A stretch of 64,000 nucleotides of DNA. Source: Kibdelosporangium sp. MJ126-NF4 (GTDB taxonomy: Bacteria > Actinomycetota > Actinomycetes > Mycobacteriales > Pseudonocardiaceae). The stretch lies in assembly GCF_000826545.1 (NCBI RefSeq), contig NZ_CDME01000008.1, positions 1,116,001-1,180,000 on the forward strand. The letters are read 5' to 3'. Below the pieces are notes generated by a model, which was not told where the DNA came from, made no database searches, and saw only the letters and a list, made by a program, of their open reading frames with translations. This document shows positions 1 to 64,000 of this stretch, piece after piece. How positions within the stretch are numbered: position 1 is the first letter of the stretch; each line of letters begins with the position of its first letter. The position numbers were made by a program, and so were the translations under genes.

Positions 1-381
1 CTCGTTCGCCGCCGTCAGGTCCTCGCGCAGCACCTGCGCCATCCGGTGCGAGCCTTCCTCGATGTCCGCGTCCCGGTCGGCCCTGCTGGTGTACATCGGG
101 TGCTCCACGCCGGTGCGTGCCCAGGTCAGCAGGTTCACCAGCGCGTCGGCGTTGCGTGCGAGGTGCGTCACCACGTGTGCCCTCGTCCAGCCGGGCAGCA
201 GGCTCGGCCGCCTCGCGGTGATGTTGTCGAGCACGTCGACGACACCCGTCAGCAGCACGGTCGTCTGCCTGGCCGCGGCTATCCCGAGTTCGGCGTACTC
301 GGTCGCGGACAGGGTGCTTCGTGGACCAGGCAGGGAATCGTGTGGCGGGGCGGTTTGTTGCGATACGCGTGGTTCGGTCAT
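1..381 (-). CDS. Mycothiol-dependent maleylpyruvate isomerase N-terminal-like protein (partial)
   Basis: The reverse strand reads open from an ATG at 381 down to base 1, so the C-terminal part lies outside the window. After a low-complexity N-terminus of about 25 residues, the visible 127 codons contain the helical MDMPI_N/DinB-like bundle, with the family signature LLPGWTRAHVVTHLARNADA followed by LVNLLTWARTG and a HPMYTS segment. The histidines around this signature are the usual metal ligands in this superfamily. Known members include mycothiol-dependent maleylpyruvate isomerases and many unassigned thiol-dependent enzymes, so the substrate cannot be given. It is divergent from uvrA, with about 200 bases between them. 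Confidence 0.75.
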   Translation of the reverse strand, partial: MTEPRVSQQTAPPHDSLPGPRSTLSATEYAELGIAAARQTTVLLTGVVDVLDNITARRPSLLPGWTRAHVVTHLARNADALVNLLTWARTGVEHPMYTSRADRDADIEEGSHRMAQVLREDLTAANE

Positions 382-579
382 GTGTCGTTATCCCGACTGC
401 GCAGAGCGACATGGCACTCACGATAAGCTGATGACGACCAGGGTACGGGTAGATCACCGGCCGTGGGGGAGACTCCAAATCGGTTTTGTCGGACCCCCGG
501 CCTAACATGGTCGCGGCAGCCTCGATCGAACGCATATTCGAGAGCACTTGCCCACAGATCAAGACCGAAGGGACCCCCT

Positions 580-3438
<2,859 letters not shown>

Positions 3439-3439
3439 T

Positions 3440-6400
3440 TCAGCTCCGGCGTCGCGGCAGGCTGTCGGTGGTGAGGATCCTGCGCTTCACCCCGGCGGCC
3501 TCCGGTACGTCGATCGCGGTGTAGAGGTCCAGCGCCTTGCGCCAGTGGGTGGTCGCTTCGTGGCGCAAGCCCTGTGCCAGCTGCGTGTGTGCGAGGCCGT
3601 CGTGTCCTCGCGCGAGTTCGTAGCGGTCGCCGGTCGAGGTGGCCAACGTGATGGCCTGCTGGTGACTGTCGGTGGCGTGCTCGAACTCGCCTGTGGTGTA
3701 CGCGGATTCCCCTTGCCCGTTCAGGACTTCCGCCTGCAGTGCGCGGTCGCCGATGTCGTAGGCGAGTTCGAGGGCGTGCTTGTGGTGTGACCGCGCCGGG
3801 CCGTGGTCGTTGATGTGGCGTTCGGCGTCGCCGAGGGCCAGCAGAGCGCGGCTTTCCAACGCCCGGTTACCGGTGGCCACCGCGACGTCGAGAGCTTGGC
3901 GTGAGTGCGTGACGGCGGGATCGTAGGCCTGCTGGCGGGTGTACACGGTCGCCAGGCCGTGCAAGGCGAATCCCTTGACGTTGCGGTCATCCGTCGCCCG
4001 CGCGAGCTCGACTGCCTGGCCGAAGTGGTCTGCGGCCAGCGGGTACCGGCCGGTTCTCGCCAACGTCCCGCCGAGGCCGATCAGAGCGAACCCCTCCACG
4101 TTCCGGTCGTCGGTCACGCGGCCGAGTTGCAGCGCCTGGTCGAAAAGCTCCTGCGCCAACGGGTAGTTGCCCAGACGCCAGTGCACGCCGCCGAGGCCGT
4201 GCAGCGCGTGTCCTTCCACCACGCGGTTGCCGGACAGTCGGGCGAGGTCGATGCTGCGCTGGAAGTAGTCCAGTGCGGCTTCGAACCGCGCCATCCAGAA
4301 CGTGCACAACCCGAGCCCGTGCAGTGAATGCCCTTCGACTTGCCTGTTCTCGGCGGAGACGGCCAGCTCGAGCGCTTCGCTGAAATGAGTCAGGGCCTGG
4401 TTGTAGCGGCCCGTCCACCAACAGATGTCGCCCAGGTTGGCCAACGCCTCGGCCAGCAGCGCGGGATCGCCGTAGGTGCGGGCCGCGGCCGCGGCACGGC
4501 TGTGCAGCGCGAGACCGTCGTTGTGGTGTCCGCTGATGTGGAAGTACCGCCAGAGAGTGGTGGACAGTTCGCACACGTATCCGGCCTTGCCGTGCTCGGC
4601 GGAGTGCAGTGCGGCGGCCACGAGGTTGGGGCGTTCGGTTTCGAGCCACGTGAACGCCTGGTCGTAGCCGGGCAGGACGGACTTCTCATCCGGGGCGATG
4701 GTTCGCACGGCGGCTGTGGCCATTCGGATGTAGTGGTCGAACAGCCGGGACAGTGCCGTCTCGCCGTCGGGTCCCGTGGTGGTGACGAGGTGCCGCGCGT
4801 AGAGACGCAGCAAGTCGTGCAGCTGGTAGCGGCCGAGGCTCGTCTGCTGCAGCAGGTGGGCGTCGACCAGGCCTTCCAGCAGGTTCTCGGCTTCGTGCCG
4901 GTCGAGTTCGGTCAGCGCCGCGGCCGCGTGTGGCTCGATGTCCTGCCCGGGTGGCAGGCCGAGCAGTCGGAACACCCGTTGCTGTTCGTCGGTGAGGTGG
5001 CAGTAGGACAACGCGAAGGCCGCGTTCACGCTGTGGCGTTCCACGTGCAGCTCCGACAGTCGCCGCTGCTGGTCGCGCAGGCGGCTCGCCAGGTGCGCGG
5101 TGGTCCACGTCGGTCGGTGCCGCAGCCGGGACGCGGCGATGCGGATGGCGAGCGGGAGGTGGCCACACAGCCGCAGCACGTCCTGCACCGCTTCGGGTTC
5201 GGTCAGCGGGCGTCCGTCGCCGACCACGCGCGTGAACAGGTCCTGGCCGTCGTCGGCGGGCAGCACGTCGAGCGACAGCAGGTTCGCGCTTTCCAAGCTT
5301 GTCAGGCGGTTGCGGCTGGTGACGATCGCGAGGCAGCTCGCTGTGCCGGGCAGGAGTGGGCGTATCTGGTTGGTGTCGGCGGCATTGTCGAGCACGATCA
5401 GCGCTCTGCGGTTGGCGAGTTGTGCGCGCCAGAGCGCGGACCGCTCGTCCAGGCTCATCGGGATCCGTTCGCCGGGCAGGCCGATCGCCCGCAGCAGCCG
5501 GTCCAGTGCGGTCGCGGGGGACAACGGTTGGTGGCCGGGCGTGTGCGCGTGCAGGTCGATGAACAGCTGGGCGTCGGGGTATCGGCTGACGAGCTGGTGG
5601 GCGGCGTGCACGGCCATCGAGGTCTTGCCGACACCGGCCATCCCGTCGACGGCCGTGATCACCACGGCTGTGGTGGCGTGCGGGTCGTCGGTGCCCGGCA
5701 ACGCGCCGATCAGACTGCGGAGTTCGGTCATCCTGCCGGTGAAGTTGTTGATGTCGCCGGGCAGGTCGCAGCGGGTCGCCGCGACGGCTGCGGGACTGGC
5801 TGACGGTGGGATGAGCGACGGGTCCGCGTTCAGGATGCGCTGGCGCAGTTCGCGCAGTTCCGGCCCGGGATCGAGACCGATCTGCTCGGTGAGCGCCGTG
5901 CGGGTGTTCTCGTAGACCGCCAGTGCCTGTGCCTGGCTGCCCGATCCGTAGTGCGCCATCATCAGCAACGCGGCCAGGCGTTCCCGCAACGGGTGCGTGG
6001 TCACCCATTCCGACAGTTCGCTGACGACTTTGGTGTGCTGGCCCTGGCTCAGCTGCAGTTCGATGCACTCTTCCAGTGCGGACAGGCGTTCCTCGTCCAG
6101 CCGGAGCGCTTGTGGCCCCAGTGAGCGGCTGGCCAGTCCGGCCAACGCCGCGCCACGCCACCACGACAACGCGGCGCGGAACTCGGCCACGGCTTCGCTT
6201 GCCCGCTGCTCGGCCGCGTGTTGTCGCGCCGCTCGGACGCGGTGGGTGAAGACGACCGCGTCGATTGATTTCTCGTCGCCTTCGAATCGGTAACCGGTGC
6301 CGGACGGGCGGATCTCCACACCTGTCGGCGCGAGGACGCGGCGCAGAGCCGAAACTGTGTTCCTGATCTGTTTCTCGGCGGTCGCGGGTGGCCGGTCGTC

Positions 6401-6550
6401 CCACACCGCGTCCACCAACTGGTCCAACGGAACCGAGCCACCCGCGGCGAGCAGCAGAGCGGCGAGGACCCGGTGCTGCTTCAGCCCGACCAGTTTGATC
6501 ACTTCGTCGTCCGCGTAGACCGCCAGCGGTCCGAGGATCTGAAACCTCAT
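3440..6550 (-). CDS. AfsR/SARP-type transcriptional regulator with NB-ARC and TPR domains
   Basis: Large (1036 aa) Streptomyces-antibiotic-regulatory-protein type regulator. Residues about 1-100 form an OmpR-like winged helix (MRFQILGPLAVYADDE) and about 100-260 the bacterial transcriptional activation domain (LDPGPELRELRQRIL). The NB-ARC ATPase follows, with P-loop GMAGVGKTSMA and the LIVLDNAAD Walker B. The last third is a run of TPR-like repeats (ALHGLG, HGLGGVHWRLGNYPLA). The ATG at 6550 is the family start and has GGGAG upstream; the open frame continues upstream without similarity. It is divergent from the StrR-type gene and lies at the left edge of the biosynthetic cluster, so a pathway-specific role is likely but not proven. 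A second, related regulator occurs at 38.8-41.8 kb. Confidence 0.9.
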   Translation of the reverse strand: MRFQILGPLAVYADDEVIKLVGLKQHRVLAALLLAAGGSVPLDQLVDAVWDDRPPATAEKQIRNTVSALRRVLAPTGVEIRPSGTGYRFEGDEKSIDAVVFTHRVRAARQHAAEQRASEAVAEFRAALSWWRGAALAGLASRSLGPQALRLDEERLSALEECIELQLSQGQHTKVVSELSEWVTTHPLRERLAALLMMAHYGSGSQAQALAVYENTRTALTEQIGLDPGPELRELRQRILNADPSLIPPSASPAAVAATRCDLPGDINNFTGRMTELRSLIGALPGTDDPHATTAVVITAVDGMAGVGKTSMAVHAAHQLVSRYPDAQLFIDLHAHTPGHQPLSPATALDRLLRAIGLPGERIPMSLDERSALWRAQLANRRALIVLDNAADTNQIRPLLPGTASCLAIVTSRNRLTSLESANLLSLDVLPADDGQDLFTRVVGDGRPLTEPEAVQDVLRLCGHLPLAIRIAASRLRHRPTWTTAHLASRLRDQQRRLSELHVERHSVNAAFALSYCHLTDEQQRVFRLLGLPPGQDIEPHAAAALTELDRHEAENLLEGLVDAHLLQQTSLGRYQLHDLLRLYARHLVTTTGPDGETALSRLFDHYIRMATAAVRTIAPDEKSVLPGYDQAFTWLETERPNLVAAALHSAEHGKAGYVCELSTTLWRYFHISGHHNDGLALHSRAAAAARTYGDPALLAEALANLGDICWWTGRYNQALTHFSEALELAVSAENRQVEGHSLHGLGLCTFWMARFEAALDYFQRSIDLARLSGNRVVEGHALHGLGGVHWRLGNYPLAQELFDQALQLGRVTDDRNVEGFALIGLGGTLARTGRYPLAADHFGQAVELARATDDRNVKGFALHGLATVYTRQQAYDPAVTHSRQALDVAVATGNRALESRALLALGDAERHINDHGPARSHHKHALELAYDIGDRALQAEVLNGQGESAYTTGEFEHATDSHQQAITLATSTGDRYELARGHDGLAHTQLAQGLRHEATTHWRKALDLYTAIDVPEAAGVKRRILTTDSLPRRRS

Positions 6551-6625
6551 ACTCGCTCCCCATATCGGCACCAGTGCCGCCCCACCGGGCAAGCTACCTC
6601 GTTTTCGAGTACGCAGTGCGGTCGA

Positions 6626-6646
6626 ACCACTAAAAAAGTGAGTGGT
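6626..6646. promoter_or_regulatory. Inverted repeat between divergent SARP and StrR-type genes
   Basis: ACCACT (6626-6631) and AGTGGT (6641-6646) form a perfect 6-bp inverted repeat around an A-rich 9-base centre. It sits in the roughly 280-base region between the divergent SARP and StrR-type regulator starts. It looks like an operator for one of the two regulators or for an outside factor; no assignment can be made from sequence alone. Confidence 0.35.
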
Positions 6647-6833
6647 GAACACCGTTGTCCTCACCTATGGCGGTGCGTGTTTCGACTGTCACGCGCAGTT
6701 CGCGAGGATCGATCGGGGACGTCGCGATGATAGGGACGAACAGGCTGTGCGTGAGTCGGGGAACGACAGCCGTCCGGTTGGACCGACTGGGGTGGTCCAG
6801 CCAGGTACACATACGTCACATCCAGGGGGAACA

Positions 6834-7874
6834 ATGGGTGAAGGTGTCGCTGCCAGCGACAGAGTCGAGGTGCCGTCGTCAGTTGACGACTTTCTCCGCG
6901 CTGTACGGGAATGTCCGGTTGAGACAATCGAATTGAGTTCGCTTCTGCCGTCCGATTCGCCGCGGTTGAGCGGTGAGGACGTCGGACACGCACGGATGCT
7001 CGCCGAAGCGGATGTCGAGCTTCCGCCGATTGTCGTACACCGGGCCACCATGCGGGTGATCGATGGAATGCACCGGTTGCGAGCGGCTGTTCTGCGCGGT
7101 CATGAGCGCATCGCTGTGCGTTTCTACGACGGCGACAAGGACGACTCGTTCGTCCTCGCGGTGGGGACGAACGTCGTGCACGGGCTGCCGTTGTCCGTCG
7201 CGGACCGGATGGCGGCGGCCGACCGGATCGTGCGCACGCATCCGCAGTGGTCGGACCGGATGATCGCGTCCGTCACGGGACTCGCGGCACGGACCGTGGC
7301 CGAGATCAGGCGGCGTTCGTCTGCGGGGCGACAGCAGTCGAACGCCAGGATCGGCCGGGACGGCCGGGCCCGGCCGCTCAACTCCGCGGCGGGGCGCAGG
7401 TTGGCCGGTGAGTTGCTGGAACGCGACCCGTCCGCGTCGTTGCGGGAGATCGCCCGGCGGGCCGGGATCGCGCCGTCGACCGTGCTGGATGTTCGCGAAC
7501 GCCTGCGGGCAGGGAAGGACCCGGTGCCGTCGGGTATGCCGGGCGGTGCGCGCAGGCGGGTCGATCCGCCTGTCCCGCACCGCGACCGCGGGGACTCGGT
7601 GGTGCGGCTGCCCGATCGCGGTTCGACGCTGCGGCGGCTGCGCGACGACCCGTCGTTGCGGTTCTCCGAGGCCGGACGGGTGTTGTTGCGTCTGTTGGAC
7701 AGGCGAATGACGGAATCCGCCGTACTGCGGGGAATTGTCAACACGGTACCCGCGCATTGTGTGCACGCGGTTCGCGAACTCGCGCACAGCAACGCCGAGG
7801 ACTGGCGTGAGTTCGTCGAAATGCTCGACCGGCGGGCGGGCGAAATCGCCGGGAGAGACCGGGAACAAGCCTGA
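6834..7874 (+). CDS. StrR-family (ParB-like domain) pathway-specific activator
   Basis: Homologue of the StrR/Bbr/NovG group of antibiotic-cluster activators. The N-terminal 150 residues carry the family block: LLPSDSPRLSGED, LAEADVELPPIVVHR, the ParB/sulfiredoxin-like signature MRVIDGMHRLRAA, and LADRMAAADRIVRTHPQWSDR-type sequence. A helix-turn-helix follows (RMIASVTGLAARTVAEIRRR), then a second HTH-like segment (SLREIARRAGIAPSTVLDVR). The ATG at 6834 follows GGGGGA and gives 346 residues, a normal family length. It stands directly upstream of the main biosynthetic operon and is its most likely activator. A near-perfect StrR recognition site lies inside its own coding sequence at 7315-7343. 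Confidence 0.9.
   Translation: MGEGVAASDRVEVPSSVDDFLRAVRECPVETIELSSLLPSDSPRLSGEDVGHARMLAEADVELPPIVVHRATMRVIDGMHRLRAAVLRGHERIAVRFYDGDKDDSFVLAVGTNVVHGLPLSVADRMAAADRIVRTHPQWSDRMIASVTGLAARTVAEIRRRSSAGRQQSNARIGRDGRARPLNSAAGRRLAGELLERDPSASLREIARRAGIAPSTVLDVRERLRAGKDPVPSGMPGGARRRVDPPVPHRDRGDSVVRLPDRGSTLRRLRDDPSLRFSEAGRVLLRLLDRRMTESAVLRGIVNTVPAHCVHAVRELAHSNAEDWREFVEMLDRRAGEIAGRDREQA
7315..7343. promoter_or_regulatory. StrR-type binding site inside the regulator gene
   Basis: GTTCGTCTG, 11 bases, then CAGTCGAAC. The published StrR consensus, as I recall it, is GTTCGActG-N11-CagTcGAAC, so 17 of 18 half-site bases match with the exact spacer. It falls inside the StrR-type coding sequence, in the linker after the HTH, about 670 bases upstream of the biosynthetic operon. 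Confidence 0.6.
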
Positions 7875-7878
7875 TTCC

Positions 7879-7907
7879 TTGACCGGCCGGGTGGTCGTCG
7901 TTACGGT
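7879..7907 (+). promoter_or_regulatory. Candidate promoter of the biosynthetic operon
   Basis: TTGACC (7879-7884), 17 bases, TACGGT (7902-7907): a plausible housekeeping promoter just after the StrR-type gene. A 7-bp inverted repeat, GTCGGGA (7919-7925) and TCCCGAC (7933-7939), follows in what would be the leader. It could be a weak terminator of the regulator gene or a leader hairpin. Confidence 0.35.
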
Positions 7908-8014
7908 CCTCCCGTGCCGTCGGGACCTGTTTTCCCGACTATGTGGAGACTTTCTTCCTTGTGCTGACCACGCCGTCTTGTCGCGGGTGAAAAACGCTGG
8001 AGAGGACGCCGCTT

Positions 8015-8512
8015 ATGCCACGGTGGGTTGAGACCGCGCCGAAGCTGATGCGTTGGGGATATGTCGAGACGTCGACGCGGGTGAGATGGGGCGAATGCGA
8101 CGGTGCCGGGCACGCGTACTACGGGAGTTATGTGCCGTGGTGCGACCTCGGTCGTGAGGCGTTCGCCCTCGCAGTCGGGGTGGATTACTGGAACTACCAG
8201 ATCACGACAACGGAATTCCACATCAAGTACCACACGCCCGCGCTGTACCTGGACGACCTGGCGATCAGGACGTGGGCGGCGACGCCGACGGCCCGACTGG
8301 ACTGCTACTACGAGATCTACCGCAAGGGCGGCAACCAGTTGATCGCCGAGGCGAAGTCGGGGCACGCGCTCGTCGACCGGAAACAGGGCCTGCGGATGCG
8401 CGCGCCCCAGGCCTTCCACGACAAGTTCGAGGCCTTCCTCGACAAACAGGGCGCTGCCAACGGAAATCCGGGACGGGCGCACGTGTACACGCCGTCCGGC
8501 CCGGTGCGGTGA
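8015..8512 (+). CDS. Hotdog-fold acyl-CoA/ACP thioesterase
   Basis: A 165-residue 4-hydroxybenzoyl-CoA thioesterase-like protein. The N-terminal motif VRWGECDGAGHAYYGSYVPW corresponds to the family pattern with an acidic residue and the central hotdog helix. FHIKYHTPALYLDDL is the typical second-strand region. Such proteins release acyl chains from carrier proteins in several cluster types, including enediyne and polyene systems. As the first gene of the operon, with an AGAGGA ribosome site, it is a good candidate for off-loading the chain built by the single ACP encoded downstream; that role is inference. Confidence 0.75.
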   Translation: MPRWVETAPKLMRWGYVETSTRVRWGECDGAGHAYYGSYVPWCDLGREAFALAVGVDYWNYQITTTEFHIKYHTPALYLDDLAIRTWAATPTARLDCYYEIYRKGGNQLIAEAKSGHALVDRKQGLRMRAPQAFHDKFEAFLDKQGAANGNPGRAHVYTPSGPVR

Positions 8513-8522
8513 GGCGGGGACC

Positions 8523-9911
8523 ATGGCCGACGACCGGACGAAGATCATCCTCGACGAGGCGGAGTTGCCGACGAAGTGGTACAACATCGTCGCCGACCTG
8601 CCGAACCGGCCGCCGCGGCCGTTGCACCCGAGGACGCACGAGCCGATGAGCGCGGCGGGCATGAGCGCGCTGACCGCGACGGAGTTGTTGAAGCAGGACG
8701 GATCCACCGAGCGGTGGATCGAGATCCCCGACGACGTGCTGCGGGTGTACCGGCAGTGGCGGCCGAGCCCGCTCTACCGCGCGCACGCCTTCGAGCGGAT
8801 GCTCGGCACTCCGGCGCGGATCTACTACAAGTACGAGGGCGTCAGCCCGACTGGATCGCACAAGCCGAACACGGCTGTGCCGCAGGTCTACTACAACAAG
8901 CAGGAGGGCATCGAGCGGCTGACGACGGAAACCGGTGCGGGGCAGTGGGGAACGGCGTTGGCGTACGCCTGTGCGCAGTTCGGTGCGACCTGTGAGATCT
9001 GGTGGACGGGCTCGTCCTACGACCAGAAGCCGTACCGCAAGATGCTGATGGACACGTTCGGTGCGACCGTGCACCGCAGCCCGTCACCGCACACGCAGGC
9101 CGGGAAACGCGTGCTGGAAAGCGATCCGGACTCACCCGGCAGCATCGGTCTCGCGGTCAGCGAAGCGGTCGAGGCCGCGTTGTCCGACGACTCGGCCGGG
9201 TACGCGCTCGGCAGCACGGCCGGGCACGTCCTGTTGCACCAGACCGTGATCGGTGAGGAAGCCCGCAAGCAGTTCGCCGCCGTCGGGGACACCCCGGACG
9301 TGCTGATCAGTTGTGTCGGCGGGGGATCGAGCCTCGGTGGCCTTGCTTTCCCCTTCCTGCGCGATGTGCTGGCGGGCAAGCCGGGGCCGAGGATCCTCGC
9401 CGTCGAGCCTGCCGCGTGCCCGGCGCTCACACGTGGCCGTTACGCGTGGGATCACGGTGATCGCGACGGGCTCACGCCGTTGATGAAGATGTACACGGTC
9501 GGCCACAGGTTCGTGCCCGAGCCGATCCACGCGGGTGGGCTGCGGTACCACGGCATGGCACCGTTGGTGTCATACGTGCGGAGTCTCGGCCTGATCGACG
9601 CGATCGCGAAGTCACAACGCGAGTGCCTCGCCGCGGGGATCAGCTTCGCCAGGGCGGAAGGCATCGTCGCTGCCCCGGAGTCCACGCACGGACTGGCGGC
9701 CTGCATCGAGGAAGCTCTGCGGTGCAAGGAAACCGGCGAGGAAAAGGCGATCATGGTGCTTGTCACCGGGCACGGCCACTTCGATCTCGCCGCGTACGAC
9801 TCGTACATGCGGGGCACGCTCACCGATGTCGTGCTCAGCGATGAGCGGCTCGCCGGGTTCCTCGCGGATCTGCCGGTGGTCACCGAGACGGGACAAGGAG
9901 GCAAGTCGTGA
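8523..9911 (+). CDS. TrpB2-type PLP-dependent beta-synthase
   Basis: A 462-residue tryptophan-synthase beta-like enzyme of the TrpB2 subgroup, which has extra N-terminal sequence. Seen motifs are SPTGSHKPNTA with the PLP lysine, ETGAGQWG with the catalytic glutamate, the phosphate cup CVGGGSSLGG, and the C-terminal SGHG-like segment TGHGHFDLAAYDSYM. The family joins the aminoacrylate made from serine (or a related amino acid) to a nucleophile such as indole. No trpA is nearby, and the gene is embedded between the thioesterase and oxidase genes, so I infer that it makes an unusual beta-substituted amino acid for this pathway rather than serving primary tryptophan synthesis. Its stop overlaps the next start. 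Confidence 0.85.
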   Translation: MADDRTKIILDEAELPTKWYNIVADLPNRPPRPLHPRTHEPMSAAGMSALTATELLKQDGSTERWIEIPDDVLRVYRQWRPSPLYRAHAFERMLGTPARIYYKYEGVSPTGSHKPNTAVPQVYYNKQEGIERLTTETGAGQWGTALAYACAQFGATCEIWWTGSSYDQKPYRKMLMDTFGATVHRSPSPHTQAGKRVLESDPDSPGSIGLAVSEAVEAALSDDSAGYALGSTAGHVLLHQTVIGEEARKQFAAVGDTPDVLISCVGGGSSLGGLAFPFLRDVLAGKPGPRILAVEPAACPALTRGRYAWDHGDRDGLTPLMKMYTVGHRFVPEPIHAGGLRYHGMAPLVSYVRSLGLIDAIAKSQRECLAAGISFARAEGIVAAPESTHGLAACIEEALRCKETGEEKAIMVLVTGHGHFDLAAYDSYMRGTLTDVVLSDERLAGFLADLPVVTETGQGGKS

Positions 9912-11296
9912 ACGACGAGGCAGTGCAACAGTTGCGCGGCACGATGTTCGGTTCGGTGTTCCTACCATCGGACAACGGGTACGACGCGGCCCGTTCGGTC
10001 CATAACGGACTGATCGACCGGCGCCCCGCGCTGGTCGCGCGGTGTCGTGTCGTCGCCGACGTGGTCGCGGCCGTGCGGTTCGCCGCCGACCAGGACCTGT
10101 CGATCGCGGTTCGCGGTGGCGGGCACAGCGTCGCGGGGCACGGCACGTGTGATGACGGCATGCTGGTCGACCTGTCCCAGATGCGCGGTGTGCACGTCGA
10201 TCCGGTCGAGGAGACCGTGTGGGTGCAGGGCGGTGCGACGCTCGGCGATGTCGACAGGGAGACCCAGGTGTACGGCCTCGCCGTGCCGACTGGTCAGGTT
10301 TCGGCGACCGGGATCGCGGGACTGGCGCTCAACGGCGGTATGGGCATGTTGCAGCGCAGGTACGGCCTGACGTGCGACAACCTGGTGGGAGCGAGAGTCG
10401 TTACCGCGTCAGGGGACCTGGTCACCGCGAGCGAGACCGAGAACTCGGAGCTGTTCTGGGCACTGCGCGGCGGCGGCGGGAACTTCGGTGTGGTCACGCA
10501 GTTCCAGTTCCGTGCGTACCCGGTCGGACCGATCCTGCACGTCGGCCTGGTGGCACATCCGATGGACCAGGCCGCGGACGTGTTGCGGCTGCTGCGGGAC
10601 GTCATCGCGGACGCGCCGGAGGACCTGAGCGCGGACATCATCTTCCAGCACGCGCCGCCGTTGGACGTGATCCCCGAGCAGTACCGCGGCCAGCCGGTGG
10701 TCGGCATCTTCGTCCGGTGGTGCGGGGCGCCGGAGGACGCCGAGGACGCGGTGCGGCCGTTGCGGGAGTTCGGCGAGCCGGTGCTCGACTTCGTCGGGCC
10801 GATGCCACTGGTGCTCACCCAGTCCATGTTGGACTCGCTGAACCCGTACGGTGGCTTGAACTACTGGTCGGGCCAGTTCCTGCCGAGGCTCGGCGACGAC
10901 GAGATCGACGCGGTCGTGCGGATCGGCACCGAGCTGCCGAGCAAGCAGTCGATCGTGCAGGTCATCCCGTTCAACGGCGCGGTCACCAGGGTGGCGCCCG
11001 ACGCGACCGCGTTCGCGCACCGCGACGAGAGCTGGCTGGTGCACGTACTGGGCCAGTGGCAGCATCCGACCGAGACCGAGCACTGCGTGAGCTGGGCGCG
11101 CAGGGCCGGTGCCATGCTGCGGGCCGCGGGCGGCGGGAACACGTATCTCAACGTGGTCGGCGACGAGGCCGACGTCGACCAGGTGCGGGCGTTCTGGGAC
11201 GAGGAACGGCTGACCAGGCTGGCCAAGGTCAAGGCGGAGTACGACCCGCAGAACCGGTTCCGGTTCAACCACAACATCGATCCGGCGGTGCCGTGA
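9908..11296 (+). CDS. FAD-linked oxidase (berberine-bridge-enzyme type)
   Basis: A 462-residue PCMH-type flavoprotein. The FAD-binding half shows VRGGGHSVAGHGTCDDG, whose histidine is the usual site of covalent FAD linkage, and LALNGGMGMLQRRYGLTCDNLV. The C-terminal berberine-bridge domain ends in the standard YDPQNRFRFNHNI. Relatives oxidise alcohols, amines or phenols and form C-C or C-N bonds. The GTG start overlaps the TrpB2 stop (GTGA), implying translational coupling; the substrate is unknown, but tailoring of the amino-acid part or of the assembled product is likely. Confidence 0.88.
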   Translation: MNDEAVQQLRGTMFGSVFLPSDNGYDAARSVHNGLIDRRPALVARCRVVADVVAAVRFAADQDLSIAVRGGGHSVAGHGTCDDGMLVDLSQMRGVHVDPVEETVWVQGGATLGDVDRETQVYGLAVPTGQVSATGIAGLALNGGMGMLQRRYGLTCDNLVGARVVTASGDLVTASETENSELFWALRGGGGNFGVVTQFQFRAYPVGPILHVGLVAHPMDQAADVLRLLRDVIADAPEDLSADIIFQHAPPLDVIPEQYRGQPVVGIFVRWCGAPEDAEDAVRPLREFGEPVLDFVGPMPLVLTQSMLDSLNPYGGLNYWSGQFLPRLGDDEIDAVVRIGTELPSKQSIVQVIPFNGAVTRVAPDATAFAHRDESWLVHVLGQWQHPTETEHCVSWARRAGAMLRAAGGGNTYLNVVGDEADVDQVRAFWDEERLTRLAKVKAEYDPQNRFRFNHNIDPAVP

Positions 11297-12618
11297 TGAC
11301 CACAGCTGTTTCCATTGTGGACCCCGACACGTACGTGACCGGTGTGCCGCACGGCCAGTTCGCCCTCCTGCGCAGAAGTGCCGCGGTGGTGTGGGTCGAC
11401 GAGCCGTCGATGGGAGACTGGCCTGCGGGGCCCGGCTTCTGGGCGGTCCTGAAGCACGCCGAGGCGGCGCACGTCCTGCGCACCCCGAAGGTGTTCTCGT
11501 CGAGTGCCGGGCTGACCCAGATCTACGACGCGCCGCCGCCGCTGCTCCCGCCGCTGCGCAAAATGATGATCAACATGGACCCGCCGGACCACTCCCGGCT
11601 GCGCGGCCTGCTCACCAAGGCGTTCACGCCCCGCGCGGTCGCGTTGCTGGAGGACCGCATCCGGCAGCGCGCCAACGTCCTGGTCGACCGGGTCGCGCCG
11701 GTCGGCGCCTGCGATTTCGCGGGCGACCTCGCCGCGGACCTGCCCCTGGCCACACTGGCTGACCTGCTGGGTGTGCCGGAGTCCGACCGCTGGCTGATGT
11801 ACGACTGGAGCAACCGCGTGATCGGTGTGCTCGACGACGAGTACCACGCCAGCGCGACCTTCGACGTGAGTGCCGCGTCCGACATGGCCAAGCGGGCGAT
11901 GCGGGTGCGGCCGAAGCCCGACGAGAACGGCCGGATGCCGGATTCACGCCGCCCGGACGGAATGGCGGATCTCTACGCGTACGCACGGGAACTGGCCGCG
12001 CACCGCCGGGAGAACCCCGGTGACGACATCATGTCCCTGCTGCTGCAACAGGTGGACAGCGACGGCGGGAGGGTGACCGTCGACGAGTTCGAGAAACTGT
12101 TCTGGCTCTTCGCGGTCGCGGGCAACGAGACCACGCGCAACGCACTGCCGGGCGGCATGCTGACGCTGCTGGAGAATCCCGACCAGTACGACCTGCTGCT
12201 GGACGACCGCGACATGATGGGCGGGGCGGTCGAGGAGATGCTGCGCTACTGGAGCCCGGTGATCCAGTTCCGCCGCACCGCGGTCGCGGACACCGAACTC
12301 GGTGGTGTGCCGGTGCGCGCGGGCGACAAGGTGGTTGTGTACTTCTCGTCGGCCAACCGGGACGAGTCGGTGTTCGCCGATCCGGACTCGTTCGACATCA
12401 GCCGTGATCCGAACCCGCACCTGGCGTTCGGGCACGGCCCGCACTTCTGCATCGCGGCGCAACTGGCCAGGGTGCAGATGCGGGCCATGTTCGGCGCGGT
12501 GCTCGACAAGCTCGGCCGCGTGTACCCGGCCGGACAGCCGGTGCGGCTGCGGTCGAACTTCCAGAACGGCGTCAAACACCTGCCGATCCGTTGGGAGGCA
12601 CGAGATGGGCTCCGATGA
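11296..12618 (+). CDS. Cytochrome P450
   Basis: A 440-residue bacterial class I P450. Motifs in order: MDPPDHSRLRGLLTKAFTPR (helix C region), I-helix FAVAGNETTRN, ExxR in EEMLRYWSP, and the haem loop FGHGPHFCIAAQLAR with the cysteine ligand. The glycine usually found two residues after the cysteine is alanine. MDPPDH and AGNETTR resemble CYP125/CYP142-like and related actinomycete oxidases. The ATG at 11296 shares a base with the oxidase stop. No ferredoxin gene is in the window, so redox partners come from elsewhere. Confidence 0.92.
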   Translation: MTTAVSIVDPDTYVTGVPHGQFALLRRSAAVVWVDEPSMGDWPAGPGFWAVLKHAEAAHVLRTPKVFSSSAGLTQIYDAPPPLLPPLRKMMINMDPPDHSRLRGLLTKAFTPRAVALLEDRIRQRANVLVDRVAPVGACDFAGDLAADLPLATLADLLGVPESDRWLMYDWSNRVIGVLDDEYHASATFDVSAASDMAKRAMRVRPKPDENGRMPDSRRPDGMADLYAYARELAAHRRENPGDDIMSLLLQQVDSDGGRVTVDEFEKLFWLFAVAGNETTRNALPGGMLTLLENPDQYDLLLDDRDMMGGAVEEMLRYWSPVIQFRRTAVADTELGGVPVRAGDKVVVYFSSANRDESVFADPDSFDISRDPNPHLAFGHGPHFCIAAQLARVQMRAMFGAVLDKLGRVYPAGQPVRLRSNFQNGVKHLPIRWEARDGLR

Positions 12619-13705
12619 GCACTGGATCGTCGAGCACACCGATGAGACAACCGCCGCACCGCACTGGGTCTGGCGCCGATACGTCGACGTGGCGAGTTGG
12701 CCGGAGTGGAACGCCGGTGTCGCGCGGGTCCGGCTGACCGGCCCGTTCCAGACGGGGACGACCGGCGAGTTGACCCCGCCGGGGCAGGGGCCGCTGCCGT
12801 TCCGGATCGTCTCGGCGGACGAGAATTCCGGTTACGTCTCGCAGACCGACATCGCCGACACAGTCGGCCTGCGGACCAGCGTCACCCTGACCGCGTTGCC
12901 GGGCGGTGGCACCAGGATCTCGTCGACAGCGGAGCTGGTCGGCCCGGCGGCACGGTACTTCGCGGAGAGTTTCGGGCCCGCGTTGCGCGACGGACTGCCC
13001 AGGACGGTGCGGGCGCTCGCGGACATCGCCGCGCTGGACGCCGGACGGCCCGCCGCGCTGATCGTGCTGACCAGCCAGGACAAGCTGGGTGACACCGGCA
13101 GGTCGACCGGCGCGTACGCCTCCGAGGTGGCCGACGCGTGGCGGGTGTTCACCAAGGCGGGCTACCGGATCGACGTCGTGTCCGTGCGCGGCGGAGTCGC
13201 TCCGCTCGAAGCGGTCGACGGACACCGGGAGTTCCTGGAGGACACGGTCGTCAGTGCCCGGCTCGACGCGACGGCCACACCCGGCGCGGTCGACCCCACC
13301 CAGTACGCCGTCGTGTTCTTCGCCGGTGGGCACGGGGCCGTCTGGGACTTCCCTGATGACAAGGACCTCGCCGAGATGACCGCGCGGTGCTACGACAACG
13401 GTGCCGTGGTGGCCGCGGTGTGCCACGGTGGCGCCGCGTTGATCAATGTCGTCGGTGCGGACGGAACGCCGGTGATCGCGGGCAAACGGCTCGCGGCGTT
13501 CACCAACGACGAGGAACGGGCCGTCGGAATGATCGACATTGTTCCGTTCCTGTTGGCTGACGCACTGGTGAAACGGGGTGCGGTGCATGAATCGGCGCCG
13601 AGTTTCCTGCCGCACGTCGTGATCGACGGTAGGCTGGTCACCGGCCAGAATCCGGCTTCGGCGACCGGTGTCGCCGAAGCCGCGGTCGCCGCGGCCACGC
13701 GTTGA
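12605..13705 (+). CDS. SRPBCC domain fused to a DJ-1/PfpI (Hsp31-like) domain
   Basis: A 366-residue two-domain protein. Residues about 1-150 are an SRPBCC/START-like hydrophobic-pocket domain (WRRYVDVASWPEWNAGV, then GYVSQT, then LPGGGTRI). Residues about 155-366 are a DJ-1/PfpI domain of the Hsp31/HchA branch, with GGHGAVWDFPDD and nucleophile elbow AAVCHGGAAL. The Hsp31 branch includes glyoxalase III-like and deglycase-like enzymes; the SRPBCC fold often binds or cyclises polyketides. A paralogous SRPBCC domain, fused to another partner, occurs at 27681-28448. The start at 12605 has GGGAGG upstream and overlaps the P450 gene by 14 bases in another frame. The function in the pathway is unknown. 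Confidence 0.82.
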   Translation: MGSDEHWIVEHTDETTAAPHWVWRRYVDVASWPEWNAGVARVRLTGPFQTGTTGELTPPGQGPLPFRIVSADENSGYVSQTDIADTVGLRTSVTLTALPGGGTRISSTAELVGPAARYFAESFGPALRDGLPRTVRALADIAALDAGRPAALIVLTSQDKLGDTGRSTGAYASEVADAWRVFTKAGYRIDVVSVRGGVAPLEAVDGHREFLEDTVVSARLDATATPGAVDPTQYAVVFFAGGHGAVWDFPDDKDLAEMTARCYDNGAVVAAVCHGGAALINVVGADGTPVIAGKRLAAFTNDEERAVGMIDIVPFLLADALVKRGAVHESAPSFLPHVVIDGRLVTGQNPASATGVAEAAVAAATR

Positions 13706-13729
13706 CGTTTCTGTCGCAAGGGGGAACCG

Positions 13730-14158
13730 GTGGATGTTGTGAACGTGGCTTTCCAGTTGTCAGCGGATTCGCGCCGGACCGCGGGGGTGATCCTGTTGAC
13801 CATCGTCGCCATCGAGTGGGGTGGCTGGTATCTGCTGCGGATCCTGCGCGGCAAGGTCGAGCGGACCTCGCTGCAGCAGTCCTTCGAGCGCGCCGGGCAC
13901 GCGCACGCCGGTGTCCTGGTCACTCTCGCGTTGGTGTGCCTGATCCTCGCCGACAGCACGCGACTGGACGGGACGTTGGCGTTCTTCGCCCGCCAGGGTG
14001 TCGCGGGAGCCGCCATTCTGGTGCCTGCCGGGTTCTTCTTCTCGGTGATCGGCCGTGGCGTGACCAAGCCGAACGGCTTTGTCGTGCTGATCTACCTCGG
14101 CATGCTGTCCCTCGCGGCAGGCGTCGTCTCACTCGGTGTCGGGCTGCTTTCCGCCTGA
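13730..14158 (+). CDS. Small four-helix integral membrane protein, unknown function
   Basis: A 142-residue protein with four predicted membrane spans, around AGVILLTIVAIEWGGWYLL, HAGVLVTLALVCLILA, GAAILVPAGFFFSVIG and VLIYLGMLSLAAGVVSLGVG. The GTG at 13730 has AAGGGGG six bases upstream. Two loops carry basic residues (RILRGKVER, RGVTKPNG). It has no catalytic signature that I recognise. Its position inside the biosynthetic operon suggests a membrane anchor or a resistance or transport accessory. Confidence 0.65.
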   Translation: MDVVNVAFQLSADSRRTAGVILLTIVAIEWGGWYLLRILRGKVERTSLQQSFERAGHAHAGVLVTLALVCLILADSTRLDGTLAFFARQGVAGAAILVPAGFFFSVIGRGVTKPNGFVVLIYLGMLSLAAGVVSLGVGLLSA

Positions 14159-14206
14159 TTTTCCTTTCGCACGGTTCTCGTTTTCGGATGGGTGCGGTGG
14201 TCGGTC

Positions 14207-14566
14207 ATGCTTGAAAACATTCACGCGGGTGGAATCGACCTGGTCGATCTCGCTCGTTTCGGACGCGCGGCAGCAAATTGCGGCCCGGCGTGGACGAATC
14301 GGATAGCTCACGAAGAGGAACGGGCGGGCACGCTTTCGGTGGCCGAGATATTCGGGCTCAAGGAAAGCGTGATCAAGATTCTCGGCGGGCTGCCCATCGG
14401 CAGCGGATTCCACGACATCAGGGTCGGCGAACGTGCCGAGGACGGCACGGTGCCGATCCGGCTCGTCGACGCTCTGGCGGACCGGATGCCGGGAACGGAC
14501 CTGGTCGGGACGAGCGCGCCCGAGGTCGACGGGCTGTTGCTGTGCTGGGCGGTGGCGAGATCATGA
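14207..14566 (+). CDS. AcpS-like 4'-phosphopantetheinyl transferase (first copy)
   Basis: A 119-residue protein resembling holo-ACP synthase: AGGIDLVDLARFGRA carries the N-terminal metal-binding aspartate region and IFGLKESVIKILGG matches the conserved KEA-type helix. The first ATG matching the family start is 14207. It would activate the ACP at 16272 by transferring phosphopantetheine from CoA. The C-terminal core is degenerate compared with AcpS. A second, differently truncated AcpS-like protein lies at 20512, so the two may act as a pair or one may have another role. Its stop overlaps the malonyl transferase start. Confidence 0.65.
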   Translation: MLENIHAGGIDLVDLARFGRAAANCGPAWTNRIAHEEERAGTLSVAEIFGLKESVIKILGGLPIGSGFHDIRVGERAEDGTVPIRLVDALADRMPGTDLVGTSAPEVDGLLLCWAVARS

Positions 14567-15507
14567 TCGCCGCCGTGTTCCCCGGCCAGGGCAGCCAGCT
14601 GGCCGGGATGGGACGGGAACTTCTCGGTTGCGGGCCGGACGCGCTCAAACTGGTGCCCCTCGCCGAGGAGGTCACCGGTCTGCCCGTCGAGGAGTGGCTG
14701 ACCAGAGCGGACGCGGCCACGCTCGCCGATCCGCAGGTCGCGCACCTGACTGTGTTCGTCTATTCCAGTGTGCTGTGGCACGAGCTGCGGCAGCGGGGCG
14801 CGCGGCCGGTCGTGCTGGCGGGACACAGCCTGGGGGAGTACTCGGCTCTCGCCGCCGCCCGGTGCCTCGAGTGGCACACGGCGTTGGAGATCGTGGCATA
14901 CCGGGGTCGGGTGATGGCCGAGAGCGCGCGGCAGCGATCCGGCACGATGGGAGCGATCGTCGGCCTGTCAACGCAAGCAGTCGAGCAGCTGTGCGCCGCG
15001 CACAGCACCGGCAGCGGTGTTGTCGTGGTGGCGAACCTGAATTCCCCACGCCAGTCGGTGATCTCGGGAACCGAGAACGAGGTGCTGGCCGTTCTCGACG
15101 CCGCCAGGCAACGGGGAGCCATGCGTGCTCGGCGGATCCCGGTCGGCGGCGCCTACCACTCGCCGCTGATGGCGCGGGCACAGGAGTCGCTGGACGGGAT
15201 GATCGCCGGTGTCCGGCTCGACGCACCGCGGGTGCGGCTGGTGTCCAGTGTGACCGGTCGTGACGTGACCGATGTCGAGGCGTATCGCGGTGAACTGCGG
15301 TACCAGATGACCAGGCCGGTCCGGTGGCGCGACGTGGTCGCGGCGCTACACGAGTCCGAAGTGGACACAGTGTGGGAGGTGGGGCCGGGCCGGGTGCTGA
15401 CCGGTCTCGGCCGGGAGATGGCCAGGGAAAGGGACCTGGGCACCAGGCACTTGACCGGCCGCGAACTCGCCGCGACGGCACCGGCGCTCGTCGGCAGGAG
15501 GGGATGA
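14563..15507 (+). CDS. Malonyl-CoA:ACP acyltransferase (FabD-like)
   Basis: A 314-residue FabD-type enzyme that loads malonyl extender units onto the ACP. Visible: FPGQGSQLAGMG (oxyanion glutamine), the nucleophile serine in GHSLGEYSALAA, a conserved arginine in AYRGRVM, and the catalytic histidine in GGAYHSPLM. A dedicated malonyl transferase is unusual for aromatic type II PKS, which usually borrow FabD, but fits a self-contained fatty-acid-like set. The start is coupled to the upstream PPTase gene and the stop to the ketoreductase. Confidence 0.92.
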   Translation: MIAAVFPGQGSQLAGMGRELLGCGPDALKLVPLAEEVTGLPVEEWLTRADAATLADPQVAHLTVFVYSSVLWHELRQRGARPVVLAGHSLGEYSALAAARCLEWHTALEIVAYRGRVMAESARQRSGTMGAIVGLSTQAVEQLCAAHSTGSGVVVVANLNSPRQSVISGTENEVLAVLDAARQRGAMRARRIPVGGAYHSPLMARAQESLDGMIAGVRLDAPRVRLVSSVTGRDVTDVEAYRGELRYQMTRPVRWRDVVAALHESEVDTVWEVGPGRVLTGLGREMARERDLGTRHLTGRELAATAPALVGRRG

Positions 15508-16256
15508 CGGTGAGTCAGTTCACCGGCAAGACCGCGCTGGTCACCGGCGCTTCCAAGGGAATCGGCCGCGCCATCGCCTGCGACCTCGCGGCGGCGGGCG
15601 CGACCGTGCTGCTCAACAGCCGACAGGCCAGCGAGGCCGCGGACGAGGCGCTGGCGCTGGTGCGGGAGCATCGGCCGGACGCCGAGCCGCTGTACGGCGA
15701 CGTGTCCGACGGCGAGCAGGTCGCGCGGATGTTCAAACAGGTCCGAGCCGACCACGATCAGCTCGACATCCTGGTCAGCAACGCCGGGATCGCCGCGGAC
15801 GGGCACGCGCTGATGATGGGCGACCAGAAGTGGCGCTCGGTGCTGGACACCAACCTCACCGGGGCGTTCCAGTGCTGCCGGGCGGCCGGTCGGCTGATGA
15901 TGCGCCAACGCGCCGGTGCGATCGTCGCGGTCAGTTCGACCAGCGGTTTCCAACCGCCCGCCGGGCAGGTGAACTACGCGGCGGCCAAGGCCGGAGTGCT
16001 GGCGATGGTCCGGGTGCTGGCCAAGGAACTCGGTGCGCACGGCATCCGGGTCAACGCCGTCGCACCGGGATTCGTCGACACCGCGATGACACGCACCATG
16101 CCGCGCGCCGAACTCGACGCGCACCTGGCCAGGGTGCCACTCGGCCGGATCGGCCAGCCCGCCGACGTGACCGGCGCGGTCCGGTTCCTGTTGTCCGAAG
16201 AAGCCGCATACGTCACCGGCACGACCGTGGTCGTGGACGGCGGCATGACCTGCTGA
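15504..16256 (+). CDS. 3-oxoacyl-ACP reductase (FabG-like)
   Basis: A 250-residue short-chain dehydrogenase. TGASKGIG is the NADP(H)-binding loop, SNAGIA the structural motif, the catalytic serine is in VSSTSGFQ and YAAAKAG carries the Tyr-x3-Lys pair. It is very close to FabG in length and in the C-terminal VTGTTVVVDGGM. In this operon it most likely reduces beta-ketoacyl-ACP during chain extension. ATG at 15504 overlaps the preceding stop; a GTG six bases later is a possible alternative. Confidence 0.92.
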   Translation: MTVSQFTGKTALVTGASKGIGRAIACDLAAAGATVLLNSRQASEAADEALALVREHRPDAEPLYGDVSDGEQVARMFKQVRADHDQLDILVSNAGIAADGHALMMGDQKWRSVLDTNLTGAFQCCRAAGRLMMRQRAGAIVAVSSTSGFQPPAGQVNYAAAKAGVLAMVRVLAKELGAHGIRVNAVAPGFVDTAMTRTMPRAELDAHLARVPLGRIGQPADVTGAVRFLLSEEAAYVTGTTVVVDGGMTC

Positions 16257-16271
16257 GAGAGGGAGACACCG

Positions 16272-16553
16272 ATGTTGACGCTGGAGGAGACACTCGCCGC
16301 CGCCGCGCGGCGGCACGAGCTGTGCGGCGCGGTCAAGCGGTTGATCGTCGACCGGCTGGAGCTGGAGGTGGAGGCCGATCTGATCGGCGACGACCAGCCG
16401 CTGTTCGGCCGCGGCCTCGAACTGGACTCGATCGACACGCTGGAACTGGCGATGGCCGTCGAGGAGGAGTACGGCGTGACGATCACCGACGACGACACCG
16501 AGAGCCTGTTGTCGCTCAACCGACTGGTCGACCACATCAAGGCGGGCGCGTGA
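16272..16553 (+). CDS. Acyl carrier protein
   Basis: A 93-residue acidic carrier protein. The phosphopantetheine serine is in the motif LELDSIDTLELAMAVEEEYG, at the start of helix II. It has a slightly long N-terminus (about 18 residues before helix I). It is the only ACP in the window, so one carrier must serve malonyl loading, KS-CLF, KR and DH. The stop overlaps the GTG start of the dehydratase gene. Confidence 0.93.
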   Translation: MLTLEETLAAAARRHELCGAVKRLIVDRLELEVEADLIGDDQPLFGRGLELDSIDTLELAMAVEEEYGVTITDDDTESLLSLNRLVDHIKAGA

Positions 16554-17050
16554 GCACCGCGCTGCGTTCATCCACCCCGGGTACACGCACACTCAGCGCG
16601 GACCAGATCGCCACGCTGTTGCCCCACCGGTATCCGTTCTTCCTGCTCGACCGGGTCACCGCGCTGGTGCCGGGGGTCAGCGCGACCGCGATCAAGAACA
16701 TCGCCGCGTCGGATCCCGTGCTGGCCGGGCACTTTCCCGGCCGGATGCTCTACCCGGGAGTGCTGCTGGTCGAATGCGTCGCCCAGTTGGCGGCGGTGAT
16801 CTACGGCAGCGCGGCGCTGGATCGCGCCGACGATGCCACCACCGACGTCAGCCACCGCGTGGGATACCTGGCCGAGATCCGCCAGGCGAAGTTCTTCCGG
16901 CCCACCTACCCGGGCGACCAGGTGGTTTTCCGCGCCACCAGCGGAACCCGGCTCGGCAGTCTGATCTCCGTGCAGGGCGAGGCGCACGTCGGCCCCGATC
17001 CGGTGCTGTCGGTGCGGCTCGCGGTGACCGAACGCGACGAGGACCAGTGA
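16550..17050 (+). CDS. 3-hydroxyacyl-ACP dehydratase (FabZ-like)
   Basis: A 166-residue hotdog dehydratase. LLPHRYPFFLLDRV has the catalytic histidine and GHFPGRMLYPGVLLVECVAQLAA has the catalytic acidic residue of FabZ. It should remove water from beta-hydroxyacyl-ACP to give trans double bonds. Because no enoylreductase gene is present in the cluster, repeated KS-KR-DH cycles would leave a conjugated polyene chain; that is inference. The GTG start overlaps the ACP stop. Confidence 0.92.
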   Translation: MSTALRSSTPGTRTLSADQIATLLPHRYPFFLLDRVTALVPGVSATAIKNIAASDPVLAGHFPGRMLYPGVLLVECVAQLAAVIYGSAALDRADDATTDVSHRVGYLAEIRQAKFFRPTYPGDQVVFRATSGTRLGSLISVQGEAHVGPDPVLSVRLAVTERDEDQ

Positions 17051-17064
17051 GAGAGGTGTCCACG

Positions 17065-18069
17065 ATGGACCAGATCCAGACCGAGTACCAGGCATTGCGC
17101 ACCACCTGCGGGCTGATCGAGTACGCGGGTGCGGGCCTGCTGACCGTGTCCGGCCCGTCGGCGGCCGAGTTCCTCGGCCGGGCGGCCACCCGCAGCGTCG
17201 ACTTCCTACTGGAAGGACAGATCTGCGCCGCGCTGCTGTTACGCGAGGATGCCGGTGTCGTCGCGGAGATCCAGATCCACGGCGAGGGCGACGGATACCT
17301 CGTCGAGGTGTGGCCCGCGCAGGCGCGGGCCGCGGCCGAGCACCTCGCCGAGCTCGCCGCGCGGACCACCGGCGTCACCGTCACCGACGTGAGCGACCAG
17401 TTCGTCCTCTTCGGACTGGAAGGGCCGGAGTCGTTCCGGCTGGCCCAGAAGTACCTGCCGTTCCCGATCGCCTCGATGGCGTACCGCAGCTTCACCACCG
17501 CCGAGCTGCCAAGCGGGCAGCCGCTGCTGGTCAGCCGGACCGGGGTGACCGGTGAGTACGGCTACAAGCTGCACGTGCCCGCGGCGTCGGGCGAGCAGGT
17601 CCGCGCGGAACTGCTGGAGTTGGGCGCGGTGCCGTGCGGGATCGACGCGGTGGACATCTGCCGGATGGAGTGCCGCTTCGTCAACCTGGAGGCCGAGCTG
17701 GACCCGGCCGGTGGCACTCCGCTGGACCTGGGGCTGCAGTGGATGGTCGGCTTCGGCCAGGACTTCGTCGGCAAGGAGGCGTTGCTCAAGCGCCGGGAGG
17801 ACACGGCGGCCGTGCCGGTGTGCTGGGTCGCCGCCGACGGCCATTCCGAGGTGCCCGCGGCGGGAACGCCCGTTCTGGTCGGCAACACCGAGGTCGGTGC
17901 GGTGGCTCACGCCGTGTACTCGCCGGGGCTGGAACGGCTGATCGGAGTGGCCCGGCTCGACCAGGCGGTGGCCGCGTCCGGCCTTGACTTCCGCGTCGGC
18001 GCCGCCGAGGTCCGGACACACTCGGCGCCGTTGCGCGTCGCCACCAGCTTCGGCGTCCCGCTCGAATAG
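17065..18069 (+). CDS. GcvT/YgfZ-like folate-dependent aminomethyltransferase homologue
   Basis: A 334-residue glycine-cleavage T-protein-fold member. It shows EYQALRTTCGLIEYAG at the start, the RTGVTGEYGYKLHV region, a central CRMECRFVNLEAELDPAGGTP-like segment and the signature GQDFVGKEALLKR. The C-terminal OB-like part ends in LRVATSFGV. Family members move one-carbon units to or from tetrahydrofolate. The gene sits between the dehydratase and the ketosynthase and is probably a one-carbon tailoring enzyme, not part of glycine cleavage, since no gcvP or gcvH is near. A rare TTA leucine codon is at 17239-17241. I prefer the ATG at 17065; a GTG at 17047 that overlaps the FabZ stop is possible. 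Confidence 0.82.
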   Translation: MDQIQTEYQALRTTCGLIEYAGAGLLTVSGPSAAEFLGRAATRSVDFLLEGQICAALLLREDAGVVAEIQIHGEGDGYLVEVWPAQARAAAEHLAELAARTTGVTVTDVSDQFVLFGLEGPESFRLAQKYLPFPIASMAYRSFTTAELPSGQPLLVSRTGVTGEYGYKLHVPAASGEQVRAELLELGAVPCGIDAVDICRMECRFVNLEAELDPAGGTPLDLGLQWMVGFGQDFVGKEALLKRREDTAAVPVCWVAADGHSEVPAAGTPVLVGNTEVGAVAHAVYSPGLERLIGVARLDQAVAASGLDFRVGAAEVRTHSAPLRVATSFGVPLE

Positions 18070-18088
18070 CCGCGAAGGGGAGAACGGC

Positions 18089-20515
18089 ATGACGCAGCAC
18101 GAGCAGCGCGTGGTGATCACCGGGGTGGCGATCAGCTGCGCACTGGGGACCGACACCGAGAAGGTGTGGCGGTCGATACTGGACGGCGACAGCGGCATCC
18201 GGCTCACCCAGCGGTTGGACGTGTCCACGCTGAGCTGTCACTACTCGGGGGAACTCGGCCCGGTCGCCCTGCCTGCGCACCGGCCGAGGGGCAGGCTGGA
18301 CCGGGCGAGCAGGCTCGCGCTCAACGCCGCGCGCGACGCGCTGGAGTCGGCGGCACTCGATCCGTCCGAAGTGGACTCCTATCGGATCGGTCTCGCGCTC
18401 GGCACCTCGGTCGGCGGCCTGGACGAGGGCGAACAGTTCCACTGGGAACTGTTGCGGGACGGGCCTGACGCGGTGCGGCGGCACCACCTGCTGGTCTACC
18501 CGCTGTACACGTCGGCGGACGCGGTCAGTGTCGCGTTCGGACTGAAAGGGCCGAAGGCGGTGGTCTCCAACGCCTGCGCGGCAGGGGCGAACTCGATCGG
18601 CTACGCCGCCGACACGATCTCGTCCGGCCGCGCCGACGTGATGCTGGCCGGTGGGGTCGACGTGCTGGACATCCTGTCCTTCGCCGGATTCGACAGCCTC
18701 AAGGCGCTCGACGCACGCCCCTGTGCGCCGTATTCCCGCAGCACCGGCCTGAACCTCGGCGAAGGTGCCGCGATGCTGGTACTGGAGTCGGAAACCAGCG
18801 CCAACCGGCGTGCGGCGACACCGCTGGGCTACCTGCGCGGCTACGCGTTGACCAGCGACGCCCACCACGCCACGGCGCCGGATCCGGCGGGGAGCGGGGC
18901 GCGCCGGGCGATGGCGAACGCGCTCGGGCGGGCGGGGTTGACACCGGGCGACGTGGACTACGTCAACGGTCACGGCACGGGAACACCGGCCAACGACGGC
19001 GCGGAGACCAAGGCCGTGGACTCGTTGTTCGGACCGTCCGGGCCGCCGATGAGCAGCACCAAGTCGCAGGTGGGGCACATGCTCGGCGCGGCGGGCGCGA
19101 TCGAGGCGGCTATCTGTGTGCTTGCCTTGCGGGACAAGAGGTTGCCGCCGACGATCAACGTGGCCGATCCGGCGGCCCTGCGCCGTGACGTGGTGCCCAA
19201 CGCGGCACGCGCGGCGGACGTGCGGGTGATCGTGTCGAACTCGTTCGCCTTCGGCGGCAACAACTGTTCGGTCGTACTCGGCGCGGACCCCGGCCCGACG
19301 CCCAGCAAGCGCGTACGGCGGGTGGTGATCACGGGCGCGGGTGTGGTGTCACCGCTGGGCACCGGTCGCAGCGAGTTCGTGGACGCGGTGCGCGCGGGCG
19401 ACGTCGCGATCAAGCCGAGCGCGGCCGTCGACACCAGCCTCGCCAGGACAGGTCTGGTCGCCGAGATCCCGGACACCGGATACCGGCGCTACGTCGACCC
19501 CGGTTACGCCCGCAGGCTCGACCAACTGGGTGTGCTGGTGCTGTCGGCGACCAGGATGGCGTTGCAGGACAGCTCGTTCGCCGTCACCAACGCCAACAGC
19601 GAACGCGTCGGGATGATCTTCGGGACGTACACCGGTCCACTGGAGACGGTCGCGCGGCTGACCGAGACCATCGGGACACAGGGGCCGCACAAGGTCAGTC
19701 CCAAGCTCTTCCCCAATTCGGTGATGAACGCCGCCGCCGGGCACGCGTGTCTGGCGTTGCGGATCCGCGGCCCGCTGTCCACGCTGGCCAGCGGATGCGC
19801 CTCGGGCATGATCGGCCTCGGCTACGCGGCCGACCAGATTCGGGCCGACCAGGCGGACGTGATGCTGGCGGTCAGCGCCGACGAGCTGACGCCGATGCTG
19901 CACTTCGGTTACGACCGGCTCGGCCTGCTCGCGTCCGACAGCGTGCGGCCCTACGACCAGGACAGCAGCGGCTGCGCACTGGGAGCGGGGAGCGCGGTTC
20001 TCGTTCTGGAGGAACTGGACCACGCGCTCGCGCGTGGTGCCACGATCCTCGCCGAGGTGACAGGGCACGCGGTCACCTCGGACGCGTACCGCGTGGCGGG
20101 CAACGAGCCGTCCGGCGAGGCGTGGTCGGAGAGCTTCCGCCGAGCGTTGGCCGACGCGGAACGCCAGCCAGGCGATGTCGGCGTCTTCTACGGCGACGCA
20201 CGCGGGACAGCAGTGCTGGACCTCGCCGAAGCTCGTGCCGTGTCGGAGGTCTGGCGGCCGGGGGAGATCGCGGTCGCCAACCTCAGTGGCCAGGTCGGTC
20301 ACCTGCACAGCACGACATCCCTGTTGTCCGCAGTGTGTGCGGTGGAGTCCATCCGGACGGGCTGGGCGCCTCGGTTGGCCGCGGCACACGACCGGTTGCC
20401 GGAGATCGCGGGCTACACGGGCGCGCTGCGGTCGGCTGGGCACAGTGCGGTCGTCACGGCCGCGAACTGGGGTGGCACGTACGCGACTGCCGTTCTGTCC
20501 CCGTGGTCGCCATGA
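18089..20515 (+). CDS. Fused ketosynthase-chain length factor (KS-CLF in one chain)
   Basis: An 808-residue protein made of two thiolase-fold domains. Domain 1 (about 1-410) has all KS catalytic residues: Cys163 in SNACAAGANS, His295 in NGHGTGTPAND and His330 in KSQVGHMLGAAG. Domain 2 (about 415-808) starts RRVVITGAGVVSPLGTG. It keeps a cysteine (Cys570, SGCASGM), but the first histidine is replaced (GDARGT) and the KSxxGH lysine is serine (SGQVGH). This is the KS-alpha/KS-beta pair of a type II PKS joined by a short linker (GPTPSKRV). Aromatic CLFs normally carry glutamine at the cysteine position. AAGGGGAGAA precedes the ATG. The gene overlaps the second PPTase-like gene by four bases. Confidence 0.9.
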   Translation: MTQHEQRVVITGVAISCALGTDTEKVWRSILDGDSGIRLTQRLDVSTLSCHYSGELGPVALPAHRPRGRLDRASRLALNAARDALESAALDPSEVDSYRIGLALGTSVGGLDEGEQFHWELLRDGPDAVRRHHLLVYPLYTSADAVSVAFGLKGPKAVVSNACAAGANSIGYAADTISSGRADVMLAGGVDVLDILSFAGFDSLKALDARPCAPYSRSTGLNLGEGAAMLVLESETSANRRAATPLGYLRGYALTSDAHHATAPDPAGSGARRAMANALGRAGLTPGDVDYVNGHGTGTPANDGAETKAVDSLFGPSGPPMSSTKSQVGHMLGAAGAIEAAICVLALRDKRLPPTINVADPAALRRDVVPNAARAADVRVIVSNSFAFGGNNCSVVLGADPGPTPSKRVRRVVITGAGVVSPLGTGRSEFVDAVRAGDVAIKPSAAVDTSLARTGLVAEIPDTGYRRYVDPGYARRLDQLGVLVLSATRMALQDSSFAVTNANSERVGMIFGTYTGPLETVARLTETIGTQGPHKVSPKLFPNSVMNAAAGHACLALRIRGPLSTLASGCASGMIGLGYAADQIRADQADVMLAVSADELTPMLHFGYDRLGLLASDSVRPYDQDSSGCALGAGSAVLVLEELDHALARGATILAEVTGHAVTSDAYRVAGNEPSGEAWSESFRRALADAERQPGDVGVFYGDARGTAVLDLAEARAVSEVWRPGEIAVANLSGQVGHLHSTTSLLSAVCAVESIRTGWAPRLAAAHDRLPEIAGYTGALRSAGHSAVVTAANWGGTYATAVLSPWSP

Positions 20516-20847
20516 CAGCCCCCATGATCATCACTCGCGCCCGGCTGGCGGATCTGCCCGACCCGCGTGATCCGCTGTGGCCGTCCTGGCTGACACGAGC
20601 AGAGTTGGCGTACTGCACCGGCTTTCAGCGAGTCACCGAACACATGGCGGCCCGCGTGCTGGCCAAACGGTCGGCGCTGGCGGTGCTCGGCCTGGATCCG
20701 GACACGCCGCTGGCGGACCTGGAGATCCTGCGCGCAGCATCAGGTGCGCCTTCGGTGTCGTGGGGCGCAGGAAGCCAGGCGCTCGGGGTGTCGTTGACGC
20801 ACGCGGGCGGCAGCGCGGCCGCCATGGCGTGGCGGCGGGCCGGATGA
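20512..20847 (+). CDS. AcpS-like phosphopantetheinyl transferase (second copy)
   Basis: A 111-residue protein. The helix ELAYCTGFQRVTEHMAARVLAKRSALAVLG is the AcpS-type metal-binding and basic helix (E-x-A-K motif). The C-terminal GVSLTHAGGSAAAMAW matches the SLSH strand that ends AcpS. The N-terminal GIDxV strand of AcpS is only weakly represented (MIITRARLADLP). Together with the copy at 14207, whose C-terminal strand is weaker, the cluster has two partial AcpS folds. Whether they form a heteromeric enzyme is open. Confidence 0.65.
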   Translation: MTAPMIITRARLADLPDPRDPLWPSWLTRAELAYCTGFQRVTEHMAARVLAKRSALAVLGLDPDTPLADLEILRAASGAPSVSWGAGSQALGVSLTHAGGSAAAMAWRRAG

Positions 20848-21596
20848 GTCACCGACTGCCCGGCAAGGTCGCTCTGGTCACGGGCGCGACCGGGGGGATA
20901 GGCAGGGCGATCGCAGCGGAACTGGTCAGGGCCGGGACCGGAGTGCTCGTCACCGATGTCGACGAGACGGAGTGCGGTGCGCTCGCCGAGGAGTTGACGC
21001 GGTCGGGACCCGGCCGTGCGCTGGGATGTCGACTGGACGTGACCGACGAGGACCACTGGCGAGCCGCGATCAGGCTGGCCCGGCGCCGGTTCGGCTACCC
21101 GACGATCCTGGTCAACAACGCCGGGCTGCTGGAGATGCCGCGGCTGGCCGACCTGACCGACAAGCAGTGGCAACGGGTGGTGGACGTGTGCCAGCGGGGG
21201 ACGTGGCTCGGCCTGCGGGCCGCCGCGGACTGCATGGTCCACGCGGGTGGCGGCGCGGTCGTGAACGTCTCGTCCGTCTACGACCGGGCCGGTTCCGGTG
21301 GAGCGTTCGCCTACCACGCCGCCAAGGGCGCGGTCCGCTCGATGACCACGGCGGCCGCGGTCGAACTCGCGCCGCTGGGAATCCGCGTCAACGCGGTGTG
21401 CCCCGGCATGGTCCGGACCGCGATGACGACCGGGCTGCCCGCCGAGGTCGTCGACGGATACCTCGCCACCACCCCGCTCGGCCGACTGGCCGACCCGGTC
21501 GAAGTGGCCAGGGCGGTGCGGTTCCTCGCATCGCCGGACGCCTCGTACGTCACCGGCGCCGAACTGGTCGTCGACGGCGGGTTCACCGCTCGATGA
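20844..21596 (+). CDS. Short-chain dehydrogenase/reductase
   Basis: A 250-residue classical SDR: TGATGGIG cofactor loop, NNAGLLE, serine in VNVSSVYDRAG, and YHAAKGAV with Tyr-x3-Lys. It differs from the FabG copy at 15504 around the active site (Val-Tyr-Asp after the serine) and the substrate loop. It is therefore more likely a tailoring reductase than a second chain-extension ketoreductase. An acidic residue after strand 2 (VTDVDE) suggests NAD(H) preference. Coupled by ATGA overlap to the gene before. Confidence 0.85.
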   Translation: MSHRLPGKVALVTGATGGIGRAIAAELVRAGTGVLVTDVDETECGALAEELTRSGPGRALGCRLDVTDEDHWRAAIRLARRRFGYPTILVNNAGLLEMPRLADLTDKQWQRVVDVCQRGTWLGLRAAADCMVHAGGGAVVNVSSVYDRAGSGGAFAYHAAKGAVRSMTTAAAVELAPLGIRVNAVCPGMVRTAMTTGLPAEVVDGYLATTPLGRLADPVEVARAVRFLASPDASYVTGAELVVDGGFTAR

Positions 21597-21605
21597 GGAG
21601 GAGAC

Positions 21606-23423
21606 ATGTGTGGGATCACCGGCTGGGTCGACTGGCACCGTGATCTCGGCGGCCAACGATCCGTGGTGGCGGCGATGACCGGCACGATGGCCTGCCGTGG
21701 CCCGGACGACCAGGGGCTGTGGGTGTCCGGGCACGCCGCGATCGGACACCGGAGGCTGGCGGTGATCGACCTCGTCGGTGGTGTCCAGCCGATGACGACC
21801 GGACCCGCCGGTTCGCGGACCGTGCTGACCTACAGCGGCGAGGTCTACAACTACCTGGAGCTGCGCGATCAGTTGCGTGGCCTGGGGCACCGGTTCGTCA
21901 CCGACTCGGACACCGAGGTGGTGCTCCGCTCCTACGTGCAGTGGGGCGCGGACTGCGTCGAGCGGTTCAACGGGATGTTCGCGTTCGCCGTGTGGGACGA
22001 GGCCAGGCAGCGACTGGTGCTGGCGCGTGACCGGCTCGGCGTGAAACCGCTGTACTACCACGTCTGTCCGGACGGGGTGCTGTTCGGCTCGGAGCCCAAG
22101 GCACTGCTGGCCAATCCGCTGTTCGAGCCCGCGCTCGACGCGGAGGGGCTCGCCGAGCTGTTCGCCATGTTCGGCGGCAGGACACCAGGACACGGTGTGC
22201 TGAGCGGGCTCGACGAGGTTCGTCCCGGGTGGACGGTGACGATCGACCGCGACGGCGTCCGGCCGAGGCGTTACTGGCAGCTGTACAGCGAGTCCCATGT
22301 GGATGATCGCGCGACCGCCGTGGCGACCGTGCGGCAGACGCTGGCCGACGCGGTCCGCAGGCAACTGGTCGCGGACGTGCCGGTGTGTGTGCTGGTGTCC
22401 GGTGGGTTGGATTCGAGCGTGGTCGCCGCGCTCGCCAGCGAGGCACGGGGACCTGATCTGACAACGTTCTCGGTGGACTACGTCGGCAGCGACAAGCACT
22501 TCGTCGCGGACGACAACAGGCCCGACCGGGACGCGCCGTTCGTGCGTCAACTCGTCGAGTGGCTCGGCAGTCACCACAACGACGTCGTGCTGGACACGTG
22601 GGATCTGCTCGGAGTGCAGGACCGGGCGACGGCCGCGCGTGACCTGCCGTGCCTCGGTGATCTCGACGGTTCGCTGTTACTGCTGTTCGAGGCGATCCAG
22701 GGCCGTTCCACGGTGGCGCTGTCCGGCGAGTCGGCCGACGAGGTGTTCGGCGGCTATCGCTGGTTCCACGACCCGCGGGCGATCGGCCGGGCCGGGTTCC
22801 CGTGGGCGATGGACGACATGGGCCTGGCCAACGTGCTGGCACCGGACGTCAAGCGAGCGGTCCGCCCGGAGGAGTACGTCCGCGACCGCTACGCCGACGC
22901 GCTTGCGGAAGTGCCGAGGCTGCCGGGTGAAACCGGTATGACCGCACGCATGCGCGAGGTTGGATACCTGGCACTGACCCGGTTCCTGCCGCTGTTGCTC
23001 GACCGCAAGGACAGGATGAGCATGGCAGTGGGCCTCGAGGTCCGCGTCCCGTTCTGCGACCACCGGCTCGTGCAGTACGTCTGGAACCTGCCGTGGGATC
23101 TGAAATGCCCGGACGGGGTGCCGAAAGGCCTGCTGCGCGCGGCCGCGGCCGACCTGCTGCCGCCCGCGTTGGTGCAACGCAGGAAAAGCATGTTCCCGAC
23201 CAGCGCGCAACCCGGCTACGACGCCGCCGTGCGACAACGGGCCAAGGACCTGGTCAGCGGTGATTCCGCGGTGGGACCGTTGCTGGACAAGGCGTTGGTC
23301 ACCGCTCTCGTCGAGGGTGACAGTGCGCGGCCGCCGTGGCTGCAACGGATCGCCCTGGCGTATCTGGTCCAGGTCGACCACTGGCTTCGCACATATCGGA
23401 TCCGACTGAAAGCGCCGGTGTGA
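21606..23423 (+). CDS. Asparagine synthetase-like glutamine amidotransferase
   Basis: A 605-residue AsnB-type enzyme. Cys2 (MCGITGWVD) is the class II glutaminase nucleophile, so the start is certain. The C-terminal synthetase domain has the PP-loop LVSGGLDSSVVAALAS and ALSGESADEVFGGYRWFHD. Both halves look intact. In biosynthetic clusters such proteins turn carboxylates into amides via acyl-adenylates, or close rings. Here it may form the primary amide or amide link of the product; primary asparagine synthesis is less likely given the operon. It contains a TTA codon at 22677-22679. GAGGAGG lies just before the ATG. Confidence 0.9.
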   Translation: MCGITGWVDWHRDLGGQRSVVAAMTGTMACRGPDDQGLWVSGHAAIGHRRLAVIDLVGGVQPMTTGPAGSRTVLTYSGEVYNYLELRDQLRGLGHRFVTDSDTEVVLRSYVQWGADCVERFNGMFAFAVWDEARQRLVLARDRLGVKPLYYHVCPDGVLFGSEPKALLANPLFEPALDAEGLAELFAMFGGRTPGHGVLSGLDEVRPGWTVTIDRDGVRPRRYWQLYSESHVDDRATAVATVRQTLADAVRRQLVADVPVCVLVSGGLDSSVVAALASEARGPDLTTFSVDYVGSDKHFVADDNRPDRDAPFVRQLVEWLGSHHNDVVLDTWDLLGVQDRATAARDLPCLGDLDGSLLLLFEAIQGRSTVALSGESADEVFGGYRWFHDPRAIGRAGFPWAMDDMGLANVLAPDVKRAVRPEEYVRDRYADALAEVPRLPGETGMTARMREVGYLALTRFLPLLLDRKDRMSMAVGLEVRVPFCDHRLVQYVWNLPWDLKCPDGVPKGLLRAAAADLLPPALVQRRKSMFPTSAQPGYDAAVRQRAKDLVSGDSAVGPLLDKALVTALVEGDSARPPWLQRIALAYLVQVDHWLRTYRIRLKAPV

Positions 23424-23431
23424 AAGGGGGA

Positions 23432-24703
23432 ATGGTGCGACCTGTACTGATGTTGTTCGTCGGCGCCAGGGGGATGGGGCTCGCCGACCTGATCGCTCCG
23501 CTGGCCGCGGTGGCCGATGTCGTTGTCGCCGCTGGTGAGGACGCGCTGGCTGCCAGGCCTGATGCTCTCGACGAGTCGTTGCCGCTCGCCGATGTCGTGC
23601 TCGCCGCCGACCAGGCGGGGCTGCTTGAGAAGTGCCTCCATTACGCCGAACACCGCGGGGTGGACGGGGCGCTGACCTTCAGCGAGGACCAGGTCGAGGT
23701 GACGGCCGCGTTCGCCGAGCAGACCGGTGTGCCCGGTCAGCCGACCAGAACCGTGAGCAGGTTCGTCGACAAGCACGCGCAGCGGCAAGCGCTCGCGGAC
23801 GCGGGTGTGCCCGTGCCCGCGTTCCACCTGATCCGGGACGCGGCCGACGTACCCGCGGCGCTCGCGGCGGTGCCGCTGCCCGCGGTTCTCAAGCCCACCA
23901 GGGGAAGTGGAGGCGCTCTGGTCTCGATCATCACCGAGCCGGGCGAAGTGGTGGACCGGCTGCGTACCGCGGGCGTGTCTGTCCCGCACGTCGGCGGTGC
24001 TGTCACCGCGGATACCTGTTTCATCCTCGAACAGTTGCTGGTCGGTGCGAATCGGCACGACATCGAGGGATTCGCGCCGTACGTCAGCGTCGAGTCGCTC
24101 GCTGTCGGCGGGCAGTACCGGCACCTCGCGGTGACCGACAGGTTCCCGGTCGCGCCTCCCGTGCTGGAAACGGGAATGATGCTGCCGTCCGGCCTGCCGG
24201 GGGACGTGCGGCAGCGGATCTGCGACGCGGCGGGCGAGGCGTTGCGGGCGTTGGAGTTCGAGCACGGTCTCGCCCACACGGAACTGATGCTGACTGCTGA
24301 CGGCCCGGTCGTGATCGAGGTGAACGCTCGCTCGGGCGGCGCGCTGCCGTACCTGTTCCCCCTGGTCGGCGACTTCAGCCTGGTCGAGGCAGCGGGCCGG
24401 GTGGCTCTCGGGGAACTGCCGGTGTGCCCAGCGGACTTCCGTGGCCACGCGGTCTTCTACGCTCCGCAGCACCCGGTCGGCGTGCGGGTCAGGAAGGTCG
24501 ACGGCCTCGGCGAACTGCGAACGTTGCCGGGTATCAGAGCCGTCATCCCGCTCACCGGGGCCGGGACCAGCACCGAGCACTTCCGCAACACGATGATGGC
24601 GGCCGTGATTGGTTCCGTCGCCACACCGCAGGACGCCGTCACGTTGTGGCACAAGGTGATGGACGGCGTCCACGCGGAGTACGACACGATTGGAGAGCGG
24701 TGA
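23432..24703 (+). CDS. ATP-grasp carboxylate-amine ligase
   Basis: A 423-residue ATP-grasp ligase of the L-amino-acid ligase/PurK-like group. The ATP-binding lysine strand is PAVLKPTRGSGGALVS, the clamp is FILEQLLVG, and the metal-binding end is VIEVNARSGGALPYLF. Such enzymes activate a carboxylate as acyl-phosphate and couple it to an amine, forming amides or dipeptides. Placed after the amidotransferase and before an acetyltransferase, it is the best candidate for joining the acyl chain or two amino-acid units. The start at 23432 follows AAGGGGG. Confidence 0.85.
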   Translation: MVRPVLMLFVGARGMGLADLIAPLAAVADVVVAAGEDALAARPDALDESLPLADVVLAADQAGLLEKCLHYAEHRGVDGALTFSEDQVEVTAAFAEQTGVPGQPTRTVSRFVDKHAQRQALADAGVPVPAFHLIRDAADVPAALAAVPLPAVLKPTRGSGGALVSIITEPGEVVDRLRTAGVSVPHVGGAVTADTCFILEQLLVGANRHDIEGFAPYVSVESLAVGGQYRHLAVTDRFPVAPPVLETGMMLPSGLPGDVRQRICDAAGEALRALEFEHGLAHTELMLTADGPVVIEVNARSGGALPYLFPLVGDFSLVEAAGRVALGELPVCPADFRGHAVFYAPQHPVGVRVRKVDGLGELRTLPGIRAVIPLTGAGTSTEHFRNTMMAAVIGSVATPQDAVTLWHKVMDGVHAEYDTIGER

Positions 24704-25365
24704 TGGCCGCGCCGGACCCCGACCGCCTGTACCCGGACGCCCACGGGCCGAACGCCGGTCTGATCAAGGGTGACCCGCAGGTGGTGTTCCTCAAGACGCT
24801 GGTGCAGTCGCCGTTGACCGAGGTCGGCGACTACACCTACTACGCCGACCCGGACGACCCGACCGGCTTCGAGCGGCGCAACGTGCTGTTCCACTACGGG
24901 CCGGACCGGTTGGTGATCGGCAAGTTCTGCGCGCTGGCCCGTGGCATCCGGTTCATCATGGGGGCGGCCAACCACCGCCGCAACGGGGTGTCGACGTACC
25001 CGTTCCCGATGTTCGGCGGTGACTGGCTCGAGCACATGCCGCTGTTCGCCGCACGGGACTTCCCCGGCGACACCGTGATCGGCAATGACGTCTGGCTCGG
25101 CTACGACGTCACCGTGCTCCCGGGTGTCCGGATAGGACATGGCGCGATCGTGGCCGCGAAGTCGGTTGTCGCCGCCGACATCCCGCCGTACGCGATCGCC
25201 GGTGGCAATCCGGCCACGGTGATCCGGTCGCGGTTCGCTGCCGCCGAAGTCGCCGAGTTGCTCCGGCTGGCCTGGTGGGACTGGCCGATCGACGTGATCA
25301 GCGAGCACATCCCGGCGATCATGGGCGGCTCGGTGCGGGAACTGGCCGCCGTGCGCGCCCGTTGA
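24703..25365 (+). CDS. CatB/Vat-type hexapeptide-repeat acetyltransferase
   Basis: A 220-residue left-handed beta-helix acetyltransferase of the xenobiotic group. LVIGKFCALARGIRF, the catalytic histidine in AANHRRNGVSTYPF, DTVIGNDVWLGYDVTVLPG and PYAIAGGNPATVIRSRF are all seen. Homologues acetylate chloramphenicol or streptogramin A, or tailor sugars. In the cluster it may give self-resistance by product acetylation or supply an acetyl group to a precursor. The ATG overlaps the ATP-grasp stop (TGATG). Confidence 0.85.
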   Translation: MAAPDPDRLYPDAHGPNAGLIKGDPQVVFLKTLVQSPLTEVGDYTYYADPDDPTGFERRNVLFHYGPDRLVIGKFCALARGIRFIMGAANHRRNGVSTYPFPMFGGDWLEHMPLFAARDFPGDTVIGNDVWLGYDVTVLPGVRIGHGAIVAAKSVVAADIPPYAIAGGNPATVIRSRFAAAEVAELLRLAWWDWPIDVISEHIPAIMGGSVRELAAVRAR

Positions 25366-25489
25366 CATTCTAATGTGGGAGGTCTACCGTCCGTGATACC
25401 AGGGGCGCGACGTCCCAAATTGTCCTCTATGGACAGTCAAATGCCACTCCTCGCTTGTTTCCGCGCGTCTTCTTTGGGGGAATCCGGCA

Positions 25490-26230
25490 ATGTACGGACA
25501 CGAGATCGCACAGGTCTACGACATCATCTACCGGCAGCGCAAGGACTACCCGGCCGAGGCCGACGGGTTCGCCACCCTGGTCGCCGACCGTTTTCCCGCG
25601 GCGACGTCGCTGCTCGACGTGGCCTGCGGCACCGGGGAACACCTGGTGTACCTGCGAAAGGTCTTCGCCAGAGTGGAGGGGCTCGACCTGTCCGGCGCGA
25701 TGTGCGACGTGGCGCGGGCGAAGCTGCCGGGCGTGCCGATCCATCAGGCGGACATGCGCACCTTCCAGTTGGACCGCCGGTTCGACGCGGTGATCTGCCC
25801 GTTCAGCTCGATCGCCCACGCCGGGACTCCCGCCGAGTTGGACGCCGCGATCGGCCGGATGGCGGCACACGTGGAGCGGGATGGCATCCTTGTCGTTGAG
25901 CCGTGGCTGTTCCCCGAGACGCTGGCCGGGGCGCGACCGCAGATGCACACCGCGACCTCCGGGCAACTCGCCCACGACGTCGTGGAACACGACGGGCGGA
26001 TGGTCGCCACGGTCTCGCATTTCTCCTTGTCCGGCAGGACCGCGCACATGGACGTGCACCACCTGTTCGGGGAGGCGACCGGGGTGCGGCACTTCGCCGA
26101 CGCACTGGACATGACCTTGTTCGAGCGCGCCGAGTACGAGGCTGCCTTCGAGCGAGCGGGGTGCTCGGTCGAGTACTACGAAGGATCTCCTTGGGCGCGT
26201 GGGGTGTTCGTGGGGATCCAGCGACGATGA
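25490..26230 (+). CDS. SAM-dependent N-methyltransferase (TylM1/DesVI-like)
   Basis: A 246-residue class I methyltransferase. The N-terminus MYGHEIAQVYDIIYRQRKDYPAEA closely follows the TylM1/DesVI group of aminosugar N,N-dimethyltransferases. The SAM motif is SLLDVACGTGEHL, and AVICPFSSIAHAG and LVVEPWLFPET are also group-typical. No deoxyaminosugar genes are present in the window, so the amine substrate is probably the amino-acid part of the product or lies elsewhere. It is preceded by about 120 bases without a gene, so it may have its own promoter. GGGGGA precedes the ATG. Confidence 0.85.
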   Translation: MYGHEIAQVYDIIYRQRKDYPAEADGFATLVADRFPAATSLLDVACGTGEHLVYLRKVFARVEGLDLSGAMCDVARAKLPGVPIHQADMRTFQLDRRFDAVICPFSSIAHAGTPAELDAAIGRMAAHVERDGILVVEPWLFPETLAGARPQMHTATSGQLAHDVVEHDGRMVATVSHFSLSGRTAHMDVHHLFGEATGVRHFADALDMTLFERAEYEAAFERAGCSVEYYEGSPWARGVFVGIQRR

Positions 26231-27012
26231 AACCGAGAGGGACACCGCTGTCAGACCTGCCCGCGGCGCCGCCGCTGGTGGAGATCGCCGGTCGGCGGAG
26301 CAAAGCCGAACGGAAGCGCCGCAGGCGAGGCGCGGTGCGGCTGGCGAGTCTGCTCGCCGGTGTGCTGGTTCTGGCCGAGATCCTGCTGTTGCTGTTGTTG
26401 TGGCGGCAGACCAGGACGCATCCGCGTTACTGGGCTGCGCGTGCGGCCGAGGCCGCGGCGCCGAACGCGTTGCGCGTGGTGGCGTTCGGCGATTCGGCCG
26501 CGATGGGCATCGGCGCGTGGCGCCCGGAGGAGAGCCTGGTGGCCAGGGTCGGGGAGTACCTCGGCAAGCGCACGGGACGCCCGGTGCACCTGACGAACCT
26601 GTCGACGGGCGGTGGGACGGTCGGGACCGTGCTGGAGCAGTTGCCGCGTGCTGATCTCGGCAACGCCGACGTGGTGATCGTGGTGGCGGGGTCGTCGGAC
26701 ACCATCGCGAACGTGCCGCTCGACGAGTTCCGGGCGAACCTGCGCAAGCTCGTCGAGCACGTGCCTGCGGCCAAGCTGATCCTGTCCGACGTACCACTGC
26801 AACAGGGCCGCGATCCGTACCAGCGCGTACTGGCCGAGGTGGCGGATGCCGCGCACGTCGCCCACGCCGATTTCGCCGCGGCGTTCATGGCCGCGCGGCG
26901 GCTGGACGTGTTCGCCCCCGACCTCACGCACGTGAACTCGCTGGGCTACCAGATCTGGTTCATGGCTTTCCGGCCGCACCTGGACGCGATGCTGGACCGG
27001 TTTTCCCGGTGA
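26227..27012 (+). CDS. Membrane-anchored SGNH/GDSL hydrolase
   Basis: A 261-residue protein. A basic N-terminus (KAERKRRRRGAVR) and one hydrophobic span (LASLLAGVLVLAEILLLLLL) anchor it with the catalytic domain outside. Block I is VVAFGDSAAMGIG with the serine; block III is altered to AGSSD, where an Asn-Asp is more usual; block V is APDLTHVNSLGY with Asp and His. It is an esterase, lipase or acyl hydrolase of unknown substrate. ATGA coupling to the methyltransferase makes it part of the same transcript. Its 3' end overlaps the convergent PadR gene by 53 bases. Confidence 0.82.
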   Translation: MKPRGTPLSDLPAAPPLVEIAGRRSKAERKRRRRGAVRLASLLAGVLVLAEILLLLLLWRQTRTHPRYWAARAAEAAAPNALRVVAFGDSAAMGIGAWRPEESLVARVGEYLGKRTGRPVHLTNLSTGGGTVGTVLEQLPRADLGNADVVIVVAGSSDTIANVPLDEFRANLRKLVEHVPAAKLILSDVPLQQGRDPYQRVLAEVADAAHVAHADFAAAFMAARRLDVFAPDLTHVNSLGYQIWFMAFRPHLDAMLDRFSR

Positions 27013-27529
27013 CGACGTCCGGCAGGTTGGCGAACCAGTCGAGAACCGCGCGCTCGTAGCGGATTCCGAAGTCACGCGTCGCCATCGCGTATGGGTCACG
27101 CTGCTCGGGGGGAACCTCGTCGCGCAGCCGTTCGTACTCGGCCAGCCGGTCGGCATGCGCCTTCTGGTGCTCGGCGATGATCGCGGCGAGCCGGTCGCCC
27201 GGCACGTCCCGGCCGAACATCACGATCAGCAGCAACGGGAAGCGGATGTTCTCGTCGGCCAGTTCGCTGTCGCACCAGTCGGCGAAAGCCTGCCTGCCCG
27301 AGTCGGTGAGGCTGTACGGCCGGCGGGCGCGTGAGCCCTGTTCGCCCGCCTCGATCAGGTGGTCGGCGGCCATCGCGTTGAGTTCCCGGTAGACCTGGCT
27401 CTGGGTGAGCGACCAGAACGCGCCGATCCGTTGCTGCGCGGTGGTCACCAGGTCCCAGCCGGTCATCGGCCCCGCGTGCAGGAAACCGAGCAGCGATGCC
27501 CCTGTGGCGTTGATCTTGTACGCACCCAC
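26960..27529 (-). CDS. PadR-family transcriptional regulator
   Basis: A 189-residue PadR repressor: winged helix TGASLLGFLHAGPMTGWDLV, then QSQVYRELNAMAADHLIEA, wing RRPYSLTDSGRQAFADW, and a C-terminal dimerisation helix region (HQKAHADRLAEYERLRDE). I use the GTG at 27529 because AGGAG precedes it; the open frame continues upstream without similarity. It is divergent from the exporter operon, and a dense set of inverted repeats overlaps the promoter between them. The simplest reading is ligand-released repression of the exporter by the product. Confidence 0.88.
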   Translation of the reverse strand: MGAYKINATGASLLGFLHAGPMTGWDLVTTAQQRIGAFWSLTQSQVYRELNAMAADHLIEAGEQGSRARRPYSLTDSGRQAFADWCDSELADENIRFPLLLIVMFGRDVPGDRLAAIIAEHQKAHADRLAEYERLRDEVPPEQRDPYAMATRDFGIRYERAVLDWFANLPDVVTGKTGPASRPGAAGKP

Positions 27530-27595
27530 TCCATGCTCCTGATCTTCGGCTCCGGCCTGCCATTGTGGCAGGTCCGCCGTTCGAATGCGGAGACC

Positions 27596-27636
27596 TTGAC
27601 ATTCCACATTGCCATGTCTAACCTGTCAATGTGGAA
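27596..27636. promoter_or_regulatory. Divergent promoter with PadR-type operator
   Basis: Forward promoter: TTGACA (27596-27601), 17 bases, TAACCT (27619-27624). On the reverse strand another TTGACA (27624-27629 as TGTCAA) has a weak -10 (27601-27606) at 17 bases, pointing to padR. TTCCACATTG (27602-27611) and CAATGTGGAA (27627-27636) form a perfect 10-bp inverted repeat, and ACAT-TGCC-ATGT (27606-27617) resembles the ATGT/ACAT boxes of PadR operators. Binding here would block both promoters. Confidence 0.7.
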
Positions 27637-27680
27637 GGTGGCTCCCGGTGATGGACTGACTCCGGCAAGGGGTGGCAACC

Positions 27681-28448
27681 GTGCTTTTCATGCTTTCTTT
27701 CCACGGCGACGAACGACGCCGTTCCGCGCAGTCGGACGACGAGGAACAGCGACTGGCTGAGACGCATTTCGAGTACCGGTTCACGGTCCTCGAACGTCGA
27801 GCGAAAGTTGTTTTCGGTCGTGCGCTCGAGCCGTTGGCGATGACACGAACGGTGCTGCCGGGAAATCGGGTCGTCCAAGGACCGGCGACGCCCGAAACCC
27901 ATGCGCTCGCCGGGTACTACGTCATCGAATGCGAGGATCTCGACACTGCCGTGGACATCGCGAGGCAGTTCCCAGGACTGGACGACCACAGCGCCATCGA
28001 GGTGCGTCAGATCAGCCCGACCTGGGACAACCAGATACTGGACTCGTCGGCGTCCCGAGCGGCCATCTGGCGGCTCTACCAGGACGTATCGAGCTGGAAC
28101 AGGTGGAAGGCAGGCGTACGCGACGCCCGGCTGGACGGTCCGTTCACCGCGGGAGCGACCGGCGAACTCGTCGTCGACGGCCGACCGCCGATGCCGCTGC
28201 GCCTCGTCGAGGTGGTCGACGGGGAAAGCTATGTCTCACAGACAGTGCTCTCTGAAGGAATGGAACTGCGGATGGAGCACACGCTGACCTCGCTGCCCGG
28301 CGGCGGGACGCGAATAGTCCACCGCGCGACAGTTCCGATGGGGATTTTTGCCGTGTTCGGACTCGCGTTCGGACCACGTTTCAACACCGGTGTCCGCAAG
28401 AGCATGACCGCCTTGTCCGAACTGGCCGAGGCCGGGGGGAAACAATGA
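27681..28448 (+). CDS. YCII-like domain fused to SRPBCC domain
   Basis: A 255-residue two-domain protein. Residues about 1-115 resemble YCII/DGPF proteins (MLFMLSFHGDE, then TRTVLPGNRVVQGPATPETHALAGYYVIECEDLDTA-type sequence). Residues about 120-255 are an SRPBCC fold (IWRLYQDVSSWNRWKAG, SYVSQT, LPGGGTRIVHRATV) clearly paralogous to the domain at 12605. The GTG at 27681 has AAGGGG eight bases upstream. It is the first gene of the PadR-controlled operon and is coupled to the exporter gene. It may bind or modify the product before export. Confidence 0.75.
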   Translation: MLFMLSFHGDERRRSAQSDDEEQRLAETHFEYRFTVLERRAKVVFGRALEPLAMTRTVLPGNRVVQGPATPETHALAGYYVIECEDLDTAVDIARQFPGLDDHSAIEVRQISPTWDNQILDSSASRAAIWRLYQDVSSWNRWKAGVRDARLDGPFTAGATGELVVDGRPPMPLRLVEVVDGESYVSQTVLSEGMELRMEHTLTSLPGGGTRIVHRATVPMGIFAVFGLAFGPRFNTGVRKSMTALSELAEAGGKQ

Positions 28449-30553
28449 GCAGGAAATGGCTGTTGCCTGCGCTGTTGATCGTGGTGTGGCTGGGGCTCGG
28501 CGGCGGGCTCGGCCCGATCGGCGGGAAGATCAACGACGTCGCCGTGAGCGGCGCCGCGGCAGCGTTGCCGACGAACGCCGAGTCGTCCGAGGTCATCCGG
28601 ATCATCAACCGGATCGACGGCGAGACGTTGCCCGCCGTCGCCGTCTACGCCAGGCCAGGCGGGCTGACCGCAGCGGACCGCGCCGCCATCGCCGCCGACG
28701 TCGACTGGGTGCGCGGCCAGCTGGGCCCGGCCGTGCACGGCGGCCCGATCGGCCCGATCGGGGGGAAGATCAACGGCGCCGCCGAGCAGGTGATCGTGCC
28801 GTTCGCGGGCTCGGACATGTACAAGGTGACGCCCTTCGTCGACCAGCTGCGCGAACGCCTGAGCAGGCACACGGACCTGGCGGCGCACGTGACCGGCCCG
28901 GCGGGCATCCAGGCGGACGTCACCAACGCGCTCGGCGCGATCGACCTGATGCTGGTGATCGTCACGGCCGTGGTCATCCTGATCATCCTGCTGGTCGTCT
29001 ACCGCAGTCCGCTGCTGCCGCTGCTGGTCCTCGGGATCGCGGGCACGTCACTCGGCCTGATGCTGGGCATCCTCTACCTGCTGGTCGACGCGGGCGCGCT
29101 GACGATGAGTGCGGAGATCGCCGGAATCGTGAACGTCCTCGTGCTGGGCGCGGGCACGGACTACGCACTGCTGCTGATCGCCCGCTACCGGGAGGAGCTG
29201 CATCGCCACCAGGACAAGTACGAGGCGATGCGCCGTGCGCTGCGGGCCTCGATCGGTCCGATCCTGGCGAGTGCGAGCACCGTCGTGGTCGGCCTGCTCT
29301 GCCTGCTGGTCAGCGATCTCGGCCTGAACCGGGATCTCGGGCCTGCCGGTGCGATCGGTATCGCGTGCGCGTTCCTCGCCATGGTCACGTTCCTGCCTGC
29401 CGTGCTGGTTCTGCTGGGCCGAAACGCTTTCTGGCCGTTCAAGGCGCCCTACGGCGACGCGCCCGCCGCACACGGCAAGAGGTGGGCCGCGGTCGGCCGC
29501 ACGATCGAACGCCGACCGCGGATCATCTGGATCGGCACCGCGATCGTGTTGGCCGCGTTGTCACTGGGCGCGTTGCGACTGGACAGCAACGGACTGCCCG
29601 GCAGCGAACAGGTCATCGCGTCGGACGCCGACTCCAAGGTCGGCCAGCGGTTGCTCTCCGCGCACTACCCGCCCGGGATGGGCAATCCCGCCATCGTGAC
29701 CACCCGGGCGGACCGGATGCCCGCGGTGATCGAGGCGGCGTCGAAGGTGCCCGGTGTGGACAACGCGATGCCGAACGCCCTCGCCGGTGCGCAGCCGCGG
29801 GTGGTCGACGGCCTGGTCCAGGTGAACGTCACGCTCGACGACGTACCCGACAGCCCAGCCGCGCAGTCCACTGTCGAGCGACTCAGGACGGCCGTGCACG
29901 CCGTCCCCGGCGCGGACGCGAAAGTCGGTGGGTACACCGCTGTCCAGGTCGACTTCAACGACGGTGCGGCGCGCGACCGGATCGTCATCCCGATCCTGCT
30001 GTTCGTCGTGCTGCTGATGGTCGCGCTGCTGCTGCGAGCACTCCTCGCGCCGATCCTGCTGGTGGCCACCGTGGTGCTGTCGTTCGGAGCGGCCGTCGGA
30101 GTGTCCACATGGGTGCTGCGTGACCTGTTCGGCTTCCCCGGCACGAACTCCACCTATCTGCTGCACGTGTTCGTGTTCCTGGTCGCGCTCGGCGTCGACT
30201 ACAACATCTTCCTGATGACCAGGGTGCGTGAGGAGACCGAGCGGCACGGCACCCGCAGGGGCATGGTCGTCGGGCTGTTGGTGACCGGCGGTGTCATCAC
30301 GTCGGCGGGTGTCGTGCTCGCCGCCACCTTCTCCGTGCTGGCCGTCATCCCGCTCGTGCTGATGGTCGAACTGTCTTTCACCGTCGCGTTCGGCGTGCTG
30401 CTCGACACGTTCATCGTGCGGTCACTGCTGGTGCCCGCGCTCGTGTTGGACGTCGGCCGCGCTGTGTGGTGGCCGAGCAGTCTCGCGAAGGTCACCGATC
30501 CGAAACCGGGTGCAGAGCCGGTCGCGGAACCGAGGACGGAAGTCACCGCCTGA
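28445..30553 (+). CDS. MMPL/RND-family exporter
   Basis: A 702-residue inner-membrane transporter with two symmetrical halves. An N-terminal span is followed by a large outside loop, then clustered spans (LMLVIVTAVVILIILLVVY to FLAMVTFLPAVLVLLG). The second half runs from IWIGTAIVLAALSLGALRL to a final cluster with GVDYNIFLMTRVREE. GAGTDYALLLIARYREE and GVDYNIFLMTR carry the proton-relay aspartate-tyrosine pairs of MMPL proteins. The sequence GPIGGKIN occurs twice in the N-terminal half. It is the likely exporter of the cluster product, under PadR control. Confidence 0.9.
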   Translation: MSRKWLLPALLIVVWLGLGGGLGPIGGKINDVAVSGAAAALPTNAESSEVIRIINRIDGETLPAVAVYARPGGLTAADRAAIAADVDWVRGQLGPAVHGGPIGPIGGKINGAAEQVIVPFAGSDMYKVTPFVDQLRERLSRHTDLAAHVTGPAGIQADVTNALGAIDLMLVIVTAVVILIILLVVYRSPLLPLLVLGIAGTSLGLMLGILYLLVDAGALTMSAEIAGIVNVLVLGAGTDYALLLIARYREELHRHQDKYEAMRRALRASIGPILASASTVVVGLLCLLVSDLGLNRDLGPAGAIGIACAFLAMVTFLPAVLVLLGRNAFWPFKAPYGDAPAAHGKRWAAVGRTIERRPRIIWIGTAIVLAALSLGALRLDSNGLPGSEQVIASDADSKVGQRLLSAHYPPGMGNPAIVTTRADRMPAVIEAASKVPGVDNAMPNALAGAQPRVVDGLVQVNVTLDDVPDSPAAQSTVERLRTAVHAVPGADAKVGGYTAVQVDFNDGAARDRIVIPILLFVVLLMVALLLRALLAPILLVATVVLSFGAAVGVSTWVLRDLFGFPGTNSTYLLHVFVFLVALGVDYNIFLMTRVREETERHGTRRGMVVGLLVTGGVITSAGVVLAATFSVLAVIPLVLMVELSFTVAFGVLLDTFIVRSLLVPALVLDVGRAVWWPSSLAKVTDPKPGAEPVAEPRTEVTA

Positions 30554-30612
30554 CGTTCTCCGGCCGTGGATAGGTCCGTTTCTCCAGCAAAGAGATATTG
30601 GGGGTTCAACCC

Positions 30613-31044
30613 GTGCTGTCCGGATCCATGAAAACCATTCTGGTGGCCGCGGCCACGTTCGGCCTGCTGGTCACGGCCAACTCGGCGGCGAGTGCCGACG
30701 CGCCGACGCTCACCGTGACGCCGTCGACAGATCTCGTCGACGGGCAGTCGGTGGCCGCGGCGGTCAGTGGGTTCAAGGCCGGTGCCACCGTGTTCGTCTC
30801 GGAGTGTGCCGTCGTCGCGCCGAACACGATCGCCTGCGACGCGCCCAACGCCGTCCAGCTCACCACGGACGCGAGCGGCAACGGCTCCACGTCGGTCACC
30901 GCACACAAGTCCTTCACCGGGTACCTCGGTGACGGGACGCCGCACGGTCCTGTCGACTGTGCGACGGTCACAGGCGGCTGCCTGATCGCCGCGGGCGACA
31001 GCGACCACGTCGACGGAGCACTCGCGCCCATCACCTTCCAGTAA
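30613..31044 (+). CDS. Neocarzinostatin-family secreted apoprotein
   Basis: A 143-residue precursor. A signal peptide (MKTILVAAATFGLLVTANSA) ends near ASA-DAP. The mature part of about 112 residues follows the neocarzinostatin/macromomycin fold: APTLTVTPSTDLVDGQSV, SGFKAGATVFVSECAV, ASGNGSTSVTAHKSFTGYL and GPVDCATVTGGCLIAA. All four cysteines of the two family disulfides are present. Relatives bind enediyne chromophores, but no enediyne PKS genes are visible here. It may sequester the hydrophobic product of this cluster, or be unrelated to it. The GTG at 30613 has TTGGGGG upstream; an ATG at 30628 is a good alternative. Confidence 0.88.
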   Translation: MLSGSMKTILVAAATFGLLVTANSAASADAPTLTVTPSTDLVDGQSVAAAVSGFKAGATVFVSECAVVAPNTIACDAPNAVQLTTDASGNGSTSVTAHKSFTGYLGDGTPHGPVDCATVTGGCLIAAGDSDHVDGALAPITFQ

Positions 31045-31055
31045 GTCTCTCCAGG

Positions 31056-31087
31056 CGCGGCCGGGCGGATCCTTCCGCCCGGCCGCG
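31056..31087 (+). terminator. Hairpin terminator after the apoprotein gene
   Basis: GCGGCCGGGCGGA (31057-31069) and TCCGCCCGGCCGC (31074-31086) pair perfectly around a TCCT loop, with one more C-G pair outside. No U-run follows, as is common in actinomycetes. Confidence 0.75.
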
Positions 31088-31098
31088 TGCGCGACTGC

Positions 31099-31164
31099 GG
31101 TTGAACATGACCGTGGTTGAACACGGTTCGATCACGACGTGAATTACTCCGAACGTGGTTGAAC
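31099..31164 (+). repeat. Three GGTTGAAC direct repeats and a StrR-like palindrome
   Basis: GGTTGAAC occurs at 31099-31106, 31115-31122 and 31157-31164, upstream of the lipoprotein/sigma operon. Overlapping these, GTTCG (31126-31130) and CGAAC (31150-31154) are spaced by 19 bases, the same outer geometry as a StrR site. The region probably contains promoter or activator sites of the ECF sigma operon. Confidence 0.5.
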
Positions 31165-31238
31165 CGCTGTTGGGGTCCTCTCGTGTGTGTGGGTGAACAG
31201 GGTCACGCGACGGGCGGGGCCACACCAGGAGGTTAGTC

Positions 31239-31826
31239 ATGAAGGGCGCTCGTGTCGGCGTGCTGACTGCCATCGCCGGTCTGGGGCTGCTGGGCCTGAC
31301 CGCTTGCAGTGGCGATGATCCCGCACCGAGGGTACAGATTCCCCAGCCACCACAACAACAGGAACTTCCGGTTTCGGACGGCCCCCGGCCCAACCTGGTC
31401 GCGGCGGAGGTGTCCTCCCTCGGCAAGGTGGTGACCAACCAGGAGGGGATGACCCTCTACCGCTTCGACAAGGACACCGCTCAGCCGCCGGTCTCCAACT
31501 GCTACGACGTGTGTGCCAAGCAGTGGCCGCCGTTGTTGGCCCAGGGCAAGGAGATCACGTTCACCGGCGTGCCGAGGGACATGGTCGGCACGGTCAAGCG
31601 CAAGGACGGCACCCGGCAGGTCACCATCAACAAGTGGCCGGTCTATATGTACGCCAAGGATTCCGCGGCGGGCCAGGCGATGGGCCACGCTGTCGGCGGC
31701 ACCTGGTTCGCGATCACCCCCGATGGCAAGAAGTCGCAGGCGGCTGTCACGCAGGCGGGCAAACAGCAAGAGCAGCAGCCGAAACCGCAGCAGCCCCCGG
31801 CCGCTGACCCCGGCTCCGGCTACTGA
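31239..31826 (+). CDS. Secreted lipoprotein with COG4315-type repeats
   Basis: A 195-residue lipoprotein: signal sequence with lipobox GLTACS, then a proline/glutamine linker. Two copies of the 'secreted repeat' follow (VVTNQEGMTLYRFDKDT...NCYDVCAKQWPPLL and WPVYMYAKDSAAGQAMGHAVGGTWFAITPDG). The C-terminus is Q/P-rich and may span the wall. Function of this family is not known; links to redox or envelope stress have been suggested because of the conserved Cys pair and Trp. It precedes an ECF sigma gene by 24 bases and probably shares its transcript. Confidence 0.85.
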   Translation: MKGARVGVLTAIAGLGLLGLTACSGDDPAPRVQIPQPPQQQELPVSDGPRPNLVAAEVSSLGKVVTNQEGMTLYRFDKDTAQPPVSNCYDVCAKQWPPLLAQGKEITFTGVPRDMVGTVKRKDGTRQVTINKWPVYMYAKDSAAGQAMGHAVGGTWFAITPDGKKSQAAVTQAGKQQEQQPKPQQPPAADPGSGY

Positions 31827-31850
31827 CGCGCGAGCGGAGGGAATCACGTC

Positions 31851-32507
31851 GTGAGCGCCTCACTCGCCATCGCAGGAGGCCCGCGATCACCGGTGGTCCG
31901 TCCAAGTCCAGTAACCTCCGCAGCGACTCGATCCACAGCGGAGAGGAACCTGGTGACGACCCCAGGCTGGTGGCCGCGGCGATCGCGGCGCGTTCGTGGC
32001 GAAGACCTGGTCCGGTCCTTGTACAACGAGCACGGCGCGAGCCTGCTCGCGTACGCGACCCGGTTGACCAACGACCGGGCCGCGGCCGAAGACATCGTTC
32101 AGGAGACGTTGCTGCGCGCGTGGAAGCACTCGGACGCGCTGACCGCCGAGAAGGGGTCGGTCAGGGGCTGGCTGCTCACCGTGGCGCGAAACATCGTCAC
32201 AGACCGGGCACGGGCCCGCGCGGTCCGGCCACCCGAGGTGGCGGAGGTGACCGAGTCACCGTCGGTCGAACGGGACCACGCCGACCAGGTGGTGGACTCG
32301 ATGGCCATGCTCGGCGCGTTGGACAACTTGTCGCCCGAGCACCGCGAGGTGCTCGTGGAGATCTACTACAAAGGCCGAACGGTCACCGAAGCAGCACAGG
32401 TGCTGGGGATCGCGGCAGGTACCGTGAAATCACGTTCGTACTACGCATTGCGCGCCCTTCGGGCCGTGATGTCCGGCGGCAAGACAGGGACGGAGGTGCC
32501 CCGGTGA
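31851..32507 (+). CDS. ECF-family RNA polymerase sigma factor
   Basis: A 218-residue SigK-like group IV sigma factor. Region 2 is LVRSLYNEHGASLLAYATRLTNDRAAAEDIVQETLLRAWKHSD and region 4 is LSPEHREVLVEIYYKGRTVTEAAQVLGIAAGTVKSRSYYALRALR, both complete. The GTG at 31851 has GGAGGG upstream, but an internal GTG at 31953 with GAGAGG is also placed well and would remove 34 residues unlike the family. Its stop overlaps the start of the anti-sigma gene, so the pair is made together. Confidence 0.88.
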   Translation: MSASLAIAGGPRSPVVRPSPVTSAATRSTAERNLVTTPGWWPRRSRRVRGEDLVRSLYNEHGASLLAYATRLTNDRAAAEDIVQETLLRAWKHSDALTAEKGSVRGWLLTVARNIVTDRARARAVRPPEVAEVTESPSVERDHADQVVDSMAMLGALDNLSPEHREVLVEIYYKGRTVTEAAQVLGIAAGTVKSRSYYALRALRAVMSGGKTGTEVPR

Positions 32508-33196
32508 GCAACCCCCATGACCACTCCTCGCTCGGGGCGTACGCGCTCGGGGTACTGACACCGCGCGAAGCCACTGAGGTCGAGGCGCACCTCCGCACGT
32601 GCTCGGACGGCAGGCGTGAGGTGGCCGATCTGGTCGGCCTGCGTTCGGTGATGGACAGCGTTCCGCCGGAGGCCTTCATCGACGGTCCACCGCCGGGTGG
32701 TGATCTGCTCCTGCAGCGCACACTGCGCCGCGTTCGCACCGAGGAGGGCCAACAGCCCGCCGCGCGCCCCACGCTCGGGCGTCGCCTCGCCGCGGTCGCG
32801 GCGGCCATCGTGATCGTCGGCGGGGCGCTCGCGGGCGGCATCGCCATCGGGAGTGGCGGCGAAGGTGACGTGCCGCAGCAGGCGGTCGGCGTGCCGTTCG
32901 ACGCCACCGACCAGAAAACGGGCGCGCGGATGGACGTGAAGGTGGAGTCCCTGCAGGGCTGGGTGAAGCTGCACGCCAAGGTGGCGGGCATCAAGCAGGG
33001 GGAGAAGTGCCAGCTGATCGTCACCGCGAAGGACGGCTCGCAGAAGGTCGCAGGCAGCTGGCTGGTGACCGAGAAGGCCGAGGACGCGGGCACGGTGCTC
33101 GACGCCCCCGCGCTGGTGGACCCGAAGGAAGTGCAGTCGGTCGACGTGATCACGATGGACGGCCGCAGGCTGGTTTCCGTGCCGGTGAGCCTCTGA
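32504..33196 (+). CDS. Anti-sigma factor, membrane-anchored (RskA-like)
   Basis: A 230-residue anti-sigma factor. The N-terminal cytoplasmic domain HSSLGAYALGVLTPREATEVEAHLRTCSDGRREVADL matches the zinc anti-sigma fold; the second cysteine of HxxxCxxC is replaced by glycine, so zinc binding may be lost. A single membrane span (LAAVAAAIVIVGGALAGGIAIG) leads to an extracellular RskA domain (WVKLHAKVAGIKQGEKCQLIV). It should hold the sigma factor at the membrane until regulated proteolysis. GTGA overlap with the sigma gene. Confidence 0.85.
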   Translation: MSNPHDHSSLGAYALGVLTPREATEVEAHLRTCSDGRREVADLVGLRSVMDSVPPEAFIDGPPPGGDLLLQRTLRRVRTEEGQQPAARPTLGRRLAAVAAAIVIVGGALAGGIAIGSGGEGDVPQQAVGVPFDATDQKTGARMDVKVESLQGWVKLHAKVAGIKQGEKCQLIVTAKDGSQKVAGSWLVTEKAEDAGTVLDAPALVDPKEVQSVDVITMDGRRLVSVPVSL

Positions 33197-33210
33197 GTTG
33201 ACCGAGACCG

Positions 33211-33260
33211 GCCAGGCGCCGCGGAGCAGCGGCATCGGTTCGCTGCTCCGCGGCCCTGGC
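33211..33260 (+). terminator. Hairpin terminator after the anti-sigma gene
   Basis: GCCGCGGAGCAGCG (33218-33231) and CGCTGCTCCGCGGC (33241-33254) are a perfect 14-bp stem with a 9-base loop. GCCAGG and CCTGGC flanks extend the stem. Confidence 0.8.
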
Positions 33261-33298
33261 GTGCTCGTGTCGACCTGGACATACGGGTGGTTTCCGCC

Positions 33299-33736
33299 GT
33301 GAATCGGTACCGGTTTCGTAGCCTGTGGACGGTGCACGCCCCGGCGGGTGACGTGTTCGACGTGGTCACCGATCCGGGGACGTATCCGCTCTGGTGGCCC
33401 GACATCCACGGCGTCGGGCGGATCGACGACGACACCGCCGAGGTCGTCTGCCGGTCCGTGCTGCCGTACGCGCTGACGTTCCGGCTGCACAAGGCGGAGC
33501 AGGACGCGGGCCTCGGCCGGATGATGGTCGGGATGACCGGGGACCTGGAGGGGTTCTGCCGGTCCACTGTGGTTGCCGGGCGGCGCTCGGCGACGCTGGA
33601 GATCACCCAGGACGTCATCGTGAACAAGCCGTTGCTGCGGGCGCTGGCCCCGGTCGCGAGACCGGTGTTCCGCGCCAACCACGCCGCGATGATGTGGCGT
33701 GGTCAGCGCGGACTGCGGAATTTCCTCCGCCCGTAG
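33299..33736 (+). CDS. SRPBCC-family protein
   Basis: A 145-residue START-like protein (SLWTVHAPAGDVFDVVTDPGTYPLWWPDIHGV), typical of the polyketide cyclase/dehydrase-type lipid-binding fold. No catalytic residues can be assigned. A monocistronic gene between a strong terminator and the next operon. GTG at 33299 has GGGTGG upstream; GTG at 33287 is an alternative. It is less similar to the SRPBCC domains at 12605 and 27681 than these are to each other. Confidence 0.75.
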   Translation: MNRYRFRSLWTVHAPAGDVFDVVTDPGTYPLWWPDIHGVGRIDDDTAEVVCRSVLPYALTFRLHKAEQDAGLGRMMVGMTGDLEGFCRSTVVAGRRSATLEITQDVIVNKPLLRALAPVARPVFRANHAAMMWRGQRGLRNFLRP

Positions 33737-33852
33737 GCCCCGGAGCGGATCGGTCGGCTGACGGTCAACTCAACGATGACTAAGCGGTGGCTCATCGACG
33801 CTCCCTACGTTTCCCATCGACGTCTTTGGACGGCGATGGAGGGGAGTCCACG

Positions 33853-35250
33853 GTGCCGGTATCGGCGGAACGAGATGAGTGGCAGGTCATTGTTGTCGGA
33901 GCGGGTAATGCGGGTCTTTGCGCGGGGATAGCCGCGTTGCAGGCCGGAGCGACTTCGGTCGCTGTCGTCGAATCCGCTCCGGAGAAACTCCGGGGCGGGA
34001 ACAGTTCACTGACCAAGAGCATGCGCTTCTCCTGGCGGGACAGCGCCTACCTCGCCACGCTGCTGCGAACATCGGACACGCGGCAGGTCGAAGAGCTGGT
34101 GGCCGGGCAGTCGGAGTACACGAACGAGCAGTACCTCGACGACTGGCTGCGTGTTTCCGGCAGCCAGGTGAACACCTCGCTGATCGCGTCCATCATCGGT
34201 CGTTCGACCAGCGCGATCACCTGGATGTACGAGTCGGGGCAGCGCTGGGAACCGAGGAGCAACCCGCTTCCCGGCGATGTGCCGGTGGTGCTCGACGGCG
34301 GCGGCCAGGGATTGCAGGACCGCAATTTCGAGCAGTTCGAACGGCTGGGCGGCACGGTTTTCTACGGCAGCACGGTGACGGACATCGAGGTGACCGTTGG
34401 CGGGCTGTACCGCCTCAAAGGCTCGGGGCCCGCGTTTCCCGCCGCGTGCGCCGCTTTGGTGCTGGCGTCGGGGGGTTTCGAGGGTAGCGAGCAGTTGCGC
34501 GAGCGCCACCTAGGCGAATCATGGCGAGACGTGAAACTGCGGGGAGTTCCCTTCAACAAGGGGGCACCGCTGATGGCGGCCATCGCGATCGGCGCGGACC
34601 GGGCGGGCAACTGGGGAAAGTGCCACGCCACCCCACAGGGAGTTCTGCTGCCCAACCACATGCTGCCCGGTCAGATGCGGGAGTCGCACGCGCTGGCGCG
34701 TTACGCCTATCCCCGGGGGATCGTGGTCAACCGGAAAGGGCACCGGTTCTTCGACGAATCCGCCGACTACGGCAACCTGACGTACGTCACGCTGGGGCAG
34801 AAGATACTGGAACAGCCGGGCAAGGTCGCGTTCCAGATCTTCGACAACTCCGTCCTCGACGCGGGTCTGCTGCCCAAGAGCTACCTCGAGGACCCGGCCG
34901 CTGTCGTCGCCGCCTCGATCGCGGACGGCGCCCGGCGCATGTCCATCGACGCCGAGAACCTGGTCGACGCCATCAACGCGCATCCGGGTATCGGTACACC
35001 ACCGTACTTGTTCGTTCCGGTGGTGTGTGGCTTGACGTTCACCTACGGCGGGCTGGCGGTGAGCCCGAATGCCGAGGTGCGCGGCGGCGGTGAGCTGATG
35101 AACGGGCTGTATGCCGCCGGGGAGATTGTCGGAGGCCTCTACGACCAGGGATATCCGGCGGGCACCGGCCTGATGGCGGGTGCCGTGCTGGGCCGGGCGG
35201 CGGGCACGTCCGCCGCCACCTACGCGAAGAAGCTCGGTGAGCGCCCATGA
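33853..35250 (+). CDS. TcuA-like FAD-dependent dehydrogenase
   Basis: A 465-residue flavoprotein of the succinate dehydrogenase/fumarate reductase superfamily, closest in layout to tricarballylate dehydrogenase TcuA. The FAD motif is VIVVGAGNAGLCAGIAALQAG, followed by GGNSSLTKSMRF (TcuA-type loop); GIVVNRKGHRFFDESADYG and GLYAAGEIVGGLYDQGYPAGTGLM are seen. It likely desaturates or oxidises a carboxylated substrate. No tcuB or tcuC partner is present. It begins a four-gene operon with an oxidoreductase, a novel beta-helix protein and UDP-glucose dehydrogenase. GGAGGGGAG precedes the GTG start. Confidence 0.8.
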   Translation: MPVSAERDEWQVIVVGAGNAGLCAGIAALQAGATSVAVVESAPEKLRGGNSSLTKSMRFSWRDSAYLATLLRTSDTRQVEELVAGQSEYTNEQYLDDWLRVSGSQVNTSLIASIIGRSTSAITWMYESGQRWEPRSNPLPGDVPVVLDGGGQGLQDRNFEQFERLGGTVFYGSTVTDIEVTVGGLYRLKGSGPAFPAACAALVLASGGFEGSEQLRERHLGESWRDVKLRGVPFNKGAPLMAAIAIGADRAGNWGKCHATPQGVLLPNHMLPGQMRESHALARYAYPRGIVVNRKGHRFFDESADYGNLTYVTLGQKILEQPGKVAFQIFDNSVLDAGLLPKSYLEDPAAVVAASIADGARRMSIDAENLVDAINAHPGIGTPPYLFVPVVCGLTFTYGGLAVSPNAEVRGGGELMNGLYAAGEIVGGLYDQGYPAGTGLMAGAVLGRAAGTSAATYAKKLGERP

Positions 35251-36296
35251 GGATCGTGATCGTCGGAATCGGTTCGATCGGATCACGTCATCTCGGGTGT
35301 TGTGAGCAGGCCGGGCACCAGGTCGTCACCGTGGACGGCAAGGGCGTCGCGGACTGCGATCGGATGGCTCGGGTACCCGAGCCGTCGGGTGTCGACGCGT
35401 GGGTCGTCGCCACGCCGACGGGCACGCACCTGCCGGTGTTCAAGGAGATCCTGCGGCACCAACCGGACGCCCGCGTTCTGCTTGAGAAACCCGCCTGCTA
35501 CCCGGCGGAGCTCCCAGACCTCACCCGGTTGCTTCAGCAGCACCCCCGTTGCCGGGTTGTCGTCAACGACGTCTACGCCTACAGCAAGGCCGTGCGGCGC
35601 TTCGCGGAGGCCGTGCGGCGGTTCAGTGAGTTCGATCCGATCAGGAAGATAACCGTCGAGTTCACCAAGAACCGGGAGCTCGACGTCGCCAACGGCAGGT
35701 TCGTCGACACCCAGTACGGTGAGGCCGGTTACGAGTTCTTTCACATGTTGAGCATCGTGCGGTCCATTCTTCCGGGTGACCGGTATCAGGTCTACCTGCG
35801 GACAGAGCCGGTGCTGATCACGGGCGAGATGCGCGTCCGGATCTCGCCGACGAACGCGCCGGAGCTCGAAATGTACGCTTCGTCGCGAGGCGTGGTCGGT
35901 TTTCCGGGTCTGGCCGATTTCGCCTTTTCGTCGACTGCGGCGAAGCACTATCTTGCTCGGTCGAGGATTCCATACGGCGTCGACATGCGATATCGCGTTG
36001 CCGATGTGGAACTCTGTTCGGGCAAACATGTCACGTTGGTTTTCGAACCGTTGTACGGCACCGCCGTCGACTACAAGAACAAGCACATCGTGTATGTCCA
36101 TGACGGTGATTCGCGTTATCAGTTAACCATCTCTGGAAACCACTTCAAGGAGGCTGTTTTGACGCAACTCGATCTGTTGCGCCACGCCGACGAGGGAACA
36201 GCGGTGATACGGCTTGCCGAGCACCAGTGCATGGCGTGTCTCGGGGTGTCCGCGTCCATCGGTGAGAAATTCGCACGATTCGAGAGTGAGGCATGA
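35247..36296 (+). CDS. Gfo/Idh/MocA-type oxidoreductase
   Basis: A 349-residue NAD(P)-dependent dehydrogenase. It has the Rossmann motif VIVGIGSIGSRHL and the family's EKP lysine motif (VLLEKPACYP). The C-terminal half (beta-sheet domain) is divergent: YEFFHMLSIVRSI occupies the usual H-x3-D/H catalytic helix. Family members act on sugars, inositols or sugar nucleotides. Contains a TTA codon near 36121. Coupled to the flavoprotein gene by ATGA overlap, and to the next gene in the same way. Confidence 0.78.
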   Translation: MRIVIVGIGSIGSRHLGCCEQAGHQVVTVDGKGVADCDRMARVPEPSGVDAWVVATPTGTHLPVFKEILRHQPDARVLLEKPACYPAELPDLTRLLQQHPRCRVVVNDVYAYSKAVRRFAEAVRRFSEFDPIRKITVEFTKNRELDVANGRFVDTQYGEAGYEFFHMLSIVRSILPGDRYQVYLRTEPVLITGEMRVRISPTNAPELEMYASSRGVVGFPGLADFAFSSTAAKHYLARSRIPYGVDMRYRVADVELCSGKHVTLVFEPLYGTAVDYKNKHIVYVHDGDSRYQLTISGNHFKEAVLTQLDLLRHADEGTAVIRLAEHQCMACLGVSASIGEKFARFESEA

Positions 36297-37480
36297 TGCA
36301 GACCAATCCGGACTGGGTGACACTGCTGCGAGTACCACCGGACATGCTGGCCGAAGTCGCGAACGAGAGCACGATCCGCGGACCGATCGCCGATGCGATC
36401 AAGTCCGATGAGGTCGCGTACGAATCGTTCGCGCAGGCCTGCCGGTTCGAGGCGCCGTACGCCACGAGTTGGATCCACGGCCCCGGCGACCGGTCCCCGT
36501 ACCTGTCGCTGGAACTGGCCGCGGACTCGTTGGCCGCCGATCGGCACCGGTCCCTGCTCGCCGACATCGTGCTGTCCACGTCGCCATCGATCCCCTACGA
36601 CTACCGGGCGCTGGCCGGGGACGCGCTCGTCCGGCTCGGGGTCGGCGAGTACGCCGACGCACTCCGGTTCGTCGTCGAGTCGTTCGAACCGTTGGCGTCC
36701 CGCACCATCGAGGCGAAGGTCAGTGTTCGCACCGACGGCATCGACCACCTCTTCGACATCCCGGGGACCGTTCAGGGCCGGATCGACCTCCTGGTTGCCG
36801 CGAGCAGGGTCAAGACACTGGAGAGCCGGTACATGCTCGCCAGGCGGATCCTCGGTGACGACGATCGGGCGCCCACCGCGATGTCGGCGGCGCAGCAGCT
36901 GATCGCCGACGATGTGGGAACCACTCTGATCGCACCGGCGGACTACCTGGTGCCGTGGGATCAGGAGTTACCCGGTGAGAACGGCAACAGGCTCACTCTC
37001 GCCGAGCTGATGCGCATCGTGCTGCTGTGCCCGGAGTTCAAACTCCCCGACGCGAAGGTACGGCCGATACTGGTCGACTTCTACCGGTCGGTGCTCCGGA
37101 TCAGTGGTCGCTCGATCATCGGTCTCGCCGCCGGTGTCTTCCACGTGGAGCACGGCGCGCTCGCCACGCCGTCGTACTTCTACCAGGGCCGCGGCGCCAT
37201 CCTCGGCAAGGGGTGCGTGATCGACTGCGTCGGTGGCGCGATCCTGCAGCGGGACACGTTCCTCGGCGGCGGCTTCATGCCCATCCTGATCCACACCCAC
37301 AAGCACATTCGCGGCAGCGGCGACTCGGGGGCTTCGGAACGGAAGAAGATTCTGCCGTGCGTGTTCGCGGCCGAGGTGGGCGCGCGATTCCCGATGGACG
37401 CGATCGGACTGTTCGAGACGGTGGACTACTTGGGAAAGGACGCGCCGTATCAGGGAATACGAGCTATTCCGGTTGACTGA
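36293..37480 (+). CDS. Unknown protein with C-terminal left-handed beta-helix
   Basis: A 395-residue protein that I do not recognise. Residues 1-270 are mixed helical, without known motif (VSVRTDGIDHLFDIPG). From about residue 285 it has hexapeptide-like turns (QGRGAILGKGCVIDCVGGAILQRDTFLGGGF) followed by HTHKHIRG, which resembles the catalytic histidine loop of LbetaH acyltransferases. It may acylate a sugar or amine made by its operon partners. One TTA codon is at 36967-36969. Position between Gfo/Idh and UDP-glucose dehydrogenase genes suggests sugar-acid metabolism. Confidence 0.7.
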   Translation: MMQTNPDWVTLLRVPPDMLAEVANESTIRGPIADAIKSDEVAYESFAQACRFEAPYATSWIHGPGDRSPYLSLELAADSLAADRHRSLLADIVLSTSPSIPYDYRALAGDALVRLGVGEYADALRFVVESFEPLASRTIEAKVSVRTDGIDHLFDIPGTVQGRIDLLVAASRVKTLESRYMLARRILGDDDRAPTAMSAAQQLIADDVGTTLIAPADYLVPWDQELPGENGNRLTLAELMRIVLLCPEFKLPDAKVRPILVDFYRSVLRISGRSIIGLAAGVFHVEHGALATPSYFYQGRGAILGKGCVIDCVGGAILQRDTFLGGGFMPILIHTHKHIRGSGDSGASERKKILPCVFAAEVGARFPMDAIGLFETVDYLGKDAPYQGIRAIPVD

Positions 37481-37512
37481 CACCCAGGGTTCTGGGTCGG
37501 AGGGGATGGACA

Positions 37513-38829
37513 GTGTTCGGCTCTGATGTCGCAGTGGTGGGCGTGGGGTATGTGGGACTGACGACGGCAGTGTGTCTGGCGTCGCTGGGACACCGGGTGG
37601 TGTGTGCGGATGTCGACCAGGCGAAGGTGAGCGCGTTACGGCGCGGCGAGTCGACCATCCAGGAGTCGGGGCTGGCCGAGTTACTCGCGGCCGGGCTGGC
37701 GGCGGGTCGGCTGGAGTTCGTGCTCGGCGCGAGTGCCGCGGTGTCCGAGGCCGAGGTCGTCTTTCTTTGCGTGCCAACGCCGATGGCTCCCGACGGTGCG
37801 GCGGAACTCGCCATGCTGGAGTCCGTTGTGCAGGAGTTGCGTGGGGTGCTGCTGCCCGGATCTGTCGTGGTGAACAAGTCGACGGTTCCCGTTGGCACGG
37901 CCGTCCACGTCGGCGAGCTCCTCAACCGCGCCGATGTGGCGGTGGTGTCCAATCCCGAGTTCCTGCGCGAAGGCTCCGCGGTCCAGGACTTCCTGCGTCC
38001 TGACCGGATTGTGATCGGCTCGGCCGATCCGGCCGCCGCCGAGCGCGTCGCCGCCCTGTACGAGCGGATCAGCGGGCCCGTTCTGCTGACCGACGCGGCG
38101 AGCGCGGAGATGATCAAGTACGCCGCCAACTGCTACCTGGCGACCCGTCTGTCCTATGTGAACTCCATTGCCGAGTTGTGCGAACGTCTCGGCGCCGATG
38201 TCGGCGACGTGACCAGGGGAATGGGATTGGACAAGCGGATCGGCAAGTCCTTCCTGCGGCCGGGGCCCGGCTGGGGTGGTTCGTGTCTGCCGAAGGACAC
38301 GCGTGCACTGCTGAGGTCCACGGAGGCTGTCGGGGGTGATTTCCCGCTGTTGCGGGCCGCGATCGACACCAACGTGCGGCAGCGCGAACTGGTGCTCGAC
38401 AAGGTGCGCCAGGCGGTGGGCGGCAGGCTGGCCGGTGTCAGAATCGGTCTGCTCGGGCTCACGTTCAAAGCCGGTACGGACGACCTGCGGGGTTCGCCCG
38501 CGCTGGCGATCGCCGAGCTGATGGCCGCCGAGGGGGCCGACCTGGCCGGTTACGACCCGAGCGTCGGCGGCCCGGTGCCAGGCGCCACGGACTGGGTGCG
38601 GGTGATGGAAACGCCCTACCGCGCGGCGGACGGTGCCGCGGCCATGATGCTGTTGACGGAATGGCCCGAGTTCCGCACGCTCGACTGGCGGCGGATCGCG
38701 GGTCTGCTCGACGGCCGGTCGGTCATCGACACCCGCAACCACCTGGACCCGCGTGTCCTGCGCCGCGCGGGTCTGTCCTGCCGGGGGTTCGGCCAGCCGG
38801 TGCGGGCAGGCAAGGTCGCGTCGCCATGA
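37513..38829 (+). CDS. UDP-glucose 6-dehydrogenase
   Basis: A 438-residue nucleotide-sugar dehydrogenase oxidising UDP-glucose (or a related UDP-sugar) to the uronic acid. NAD motif VAVVGVGYVGLTTAVCLA; NPEFLREGSAVQDFLRPDR; catalytic cysteine in GPGWGGSCLPKDT; GLTFKAGTDDLRGSPA. All key residues are intact. Two TTA codons (37636-37638, 37681-37683) suggest bldA-dependent expression. No glycosyltransferase is adjacent, so the uronate may feed the flavoprotein and Gfo/Idh steps. Its stop directly abuts the end of the convergent SARP gene. Confidence 0.92.
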   Translation: MFGSDVAVVGVGYVGLTTAVCLASLGHRVVCADVDQAKVSALRRGESTIQESGLAELLAAGLAAGRLEFVLGASAAVSEAEVVFLCVPTPMAPDGAAELAMLESVVQELRGVLLPGSVVVNKSTVPVGTAVHVGELLNRADVAVVSNPEFLREGSAVQDFLRPDRIVIGSADPAAAERVAALYERISGPVLLTDAASAEMIKYAANCYLATRLSYVNSIAELCERLGADVGDVTRGMGLDKRIGKSFLRPGPGWGGSCLPKDTRALLRSTEAVGGDFPLLRAAIDTNVRQRELVLDKVRQAVGGRLAGVRIGLLGLTFKAGTDDLRGSPALAIAELMAAEGADLAGYDPSVGGPVPGATDWVRVMETPYRAADGAAAMMLLTEWPEFRTLDWRRIAGLLDGRSVIDTRNHLDPRVLRRAGLSCRGFGQPVRAGKVASP

Positions 38830-41800
38830 TCATCCGTTGTGGACGAAGTTGTCGATGACACGCCGTGCCTCGGCGGTCAGGGTCCGGTACCCAGCCTCGT
38901 CGGCGATCGCGGCGGCCTGCCGGGCGTGCTCGGGTTCGTGGCACACAACTGCCAGGCCGATCAGCGTTTTGGCCTCGGTGAACCGATAGCCGGTGTCGCG
39001 GGCGAGGTCCAGGGCCAGCCGGTAGTACCGGGCGGCCTCTGTGTGGTTGCCGTGCCGTTGGTGGATCGTTCCGAGGACGTGCAACGCGTCGGTCTCACAG
39101 GGGCGGTCGTTGGCATCGCGGGCCAGTTCCAGCCCGGCGGTCACTTCCTCGAAGGCCACGGTGTACCGGCCCGCCTCCCGGTGCACCGTGGCCAGTTCGA
39201 CCCTGGCTTCCGCTTCGAGCCCTCGGTGGCCGACCTCCTGCGCCATGCGCAGCGCATGGCGCAGGAGGTCCGCTGCCTCGCCGAGATCACCGATTTCGCC
39301 CCAGGCCGCGCCGAGGTGGTAGAGCACGTCGGCCTCGCCGGAGGCGGACTCCAGCTTGCGGTTGATGGACAGGGCATGGGTGAGGTAGAACAGGGCTTCC
39401 TTCGGGGAACCGAGCTGTCGGTGGATTCTGCCGAGACCGAGGAGGTTGCTGCCCTGCTTGGGCAGCCGCCCGGCCCGCCGGTTGAGCGTGAGGGCTTGTT
39501 CGTGGTGTTCGAGGGCCTCCGTCAGTCGTCCGGACAGCAGATGCAGGTTGCCGAGATAGCTGAGTGCTGTGGCCATGCCCGGTTGCCACCCGACGTGTCG
39601 GGCGATGGCCAGCGCTCGTGCCGAATACTCGGTCGCCTCCCGGTGGTGGCCTTGGCGGAAGTTGATGTCCGCGAGACTGAGCAGTGCGGCGGTTGCCGCG
39701 TTCGGATCGCCGGTGGACTCGGCGATGGACTGCCCCGCGGACGCGACCGCGAGCCAGTCCACTGTGTACATCCGAAGCCAGAAGTAGCCGCGCAGCGACT
39801 CGGCGATCAGTCCCGCCACCGGCCACGGCCGGTGTTCGGCGGCGTGCGTGACAGCGGCGACCAGGTTGGCGCGCTCGGCGTCCAGCCACGCCAACGCGTC
39901 GGTGTGATCGTCGAAGTTGGCGGCCCTTGGCTGGTCCTGTGTCGGGTGCGACGACATTCGCCGCATCTGCGGGTAGAGCATCGCGGCGGCGGCGTCGACA
40001 GCATGCAGGTACCAGTCGTAGAGTCTGCGCAGCGCACTGTCGAGTTCGGACTCGGTGTCCTCGTGCCGACCGCGTTCCCTGGCGTACTGGCGAAGTAGGT
40101 CATGGCAGCCGTAGCGGCCGGGAGTGTGTTCTTCGAGCAGGTGCCCGGCTGCGAGCCTCGCCAGCCGCGCACCGGCGTCGTGGTGGGATATGTCGGCGAG
40201 CGCCGCCGCGGCCTCGGCGGTGACATCGAAGCCCGGTGCGGAGCCGAGCAGCCGGAACAGCCGCCGCGTGTCGTCCGGGAGTGCCGAATAGGACTGGGCG
40301 AAGGCAGGCAGGACGGCTGCCTGCTCGTCTCCGGCAACACGCAGCGAGTCGAGCCGGTCGCCAGCGCGAAGCTGGGCGACGTACCCGGCAATCGCGAGTT
40401 TGGGCTGGGCCAACAGCTGCGCGGCCGCGATCCGCAACGCCAGCGGCAGATGGGCGCACAATTCGGCCAGCTCAGCCGTTGCCCGCGGTTGCGCATCCGT
40501 GCGTTCGGCCCCGAGCAGTCCACGCAGCAGAGCGCCGGACTCCTTGGCGGTGAGCACGTCGAGCGTCAGTTCGTGCGCTCCGTCCCGTGCGACCAGCCCG
40601 GCGAGCGCGCTCCGGCTGGTGACCAGCACCAGGCAGCCGGAAGCGCCGGGCAGCAGCGGACGGACCTGGTCCGGTTGGAAGGCGTTGTCGAGCACCACGA
40701 TCATGCGCCGGTCGGCGAGCAGGCTGCGGTACAGCGCGGCGGCCTCGTCGACGTCCACCGGAACCTGGTCGGCGGCCACGCCGAGCGCACGCAGAAACCG
40801 GGAGAGCGCCTCGATCGGCCGCACCGGCGTGCCCGTGCTGTACCCGCGCAGGTCGACGTGCAGCTGACCGTCGGGGAAGCGGTCGCGGACGCGGTGCGCC
40901 CAGTGCACGGCCAGCGCCGTCTTGCCGACGCCCGCGGTTCCGGCGATGGCCGAGAGCACCACTGTGGTCGCGTTGTCGTGGTTCGCGATCAGCTCGTCGA
41001 GCCGGTCCAACTGGGCCTGCCTGCCGGTGAAACCGCCGATGTCGGCAGGCAGTTGTGCCGGGGTGCCCAGGCTTGTGGTCGTGATGGTGCCGGTGCCGGG
41101 CAACAGACCCGGATCGTCGGCGAGGATGTCCTGTTCGAGTCTGCGCAGTTCCGGGCCGGGCTCAAGGCCGAGCTCCTTGACGAGCATCGCGCGCCCGTCG
41201 CTGTAGGCCTCGAGCGCCTCGGCGCGACGGCCACAGCGGTACAGCGCCAGCATCAGCAGTTCTCGTAATCGTTCCCGCAGCGGGTACTCGGTGGTGAGGC
41301 GATGCAACTCGTCCACAGTCTCGCCGTGCCGACCCAGTGCCAGGTCTGTGTCCAGCCGCGTTTCCAGCGCTGTCAGCCGATATTGTTCGAGCCGGGCAGT
41401 CTCCGCCGTCACGATCGACGTCGCGGGCACGTCCGCGAAGGCAGGTCCGTGCCACAGGGCCAGCGCTGCGGCGAGCTCACCGGCGGCGGCGTGCAGCCTG
41501 CCCTCGCCGAGGTCGCGTTGGCCGGATTCGAGGAGCCGTTTGAACGCCACCGCGTCAAGCTCCTCGTCCGCGACCGTTACCTGGTAGCCGCGGTTCCTGG
41601 TGAGCAGCAGGTCGTTCGCGTCGGCGCCGAGCAGTCGCCGCAACCGCATCACGTAGCCCTGCACGGTGTTGTGCGCGGTTCGCGGTGGACGTTCGCCCCA
41701 GATCTCGTCCACGAGACGGTCCGCGCTGACCGTGTGGCCCGCGCGGGCCAGCAGTACCGCGAGCACTGCCCTAGGTTGGGCGGCGCGGATCGCTGACCAC

Positions 41801-41847
41801 CGTTCTCCAGTGTGTACCTGCAACGGACCGAGTATTCGAAACCGCAT
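38830..41847 (-). CDS. AfsR/SARP-type transcriptional regulator with NB-ARC and TPR domains (second)
   Basis: A 1005-residue regulator with the layout of the gene at 3440: winged helix MRFRILGPLQVHTGERW, BTAD (LGLEPGPELRRLEQDIL), NB-ARC with P-loop GTAGVGKTALAVHW and VVLDNAFQPDQV, then TPR repeats (LSYLGNLHLLSGRLTEALEHHEQAL). The start at 41847 is the family start; the open frame continues 12 codons upstream. Sequence identity with the first copy is only moderate. It may control the convergent sugar operon or a distant cluster. Confidence 0.88.
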   Translation of the reverse strand: MRFRILGPLQVHTGERWSAIRAAQPRAVLAVLLARAGHTVSADRLVDEIWGERPPRTAHNTVQGYVMRLRRLLGADANDLLLTRNRGYQVTVADEELDAVAFKRLLESGQRDLGEGRLHAAAGELAAALALWHGPAFADVPATSIVTAETARLEQYRLTALETRLDTDLALGRHGETVDELHRLTTEYPLRERLRELLMLALYRCGRRAEALEAYSDGRAMLVKELGLEPGPELRRLEQDILADDPGLLPGTGTITTTSLGTPAQLPADIGGFTGRQAQLDRLDELIANHDNATTVVLSAIAGTAGVGKTALAVHWAHRVRDRFPDGQLHVDLRGYSTGTPVRPIEALSRFLRALGVAADQVPVDVDEAAALYRSLLADRRMIVVLDNAFQPDQVRPLLPGASGCLVLVTSRSALAGLVARDGAHELTLDVLTAKESGALLRGLLGAERTDAQPRATAELAELCAHLPLALRIAAAQLLAQPKLAIAGYVAQLRAGDRLDSLRVAGDEQAAVLPAFAQSYSALPDDTRRLFRLLGSAPGFDVTAEAAAALADISHHDAGARLARLAAGHLLEEHTPGRYGCHDLLRQYARERGRHEDTESELDSALRRLYDWYLHAVDAAAAMLYPQMRRMSSHPTQDQPRAANFDDHTDALAWLDAERANLVAAVTHAAEHRPWPVAGLIAESLRGYFWLRMYTVDWLAVASAGQSIAESTGDPNAATAALLSLADINFRQGHHREATEYSARALAIARHVGWQPGMATALSYLGNLHLLSGRLTEALEHHEQALTLNRRAGRLPKQGSNLLGLGRIHRQLGSPKEALFYLTHALSINRKLESASGEADVLYHLGAAWGEIGDLGEAADLLRHALRMAQEVGHRGLEAEARVELATVHREAGRYTVAFEEVTAGLELARDANDRPCETDALHVLGTIHQRHGNHTEAARYYRLALDLARDTGYRFTEAKTLIGLAVVCHEPEHARQAAAIADEAGYRTLTAEARRVIDNFVHNG

Positions 41848-42012
41848 CAGTTCTCCGGCAGCGCTGGCTCGTCCACACCACACCGTACCGCTGCCAGTCG
41901 GCGGCGATTACCGCCATTCGCAATTCTTCACAGATCTACTGAAACAATATGGGAAAGGCGTCGGCTGAGCCGATTATGTGGCTGATCCGGAGATGGGTTG
42001 ATACCACGGCCG

Positions 42013-42049
42013 GTGCCGGTCACGCCCGCGACGGGGGCATGACCGGCAC
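42013..42049 (-). terminator. Hairpin terminator of dctA
   Basis: GTGCCGGTCA (42013-42022) and TGACCGGCAC (42040-42049) form a 10-bp stem. After one mismatch it extends inward by GCCC/GGGC. It lies six bases beyond the dctA stop. Confidence 0.7.
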
Positions 42050-42054
42050 TCTGC

Positions 42055-43401
42055 TCAGGTCTTGGCCGGTTGCGGCTCCTTCTCCTCGGTCTCCGTCGAG
42101 CCGTGCTCATCGACCATTGTGGACTCGTCGAACGGTTCCTCGCCGGACAGCACGCGTTTCGCCTTGTCCCGGTCGAACTCCTTCGTCCACGTGCCGAGCA
42201 GCACGGTGGCCACGGCGTTGCCGGTGAAGTTGGTCAGCGCGCGTGCCTCGGACATGAACCGGTCGATCCCGACGATGAAGCCGACGCCGCCGACCAGTTC
42301 CGGCCGGTGCGACGACAGGCCACCGGCCAGTGTGGCCAGACCCGCGCCGGTCACGCCCGCCGCGCCCTTCGACGCGATCATCATGAACAGCAGCAGCTTG
42401 ATCTGCTCACCGAAGCTCAGCGGGTCGCCCTGCGCCTCGGCGATGAAGATCGTCGCCATGGTCAGGTAGATCATCGTGCCGTCGAGGTTGAACGAGTAGC
42501 CGGTCGGCACCGTGATGCCGACGACCGGCTTGCTCACGCCGACGTGCTCCATCTTCGCGATCAACCTCGGCAGCGCGCTCTCCGACGACGAGGTCGAGAA
42601 GATCAGCAGGTACTCGCGGGCGAGGTAGCGCATCAGCGAGAACAGGTTCACCCGGGACACCAGCCACAGCATCCCGGCCAGGATGACCGCGATGAACAGG
42701 ACGCACGTGATGTAGAAGCCGAGCATGATCACCAACAGGCTCTGCAGCGCCGCTGTGCCCGTCTTGCCGACGACGGCGGCGATCGCGCCGAACGCGCCGA
42801 CCGGAGCCAGCCACATGATCATCGACAGCACCTTGAACACCAGGCGCTGGACGTGCGCGATCCCGCGCAGCACCGGCTCGCCCTTCTTGCCGAGCCCCTG
42901 CAGCGCGAAGCCGACCAGCAGCGCCACCAGCAGGGTTTCCAGCACGTCGCCGCTGGTCAGGCCGGACAGCAGGGTGGTAGGGATGATGCCGAGGATGAAC
43001 TTGGTGGTGTCTTCCTGGACCTTGACCTCGGCCTGGCCGAGCTTGGCGACGTCCTTGGTGAGCTGCAGCCCGTCCCCGGGGTGCAGGATGTTGCCGACGA
43101 CCAGACCGATGGCCAGCGCCACGAACGACATCGCGAGGAAGTAGCCGATCGCGAGGCCACCGACCTTGCCGACCTGCGCGGCCTTCCTGATCGAGCCCAC
43201 GCCGAGCACCAGCGTGCAGAAGATGATCGGACTGATCATCATCTTGATCAGGTTGACGAACCCCTCACCGATCGGCCTGAGGCTGATCGCGGTTTCGGGC
43301 CAGATGAGGCCGACGGCGATGCCGAGGGCGACCGCGACGACGACCGCGATGTAGAGGTAGTGGGTGCGATCCCGTCGGGTGCGCCCTTCAACGGTGGACA
43401 A
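42055..43401 (-). CDS. dctA: C4-dicarboxylate:cation symporter (DctA-like)
   Basis: A 448-residue dicarboxylate/amino acid:cation symporter. About eight spans; the serine-rich re-entrant loop STSSSESALPRLI, the helix NLDGTMIYLTMATIFIAEAQG and the second loop SKGAAGVTGAGL are typical for DctA. It imports succinate, fumarate or malate. It is divergent from a CitA/DcuS-type sensor kinase gene, the usual arrangement for a dicarboxylate-responsive two-component system. The C-terminal tail is acidic. Confidence 0.92.
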   Translation of the reverse strand: MSTVEGRTRRDRTHYLYIAVVVAVALGIAVGLIWPETAISLRPIGEGFVNLIKMMISPIIFCTLVLGVGSIRKAAQVGKVGGLAIGYFLAMSFVALAIGLVVGNILHPGDGLQLTKDVAKLGQAEVKVQEDTTKFILGIIPTTLLSGLTSGDVLETLLVALLVGFALQGLGKKGEPVLRGIAHVQRLVFKVLSMIMWLAPVGAFGAIAAVVGKTGTAALQSLLVIMLGFYITCVLFIAVILAGMLWLVSRVNLFSLMRYLAREYLLIFSTSSSESALPRLIAKMEHVGVSKPVVGITVPTGYSFNLDGTMIYLTMATIFIAEAQGDPLSFGEQIKLLLFMMIASKGAAGVTGAGLATLAGGLSSHRPELVGGVGFIVGIDRFMSEARALTNFTGNAVATVLLGTWTKEFDRDKAKRVLSGEEPFDESTMVDEHGSTETEEKEPQPAKT

Positions 43402-43526
43402 AACGGGCCTCCTGGGAAGGCAGGACGTGTGTGGCCGTGGTGGACGGTTGTGCAGACTATCCGTGTCGATATGACGCTGGTCACGGTTGTGTTCATTTCG
43501 GTCGCGCGTCGCGGAGGTTACGGATC

Positions 43527-45113
43527 ATGCGTGAGTGGAGCCTCGCCCGCCAGTTGCTGGTCCTCCAGGTGGTGATCGTGGCCGTGATCGTCGTCGGCGG
43601 ATCGATCGTTGCCTACCTCGACGCGGCCAGGAGCACCGAGGACACCGCACGGCGGGAGGTCGTCGCGGTGGCCAAGTCGGTGGCGGACGCGCCCACCGTG
43701 GTCAGCGCGTTGACCGCGTCGACGCCGAGTGACCTGCTGCAGCCGTTCGCCGAGGACGTCCGGCACGACACGGGCGTCGACTTCATCACGATCATGAACA
43801 CCGACCGGGTCCGGTACACGCACCCGAATCCGCAGGAGATCGGCAAGCAGTTCCTCGGCAACACCCGGGATGCGCTGGACGGCCAGGTGCTGACCGAGAC
43901 CTTCGTCGGCACGCTCGGGCCGTCGGTCCGCGCGGTGGTCCCCGTTTTTTCAGCCGATCGGGTGGTCGCGCTGGTGGCTGTCGGGATCACCGTCGCGGCG
44001 ATCGCCGACGAGCTGTCCGGCAAGCTCCTGGCGGTGGTGCTGGTCGCCGCCGCCGCGCTGGCGGTAGGCCTGATCGGGACGTACTTCGTCAGCGCGCGGG
44101 TCCGCAGGCAGACCAGGGGGATGGGACCGGCCCAGCTCGGCCGGATGATCGACTATCACGAGTCGATCCTGCACGCGGTGCACGAGGGCCTGCTGCTGCT
44201 CGACCGGCACGGTGTCGTGACCCTGTGCAACGACGCGGCGCGGGACCTGCTCGGCGTGGCCGACGACGTCGAGGGAAAACGGTTGCCCGCACTGGGACTT
44301 CCGGCATCCCTTGTGGACAGCCTGTTGTCCGACGGGCCGGTGCACGACGAGATCCACGTGACCGACCGGAGCGTGCTCGTGGTCAACAAGTCCGAGCTGC
44401 CGATGCACGGTGCCGTGGTGACCGTGCGGGACCACACCGATCTGCAGGCGCTGACCGGGGAACTGGACTCGGTCAAGGGGTTCGCGGAGTCCCTGCGGTC
44501 GCAGGCACACGAGGCCGCCAACCGGCTGCACACCGTCGTCTCGCTGATCGAGCTGGAGCGGACCGACGAGGCCGTCCGGTTCGCCACCGAGGAACTCGAG
44601 ATCGCCCAGCAGTTGACCGACCGGGTCGTCGGCGCGGTTCGCGAGCCCGTGCTCGCCGCGTTGCTGCTGGGCAAGATGGCGGAGGCGAGCGAGCGCGGTG
44701 TCGAGCTGGTGATCACGCCCGACACGCACATCGAGGAGACGGCGCTGCCCGGTCGTGATCTCGTGACGATTCTCGGCAACCTGATCGACAACGCCTTCGA
44801 CGCGGCGATCGAGGGCGGCCAGGCGCCCAGGGTGTTCGTCACTGTGCGCAGTACCGGCGACGAGGTGCTGCTCAGGGTCGCCGACACCGGGCCAGGTCTG
44901 GACGAGGAGGCCTCGCGGGCCGCGTTCAGCCGTGGATGGTCCACAAAGGACGCGAACAGGGGGCTGGGGCTGGCACTGGTCGGCCAGGCGGTGCGGCGTT
45001 CCGGTGGGACGATCGAACTCGGCCAGGAAGTCGGTGCGGTGTTCACCGTTCGGCTGCCCGCTGGGGGACAATCGGAGCGTGGTGGCAGTCGACCCGGGAT
45101 TACCCCAGGGTGA
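43527..45113 (+). CDS. CitA/DcuS-type sensor histidine kinase
   Basis: A 528-residue membrane kinase. Two spans (near residues 10-30 and 170-195) flank a periplasmic PAS/sCache domain (TGVDFITIMNTDRVRYTHPNPQEIG, a typical citrate/dicarboxylate sensor segment). A cytoplasmic PAS follows (VHEGLLLLDRHGVVTLCNDAARDLLG). The H-box is LRSQAHEAANRLHTVVSLIEL, N-box LIDNAFDAAI and G-box DTGPGLD. It is divergent from dctA and likely controls it. The cognate response regulator is not adjacent but at 47817. The ATG at 43527 has GGAGG upstream. Confidence 0.92.
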   Translation: MREWSLARQLLVLQVVIVAVIVVGGSIVAYLDAARSTEDTARREVVAVAKSVADAPTVVSALTASTPSDLLQPFAEDVRHDTGVDFITIMNTDRVRYTHPNPQEIGKQFLGNTRDALDGQVLTETFVGTLGPSVRAVVPVFSADRVVALVAVGITVAAIADELSGKLLAVVLVAAAALAVGLIGTYFVSARVRRQTRGMGPAQLGRMIDYHESILHAVHEGLLLLDRHGVVTLCNDAARDLLGVADDVEGKRLPALGLPASLVDSLLSDGPVHDEIHVTDRSVLVVNKSELPMHGAVVTVRDHTDLQALTGELDSVKGFAESLRSQAHEAANRLHTVVSLIELERTDEAVRFATEELEIAQQLTDRVVGAVREPVLAALLLGKMAEASERGVELVITPDTHIEETALPGRDLVTILGNLIDNAFDAAIEGGQAPRVFVTVRSTGDEVLLRVADTGPGLDEEASRAAFSRGWSTKDANRGLGLALVGQAVRRSGGTIELGQEVGAVFTVRLPAGGQSERGGSRPGITPG

Positions 45114-46287
45114 GCGGATTCGCCTCTATCGCAGGCGGGCCGGGCTGACCCAGGAGCAGTGCGCGCAGCTCAAGGGCTGCACGGTCTCGGCATGGCGGAA
45201 GTGGGAGTCGGGGGAACGCCAGGTCGCGGCGTTCTCCGACTGGATAGCGATCGCGCGGATCCTGCGCGTGCGCGACCTGTACCGGCTGACCGGGATGCCG
45301 GTCGGCACGATGCCGGACGCCCCGGCCGAGCACGCGACCATGCCCGCGATCCGCGCGGCGATGCTGTCGTTCGACCCGCGCCCGGCCGGCGAACCGGACG
45401 TACAGGGGCTGGCGCGCGCGGTGCGCTCGGCGTGGGACATCTGGCAGGAAAGCAGGCCGTTCGGCCAGATCGGCGCGATGTTGCCCGGGTTGATCACCGA
45501 GACGCGCGCGGCCATCCCGGTGGTCGACGGTCCGCCGCGCGACCTGCTGCTGCGGGCCGCGTCGATGCTGTACTTCCTGGCCCGCGCGTACACCAAACAC
45601 GTTGGCGCGCATGATGTCTCGCTGCTGGCGGCGGACCGGGCGATGGCCGCGGCGATCAAGGCCGACGACCTCGACCAGCGCGCCGCGGCCGCCTGGAACA
45701 TCGGCATGATCCTTGCCGGGCAACGACATACCGAGGTCGCGCAGGAGCTGACACGGGCCGCGGTGGCCGAGCTCGAACCGACGCTGGCCGACGGACCGGC
45801 CGCCCGGATGAGCCTCTTCGGCGCGTTGCACCTGCTGCGGGCGATGCTGTTCGCCAGAGCCGCCGACGAGAACGCGGCGTGTGAGGCGCTGGACACCGCG
45901 GAGAAAGTCGCCGCGCGACTCGGCGAGCGCAACGACTTCCGCATGGTTTTCGGGCCGACCAATGTGGGGATATACCGGACATGGGTCGCGGTCGAATTCT
46001 CCCGGCCGGGTGAGGCTATTCGTACGGCGCAGTCTTACGATGTGCGAAACATGCCGAGTGTGGAACGCAGATTCACCTATTACATCACCGTCGCGAGAGC
46101 GTACTGCATTCGGACGGAAGACGTCGCGGCCGTGCACATGCTGCTGCGCGCAGAGCGGGAGTCCGCCGACGAGGCGGCGCTGAACGTGGAGGTCAAGGCT
46201 CTGGTCAGGGAGTTGTTGCGCCGTGAGACGGTGCTGACCCGCGCGGAGCTCAGACCGCTCGCCGACAGAATAGGCATTGTCGACTAG
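45079..46287 (+). CDS. XRE-family regulator with C-terminal helical repeat domain
   Basis: A 402-residue protein. Residues about 10-70 form a helix-turn-helix (LYRRRAGLTQEQCAQLKGCTVSAWRKWESGERQ). The rest is helical and TPR-like (AWNIGMILAGQRHTEVAQELTRAAVAEL). This layout is common in actinomycetes as peptide- or partner-responsive regulators. The GTG at 45079 lies inside the end of the kinase gene in another frame, a 35-base overlap, implying coupled expression. A second GTG at 45082 is equivalent. Confidence 0.8.
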   Translation: MVAVDPGLPQGERIRLYRRRAGLTQEQCAQLKGCTVSAWRKWESGERQVAAFSDWIAIARILRVRDLYRLTGMPVGTMPDAPAEHATMPAIRAAMLSFDPRPAGEPDVQGLARAVRSAWDIWQESRPFGQIGAMLPGLITETRAAIPVVDGPPRDLLLRAASMLYFLARAYTKHVGAHDVSLLAADRAMAAAIKADDLDQRAAAAWNIGMILAGQRHTEVAQELTRAAVAELEPTLADGPAARMSLFGALHLLRAMLFARAADENAACEALDTAEKVAARLGERNDFRMVFGPTNVGIYRTWVAVEFSRPGEAIRTAQSYDVRNMPSVERRFTYYITVARAYCIRTEDVAAVHMLLRAERESADEAALNVEVKALVRELLRRETVLTRAELRPLADRIGIVD

Positions 46288-46378
46288 GAGAATCGAACTA
46301 CCCAGGTAACCGCCACGCGGTGTGTCGCCTACCCGGCCGGTGGCTGTTACTCGCGGGTATCGGGGTTGACTGGAAGTC

Positions 46379-47677
46379 ATGTCGAAGAATCCGTGGTGGC
46401 TGGCCGGTGGAATGCTCGGCCTCGCTTGTGGTTACTTCTTCTGGTACACCCCGTACGCGGCGCTCACGAAAGTGCTCTCCGCGGATATCGGCCGGTTCGA
46501 GTTACTCTCGTCGGCCGCGTTGGGCACGCTCGCCGGTGCGGCGCTGTTCCTCGGGTCGACCGGCTGGTGGCGTCGGATCCGCGTGGACCGCTCGATGCTC
46601 ACCGCGGGCTTCTTCATGTCGTTGATCATCGCGACGACGACGCTGAACTACACGTTCGCCGGTGTGTCGATCCTGTTCATGCTGCTCATGATGCGTGGTG
46701 GGATCCTGATCCTCTCGCCGGTCGTGGACGCCGTGCGGCACCGCAGGGTGAACGCGTACTCGTGGGCGGCGCTCGGGTTCAGCCTGCTCGCGGTGGTCGC
46801 CGCGCTGAGTGACGTGAGCAGCTACGTGCTCACCGGCGGTGCCGTGCTGAGCCTCGCGGTGTACTACACCGGCTACGTCGGACGCTTCGGGATCATGAGC
46901 AAGGTGGCCAAGACGGGTGACGCCGACGTCGACCGCGGCTACCTGGCATCGGAGATGGCGATCGCGGCGGTGTTCCAGGTGGTCATGGTCAGCGTGTTCG
47001 GTTTCGGCTCGTTCACCTTCGGCGGGTTCGTCGTGGGCCTGCTGTACGCGGCGTTGTACGTCTACGGCACGCTGATCTACCTCGACCGGCGCGAGTACAC
47101 CTGGTGCGTGCCCGCGAACCGTTGCGCCAGCCTGCTTTCCGGTCTGGTCGCCTCGTTCGGTCTGACGTTGCTGACCGGCATCGCCGCGCCCGGCACCGGC
47201 CAGTTGATCGCGGCCGGGCTGGTCTTCATGGCCATCGCGGCACTGAGCTACCCGGCGGTCGTGCGCGGCCCGGTGATCCTGTTCGTGTGCGGTGGCAACA
47301 CGTGTCGTTCCGCGATGGCCGAGGTGTTCGCCCGCACGGCATCCGGACGCCGTCGCGTGGTGAGTGCCGGGCTCAGCGCGAAACCCGGCTCGCCGATGTC
47401 GCCGGAAACCGTGGTGGCCCTGCGCGAACTCGGGATCTCGCCGAACGGCCACGCAGCGCGGCAGTTGACTCCGGGGATGATCGCCAGGGCGGACCGGATC
47501 TACGTGATGACCGACGAGCAACGCGCGGGCATCCTGGCGATCGCGCCGCGCGCCGACGTGTCGCTCGTCGACCCGTCCGGAGACATCCCCGACCCACATG
47601 GCCACGACCAGGATGCGTTCGGCGACTGCGCCGTCCGGATCAGGGACGCGGTCAGCGCCCGCCTTGTGCCTGCCTAG
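46379..47677 (+). CDS. Multi-span membrane protein fused to a low-molecular-weight tyrosine phosphatase
   Basis: A 432-residue fusion. Residues 1-300 hold about nine to ten membrane spans, resembling drug/metabolite-transporter folds (WLAGGMLGLACGYFFWYT to LIAAGLVFMAIAALSYPAVV). Residues about 300-432 are a complete LMW-PTP/arsenate-reductase-like domain: P-loop VILFVCGGNTCRSAMAEVF with Cys304 and Arg310, and general-acid loop DIPDPHGHDQD. Both parts are in one uninterrupted frame. I know no characterised protein of this build. It lies between the halves of the CitA/CitB pair. One TTA codon is near its start. Confidence 0.82.
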   Translation: MSKNPWWLAGGMLGLACGYFFWYTPYAALTKVLSADIGRFELLSSAALGTLAGAALFLGSTGWWRRIRVDRSMLTAGFFMSLIIATTTLNYTFAGVSILFMLLMMRGGILILSPVVDAVRHRRVNAYSWAALGFSLLAVVAALSDVSSYVLTGGAVLSLAVYYTGYVGRFGIMSKVAKTGDADVDRGYLASEMAIAAVFQVVMVSVFGFGSFTFGGFVVGLLYAALYVYGTLIYLDRREYTWCVPANRCASLLSGLVASFGLTLLTGIAAPGTGQLIAAGLVFMAIAALSYPAVVRGPVILFVCGGNTCRSAMAEVFARTASGRRRVVSAGLSAKPGSPMSPETVVALRELGISPNGHAARQLTPGMIARADRIYVMTDEQRAGILAIAPRADVSLVDPSGDIPDPHGHDQDAFGDCAVRIRDAVSARLVPA

Positions 47678-47816
47678 GAACACCCTGCCCAGGAACACAC
47701 GGTGTCGGGCCGGTTCCGGTACGTGGTACTTCGTGCCCAGATGCTGATCGGTGTCTGTCGTGGGAGAGACTGGTTCGGTGGTGGGCCGGACGAGCCCGGC
47801 ACGTGAGGCTGTCGAG

Positions 47817-48488
47817 ATGATCAGGGTTCTGGTGGTCGAGGACGATCCCGTCGCCGCCGACGCGCACCGGCTCTACGTGGAGCGGGTCGCGGGATTCTCG
47901 GTGTCCGGTGTCGCGCACACCGGAGCCGGGGCGAAGCGGTTCGCCGAGCAGCACCCGATCGACCTGCTCCTGCTCGACCTCTACCTGCCCGACGGGCACG
48001 GCCTGCAGATCAGCCGGGCGCTGCGGGCGGCGAACCCGAACATCGACGTGATCGCCGTGACCTCGGCGCGTGACCTGGCGATGGTCCGGGCCGCGGTGTC
48101 CGCCGGTGTCGTGCAGTACCTGCTCAAACCGTTCACCTTCGCCGCACTGCGGGACAAACTCGAGCGCTACGCCCAGTTCAGGGACACGGTGACGGCAGCG
48201 GGGGAGGCCGCTGGCCAGGCGGACGTCGACCGCGCACTGGCGACCTTGCGAGGTACTGAGGGCATCGGGCTGCCCAAGGGGATGAGCGCGGACACGCTCG
48301 ACTCGGTCGTGGCCGCGTTGCGGGAGACCCGGGAGGGTCTCTCCGCGGTCGGCGCCGCGAGCGCCGTGGGCATCTCGCGGGTCACGGCCCGGCGCTACCT
48401 CGAGCACCTCGCGGACACCGGAACCGTTGTCCGGCGTCCGCAGTACGGCCAGGTCGGGCGGCCCGAGCTGTTCTACCGCCTGCCGTAG
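47817..48488 (+). CDS. CitB/DcuR-type response regulator
   Basis: A 223-residue response regulator. Receiver: VLVVEDDP acidic pair, phospho-accepting aspartate in LLLLDLYLPDG, threonine in VIAVTSARD and lysine in YLLKPF. The C-terminal winged HTH (SAVGAASAVGISRVTARRYLEHLADTG) is the CitB/DcuR type. It is the natural partner of the kinase at 43527, although two genes intervene. The ATG at 47817 puts the first receiver strand at the N-terminus; upstream GTGs remain in frame. Its last 16 bases overlap the convergent hexosaminidase gene. Confidence 0.9.
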   Translation: MIRVLVVEDDPVAADAHRLYVERVAGFSVSGVAHTGAGAKRFAEQHPIDLLLLDLYLPDGHGLQISRALRAANPNIDVIAVTSARDLAMVRAAVSAGVVQYLLKPFTFAALRDKLERYAQFRDTVTAAGEAAGQADVDRALATLRGTEGIGLPKGMSADTLDSVVAALRETREGLSAVGAASAVGISRVTARRYLEHLADTGTVVRRPQYGQVGRPELFYRLP

Positions 48489-49984
48489 CTTTCCGGCAGT
48501 TCACGGGTTCGGCTCGGCACACCGGGGCGGGTCTGCCATGGGTGTGGGCCGGTGAGCGGCCGGTACTCCACACCCATGGCATCCAACCTGGCCAGGTGGT
48601 GGTTGACCAGGCGGGCTTCGAACTCCGCGTAGGAGCGGCCGTCCGGCGAGGACCAGACAACCTCGGCGAACGCGGCAAGCCGGGGGAAGGTGGCGTAGTC
48701 CACGCGCCGGGAGTTGTCCAGGTGCTCGGACCAGACCTGGGCCTGCGCGCCGAGAACGTGCTTGTGGAACTCCTCCTTCAGCCCCGGCGGGATCGGCTCG
48801 TAGCTGTAGACGTCCTCAAGGGTGTGCACGAAGCCGACCGGGATCGGCTCGTCCGGGTGCCGGGACTGCCGGTGGTCGAGGTAGACGTACTGCTCCGGGC
48901 ACATCACCACGTCGTGCCCGGACGACGCGGCCGTGACGCCAGCTTCCTCACCACGCCACGAGCCGACGACCGCGTCCTCGGGGAGGTCGCCGACATCGAG
49001 CATCTCGTCCCAGCCGAGCGCGCGGCGGCCGTGTTTGGTCAGGTGGCCCGCCAGCTGGCCGAGGAACCAGCCGTGCAGCTGCGCCTCGGAGGTGTACCCG
49101 AGCTCGGCCATCCGCTGGATCGCGACTGGGTTGTCCTTCCACTGCACCGTCGGCACTTCGTCGCCGCCGATGCAGATCACCGGGCCGTCGAAGACGTCCA
49201 TCACGTGGTCGAGCACCGTCTTGTAGAACTCGATCGTGTCGTCGGAGACGTTGAGGATGTCCTCGCTGATGCCCCACGCGGGCCGGACCGGGATCCGCTC
49301 GCCGGTGTTGCCCAGCTCCGGGTACGCCGCGATGGCCGCCTGGCTGTGGCCGGGAACGTCCACTTCGGGCACGATCGTGATGTGCTGTTCCCTGGCGTAC
49401 GCCACCAGCTCACGCATGTCCTCGGTGGTGTAGAAACCGCCGTGCGGGCGACCGTCGTTGTCCTTGGTGCCGTTGGGCGGGCGGCCGACCCACGACGCCG
49501 TGCGCCAGCTGCCGACCTCGGTCAGCTTCGGGTACGCCGGGATCTCGATGCGCCAGCCCTGGTCGTCGGTCAGGTGCAGGTGCAGCACGTTGAGCTTGTG
49601 TGCCGCCAGCTGGTCGATGAACCGGAACACCTCGTGCTTCGGCTTGAAGTGCCGTGCCACGTCGAGTAAAACGCCACGCCACGCGAAGCGGGGGGCGTCC
49701 TCGATCACACCACAGGGCAGCTTCCACGGTCCCTTGTGGATCGACGCGGCCCTGAACCGGTCGGCTCCGTACAGCTGGCGCAGGGTCTGCGAGGCGTAGA
49801 ACGCGCCTGCCGCGTCGGCGACCTCGACCCGGACACCTTGTGGTGTGATGGTGATCCGATAGCCCTCGGCGGGCAGTGCGCCGGTGTAGACGACCGACGG
49901 CTGCGCCGGTGCGTCACTGACGAAGGTGCCGTCAGCCGGTGTCACTGTCGAGGGTTTGGGCAGTAGACCTTCGAAACTCGTCAT
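48473..49984 (-). CDS. Beta-N-acetylhexosaminidase (GH20)
   Basis: A 503-residue glycosidase without obvious signal peptide, so probably cytoplasmic. The GH20b domain is followed by the (beta/alpha)8 barrel: WRGVLLDVARHF, LHLHLTDDQGWRIEI, IVPEVDVPGHSQAA and the catalytic Asp-Glu pair in ICIGGDEVPTVQW. It releases GlcNAc from chitobiose and similar oligomers. It is the last gene of the das-like operon, overlapping the permease gene by four bases, so imported chitobiose would be split inside the cell. Confidence 0.93.
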   Translation of the reverse strand: MTSFEGLLPKPSTVTPADGTFVSDAPAQPSVVYTGALPAEGYRITITPQGVRVEVADAAGAFYASQTLRQLYGADRFRAASIHKGPWKLPCGVIEDAPRFAWRGVLLDVARHFKPKHEVFRFIDQLAAHKLNVLHLHLTDDQGWRIEIPAYPKLTEVGSWRTASWVGRPPNGTKDNDGRPHGGFYTTEDMRELVAYAREQHITIVPEVDVPGHSQAAIAAYPELGNTGERIPVRPAWGISEDILNVSDDTIEFYKTVLDHVMDVFDGPVICIGGDEVPTVQWKDNPVAIQRMAELGYTSEAQLHGWFLGQLAGHLTKHGRRALGWDEMLDVGDLPEDAVVGSWRGEEAGVTAASSGHDVVMCPEQYVYLDHRQSRHPDEPIPVGFVHTLEDVYSYEPIPPGLKEEFHKHVLGAQAQVWSEHLDNSRRVDYATFPRLAAFAEVVWSSPDGRSYAEFEARLVNHHLARLDAMGVEYRPLTGPHPWQTRPGVPSRTRELPESYGRR

Positions 49985-50871
49985 CCTTTGACCGCTCCTG
50001 AGATTCCGGACGCCAGGTGCCGTTGTACGAAGATGAAGAAGACCAGCACCGGGATCGTCATCAGTGTCGCCCCGGCCATGATTCCGCCCCAGTCCAGTTC
50101 TTCCGGCTTGTAGAACACCCGCATCGCCTGGGGCAGCACACGGTTGTCGATGTCGGAGAAGATCAGCGTCTGCGCGAACAGGAAGTCGTTCCACGCGTGG
50201 ATGAACGCCAGCACACTGGTCGCCACCAGACCGGGCGCCACCAAGGGGAACAGCACCTGCCAGGTGAACCGGAACCGGCTCGCGCCGTCCAGCGCCGCCG
50301 CCTCCTCCAGTTCGGCGGGTACGGCCGCGACGAACCCGCGCAGCATCCAGATCGCGAACGGCAGGCTGAACGCCAGGTTCACCAGCACCAGCGGCGCCAG
50401 CTGGTTCAGGCCGAACGCGGGCACGTTCGTGCCGACCTGCTGGACCATGAAGAACAGCGGGATCGTCAGCGCCTCGACCGGGACCATCTGCGCCACCAGC
50501 AGCATCACCAGCAGCACGGTCCGGCCCTTGAACCGGAACCGGGTCAGCGCGACCGCGGACAGGAACGACAGCAGCATCGACAACGCCACCACGCAGATGG
50601 CGACGATGACGCTGTTGACGAAGTAGCGCCCGAAGCCGTTGGTGCCCAGCACCCGCTGGAAGCTGTCCAGGCTCGGTGCGAACGTCCACGGTGTGGCGCC
50701 CTGGATCTCACCGGCCGGTTTGAACGCCGACAGCACCATCCAGTACAGCGGGAACGCCACCATCGCGGCGATCACACAGCAGGCGATCTCGGCGATCAGC
50801 CGTCCGGGGCTGCGCCGCTTCCTGCGTGTCGATCCCGTCACGTCGACGAGGGGCACTGTCACGGTTGCCAT
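49981..50871 (-). CDS. Sugar ABC transporter permease (DasC-like)
   Basis: A 296-residue binding-protein-dependent permease with six spans. The EAA loop is present (ELEEAAALDGASRFRFTWQVLFPLVAPG). Pairs with the permease encoded upstream to import chito-oligosaccharides. No ATPase gene is in the operon; in streptomycetes the shared MsiK ATPase energises DasABC, and the same probably holds here. Confidence 0.9.
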   Translation of the reverse strand: MATVTVPLVDVTGSTRRKRRSPGRLIAEIACCVIAAMVAFPLYWMVLSAFKPAGEIQGATPWTFAPSLDSFQRVLGTNGFGRYFVNSVIVAICVVALSMLLSFLSAVALTRFRFKGRTVLLVMLLVAQMVPVEALTIPLFFMVQQVGTNVPAFGLNQLAPLVLVNLAFSLPFAIWMLRGFVAAVPAELEEAAALDGASRFRFTWQVLFPLVAPGLVATSVLAFIHAWNDFLFAQTLIFSDIDNRVLPQAMRVFYKPEELDWGGIMAGATLMTIPVLVFFIFVQRHLASGISGAVKG

Positions 50872-51803
50872 CCGGACCTCCGTTGTGTCCGCAGGTACAC
50901 CACCGTGATCAGCATCAGCAGCACTGTCATCACGACACCGATCGCCGCGCCGAGGCCGTATTCCTCACCGGCGAACGCCTTCTGGTAGGTGTAGACGTTC
51001 AGCACGAGGTTGCGGCCCGCGATGCCGCCGCCGTTGGTCATCACGTAGATCTGGGTGAAGAGCTTGAAGTCCCAGATGATCGACTGGATCGTGGCGATCA
51101 CGATCAGCGGCTTGAGGATCGGCAGGATCACCTGCGTCGCGGTGCGCCGCCAGGTGGCGCCGTCCAGCTGCGCGGCCTCGAGGATCTCCGAGGAGATGTT
51201 CTTGATGCCCGCGTACATCGTGACCAACACGAACGGGAACGAGCACCAGATGACTTCACCGGCAACCAGCCCGAACGCCGAGAACCGCTCGAAGTTCCAC
51301 GCGTGTCCCCGCATCCCGAGGATCTCGTTGACCACACCGAAGTTCGCGTCGAACAGGAACAGCCACACGTACGATCCGGCCATCGCCGGGGTCGCCCACG
51401 CGCCCAGCGCGGCGAGGAAGAGCAGCATCCTGGGAACCGGGCGGACCCGCGTGGCCAGCACCGCGAGCGCGGTGCCGACGACCAGGCTGCCGATCACGCA
51501 CACCGCGGCGAACAGGATCGTGGACACCAGCACCGACCAGAACTGCGTGTCGCCGAACAGCTCGATGTAGTTGTCCAGTCCGATGAACACCAACGGTTCC
51601 GCGCCGCTGGCCTGCGGCTGGTTGTACTCGTACAACGAGATCTGCACCAGCTGGTACAGCGGGTAGGCCATCAGCGCCAGCAGCAGGACACCGGCGGGCA
51701 GCAGGTAGAAGGCCGCCGCCCGGCCGTCCCGCTTCTTGCGGACAGGCCGCTGCGGCGCCGGGACTTCCAGGTCCGGCGCCGCAGGGGCTAGTTGCGTCGT
51801 CAT
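50859..51803 (-). CDS. Sugar ABC transporter permease (DasB-like)
   Basis: A 314-residue MalF-type permease with six spans, a long cytoplasmic N-terminus and EAA-type loop (SSEILEAAQLDGATWRRTATQVILPILKPL). It overlaps the binding-protein stop by one base and the next permease start by 13 bases, showing tight coupling. Substrate is inferred from the neighbouring hexosaminidase and DasA-like binding protein. Confidence 0.9.
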   Translation of the reverse strand: MTTQLAPAAPDLEVPAPQRPVRKKRDGRAAAFYLLPAGVLLLALMAYPLYQLVQISLYEYNQPQASGAEPLVFIGLDNYIELFGDTQFWSVLVSTILFAAVCVIGSLVVGTALAVLATRVRPVPRMLLFLAALGAWATPAMAGSYVWLFLFDANFGVVNEILGMRGHAWNFERFSAFGLVAGEVIWCSFPFVLVTMYAGIKNISSEILEAAQLDGATWRRTATQVILPILKPLIVIATIQSIIWDFKLFTQIYVMTNGGGIAGRNLVLNVYTYQKAFAGEEYGLGAAIGVVMTVLLMLITVVYLRTQRRSGWQP

Positions 51804-53113
51804 CAGCTACCGAACGCCTTGTTCATCTCACCCGCCGCCGCGTCCGTCGCGGCGTCGACCGACTGGCCGCCGGTGGCGACCTGCTGGATCGCGGTCGGGA
51901 TGATGGCCTGGGCGTCGATCTTCGTCCACGCCGGGGTGGCCGGCACGAACTTGGCGCCGCCCTGCGTGGCCTTCACGAACGGCTCGACGAACTTGTCCGT
52001 GCTGGCGACCTGCTCCTGGACGTCCTTGAACGTCGGCAGGTTGCCCATCGCGGTGTACATCTTCTGCTGGTACTTCTTGCCGCCGAGCAGTTTGATGAAC
52101 TCCAGCGACAGCGTGTATTTCTTGCTCGCGCCGAACACGCCGAGCAGGTTGCCACCGGCGAACGGCGGCGCGGTCGAGCCAGCCTCCTTGCCCGGCAACG
52201 GAACGACGGCGAACTTGCCCTTCACCGCGCCCGCCTCGACGGCCTTGCGGTTGAAGTCGCCACCGATCGTCATGGCCGCCTTGCCACCGGCGAACTGGGC
52301 GACCGACTGGCTGCCGTTGAGCTGCGCACACGCGGACGGCGGGCAGATGTCGTCCTTGAGCAGCTCGGCGTACTGCTTGAGCCCGTCACGGGCCTTCGGG
52401 TCGGTGATCGCCGACGTCCACTTGTCACCGTCCTGTTTGGCCAGCTCGCCACCGTTGGCCCAGATGTAGGGGAAAGCTGCGTAGACGTACTTGCCACCGA
52501 CCGCGATGCCGTACAGATCCGGCTTGGCCTGGCGGATCTTGCGGGCGGTCTCGGTCACCTCGGCGAGGGTCTTCGGCGGCTGCAGGCCGAGCTCGGTGAA
52601 CACGTCGGTCCGGTAGTACAGCGCGCGAGTTCCGGTGTACCACGGGATTCCGAACGTCTTGCCCTTCACCTTCGCGGTGTCGAGCACCGACGGGATCAGG
52701 TCCTTGCTGTCCGGCCACGCGCCGATGTCCTTGGTCAGGTCGGCGAACCCGTTGGACGCGGCATAGCCCGCGAGGTCGGTGTTGCCGAACTCGGCGACGT
52801 CAGGGGAGGAGTTCTTGTCGTTGAAGGCACCGTTGAACCGGGTCGCGCGGCCGTCGGTCGGCAGGTACTCCACAGTGACCTTGACGCCCTGGTGCGCGGC
52901 CTCGAACTCCTGCTTGGCCTCGTTGACCGCGGCTTCCTTGGGGCCGTTGCTGGCCTCCTGGAACATCCACACCTTCAGCTCACCGGTCATCTCGCCGACC
53001 GGCTGGCCCGCGTTCCCGGTCTGCTGCGGCTGGTTGTTGGCGGCCTGCGGTGGACCACATGCGACTACTAACGCCCCCACAGCGGCTGCAGCCAGCAAAC
53101 CTTTGATCTTCAT
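51803..53113 (-). CDS. Chitobiose/GlcNAc ABC transporter substrate-binding lipoprotein (DasA-like)
   Basis: A 436-residue family 1 solute-binding protein. Signal peptide with lipobox LVVACG. WMFQEASNGPKEAAVNEAKQEFEAAHQGVKV and FGIPWYTGTRALYYR are typical for the DasA/NgcE group of chito-oligosaccharide binders. First gene of the operon. GGAGG lies 5 bases before the ATG. The upstream region has a promoter, a DasR-like box and the TTGC-N7-GCAA element. Confidence 0.9.
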   Translation of the reverse strand: MKIKGLLAAAAVGALVVACGPPQAANNQPQQTGNAGQPVGEMTGELKVWMFQEASNGPKEAAVNEAKQEFEAAHQGVKVTVEYLPTDGRATRFNGAFNDKNSSPDVAEFGNTDLAGYAASNGFADLTKDIGAWPDSKDLIPSVLDTAKVKGKTFGIPWYTGTRALYYRTDVFTELGLQPPKTLAEVTETARKIRQAKPDLYGIAVGGKYVYAAFPYIWANGGELAKQDGDKWTSAITDPKARDGLKQYAELLKDDICPPSACAQLNGSQSVAQFAGGKAAMTIGGDFNRKAVEAGAVKGKFAVVPLPGKEAGSTAPPFAGGNLLGVFGASKKYTLSLEFIKLLGGKKYQQKMYTAMGNLPTFKDVQEQVASTDKFVEPFVKATQGGAKFVPATPAWTKIDAQAIIPTAIQQVATGGQSVDAATDAAAGEMNKAFGS

Positions 53114-53124
53114 TGTTCCTCCGG

Positions 53125-53139
53125 TTGCGTCTGTTGCAA
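53125..53139. promoter_or_regulatory. TTGC-N7-GCAA operator of the das-like operon
   Basis: TTGCGTCTGTTGCAA lies directly upstream of the dasA-like Shine-Dalgarno sequence. Nearly the same sequence, at the same distance from GGAGG, precedes the deaminase operon (59468-59482). I infer that it is the operator of the IclR protein encoded at 60580. Confidence 0.6.
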
Positions 53140-53167
53140 CACGCGTTTCGCATAAAGCAATGCCGCG

Positions 53168-53196
53168 ATGCTAGAACGGACAATTGCCAGACACAA
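53168..53196 (-). promoter_or_regulatory. Promoter of the das-like operon
   Basis: On the reverse strand TTGTGT (53191-53196), 17 bases, TAGCAT (53168-53173). The DasR-like box overlaps the upstream edge of the -35. Confidence 0.55.
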
Positions 53197-53210
53197 GGGT
53201 CTAAACCAAT
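53195..53210. promoter_or_regulatory. DasR-responsive element (dre)-like site
   Basis: AAGGGTCTAAACCAAT. The core GGTCTAAACC (53198-53207) matches nine of ten bases of the known dre core GGTCTAGACC. Position next to the -35 of a das-type operon supports repression by a DasR-like GntR protein that responds to aminosugar phosphates. Confidence 0.7.
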
Positions 53211-53228
53211 GCCCCCACCGCAGGTAGA

Positions 53229-53278
53229 CCATCGTGAGTGTTTAGGCGAGTTCTAACTCGCCTAAACACTCACGATGG
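53229..53278 (-). terminator. Perfect 24-bp inverted repeat terminator
   Basis: Arms 53229-53252 and 53255-53278 are perfectly complementary with a two-base loop centre. It lies 11 bases beyond the lactonase stop and insulates that operon from the das-like promoter. Confidence 0.85.
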
Positions 53279-53289
53279 CTGACCAGGGG

Positions 53290-54420
53290 TTACTTGAAGG
53301 AGACGATGCCGACGTTGCCGACCTTCGCCGTGACCACCGAGGCACCGAGCTTTCCGGTGGCCGGATCGCGCGGCAGCCAGTTGATCGTGCCCGCGCGCTG
53401 GTTCGACACGTACACCCTCGTCCCGGACGGGTCGAACGTGAAGTGCCTCGGCCACGAGCCGCCGGTCGGTGTGGTGCTGACGAACTCCAGCGTCTTGCCG
53501 CTCTCGCACACCGTGAACTGGGCCAGGCTCTCGTGCCCTCGGTTGGTGGCGTACACGAACCGCCCGTCCGGCGAGATCTGGATCTCGCCGGGGTAGTTCT
53601 CCGGCGGTGTCGCGCCACCGAGCGTACTGATCACCTGACCGGCCGTGAACTTCCCGGCCGCCGAATCCCAGGCCAGCACGGTCACTTCCGACCGCAGCTC
53701 ACCGAGGACGTAGGCGTACCTGCCGTTCGGGTGGAACGTCAGGTGCCGGGGGCCGAGGCCAGTGGGCAGGGCGAGCTGCTGGTTGAGCTTCAGCTTGCCC
53801 GTGCTGCTGATGCCGTAGACGTACACCGAGTCCGTACCGAGGTCGACGGCGACGATCCACCGCCCGCTCGGATCGGTGACGACCTGGTGCGCGTGCGCGG
53901 CCCGGCTGCCCCCGGTGTGCGTGACGACATCCGTCACCGCGCCCACCCGGCCGTCGGCCTGCAGCGACAGCACCGAGACACTGCCGCTGGTGTAGTTGGC
54001 CGCGAGCAGGTAGTTGCCGTGGATGCTGGCGTGCGTCGGCGCGGCACCGTTGACGTTGGCCGAGTTGAGCACCTTCGGCCGTTGTGGGTCGGCGATGCTG
54101 AACGCGGTGATCTTGCCGGGATCCGACTCGATCGTCGTGTACAGCACCTTGCGGTCACGCGAGAACACGAACCACGATGGGTCCGCGATCCCGTTCACGG
54201 TGTTCGTGATGGTGAGCTTGCCGGTCGCCGAGTCGACGGTGCCGACCTGGAAACCGGGGCCGGGCGGGTTCCCCCAGCTCGTGTAGCTCCCGATGTACAC
54301 AGTGGACACGTATTTCCCCTGCGTCTGATCCGATTGGGCTGAAGCCGGTACTCCCGTAGCCAGCATTAAGCCACCGACTCCGGCGGCGCCGAGGAGTGTC
54401 CGCCTGTTGAAATCCGTCAC
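53290..54420 (-). CDS. Tat-exported lactonase, seven-bladed beta-propeller (YbhE/Pgl type)
   Basis: A 376-residue secreted protein. Twin-arginine signal NRRTLLGAAGVGGLMLATG ending ASA. The propeller shows repeated strands (SWFVFSRDRKVLYTT, SIHGNYLLAANYTSGSVSVL, AHAHQVVTDPSGRWIVAVDLG, GPRHLTFHPNGRYAYVL, GEIQISPDGRFVYATNRG), typical for lactonase/3-carboxymuconate cyclase-like proteins. The GTG at 54420 has AGGA nine bases upstream. Last gene of the aldonate operon. A secreted lactonase would open aldonolactones, for example C1-lactones left by chitin-oxidising LPMOs, before uptake; that is inference. Confidence 0.85.
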   Translation of the reverse strand: MTDFNRRTLLGAAGVGGLMLATGVPASAQSDQTQGKYVSTVYIGSYTSWGNPPGPGFQVGTVDSATGKLTITNTVNGIADPSWFVFSRDRKVLYTTIESDPGKITAFSIADPQRPKVLNSANVNGAAPTHASIHGNYLLAANYTSGSVSVLSLQADGRVGAVTDVVTHTGGSRAAHAHQVVTDPSGRWIVAVDLGTDSVYVYGISSTGKLKLNQQLALPTGLGPRHLTFHPNGRYAYVLGELRSEVTVLAWDSAAGKFTAGQVISTLGGATPPENYPGEIQISPDGRFVYATNRGHESLAQFTVCESGKTLEFVSTTPTGGSWPRHFTFDPSGTRVYVSNQRAGTINWLPRDPATGKLGASVVTAKVGNVGIVSFK

Positions 54421-54446
54421 CTGTGCTGATCCTCTCCGTGCAGGGA

Positions 54447-55859
54447 TTAGATGAAGATCATCAAGACCGCGGCGACCGCGAAGCCGACCACGGACAAGAT
54501 GGTTTCCAGCACTGTCCAGGTCTTCAGCGTGTCCTTCACGGAGATGCCGAAGTACCGGGACACGATCCAGAACCCGCCGTCGTTGACGTGCGAGGCGATG
54601 ATCGAACCGGCGCAGATGGCGGCGACGATGAGCGCCAGTTGTGGTTGCGTGTAGCCCGCGCCCGCGACGGCCGGGGCGATGATGCCCGCCGACGCCGCGA
54701 TCGCTGCGGTGGCCGAACCCTGTGCGATCCGCAGACCGCACGAGATCAGGTACGCCGCCACGAGCACCGGCAAGCCGATACCCTTGAAGGAATCCTGCAG
54801 GGCACCGCCGATCCCGCTGGCTTTCAGCACGGCGCCGTAGAACGCACCCGCACCGACGACGAGCAGGATCATGGCGACCGGCTTGAGCGAGGCGTTGGCG
54901 ATCGTGGAGACCTCGCTGCGGGTCATCCCTCGGCGGTAGCCGAGAAGCCAGAAGGCCAGCAGCACGGAGATCGTCAGTGCGATGGCCGGAGTGCCGAAGA
55001 AACTGGCTACCCCGACAGCGAATGACTTCGCAGGGAGCAGGATGCTGCCGAACGTGCCGACGAGGATCAGCACGAGCGGAGTCGCGATGATCGCGATGAC
55101 CGTGCTGAGCTTCGGCTCAGCCGGTGCGGTGGCGGTACCGGGCCCCTCCTGCTTGCGACCGGCCTTCGCCGCCTCCAGCATTTCCTCCGGCACCTCGATG
55201 TGGATGCGGTTGCCGATCCGGTTGGCGAACCACAGCCCGACCCCCCATGCGGGGATCGCGCAGATCGTGCCGAACAGGATCACCCAGCCGAGACCGACGC
55301 CGAGCTGAGCGGCCGCGGCGGTGGGACCGGGGTGCGGTGGCAGGAACGCGTGCGTCACCGACAGACCGGCCAGCAGAGGCAGGCAGAACAGCAGGATCGA
55401 CTTGCCGGACTGCTTGGTCACCACGTAGATCAGCGGCGCGAGTACGAAGATGCCGATGTCGAAGAACACCGGGATACCGAAGATCAGACCGGCGAGCCCC
55501 ATCGCCAGCGGGGCCCGTTTCTCGCCAAACGCCTGCAGGAGTTTGCGGGTCAGCACATGTGCGGCACCGGACGCCTCCAGGATGGCACCGAGGAACGTGC
55601 CCATTCCGATGATGACCGCGATGTGACCGAGGATGCCGCCGAAGCCGTTCTCGATCAACGACCCCGAGTTGCTCTTCTGGATGGAGCCGACCAGAGTCTC
55701 CACCGGGATTCCGGCGGCCAGCGCGGTACCGACACCGACGATCAGCAACGCGATGAAAGGCTCGACCTTCCACCAGATGATCATCGCAAGCAGCAGTGCG
55801 ATACCGATCGCGGCGAGCGTGAGCAGCCCGCCTGTCGAGTGTTGCAACCAGTCCACCAT
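54447..55859 (-). CDS. Gluconate/aldonate:H+ symporter (GntP-like)
   Basis: A 470-residue GntP-family transporter with 12-14 spans. VIIGMGTFLGAILEASGAA, FDIGIFVLAPLIYV, HAFLPPHPGPTAAA and the C-terminal GSATAAIAASAGI and ASHVNDGGFWIVSRY are all family signatures. It imports gluconate or related aldonates. In this operon its natural cargo may be N-acetylglucosaminate or glucosaminate rather than gluconate, because deacylase and PLP-enzyme genes stand next to it. Confidence 0.92.
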   Translation of the reverse strand: MVDWLQHSTGGLLTLAAIGIALLLAMIIWWKVEPFIALLIVGVGTALAAGIPVETLVGSIQKSNSGSLIENGFGGILGHIAVIIGMGTFLGAILEASGAAHVLTRKLLQAFGEKRAPLAMGLAGLIFGIPVFFDIGIFVLAPLIYVVTKQSGKSILLFCLPLLAGLSVTHAFLPPHPGPTAAAAQLGVGLGWVILFGTICAIPAWGVGLWFANRIGNRIHIEVPEEMLEAAKAGRKQEGPGTATAPAEPKLSTVIAIIATPLVLILVGTFGSILLPAKSFAVGVASFFGTPAIALTISVLLAFWLLGYRRGMTRSEVSTIANASLKPVAMILLVVGAGAFYGAVLKASGIGGALQDSFKGIGLPVLVAAYLISCGLRIAQGSATAAIAASAGIIAPAVAGAGYTQPQLALIVAAICAGSIIASHVNDGGFWIVSRYFGISVKDTLKTWTVLETILSVVGFAVAAVLMIFI

Positions 55860-55874
55860 GGACTGCTCCTCATA

Positions 55875-55918
55875 TTCTCTTAGTGACGCGTTGCGGTTCT
55901 CTAGTGACGCCTTGCGGT
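55875..55918. repeat. Tandem 22-bp repeat spanning the aldolase stop
   Basis: TAGTGACGCGTTGCGGT (55881-55897) and TAGTGACGCCTTGCGGT (55902-55918) differ at one base and both are preceded by TTCTC. The second copy is the end of the KDPG aldolase gene including its stop, so the first copy is a recent duplication of that end into the short gap before gntP. Confidence 0.8.
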
Positions 55919-56533
55919 CGCGACGGCGTCGACGAACTCGCTTGCCCGCTGCCGGATTTCAGCCAACCGTGACTCGGCGGCCAGTGCTGGGGAGACCACG
56001 CCGCTGCCCGCGGTGACCGCGAGCGCTCCGGCGTCAAGGAACTCCGCGGCGTTGGCGGCGGTCAGACCGCCAGTCGCCACCAGGGGAGTTCCCGGGTACG
56101 GGCCGTGCAGGTCCTTGAAGTACGCCGGACCCAGCCGCGCTGCCGGGAACACCTTGACCGCTGTGGCGCCCATGTCCACAGCGTCGGCCACCTCGGTCGG
56201 GGTCATCGCCCCGAGCACGACCGGCACACCCTGCTTGGTCGCCTCGGCCACGACTTTCGGTCGCAGACCGGGCGTCAGCAGGAACCTCGCTCCCGCGTTG
56301 ATCGCGTCGCGAGCGTTCTGCTCGCTCATCACCGTGCCCGCACCGAGGATCAGACCGTCCACAGTGGCGGCCTGCTCCATCAGCCGGGGCGCGTCCGGCG
56401 TGGTGAAGGAGAACTCCACGATCGGCAGACCCGCCTCGACCAGCGTCCGGCCGAGCCCGACCGGGTCGGCGATCTTCTCGGCCCTGATGATGCACAGCGA
56501 ACGCCACGCGGTCAGCTCGGCGATGAGATCCAT
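55901..56533 (-). CDS. 2-keto-3-deoxy-6-phosphogluconate aldolase
   Basis: A 210-residue class I aldolase. The catalytic glutamate is in LPIVEFSFTTPDA and the Schiff-base lysine in ATAVKVFPAARLG; GAGTVMSEQNARDAINAGARFLLTPG completes the barrel. It cleaves KDPG into pyruvate and glyceraldehyde-3-phosphate. It follows the deacylase gene by two bases. Substrate comes from the divergent KDG kinase. The family also includes 6-phosphogalactonate aldolases, so the stereochemistry is not proven. Confidence 0.9.
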   Translation of the reverse strand: MDLIAELTAWRSLCIIRAEKIADPVGLGRTLVEAGLPIVEFSFTTPDAPRLMEQAATVDGLILGAGTVMSEQNARDAINAGARFLLTPGLRPKVVAEATKQGVPVVLGAMTPTEVADAVDMGATAVKVFPAARLGPAYFKDLHGPYPGTPLVATGGLTAANAAEFLDAGALAVTAGSGVVSPALAAESRLAEIRQRASEFVDAVATARRH

Positions 56534-56535
56534 GG

Positions 56536-58128
56536 TTACCGAACTCCCGGGTTGCGCAGGGAATGGCCCGGGGTGGCACCCGTGTGGGTCCCGTCGTCGA
56601 TCACCGGGACACCATTGACCAGCACGTAGGGAATACCGGTCGCGACCTGCCTCGGCTCGTCGAAAGTCGCGGTGTCCGCCACCGTGTCCGGGTCGAACAG
56701 CACGAGGTCGGCGGCGAAGCCCTCGCGGACCAGCCCCCGGTCGGCCAGGCGCAAACGATTGGCCGCACGGCCGGTCAGGTGCGCGACGCACTCCTCCAGG
56801 CCGAGCACGCCCAGCTCACGCACGTACCGGGCGAGGTAGCGCGGGAACGTGCCCCACGAACGCGGGTGTGGGCGTTCGCCGACGAGGATCCCGTCGCTGC
56901 CGCCGGTGTGCGCCGGGTGCTTCATGATCGCTCGGACGTTGTCCTCGTGGCCGACGTGCATCAGGCACGAGGTACCCATTCGTTCCTCGATCAACACGTC
57001 GAAGTACAGATCCGCCGGTGCTCGCCCCGCGGTGCGGGCCGACTCGGCCACGCTGTGCCCGACCAGGTGCAGGTTCGAGTCCCTGCGCACGCCGTTGATC
57101 TCGATCGACTCCCAGTCGACCGGAACGCCGTGGCAGCCGTCGGACCCGTTCTCCTCGAGGTCGGCACGGATCCGCTCGCGGGTGTCCTGATCGGACATCC
57201 GGGCGATCGCCGCGTCCGGCCCGCCCTCGGTCGACCAGCTCGGCAGCAACGCCGACAGGTAGGTCGCGCCGGGCAGGTAGGGGTACGTGTCGAGCGTGAT
57301 GTCGCTGCCGTCGGCGATCGCCTCGTCCAGCAGGGCGAGCAGCTCCACGCCACGGCCCTTGTTGACCGGGAAGTTCATCGTGGCGTGTGCCAGGTGCAGC
57401 GGGCAGCCCGACCGCCGGGAGACGTCGACCATCTCGGCGTACGCCTCCAGCGCACCGGCGCCGTAGCTGCGGTGGTGCGGGCTGTAGTAGCCGCCGAGCT
57501 TGCCGGTGACCTCGCACAACGCCACCAGTTCCGCGGTGTCGGCGTACATCCCGGGCGTGTAGGTCAGGCCGGAGGACAGGCCCATCGCGCCTTCGCGCAG
57601 GCCCTGCGCGACGACCTCCTTCATCCTGTCCATTTCGGACTCTGTCGGCGGCCGCGCGTCCCAGCCGACCACCATCATCCGGATCGTGCCCTGCGGCAGC
57701 AGGTAGGCCGCGTTCACCGCGATGCCCTGGTCGAGCCGGTCGAGGTACTCGCCGACACTTCGCCAGTTCCAGTCGAACCCGGCCGGGTCGTCGTTCCACC
57801 CGGCCAGTTGCGCACGAAGCCCGGCCAGCGTCTCGTCGTTGACCGGTGCGTACGACAGGCCGTCCTGGCCGTAGACCTCGCTGGTCACTCCCTGCGAGAC
57901 CTTGGCGAGGTGGTCCGGCTCGGCCAGCACCTGCAGGTCGGAGTGGGAGTGCATGTCGATGAAGCCGGGCGCGAGGACCAGGCCGCTCGCGTCGACCACG
58001 CGGGTGGCGTCCAGCCGTCTGCCGGTCGCGATCTCGGCGATCCGCCCGGCCTGCAGGCCGACGTCCGCCTGGTAACGCGGCGCGCCGGTGCCGTCGACGA
58101 CAGTGGCACCGCGGAACGCGATATCCAT
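56536..58128 (-). CDS. N-acyl-D-amino-acid/N-acyl-aminosugar-acid deacylase
   Basis: A 530-residue amidohydrolase of the D-aminoacylase group. Metal-binding GFIDMHSHSDLQVL; YGQDGLSYAPV; GLSSGLTYTPG; PHHRSYGAGALEAYAEMVDV; LHLAHATMNFP; and HTGGSDGILVGERPHPR with the catalytic aspartate. Homologues remove N-acyl groups from D-amino acids. Operon partners suggest N-acetyl-D-glucosaminate as the real substrate, an acid whose C2 has the same N-acetyl-amino-acid pattern. Coupled closely to aldolase and PLP-enzyme genes. Confidence 0.85.
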   Translation of the reverse strand: MDIAFRGATVVDGTGAPRYQADVGLQAGRIAEIATGRRLDATRVVDASGLVLAPGFIDMHSHSDLQVLAEPDHLAKVSQGVTSEVYGQDGLSYAPVNDETLAGLRAQLAGWNDDPAGFDWNWRSVGEYLDRLDQGIAVNAAYLLPQGTIRMMVVGWDARPPTESEMDRMKEVVAQGLREGAMGLSSGLTYTPGMYADTAELVALCEVTGKLGGYYSPHHRSYGAGALEAYAEMVDVSRRSGCPLHLAHATMNFPVNKGRGVELLALLDEAIADGSDITLDTYPYLPGATYLSALLPSWSTEGGPDAAIARMSDQDTRERIRADLEENGSDGCHGVPVDWESIEINGVRRDSNLHLVGHSVAESARTAGRAPADLYFDVLIEERMGTSCLMHVGHEDNVRAIMKHPAHTGGSDGILVGERPHPRSWGTFPRYLARYVRELGVLGLEECVAHLTGRAANRLRLADRGLVREGFAADLVLFDPDTVADTATFDEPRQVATGIPYVLVNGVPVIDDGTHTGATPGHSLRNPGVR

Positions 58129-58157
58129 TTCGGACTCCCTTGTCAGAAACAGTTCTG

Positions 58158-59453
58158 TCAGAAATAGGTCCGGATGAAGTCGACCACTGTCTCACCGTCC
58201 GCACTGACAACGGGAAGCAGCTGCCACTTGTCGAACACCGTGCACGGGTGGGACAGGCCGAGGCCGATCCAGTCGCCGACCCGCACGTCGGCACCGTTGG
58301 GCTCTAGGTAGGCGTGCTGGTCGTTGAGCGAGGTGATCACCGCGCCGGTCAGCGGCAACGTCGTGTCGTCGCGGCGGATCAGTTGCGGCTCAGGCAGTCC
58401 CTCGTCGAAGGACGCGTCCCGCTTGCCGATGGTCAGCAGCGCGAGGTTCTCCTCCGGCTTGGACGTCACCTGCGCCCACGCGCGCAGCGCGCTGCGGAAG
58501 CTCGAGGTGCCGTCGATCCGGGAGTGCGCGCCCAACGGCGAGTTCTCGCGGTAGAAGCCGTCGTCGTGCGTGAGGTACGCGCCGCTGCGCAGCAACGGGA
58601 ACACGTTCAGGCCTTCCGGCCACGGCTCGGTGAGCGCGTCGGCGACGTGGTCGAAGTACGCGCTGCCGCCGACCGTGACGATCACGCGCTCGGGATCCTC
58701 GAACTTGTCGGCCAGGTGGATGGTGACCGTGCGGATCTGGCTGAGGAAGTCGTCGATCGCCTTGAGGCCCGCCGAGTCCGCCGCGTGGGCGAGCGAGCCT
58801 TCCCAGCCCGCGGTGCCGACGAGCCTGAGCACCGGGCTGGCCACGATCGCGTCCGCGACCGCCTCGGCTGTCTCGGCCGTGCGCGCGCCGGTACGGCCGC
58901 CGGGTGCGCCGACCTCGACGAACATGTTGACCTGGCGTTGCGAGCCCCGCAGGCCCTCGGTCATCAGCTCGACCGCGCGGACCGAGTCGGCCCAGCAGTA
59001 GAACTCGAAGCCCGGGTTGTCGGCGAGTTCCCGCGCGAGCCAGCGCAGGGCGTTCGGGTCGACCAGCTGGTTGGCCAGCAGGATCCGGCTCACGCCGAAC
59101 GCGCGGTACACGCGCAGCTGGCTGGCGTTCGCCGTGGTGATCGCCCAGCACCCGGCTCCGAGCTGGCGCTGGAACAGTTGCGGCGCCATCGTCGTCTTGC
59201 CGTGCGGCGACAGCGCGAGGCCACGCGATTCGCACCAACGGCGCATGGTCACCAGGTTGTGTTCGATGGCATCGTTGTCGAGCACAACCAGCGGACCGAC
59301 GAAGCCGTCGGTGAACAACTTCGGGTGCGTGGCCAGTGCCTCGGCCACGGTCTTGCCGAACAGCGCGTCCGGCATGCCTTTGAAACGCCAGTCGATCCGT
59401 TCGTCGGCCAGTCGAGTCACCGCGTCGAGATCCATGCTCGCCGGTTCGACCAT
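58158..59453 (-). CDS. D-serine dehydratase/D-threonine aldolase-like PLP enzyme (probable D-glucosaminate deaminase)
   Basis: A 431-residue fold III (alanine-racemase-like barrel) PLP enzyme. The PLP lysine is in LSPHGKTTMAPQLFQ; the metal site is in LGLSHPCTVFDKW, where a His-x-Cys pair is typical for DSD1-like dehydratases. Annotated relatives are 'amino acid deaminases'. In this operon, beta-elimination of D-glucosaminate to 2-keto-3-deoxygluconate plus ammonia would link deacylase and KDG kinase; RidA downstream fits, because it hydrolyses the enamine. The ATG at 59453 has GGAGG eight bases upstream; earlier ATGs lack one. Confidence 0.82.
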   Translation of the reverse strand: MVEPASMDLDAVTRLADERIDWRFKGMPDALFGKTVAEALATHPKLFTDGFVGPLVVLDNDAIEHNLVTMRRWCESRGLALSPHGKTTMAPQLFQRQLGAGCWAITTANASQLRVYRAFGVSRILLANQLVDPNALRWLARELADNPGFEFYCWADSVRAVELMTEGLRGSQRQVNMFVEVGAPGGRTGARTAETAEAVADAIVASPVLRLVGTAGWEGSLAHAADSAGLKAIDDFLSQIRTVTIHLADKFEDPERVIVTVGGSAYFDHVADALTEPWPEGLNVFPLLRSGAYLTHDDGFYRENSPLGAHSRIDGTSSFRSALRAWAQVTSKPEENLALLTIGKRDASFDEGLPEPQLIRRDDTTLPLTGAVITSLNDQHAYLEPNGADVRVGDWIGLGLSHPCTVFDKWQLLPVVSADGETVVDFIRTYF

Positions 59454-59467
59454 CTGGGTATCCTCCA

Positions 59468-59482
59468 TTGCGTCTCTTGCAA
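59468..59482. promoter_or_regulatory. TTGC-N7-GCAA operator of the aldonate operon
   Basis: TTGCGTCTCTTGCAA, one base different from the das-operon element and again directly upstream of GGAGG. It lies between the deaminase promoter and its start codon. Probable IclR-family operator. Confidence 0.6.
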
Positions 59483-59509
59483 CGGCTATTGCGCGATGTG
59501 CTGCGGTGG

Positions 59510-59539
59510 TGTGTAGCATCCCCATCGCCGCCAGGTCAA
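59510..59539 (-). promoter_or_regulatory. Candidate promoter of the deaminase-deacylase operon
   Basis: On the reverse strand TTGACC (59534-59539), 18 bases, TACACA (59510-59515). The divergent KDG kinase promoter must lie close by; I could not assign it. Confidence 0.45.
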
Positions 59540-59614
59540 CGTTCGCAACTGCCCGCCAACGAGCCCCCCGCGCTGGGTGATCGCTTCGGCACGGGGAAAG
59601 GATGGGAAGCTTCA

Positions 59615-60583
59615 GTGGAGACCGATGTGCTGTGCCTCGGTGAGTCCATGGCGCTGTTCGTGCCGGGCGAGCCGGGACCGGTGGACCAGGTCCGTACGTG
59701 GATCCGGACCGTCGGCGGCGCCGAGTCCAATGTGGCCTGCAACCTGGCCATGCTCGGCCTGCGGTCGAAATGGGTCAGCGCGGTCGGTCAGGACGCCTTC
59801 GGTCAGGCGGTGGTCTCCGCGGTCGAGTCCTGCGGTGTGGACGTGTCCCAGGTGCTGGTCGACTCCGTCCGGCCCACCGGGCTCTACGTCAAGGAGAGCA
59901 ACGCGGGCGGCAGCCCGGTCCGCTACTACCGCCGCGGTTCGGCCGCGTCCGGGATGGACCTCTCGCTGCTGGACCAGCTCGACCTGAACGTCCGGGTCCT
60001 GCACCTGACCGGCATCACGGCCGCGTTGTCCGACTCGTGCCTCGAGCTGGTGCGTGCCCTGTTCGCGGTGCCGCGCACGACGTTCCGGCTGTCGTTCGAC
60101 CTGAACTGGCGGCCGAGACTGTGGAGCGACCGTGACCCGTCCGTGCTGCGGGAGTTGGCCAACGCGGCGGACATCGTGCTGGTCGGTGACGACGAGGCGT
60201 TGGCCGTGTGGGGAACGAGCGACCCGGCGGAGATCCGGCGGATCGTGCCCGACCCGGCGACGCTCGTGGTGAAACACGGCTCGCGGGGAGCGACCCTGAT
60301 CGAAGGCGATACCCGCCTTTTCCAGCCTGCGCTGCGCGTCGACGTCGTCGAGCCGGTCGGCGCGGGCGACGCGTTCGCGGCCGGATTCCTCGCCGCGACA
60401 CTGGCCGGTGACCCACCCGCGCGCAGACTCCGTTCCGGCCACCTGCAGGCCGCCACGACACTGCGAACCCATGACGATGTCGGTACTCCGCTGCCGTCCG
60501 AACTGGTGACGTCGTTGCTCAACGCGGACGCGGACGAGTGGGCCGCTGCCCACCTCACCGAGCAAGGGGTGTTACAAGCATGA
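59615..60583 (+). CDS. 2-keto-3-deoxygluconate kinase (PfkB family)
   Basis: A 322-residue ribokinase-fold sugar kinase. Start VLCLGESMALFVP, first signature RTVGGAESNVACNLAMLG, DLNWRPRLW typical for KDG kinases, and the catalytic aspartate in EPVGAGDAFAAGFL. It phosphorylates KDG to KDPG for the aldolase at 55901. The GTG at 59615 gives the family start; GGGAAG precedes it. A TTA codon lies at 60572-60574, four codons before the end. ATGA overlap couples it to the IclR gene. Confidence 0.88.
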   Translation: METDVLCLGESMALFVPGEPGPVDQVRTWIRTVGGAESNVACNLAMLGLRSKWVSAVGQDAFGQAVVSAVESCGVDVSQVLVDSVRPTGLYVKESNAGGSPVRYYRRGSAASGMDLSLLDQLDLNVRVLHLTGITAALSDSCLELVRALFAVPRTTFRLSFDLNWRPRLWSDRDPSVLRELANAADIVLVGDDEALAVWGTSDPAEIRRIVPDPATLVVKHGSRGATLIEGDTRLFQPALRVDVVEPVGAGDAFAAGFLAATLAGDPPARRLRSGHLQAATTLRTHDDVGTPLPSELVTSLLNADADEWAAAHLTEQGVLQA

Positions 60584-61323
60584 GCCAAAGTTTGGACAGG
60601 GCGTTGACCCTGCTCGACGGCCTCGCCGAAGGGCCACGCACGCTCGACCAGCTTGCCGGGCTCATCGGCGTGCACAAGTCGACCGTCCTGCGTCTGCTGC
60701 GGACGCTCGAGTCGCACCGGTTCGTCCAGCGTGACGGCGTGCGTTACTACCGGCTCGGCACGGCCCTGTTCGACCTCGCGCACCGCTCGCTGGAGGACCG
60801 TGACGTCCGCAGGAGCGTGGAACCGGCGCTGCGGGAACTGAACGCCCAGACCGGGCACACCGTGCACCTGGCCTCCTACGAGGACGGCGAAGTCGTCTAC
60901 ATCGACAAGTTCGAAAGCCGCCACCAGGTCCGGATGTACTCCAGGATCGGCAAACGAGCGGCACTGCACTGCACGGCGGTCGCCAAGATCCTCGTGTCAG
61001 CACTGCCGGACGAACGCCGCCGCGAGATCGCCAAAGGGATCACCTACGAGAAGAAGACCGAGAACACCATCATCACGCCCGAGGCCTACCTGACCGAGCT
61101 GGCGACCGTCGCCGCACGCGGCTACGCGGTCGACAACTCCGAGCACGAGGACTTCATCCACTGCATCGCCGCGCCGATCCGCAGAGCCCGTGGCGACGTG
61201 CTCGCGGCGATGTCGCTGTCCGTGCCGAAGGTACTGTTGGATCTTGACGGGTTGCTGGGGCTCGTCCCCGACTTGCTACGCGCGGCGGAGAAAGCGTCCG
61301 CCGAGTGCGGGTATCACCGATAG
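60580..61323 (+). CDS. IclR-family transcriptional regulator
   Basis: A 247-residue IclR regulator: winged HTH SLDRALTLLDGLAEGPRTLDQLAGLIGVHKSTVLRLLRTL, then the GAF-like effector domain (GHTVHLASYEDGEVVYIDKFES, MYSRIGKRAALHCTAVAKILVS, SEHEDFIHCIAAPIRRA). It probably senses an aldonate, KDG or KDPG and controls the divergent operon. Its likely operator TTGC-N7-GCAA is also found before the das-like operon. Confidence 0.92.
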   Translation: MSQSLDRALTLLDGLAEGPRTLDQLAGLIGVHKSTVLRLLRTLESHRFVQRDGVRYYRLGTALFDLAHRSLEDRDVRRSVEPALRELNAQTGHTVHLASYEDGEVVYIDKFESRHQVRMYSRIGKRAALHCTAVAKILVSALPDERRREIAKGITYEKKTENTIITPEAYLTELATVAARGYAVDNSEHEDFIHCIAAPIRRARGDVLAAMSLSVPKVLLDLDGLLGLVPDLLRAAEKASAECGYHR

Positions 61324-61335
61324 GAAAGGAAGCAC

Positions 61336-61713
61336 ATGTCCAGGACCTTCATCCACCCCGAGGGCACCGTGAAGCCGCCAGTGCCGCTGTCGCACGGGGT
61401 GCGGAAGGGCAACATCCTCCAGGTCGCCGGCCAGGTCGCGTTCGACCAGCAGGGCGAGGTCGTCGGCACCACGGTGGCCGAGCAGACCCGCCAGACGCTC
61501 GCGAACGTCAAGCGGGTGCTGGAAGCGGGCGGCGCCTCGTACGACGACGTGGTGATGTTCCGCGCCTACCTGACCGATGTCGCACACTTCGCCGAGTTCA
61601 ACGCCGCCTACGCCGAGGTGCTCGGCTCGGACTTCCCGGCACGCACCACTGTCTACGTCGGCCTGCCGCCCGGCCTGCTCGTCGAGATCGACGCGCTCGC
61701 CGTCGTGGACTGA
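61336..61713 (+). CDS. RidA-family enamine/imine deaminase
   Basis: A 125-residue RidA/YjgF protein. VAGQVAFDQQGEVVG, the substrate-binding arginine in VVMFRAYLTD and the glutamate in GLPPGLLVEIDALAVV are present. It hydrolyses reactive enamines released by PLP dehydratases. Placement behind kinase and IclR genes, divergent from a PLP dehydratase, makes it a helper of that reaction. GGAAAGGAAG precedes the ATG. Confidence 0.92.
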   Translation: MSRTFIHPEGTVKPPVPLSHGVRKGNILQVAGQVAFDQQGEVVGTTVAEQTRQTLANVKRVLEAGGASYDDVVMFRAYLTDVAHFAEFNAAYAEVLGSDFPARTTVYVGLPPGLLVEIDALAVVD

Positions 61714-61726
61714 GCGTCCGCACTGA

Positions 61727-61760
61727 CACGATCAGGCTCGCCGCGGCGGGCCTGATCGTG
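61727..61760 (+). terminator. Hairpin terminator after ridA-like gene
   Basis: CACGATCAGGC (61727-61737) and GCCTGATCGTG (61750-61760) pair perfectly around a 12-base GC-rich loop. Confidence 0.8.
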
Positions 61761-61796
61761 CCATGATCTCGGCCATGACCGTTGACCGAAAGGCCG

Positions 61797-62252
61797 ATGC
61801 CGCGTAAGCGGCCTGGCGCGATCCGCGCCGAGAACCAGGATCCCCGCGAGTGGCGGCACGAACCGCCCATCTGCGTTCCTGGAATGTCCCCGCAGACCAA
61901 CGCTGAGATCCGCTGTGCGGAACTAAGGTCGTCCCACACCGAGGTCTTCGTCGGCGTGACTGCGCTGGCACTGCGGCGATATCGGGAATTCCTGGGCCCG
62001 CAGGGGCGTAGGCACCGCTATCCGGAAACTGCTGTGTGTCCATGTCCGGGCTGTTCACTCGACGATGTCAGAGTTGCGAGAGATGTGCTCGACGAGATCC
62101 TGACGCGTCTGCCGCCCCGGAGCCGTGCGCAGCTCGGCAGTCGTGTGCGGGCATTGGACGAGCAGTACGCCAGGCGCACACTGCCTGATCCGTTCGCCCA
62201 TTGGCGATGGGCGAAACCGGTCAAGTGGTGGTACCACCGCCTGACTGCCTAA
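61797..62252 (+). CDS. Hypothetical protein with Cys-rich CPCPGC motif
   Basis: A 151-residue basic protein of unknown function. It has a CPCPGCSLDDVRVARDVLDEIL segment with a possible metal-binding cysteine cluster, followed by LPPRSRAQLGSRVRALDEQYARRTLPDPF. The composition is arginine- and tryptophan-rich (HWRWAKPVKWWYHR at the end). The start is uncertain: ATG at 61797 or an upstream TTG at 61782. A clear terminator follows. It lies in the accessory tail next to an insertion sequence. Confidence 0.6.
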   Translation: MPRKRPGAIRAENQDPREWRHEPPICVPGMSPQTNAEIRCAELRSSHTEVFVGVTALALRRYREFLGPQGRRHRYPETAVCPCPGCSLDDVRVARDVLDEILTRLPPRSRAQLGSRVRALDEQYARRTLPDPFAHWRWAKPVKWWYHRLTA

Positions 62253-62290
62253 CAATGTCGGAAACAGACAGAGCTGCGGTGAGTGGAGGC

Positions 62291-62328
62291 CGCCGGGGCA
62301 CAGTCCACAACGGGACTGTGCCCCGGCG
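62291..62328 (+). terminator. Hairpin terminator
   Basis: GCCGGGGCACAGTCC (62292-62306) and GGACTGTGCCCCGGC (62313-62327), extended by one outer C-G pair, with a six-base loop. It can serve both the 61797 gene and the convergent small gene at 62357. Confidence 0.85.
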
Positions 62329-62356
62329 TTCACAGAGCCAGGGTTCACGTGAACGC

Positions 62357-62536
62357 CTACGGCGGCTTCCGCCTGCGTCCCTGCCCGCCTCCCAGCAGTT
62401 CGAGCAGACGGATCGCATGTCTGCGACCCTTCTCGTCTGCTCGTAGTGACCAGATGACGATCACGAGCTGAGCCACGAAACGGAGCGTGAACGCTGCGCC
62501 AGCTACACCACCGGCCAGCACGACGTCGCTGATCAC
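62357..62536 (-). CDS. Small membrane-associated hypothetical protein (59 aa)
   Basis: A 59-residue reading frame starting at GTG 62536, with AAGGAG about eight bases upstream. One hydrophobic helix (LAGGVAGAAFTLRFVAQLVIVIW) is followed by a strongly basic tail (LRADEKGRRHAIRLLELLGGG and GRRRKPP). The good ribosome site, the membrane-helix/basic-tail layout and a terminator beyond its end support a real gene. Function unknown; such small proteins often lie in mobile-element regions. Confidence 0.6.
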   Translation of the reverse strand: MISDVVLAGGVAGAAFTLRFVAQLVIVIWSLRADEKGRRHAIRLLELLGGGQGRRRKPP

Positions 62537-62876
62537 AGCGGCGCTCCTTTCTCCACACGACCACCAGCCGATCGACTGGTGCGGACCGGCTAGGGGCCAC
62601 CCCTGAGGGGCCCTGGCCTGATCCCTTTTCGTGCAAAGAAAAGCTGTACCGATGATGAAGTTGGTGCCACTCCAGCATGCCTGAGAACGCGGACGACGGC
62701 AACTGTCGCCCTAGAACGTCAGGGTCCCGTCAAGTCGGAAAGTCGATCGTGTGGATGAGGTGGTGTGCGCGGGTTCCGGCACCAAAACAGCGTGCGCGCA
62801 ATGCGCAGGGGCGTGTGGCTCGCGCGCATAGCGCAGGTGGGAGTGACCCGATTCGACAGACAAGGTCGATATGTGG
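62537..62876. other. Gene-free stretch between small gene and IS3 element
   Basis: No supported coding region. It holds a hairpin CTTTTC/GAAAAG around 62624-62642 and two imperfect 16-bp direct repeats, GCGCGCAATGCGCAGG (62794-62809) and GCGCGCATAGCGCAGG (62822-62837), 28 bases apart. The left end of the insertion sequence must lie here, but its terminal inverted repeat cannot be set without the other end. Confidence 0.5.
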
Positions 62877-63773
62877 TCAGGCTACCGCAAGCTCGGTATC
62901 GGTTTCCTGGGCCTGTTCGTAGGCGGCGGGGCTGAGGTAGCCGAGGCTGGAGTGCCGTCGGCGGGTGTTGTACCAACCCTCGATGTATTCGAAGATGGCC
63001 TTGTGTGCCAAGGCTTTCGTGGGCCATGCCTGCCGGTCGAGCAGTTCGGTCTTGATCGTGGCGAAGAACGACTCGGCGACCGCGTTGTCCCAGCACTGTC
63101 CCTTACGGCCCACCGACAGCCGCACCCCGGCGCCCCGCGCGAGCCGGGCGTACTGACCGGAGGTGTACTGGCAGCCGCGGTCGGAGTGAAAGATCACACC
63201 CGGTGCTGGGCCGCGCTGAGTGATCGCGTTGCGCAGGGCCTGGTCGACCAGGTCGGTCCGGAGGTGATCCGCGGTCGCCCAGCCCACCACCCGGCGAGAG
63301 CTCAGATCGATGACGGTGGCCAGGTACAACCATCCCTCCCAGGTCGGGATGTAGGTGATGTCACCACACCAGCGACTGTTGACATCTGTGGTGGTGCAAG
63401 CGAAATCCCTGCGGATCAGATCATCGGGCAGGGTAGCGGCCGGATCCGGCACGGTGGTGGTCCGCCACCGTTTCGGTGTCCTTCCCGCCAGCCCCGCGGC
63501 ACGCATCAACCGGGCCACCCGCTTGCGCGAACACCGCCAGCCGGTCGCCACCAGCTCGGCATGCACCCGAGGCGCCCCATAGGTCCCCTTCGACTCGGCG
63601 TGGATCGCGACAATCCGCTCGGTCAACGCGGCATCATCACGAGCCCGCTGGGATGGTTCGCCGGTGCGCTGGGCATAGTAGGCGGCACGGGAGACCTCAA
63701 GCAGCTCACACGCACGTTTGACGTTGCTGGTGGCGCTGACCTTCTCCGCCTCGATGAACGGGTAGACGTTCAC
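62877..63773 (-). mobile_element. IS3-family transposase OrfB (DDE integrase)
   Basis: A 298-residue IS3-type integrase. The N-terminal HTH_21-like region (ERIVAIHAESKGTYGAPRVHAEL) is followed by the DDE core: WCGDITYIPT, VIFHSDRGCQYTS and DNAVAESFFATIKTELL. All three acidic residues are in place, so it looks active. The GTG at 63773 overlaps the OrfA stop (GTGA). No clear slippery A-run is seen at the junction, so re-initiation is more likely than programmed frameshifting. Confidence 0.93.
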
Positions 63774-64000
63774 CGGGTCTCCTTGGCGAAGAAAGCCGTG
63801 GCGCGTTTCAGGATCTCGACATCTTCCCGCAGCCGGCGGTTCTCCGCCCGCAACACGGCCAGTTCGTCGCGCTCCGTGCTGGTCGGCCCGTCAGTGCGGG
63901 TCCCCGCGTCTAGCTCGGCCTGCTTGACCCACTGCCGTACCGCGGTCTCGGTCAGGTCAAAATCCCGCGCGACCTGCCGCATCGACCGGTCCCCACGCTG
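63770..64000 (-). mobile_element. IS3-family transposase OrfA (partial, runs off the edge)
   Basis: The C-terminal 76 codons of OrfA: HTH segment MRQVARDFDLTETAVRQWVKQAE and the leucine-zipper-like helix DELAVLRAENRRLREDVEILKRATAFFAKE. The reading frame stays open to base 64000, so the N-terminus and the right inverted repeat of the element are outside the window. Confidence 0.9.

Follow-up and report, generated by a model that had tools for sequence, protein, structure and literature searches.

The closest described counterpart of this locus is the ong cluster of Pseudoalteromonas prydzensis ACAM 620 (PMC9537276), the marine oxidative chitin route to which an earlier note on this DNA had pointed. 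Chitin-active AA10 LPMOs yield GlcNAc1A ends, and GlcNAc1A is the substrate on which the cluster was tested (PMC9537276). In the published route deacetylation precedes deamination to KDG, which is then phosphorylated, and the versions of the cluster in Vibrio, Klebsiella and Serratia include kdgA (PMC9537276). As early as 2020, a GH20 gene beside deaminase, D-aminoacylase and RidA genes had been noted in Paraglaciecola (PMC7014002).

The window, the whole stretch of 64,000 nt analysed here, comes from Kibdelosporangium sp. MJ126-NF4 (GCF_000826545.1, contig NZ_CDME01000008.1, positions 1,116,001–1,180,000, forward strand) and carries at 48473–61713 what is likely a regulon for chitin fragments oxidised at C1, equivalent to ong but actinobacterial and built on a non-orthologous deacylase. 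Actinomycetes are major degraders of chitin in soil, and no account of what becomes of oxidised chitin ends in these organisms was found in the literature searched. The genes named in the earlier note all correspond to open frames, and all ten proteins compared with Pfam exceeded the gathering score (GH20, SBP, PF10282 lactonase, GntP, KDPG/KHG aldolase, Amidohydro_3, D-ser_dehydrat/Ala_racemase_N, PfkB, IclR and Ribonuc_L-PSP, the RidA family); the two ABC permeases were identified from open frames and homology to other loci. Public records name these genes N-acyl-D-amino-acid deacylase, alanine racemase and sugar kinase.

The resemblance to ong (PMC9537276) extends to a GH20 enzyme, a D-aminoacylase-like deacylase, a fold-type III PLP enzyme, a putative KDG kinase and a RidA protein, with a KDPG aldolase in the window where some ong versions have kdgA, and the same order of reactions is proposed. 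The two differ in that the window has a GntP transporter where ong has the SSS symporter OngIT, an IclR regulator in place of the MurR/RpiR regulator OngR, and an ABC importer with a GH20 judged cytoplasmic by eye in place of a TonB receptor with a periplasmic GH20. The window also has a non-orthologous Asp-type deacylase and a lactonase predicted to be Tat-exported, and it belongs to the Actinomycetota, whereas the ong study reports Gammaproteobacteria and one Betaproteobacterium (PMC9537276). The RidA protein (61336–61713, plus strand; PF01042, 107 bits), the counterpart of OngD, is 31–32% identical to the ong RidA proteins. The earlier note was wrong to count it as an added step, as OngD already belongs to the ong cluster, and a strain from which it is deleted no longer grows on GlcNAc1A (PMC9537276).

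The clearest departure lies in the proposed GlcNAc-aldonate deacetylase, an Asp-type N-acyl deacylase of the amidohydrolase superfamily (56536–58128, minus strand; PF07969, 149 bits). It shares amidohydrolase homology with PpOngB (PDB 9KB1/9KB3; PMC12017989) and keeps the HxH pair, two His metal ligands and the catalytic Asp368, Arg379, Tyr285 and Tyr194. It differs in a longer insertion region and in Asp89, which occupies the alignment column of the OngB metal ligand Cys97, and OngB positions Lys254 (Thr, Val or His), Ser292 (Thr) and Glu226 (Tyr) are also changed; the alignment around Gln298 is unreliable. Across 80 homologous loci, 79 have Asp in the Cys97 column and one has a gap; Asp also stands there in 46 of the 57 rows of a wider set, where the 11 Cys rows include every OngB-type protein. 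Thr at the Ser292 position is invariant (21 of 21); in PpOngB the Ser292Thr change lowers efficiency to 1.3% (PMC12017989). Among solved structures the window protein scores best with the D-aminoacylase AfDam (1M7J, 266 bits) and the N-acyl-D-glutamate deacylase BbDam (3GIP, 257 bits), ahead of PpOngB (211 bits), and it is about 30% identical to two OngB-type proteins. It shares with AfDam and BbDam the Thr that PMC12017989 states for these enzymes, but they have a Cys ligand where it has Asp, and they are not defined by a sugar-acid gene neighbourhood. The Cys/His/His metal site of subtype V D-aminoacylases is likewise not kept in the window protein, which has Asp instead of Cys. The tree, which has some long branches and excludes the D-aminoacylases of known structure, splits 10 rows including the OngB proteins from the 47 others with support of 100/100. 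Bit scores, key residues and tree together reject orthology to OngB, and the idea of an OngB-type deacylase was not borne out, the Cys/His/His metal site and Ser292 both being absent. The activity is therefore not inferable by homology.

The proposed glucosaminate deaminase/dehydratase is a fold-type III PLP enzyme, D-serine-dehydratase-like and OngC-like (58158–59468, minus strand; PF14031, 65 bits, and PF01168, run on 58158–59525), whose start is probably at 59453 or 59468 and not at 59525, the start of the longest frame. It is 33–36% identical to OngC-type proteins and has the PHGKT, DQH and SHPC motifs in common with them, a kinship at family level only, since the proteobacterial OngC group stands separate from the actinobacterial one in the tree. 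Its best solved relative is the D-serine deaminase 3GWQ (255 bits over residues 69–455), a structure match in which no link to glucosaminate was seen. D-serine and D-threonine are further substrates that OngC deaminates (PMC9537276). Together with the D-aminoacylases that are the nearest solved relatives of the deacylase, these matches allow a different reading, an N-acyl-D-amino-acid pathway in which the deacylase would release D-amino acids from sources such as cell walls or peptides, the PLP enzyme would deaminate D-serine or D-threonine, RidA would clear enamines, and the sugar genes would be chance neighbours. The related PLP genes of Pantoea and K. variicola, which occur with IclR and RidA and adjoin amino-acid ABC genes, speak for it, as does a Comamonadaceae relative adjoining an ABC importer and a Cys-type D-aminoacylase.

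Genomic context makes a D-amino-acid pathway unlikely. Of 80 genome loci, 64 have the full five-gene core (homologues of the PLP enzyme, deacylase, kinase, IclR and RidA), and the synteny is far above chance. Homologues of the kinase, the aldolase and GntP repeatedly accompany the deacylase/PLP pair, in varying subsets, in Pseudonocardiales, Rhodococcus, Tsukamurella, Arthrobacter, Kribbella and Rothia, which argues against chance neighbours; in Cupriavidus CH34 an OngB-like deacylase keeps company with PLP, kinase, aldolase, RidA and GntP homologues. The natural fusion of the deacylase family to GH20 in Microbacterium also speaks against a D-amino-acid pathway. PF07969 and PF00728 were both present in all 120 of the matches listed, every source-named organism was a Microbacterium, and in two genomes the fusion gene adjoins a PLP gene and RidA. 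Beyond the core, 22 of the 80 loci have lactonase, GH20 and an importer orthologue (SBP identity of 50% or more); in 41 the core is there but GH20, lactonase and SBP are all without a match in the stretch examined. For five deacylase homologues (48–50% identity) from genomes of 1.3–2.2 Mb, the genome gave no AA10 or GH20 match and the stretch examined gave none to the kinase.

A PfkB-family, KDG-kinase-like sugar kinase (59615–60583, plus strand; PF00294, 165 bits, run on 59627–60583) has as its best NCBIfam match the KDG/KDGal kinase model NF040938 (157 bits on the same span, below the cut-off of 400), and the KdgR-like IclR-family regulator (60580–61323, plus strand; PF01614/PF09339) best matches the KdgR model NF011671 (171.5 bits, below the cut-off of 275). 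On the minus strand lie a KDPG/KHG aldolase (55901–56533; PF01081, run on 55901–56548; TIGR01182 at 158.7 bits, cut-off 156.05), a GntP-family aldonate:H+ symporter (54447–55859; PF02447, 404 bits; TIGR00791 above cut-off) and a 7-bladed propeller lactonase with the Tat-type start NRRTLLGAAG (53290–54420; PF10282, 336 bits, run on 53290–54426). Of the 30 loci in which a lactonase matched, 26 have an RRxFL-type Tat motif. The four exceptions are Actinokineospora loci, which retain GH20 and have a differing importer (30–42% identical), no GntP within the stretch and a lactonase without the motif. The earlier note had regarded the lactonase as new to the oxidative route. That idea is weakened, as the ong locus of Vibrio THAF64 has a PF10282 lactonase and that of Pseudoalteromonas NC201 an SGL lactonase that has a signal-like start, and the gene is not unique to this locus. 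For the ong stretches of CF6-2, P. shioyasakiensis and Klebsiella the annotation, which is incomplete, shows none. In Saccharopolyspora a Tat-like protein of 573 aa is encoded between GntP and the lactonase; considered as a sugar oxidase, it proved to be an amidohydrolase.

Also on the minus strand are a GH20 beta-N-acetylhexosaminidase of about 503 aa (48473–49984; PF00728, 370 bits, and PF02838, 53 bits, run on 48473–50002), ABC importer permeases 2 (49981–50871) and 1 (50859–51803), which are open frames with syntenic homologues, those of permease 2 in Pseudonocardiales loci, and a carbohydrate ABC importer solute-binding protein (SBP; 51803–53113; PF13416/PF01547). The GH20 start lies near 49984, and by eye neither this protein nor its orthologues in the 10 loci inspected have a signal peptide. 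The unit is without an ATPase gene. Its label as a chitobiose-type importer is unsupported: the SBP reaches 31 bits with the NgcE model (cut-off 399.65) and scores higher with the GanS and MalE models, all three far below their NCBIfam cut-offs. The importer and GH20 genes probably form a transcription unit separate from the lactonase operon, because a hairpin (53228–53279, minus strand; 24-bp stem, −44.9 kcal/mol, no T run after it), a possible terminator, lies between the lactonase and importer genes and the unit has its own operator copy.

This operator, TTGC-N7-GCAA, matches only twice in the 64-kb window, as TTGCGTCTGTTGCAA (53125–53139), 11 nt upstream of the importer gene start codon, and as TTGCGTCTCTTGCAA (59468–59482) in the divergent PLP/kinase promoter; as 16-mers the copies are identical but for one base. 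The pattern was spotted by eye and post hoc, a strict-arm palindrome search finding no common site, and its support is the cross-genome count: it is present at the PLP/kinase promoter in 71 of the 74 loci having the PLP gene, upstream of the SBP in only 7 of the 29 loci with an SBP match, and upstream of GH20 in all four Actinokineospora loci. An importer/GH20 unit preceded by the same operator as the PLP gene is again at odds with a D-amino-acid pathway. In a five-genome scan against the reversed pattern, two genomes had an unexplained excess of operator sites (G001, 59 vs 12; G010, 48 vs 10), G017 had 19 vs 11, and G018 (10 vs 11) and G020 (11 vs 16) had no genome-wide excess. In the three genomes with complete site lists no operator lay within 300 bp of any AA10 gene, and seven AA10 queries found no AA10 gene in the window or in loci L001–L118. 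Neither scan supports AA10 genes linked to the locus or under the same operator.

The co-occurrence with AA10 genes across actinomycetes, suggested as a check in the earlier note, is present at the level of the genome. Deacylase-positive genomes (>500 bits) made up 74 of the 394 sampled genomes of the class, not all of them necessarily with the whole route, and AA10 matches occurred in 121 of the 394: in 59/74 deacylase-positive and 62/320 other genomes, kinship being ignored. GH20 was found in 64/74 and 68/320, respectively. Among the 120 genomes of at least 6 Mb (about 9 of the 394 lack a size figure and are excluded from this stratum), AA10 was present in 50/52 deacylase-positive genomes vs 38/68. 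The control gene IolB gave 64/81 vs 24/39 (p 0.05) in the same large genomes and no effect in the deacylase-negative ones (18/33 vs 20/35). Ten genomes with only 39–44% identical matches were counted as negative, and seven of these have AA10; 15 of the 74 deacylase genomes are without AA10, nine of them without GH20 as well. Genome G001, whose deacylase is 97% identical to that of the window, has four AA10 matches. The AA10 family includes cellulose-active enzymes.

GH20 enzymes act on both GlcNAc and GalNAc, and the same chemistry could serve N-acetyl-galactosaminate or N-acetyl-mannosaminate, or the oxidised glycan ends of teichoic acid, mucin or peptidoglycan. The best kinase model spans KDG and KDGal, the Klebsiella ong locus is annotated with a KDGal-kinase and a KDPGal-aldolase, and a neighbouring gene common to 12 Lentzea loci is, in one of them (L004), a GH36 alpha-galactosidase. 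Another hexosaminate as substrate is unlikely all the same, given that AA10 LPMOs co-occur strongly with the deacylase, that those active on chitin leave GlcNAc1A ends, and that the gene content resembles a cluster tested on that compound (PMC9537276).

The route through the GlcNAc aldonate proposed in the earlier note is uncontradicted by the tests run here and is backed by the fusion, the common operator and the AA10/GH20 co-occurrence; its claim of a novel RidA step fell away, that of a novel lactonase step was weakened, and orthology of the deacylase to OngB was rejected. Gene content and synteny, the fusion, the distribution of the operator and the co-occurrence are observations, from which we infer the substrate, every reaction and the IclR protein as the operator-binding factor. 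AA10 LPMOs encoded elsewhere in the genome would leave lactone/aldonate ends on chitin, and the Tat-exported lactonase would open the lactone extracellularly. Oxidised chitobiose (GlcNAc-GlcNAc1A) would be imported by the ABC importer and cleaved by the cytoplasmic GH20 to GlcNAc and GlcNAc1A, with free GlcNAc1A taken up via GntP. The Asp-type deacylase would convert GlcNAc1A to glucosaminate and acetate, the PLP enzyme, aided by RidA, would deaminate glucosaminate to KDG, the PfkB kinase would phosphorylate KDG to KDPG, and the aldolase would split KDPG into pyruvate and glyceraldehyde-3-phosphate. The IclR protein may control the units through the TTGC-N7-GCAA operators, sites that define a predicted regulon.

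Most likely, then, this is the gene set with which a soil actinomycete would consume oxidised chitin-chain ends. The route is known mainly from marine bacteria and is now predicted in a soil actinomycete; it is therefore probably more widespread on land than described. The evidence leans, if modestly, towards GlcNAc-aldonate deacetylation having arisen outside the OngB line, in an Asp-type family of soil actinomycetes, and towards the Microbacterium fusion as a single cytoplasmic enzyme that would both split oxidised chitobiose and deacetylate its aldonate half. This fusion offers a ready test enzyme. If true, Gram-positive bacteria would have put the oxidative chitin pathway together separately, under an operator code of their own.

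The locus at 48473–61713 of the window is arranged around a divergent promoter (~59453–59615) that separates a fold-type III PLP enzyme on the minus strand from the plus-strand genes for a PfkB kinase, an IclR regulator and RidA. The first minus-strand unit runs from this promoter through the PLP enzyme (58158–59468), an N-acyl deacylase of the amidohydrolase superfamily (56536–58128), a KDPG aldolase, a GntP transporter and a lactonase. A hairpin with a 24-bp stem (~53228–53279; −44.9 kcal/mol, without a T run after it) lies between the lactonase and a second minus-strand unit comprising the solute-binding protein (SBP) of an ABC importer, two permeases and a GH20 hexosaminidase. All ten tested proteins exceeded the Pfam gathering score, and of these only GntP (TIGR00791) and the aldolase (TIGR01182) reached NCBIfam cut-offs; the two permeases, outside this set, were identified from open frames and homology. 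The importer had been described in the earlier note as chitobiose-type, a label that lacks support, as the SBP scored 31 bits against the NCBIfam NgcE model, far under the cut-off of 399.65. The nearest locus found was that of Actinosynnema sp. ALI-1.44, with a deacylase identity of 97%, which makes an origin of the window in Pseudonocardiaceae probable.

A response-regulator-like frame (47751) adjoins the GH20 and has a homologue beyond GH20 in several Amycolatopsis loci. A single frame at 46379–47677 joins what is by eye a membrane part to a low-molecular-weight phosphotyrosine phosphatase domain, and the interval 42055–48488 also holds a dicarboxylate symporter (PF00375) and a sensor kinase with an sCache_3_2 domain. 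Positions 3440–41883 are occupied by a probable biosynthetic gene cluster with a BTAD-type (SARP-like) regulator at 3440, a frame that resembles it at 38830, a BBE oxidoreductase (9908–11296), tandem ketosynthases (17984–20515) and an asparagine synthetase-like gene (21606–23423).

The closest published counterpart is the ong cluster of Pseudoalteromonas prydzensis, described in the main text of PMC9537276 as holding a GH20 (OngA), a deacetylase (OngB), a PLP deaminase (OngC), the kinase KdgK and a RidA (OngD), with kdgA additionally present in the Vibrio, Klebsiella and Serratia versions. The earlier note had counted RidA as a step new to the pathway, which does not hold, as OngD is already part of that cluster and essential. 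Where the ong cluster has an SSS symporter, the window locus has GntP; an ABC importer stands in place of the TonB receptor, and IclR in place of the RpiR regulator. The hosts named in that text are Gammaproteobacteria and one Betaproteobacterium, a word search of it returned no actinobacteria, Streptomyces, lactonase, IclR or GntP, and no actinobacterial version was found in the literature searched. The Klebsiella ong stretch (L097, 7571–14835) is annotated with a KDGal kinase and a KDPGal aldolase, and its annotation has neither a GH20 nor a lactonase. On its gene content, a locus of Cupriavidus metallidurans CH34 (L095, 4966 to beyond 11060), where an OngB-like deacylase accompanies PLP, kinase, KDPG aldolase, RidA and GntP homologues, is a predicted bridge between the ong and actinobacterial types.

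The window deacylase is not OngB, an identity ruled out by bit scores, key residues and a tree split. Against solved structures it scored 266 bits for AfDam, 257 for BbDam, 249 for 9G5M and 211 for the OngB of P. prydzensis (PpOngB), while a Pseudoalteromonas OngB scored 580 for PpOngB and 418 for AfDam. The alignment (PpOngB numbering) shows conservation of the HxH pair, His222, His252, Asp368, Arg379, Tyr285 and Tyr194. The metal ligand Cys97 is replaced by Asp89 in the window; 79 of the 80 loci have Asp here, the remaining one having a gap. In a wider set, Asp fills this column in 46 of 57 rows, with every OngB-type protein among the 11 Cys rows. Other changes from OngB are Lys254 to Thr, Val or His, Ser292 to Thr, and Glu226 to Tyr. 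The tree, in which some branches are long, places 10 rows including the OngB proteins apart from the 47 others (support 100/100). Given these differences, the deacylase function cannot be transferred by homology and the case therefore rests on context. The residue changes count against the pathway reading.

One line of context is a fusion. In two genomes of the class, one stop-free reading frame encodes an Asp-type deacylase and a GH20 (L099, 8542–11853, minus strand, 1103 aa; L100, 8592–11924, plus strand, 1110 aa), with PLP and RidA genes adjoining. When the second fusion was used to query 5.8 billion proteins (7983 candidates scored, 286 kept), 120/120 of the matches listed had both PF07969 and PF00728; all source-named organisms among these were Microbacterium, and the source names were family 20 glycosylhydrolase, hexosaminidase and N-acyl-D-amino-acid deacylase. 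Because it is naturally fused to a hexosaminidase, there is strong evidence that the deacylase would handle a GH20 product. No report of such a fusion was found in the literature searched. Two frames following the L100 fusion (12023–13210 and 13251–14216) resemble, by eye, a regulator and a kinase of the ROK family.

Homologues of the PLP enzyme, deacylase, kinase, IclR and RidA occurred together in 64 of 80 genome loci, with GntP in 61, lactonase in 30, GH20 in 26 and aldolase in 13; one locus (L001) had 13/13 query genes in the same order. The lactonase, orthologous importer and GH20 were jointly present in 22 loci, including Amycolatopsis, Thermocrispum, Herbihabitans, one Saccharopolyspora and an Actinoalloteichus stretch without the PLP and kinase genes, and 41 loci had the core without a GH20, lactonase or SBP match. 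In the four Actinokineospora loci the importer differs (30–42% identity), the stretch lacks GntP and the lactonase starts without a Tat motif, as expected if all substrate were imported as oligomer and the lactone opened inside the cell, which we infer for these loci. On their own, PLP, IclR and RidA do not identify the pathway, because relatives in Pantoea and K. variicola adjoin amino-acid ABC genes. A haloarchaeal homologue (41% identity), which lies near urocanate hydratase, was also counted against the pathway reading. Five homologues (L102–L105 and L107; 48–50% identity) from genomes of 1.3–2.2 Mb, some of which showed matches to PLP, RidA or an ABC permease, had no AA10 or GH20 match and no nearby kinase match (0/5 each), and possibly serve another substrate.

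The motif TTGC-N7-GCAA, a putative operator which the IclR protein would bind, has exactly two sites in the 64-kb window, one at 59468 within the divergent promoter and the other at 53125, 11 nt upstream of the importer gene. Across the 80 loci (1.65 Mb) there were 95 sites. The PLP/kinase promoter carries one in 71 of the 74 loci that have a PLP match; others precede the SBP in 7 of the 29 loci that match an SBP, and the GH20 in all four Actinokineospora loci. A further 12 were unlabelled, and of these the one at L036, 20543 lies close to the 5′ end of an additional GH20 frame. In the full site lists of three genomes (G017, G018 and G020; slightly stricter pattern), every site was more than 300 bp away from the AA10 genes. 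Whole-genome counts of TTGCRNNNNNYGCAA sites against a reversed control were 59 versus 12 in G001 and 48 versus 10 in G010, an excess that suggests either a larger regulon or another, similarly shaped motif.

An association with AA10 genes, which the earlier note had proposed to check, was observed. AA10 was present in 35 of the 39 genomes examined for 40 loci picked from the 80. Among 394 genomes drawn evenly from the class, 74 carried the deacylase family (>500 bits), 121 AA10 and 132 GH20. In counts that ignore kinship, AA10 occurred in 59/74 deacylase-positive and 62/320 other genomes, and GH20 in 64/74 and 68/320. Within genomes of at least 6 Mb (n = 120), the values were 50/52 versus 38/68 for AA10 and 52/52 versus 32/68 for GH20; the control catabolic gene IolB (PF04962) gave 64/81 versus 24/39 (p 0.05) in the same genomes, and 18/33 versus 20/35 among the deacylase-negative ones. 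Against the pathway reading, AA10 was absent from 15 of the 74 deacylase genomes, and searches with seven AA10 places as queries found none in the window or in loci L001–L118. The AA10 family is not exclusively chitin-active.

Of the 30 loci with the PF10282 lactonase, 26 encode it with a twin-arginine motif. Its proposal as a novel addition is weakened: the main text of PMC9537276 does not contain the word lactonase, but lactonase genes also end the ong clusters of Pseudoalteromonas NC201 (L081, 15662–16552; PF08450, signal-like start) and Vibrio THAF64 (L082, 16852–17880; PF10282, without a signal by eye). The annotations of the CF6-2, P. shioyasakiensis and Klebsiella ong stretches show no lactonase. 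Since two lactonase families adjoin the same pathway, lactone opening appears to be a real but optional step. In Eleftheria terrae (L087, 5610–8143), an annotated lactonase family protein comes immediately before a relative of the window PLP enzyme (40%), and the annotation of the stretch shows no deacylase. Three Saccharopolyspora loci (L034, 13129–14850; L047; L055) carry between GntP and lactonase an amidohydrolase of 573 aa that begins with a Tat-like sequence (Pfam run on the L034 copy) and could be an extracellular deacetylase.

Most likely the locus encodes an oxidative chitin pathway of actinobacteria, with enzyme functions predicted from context, in which a separately recruited deacylase would operate alongside the pathway's own transporters and regulator.
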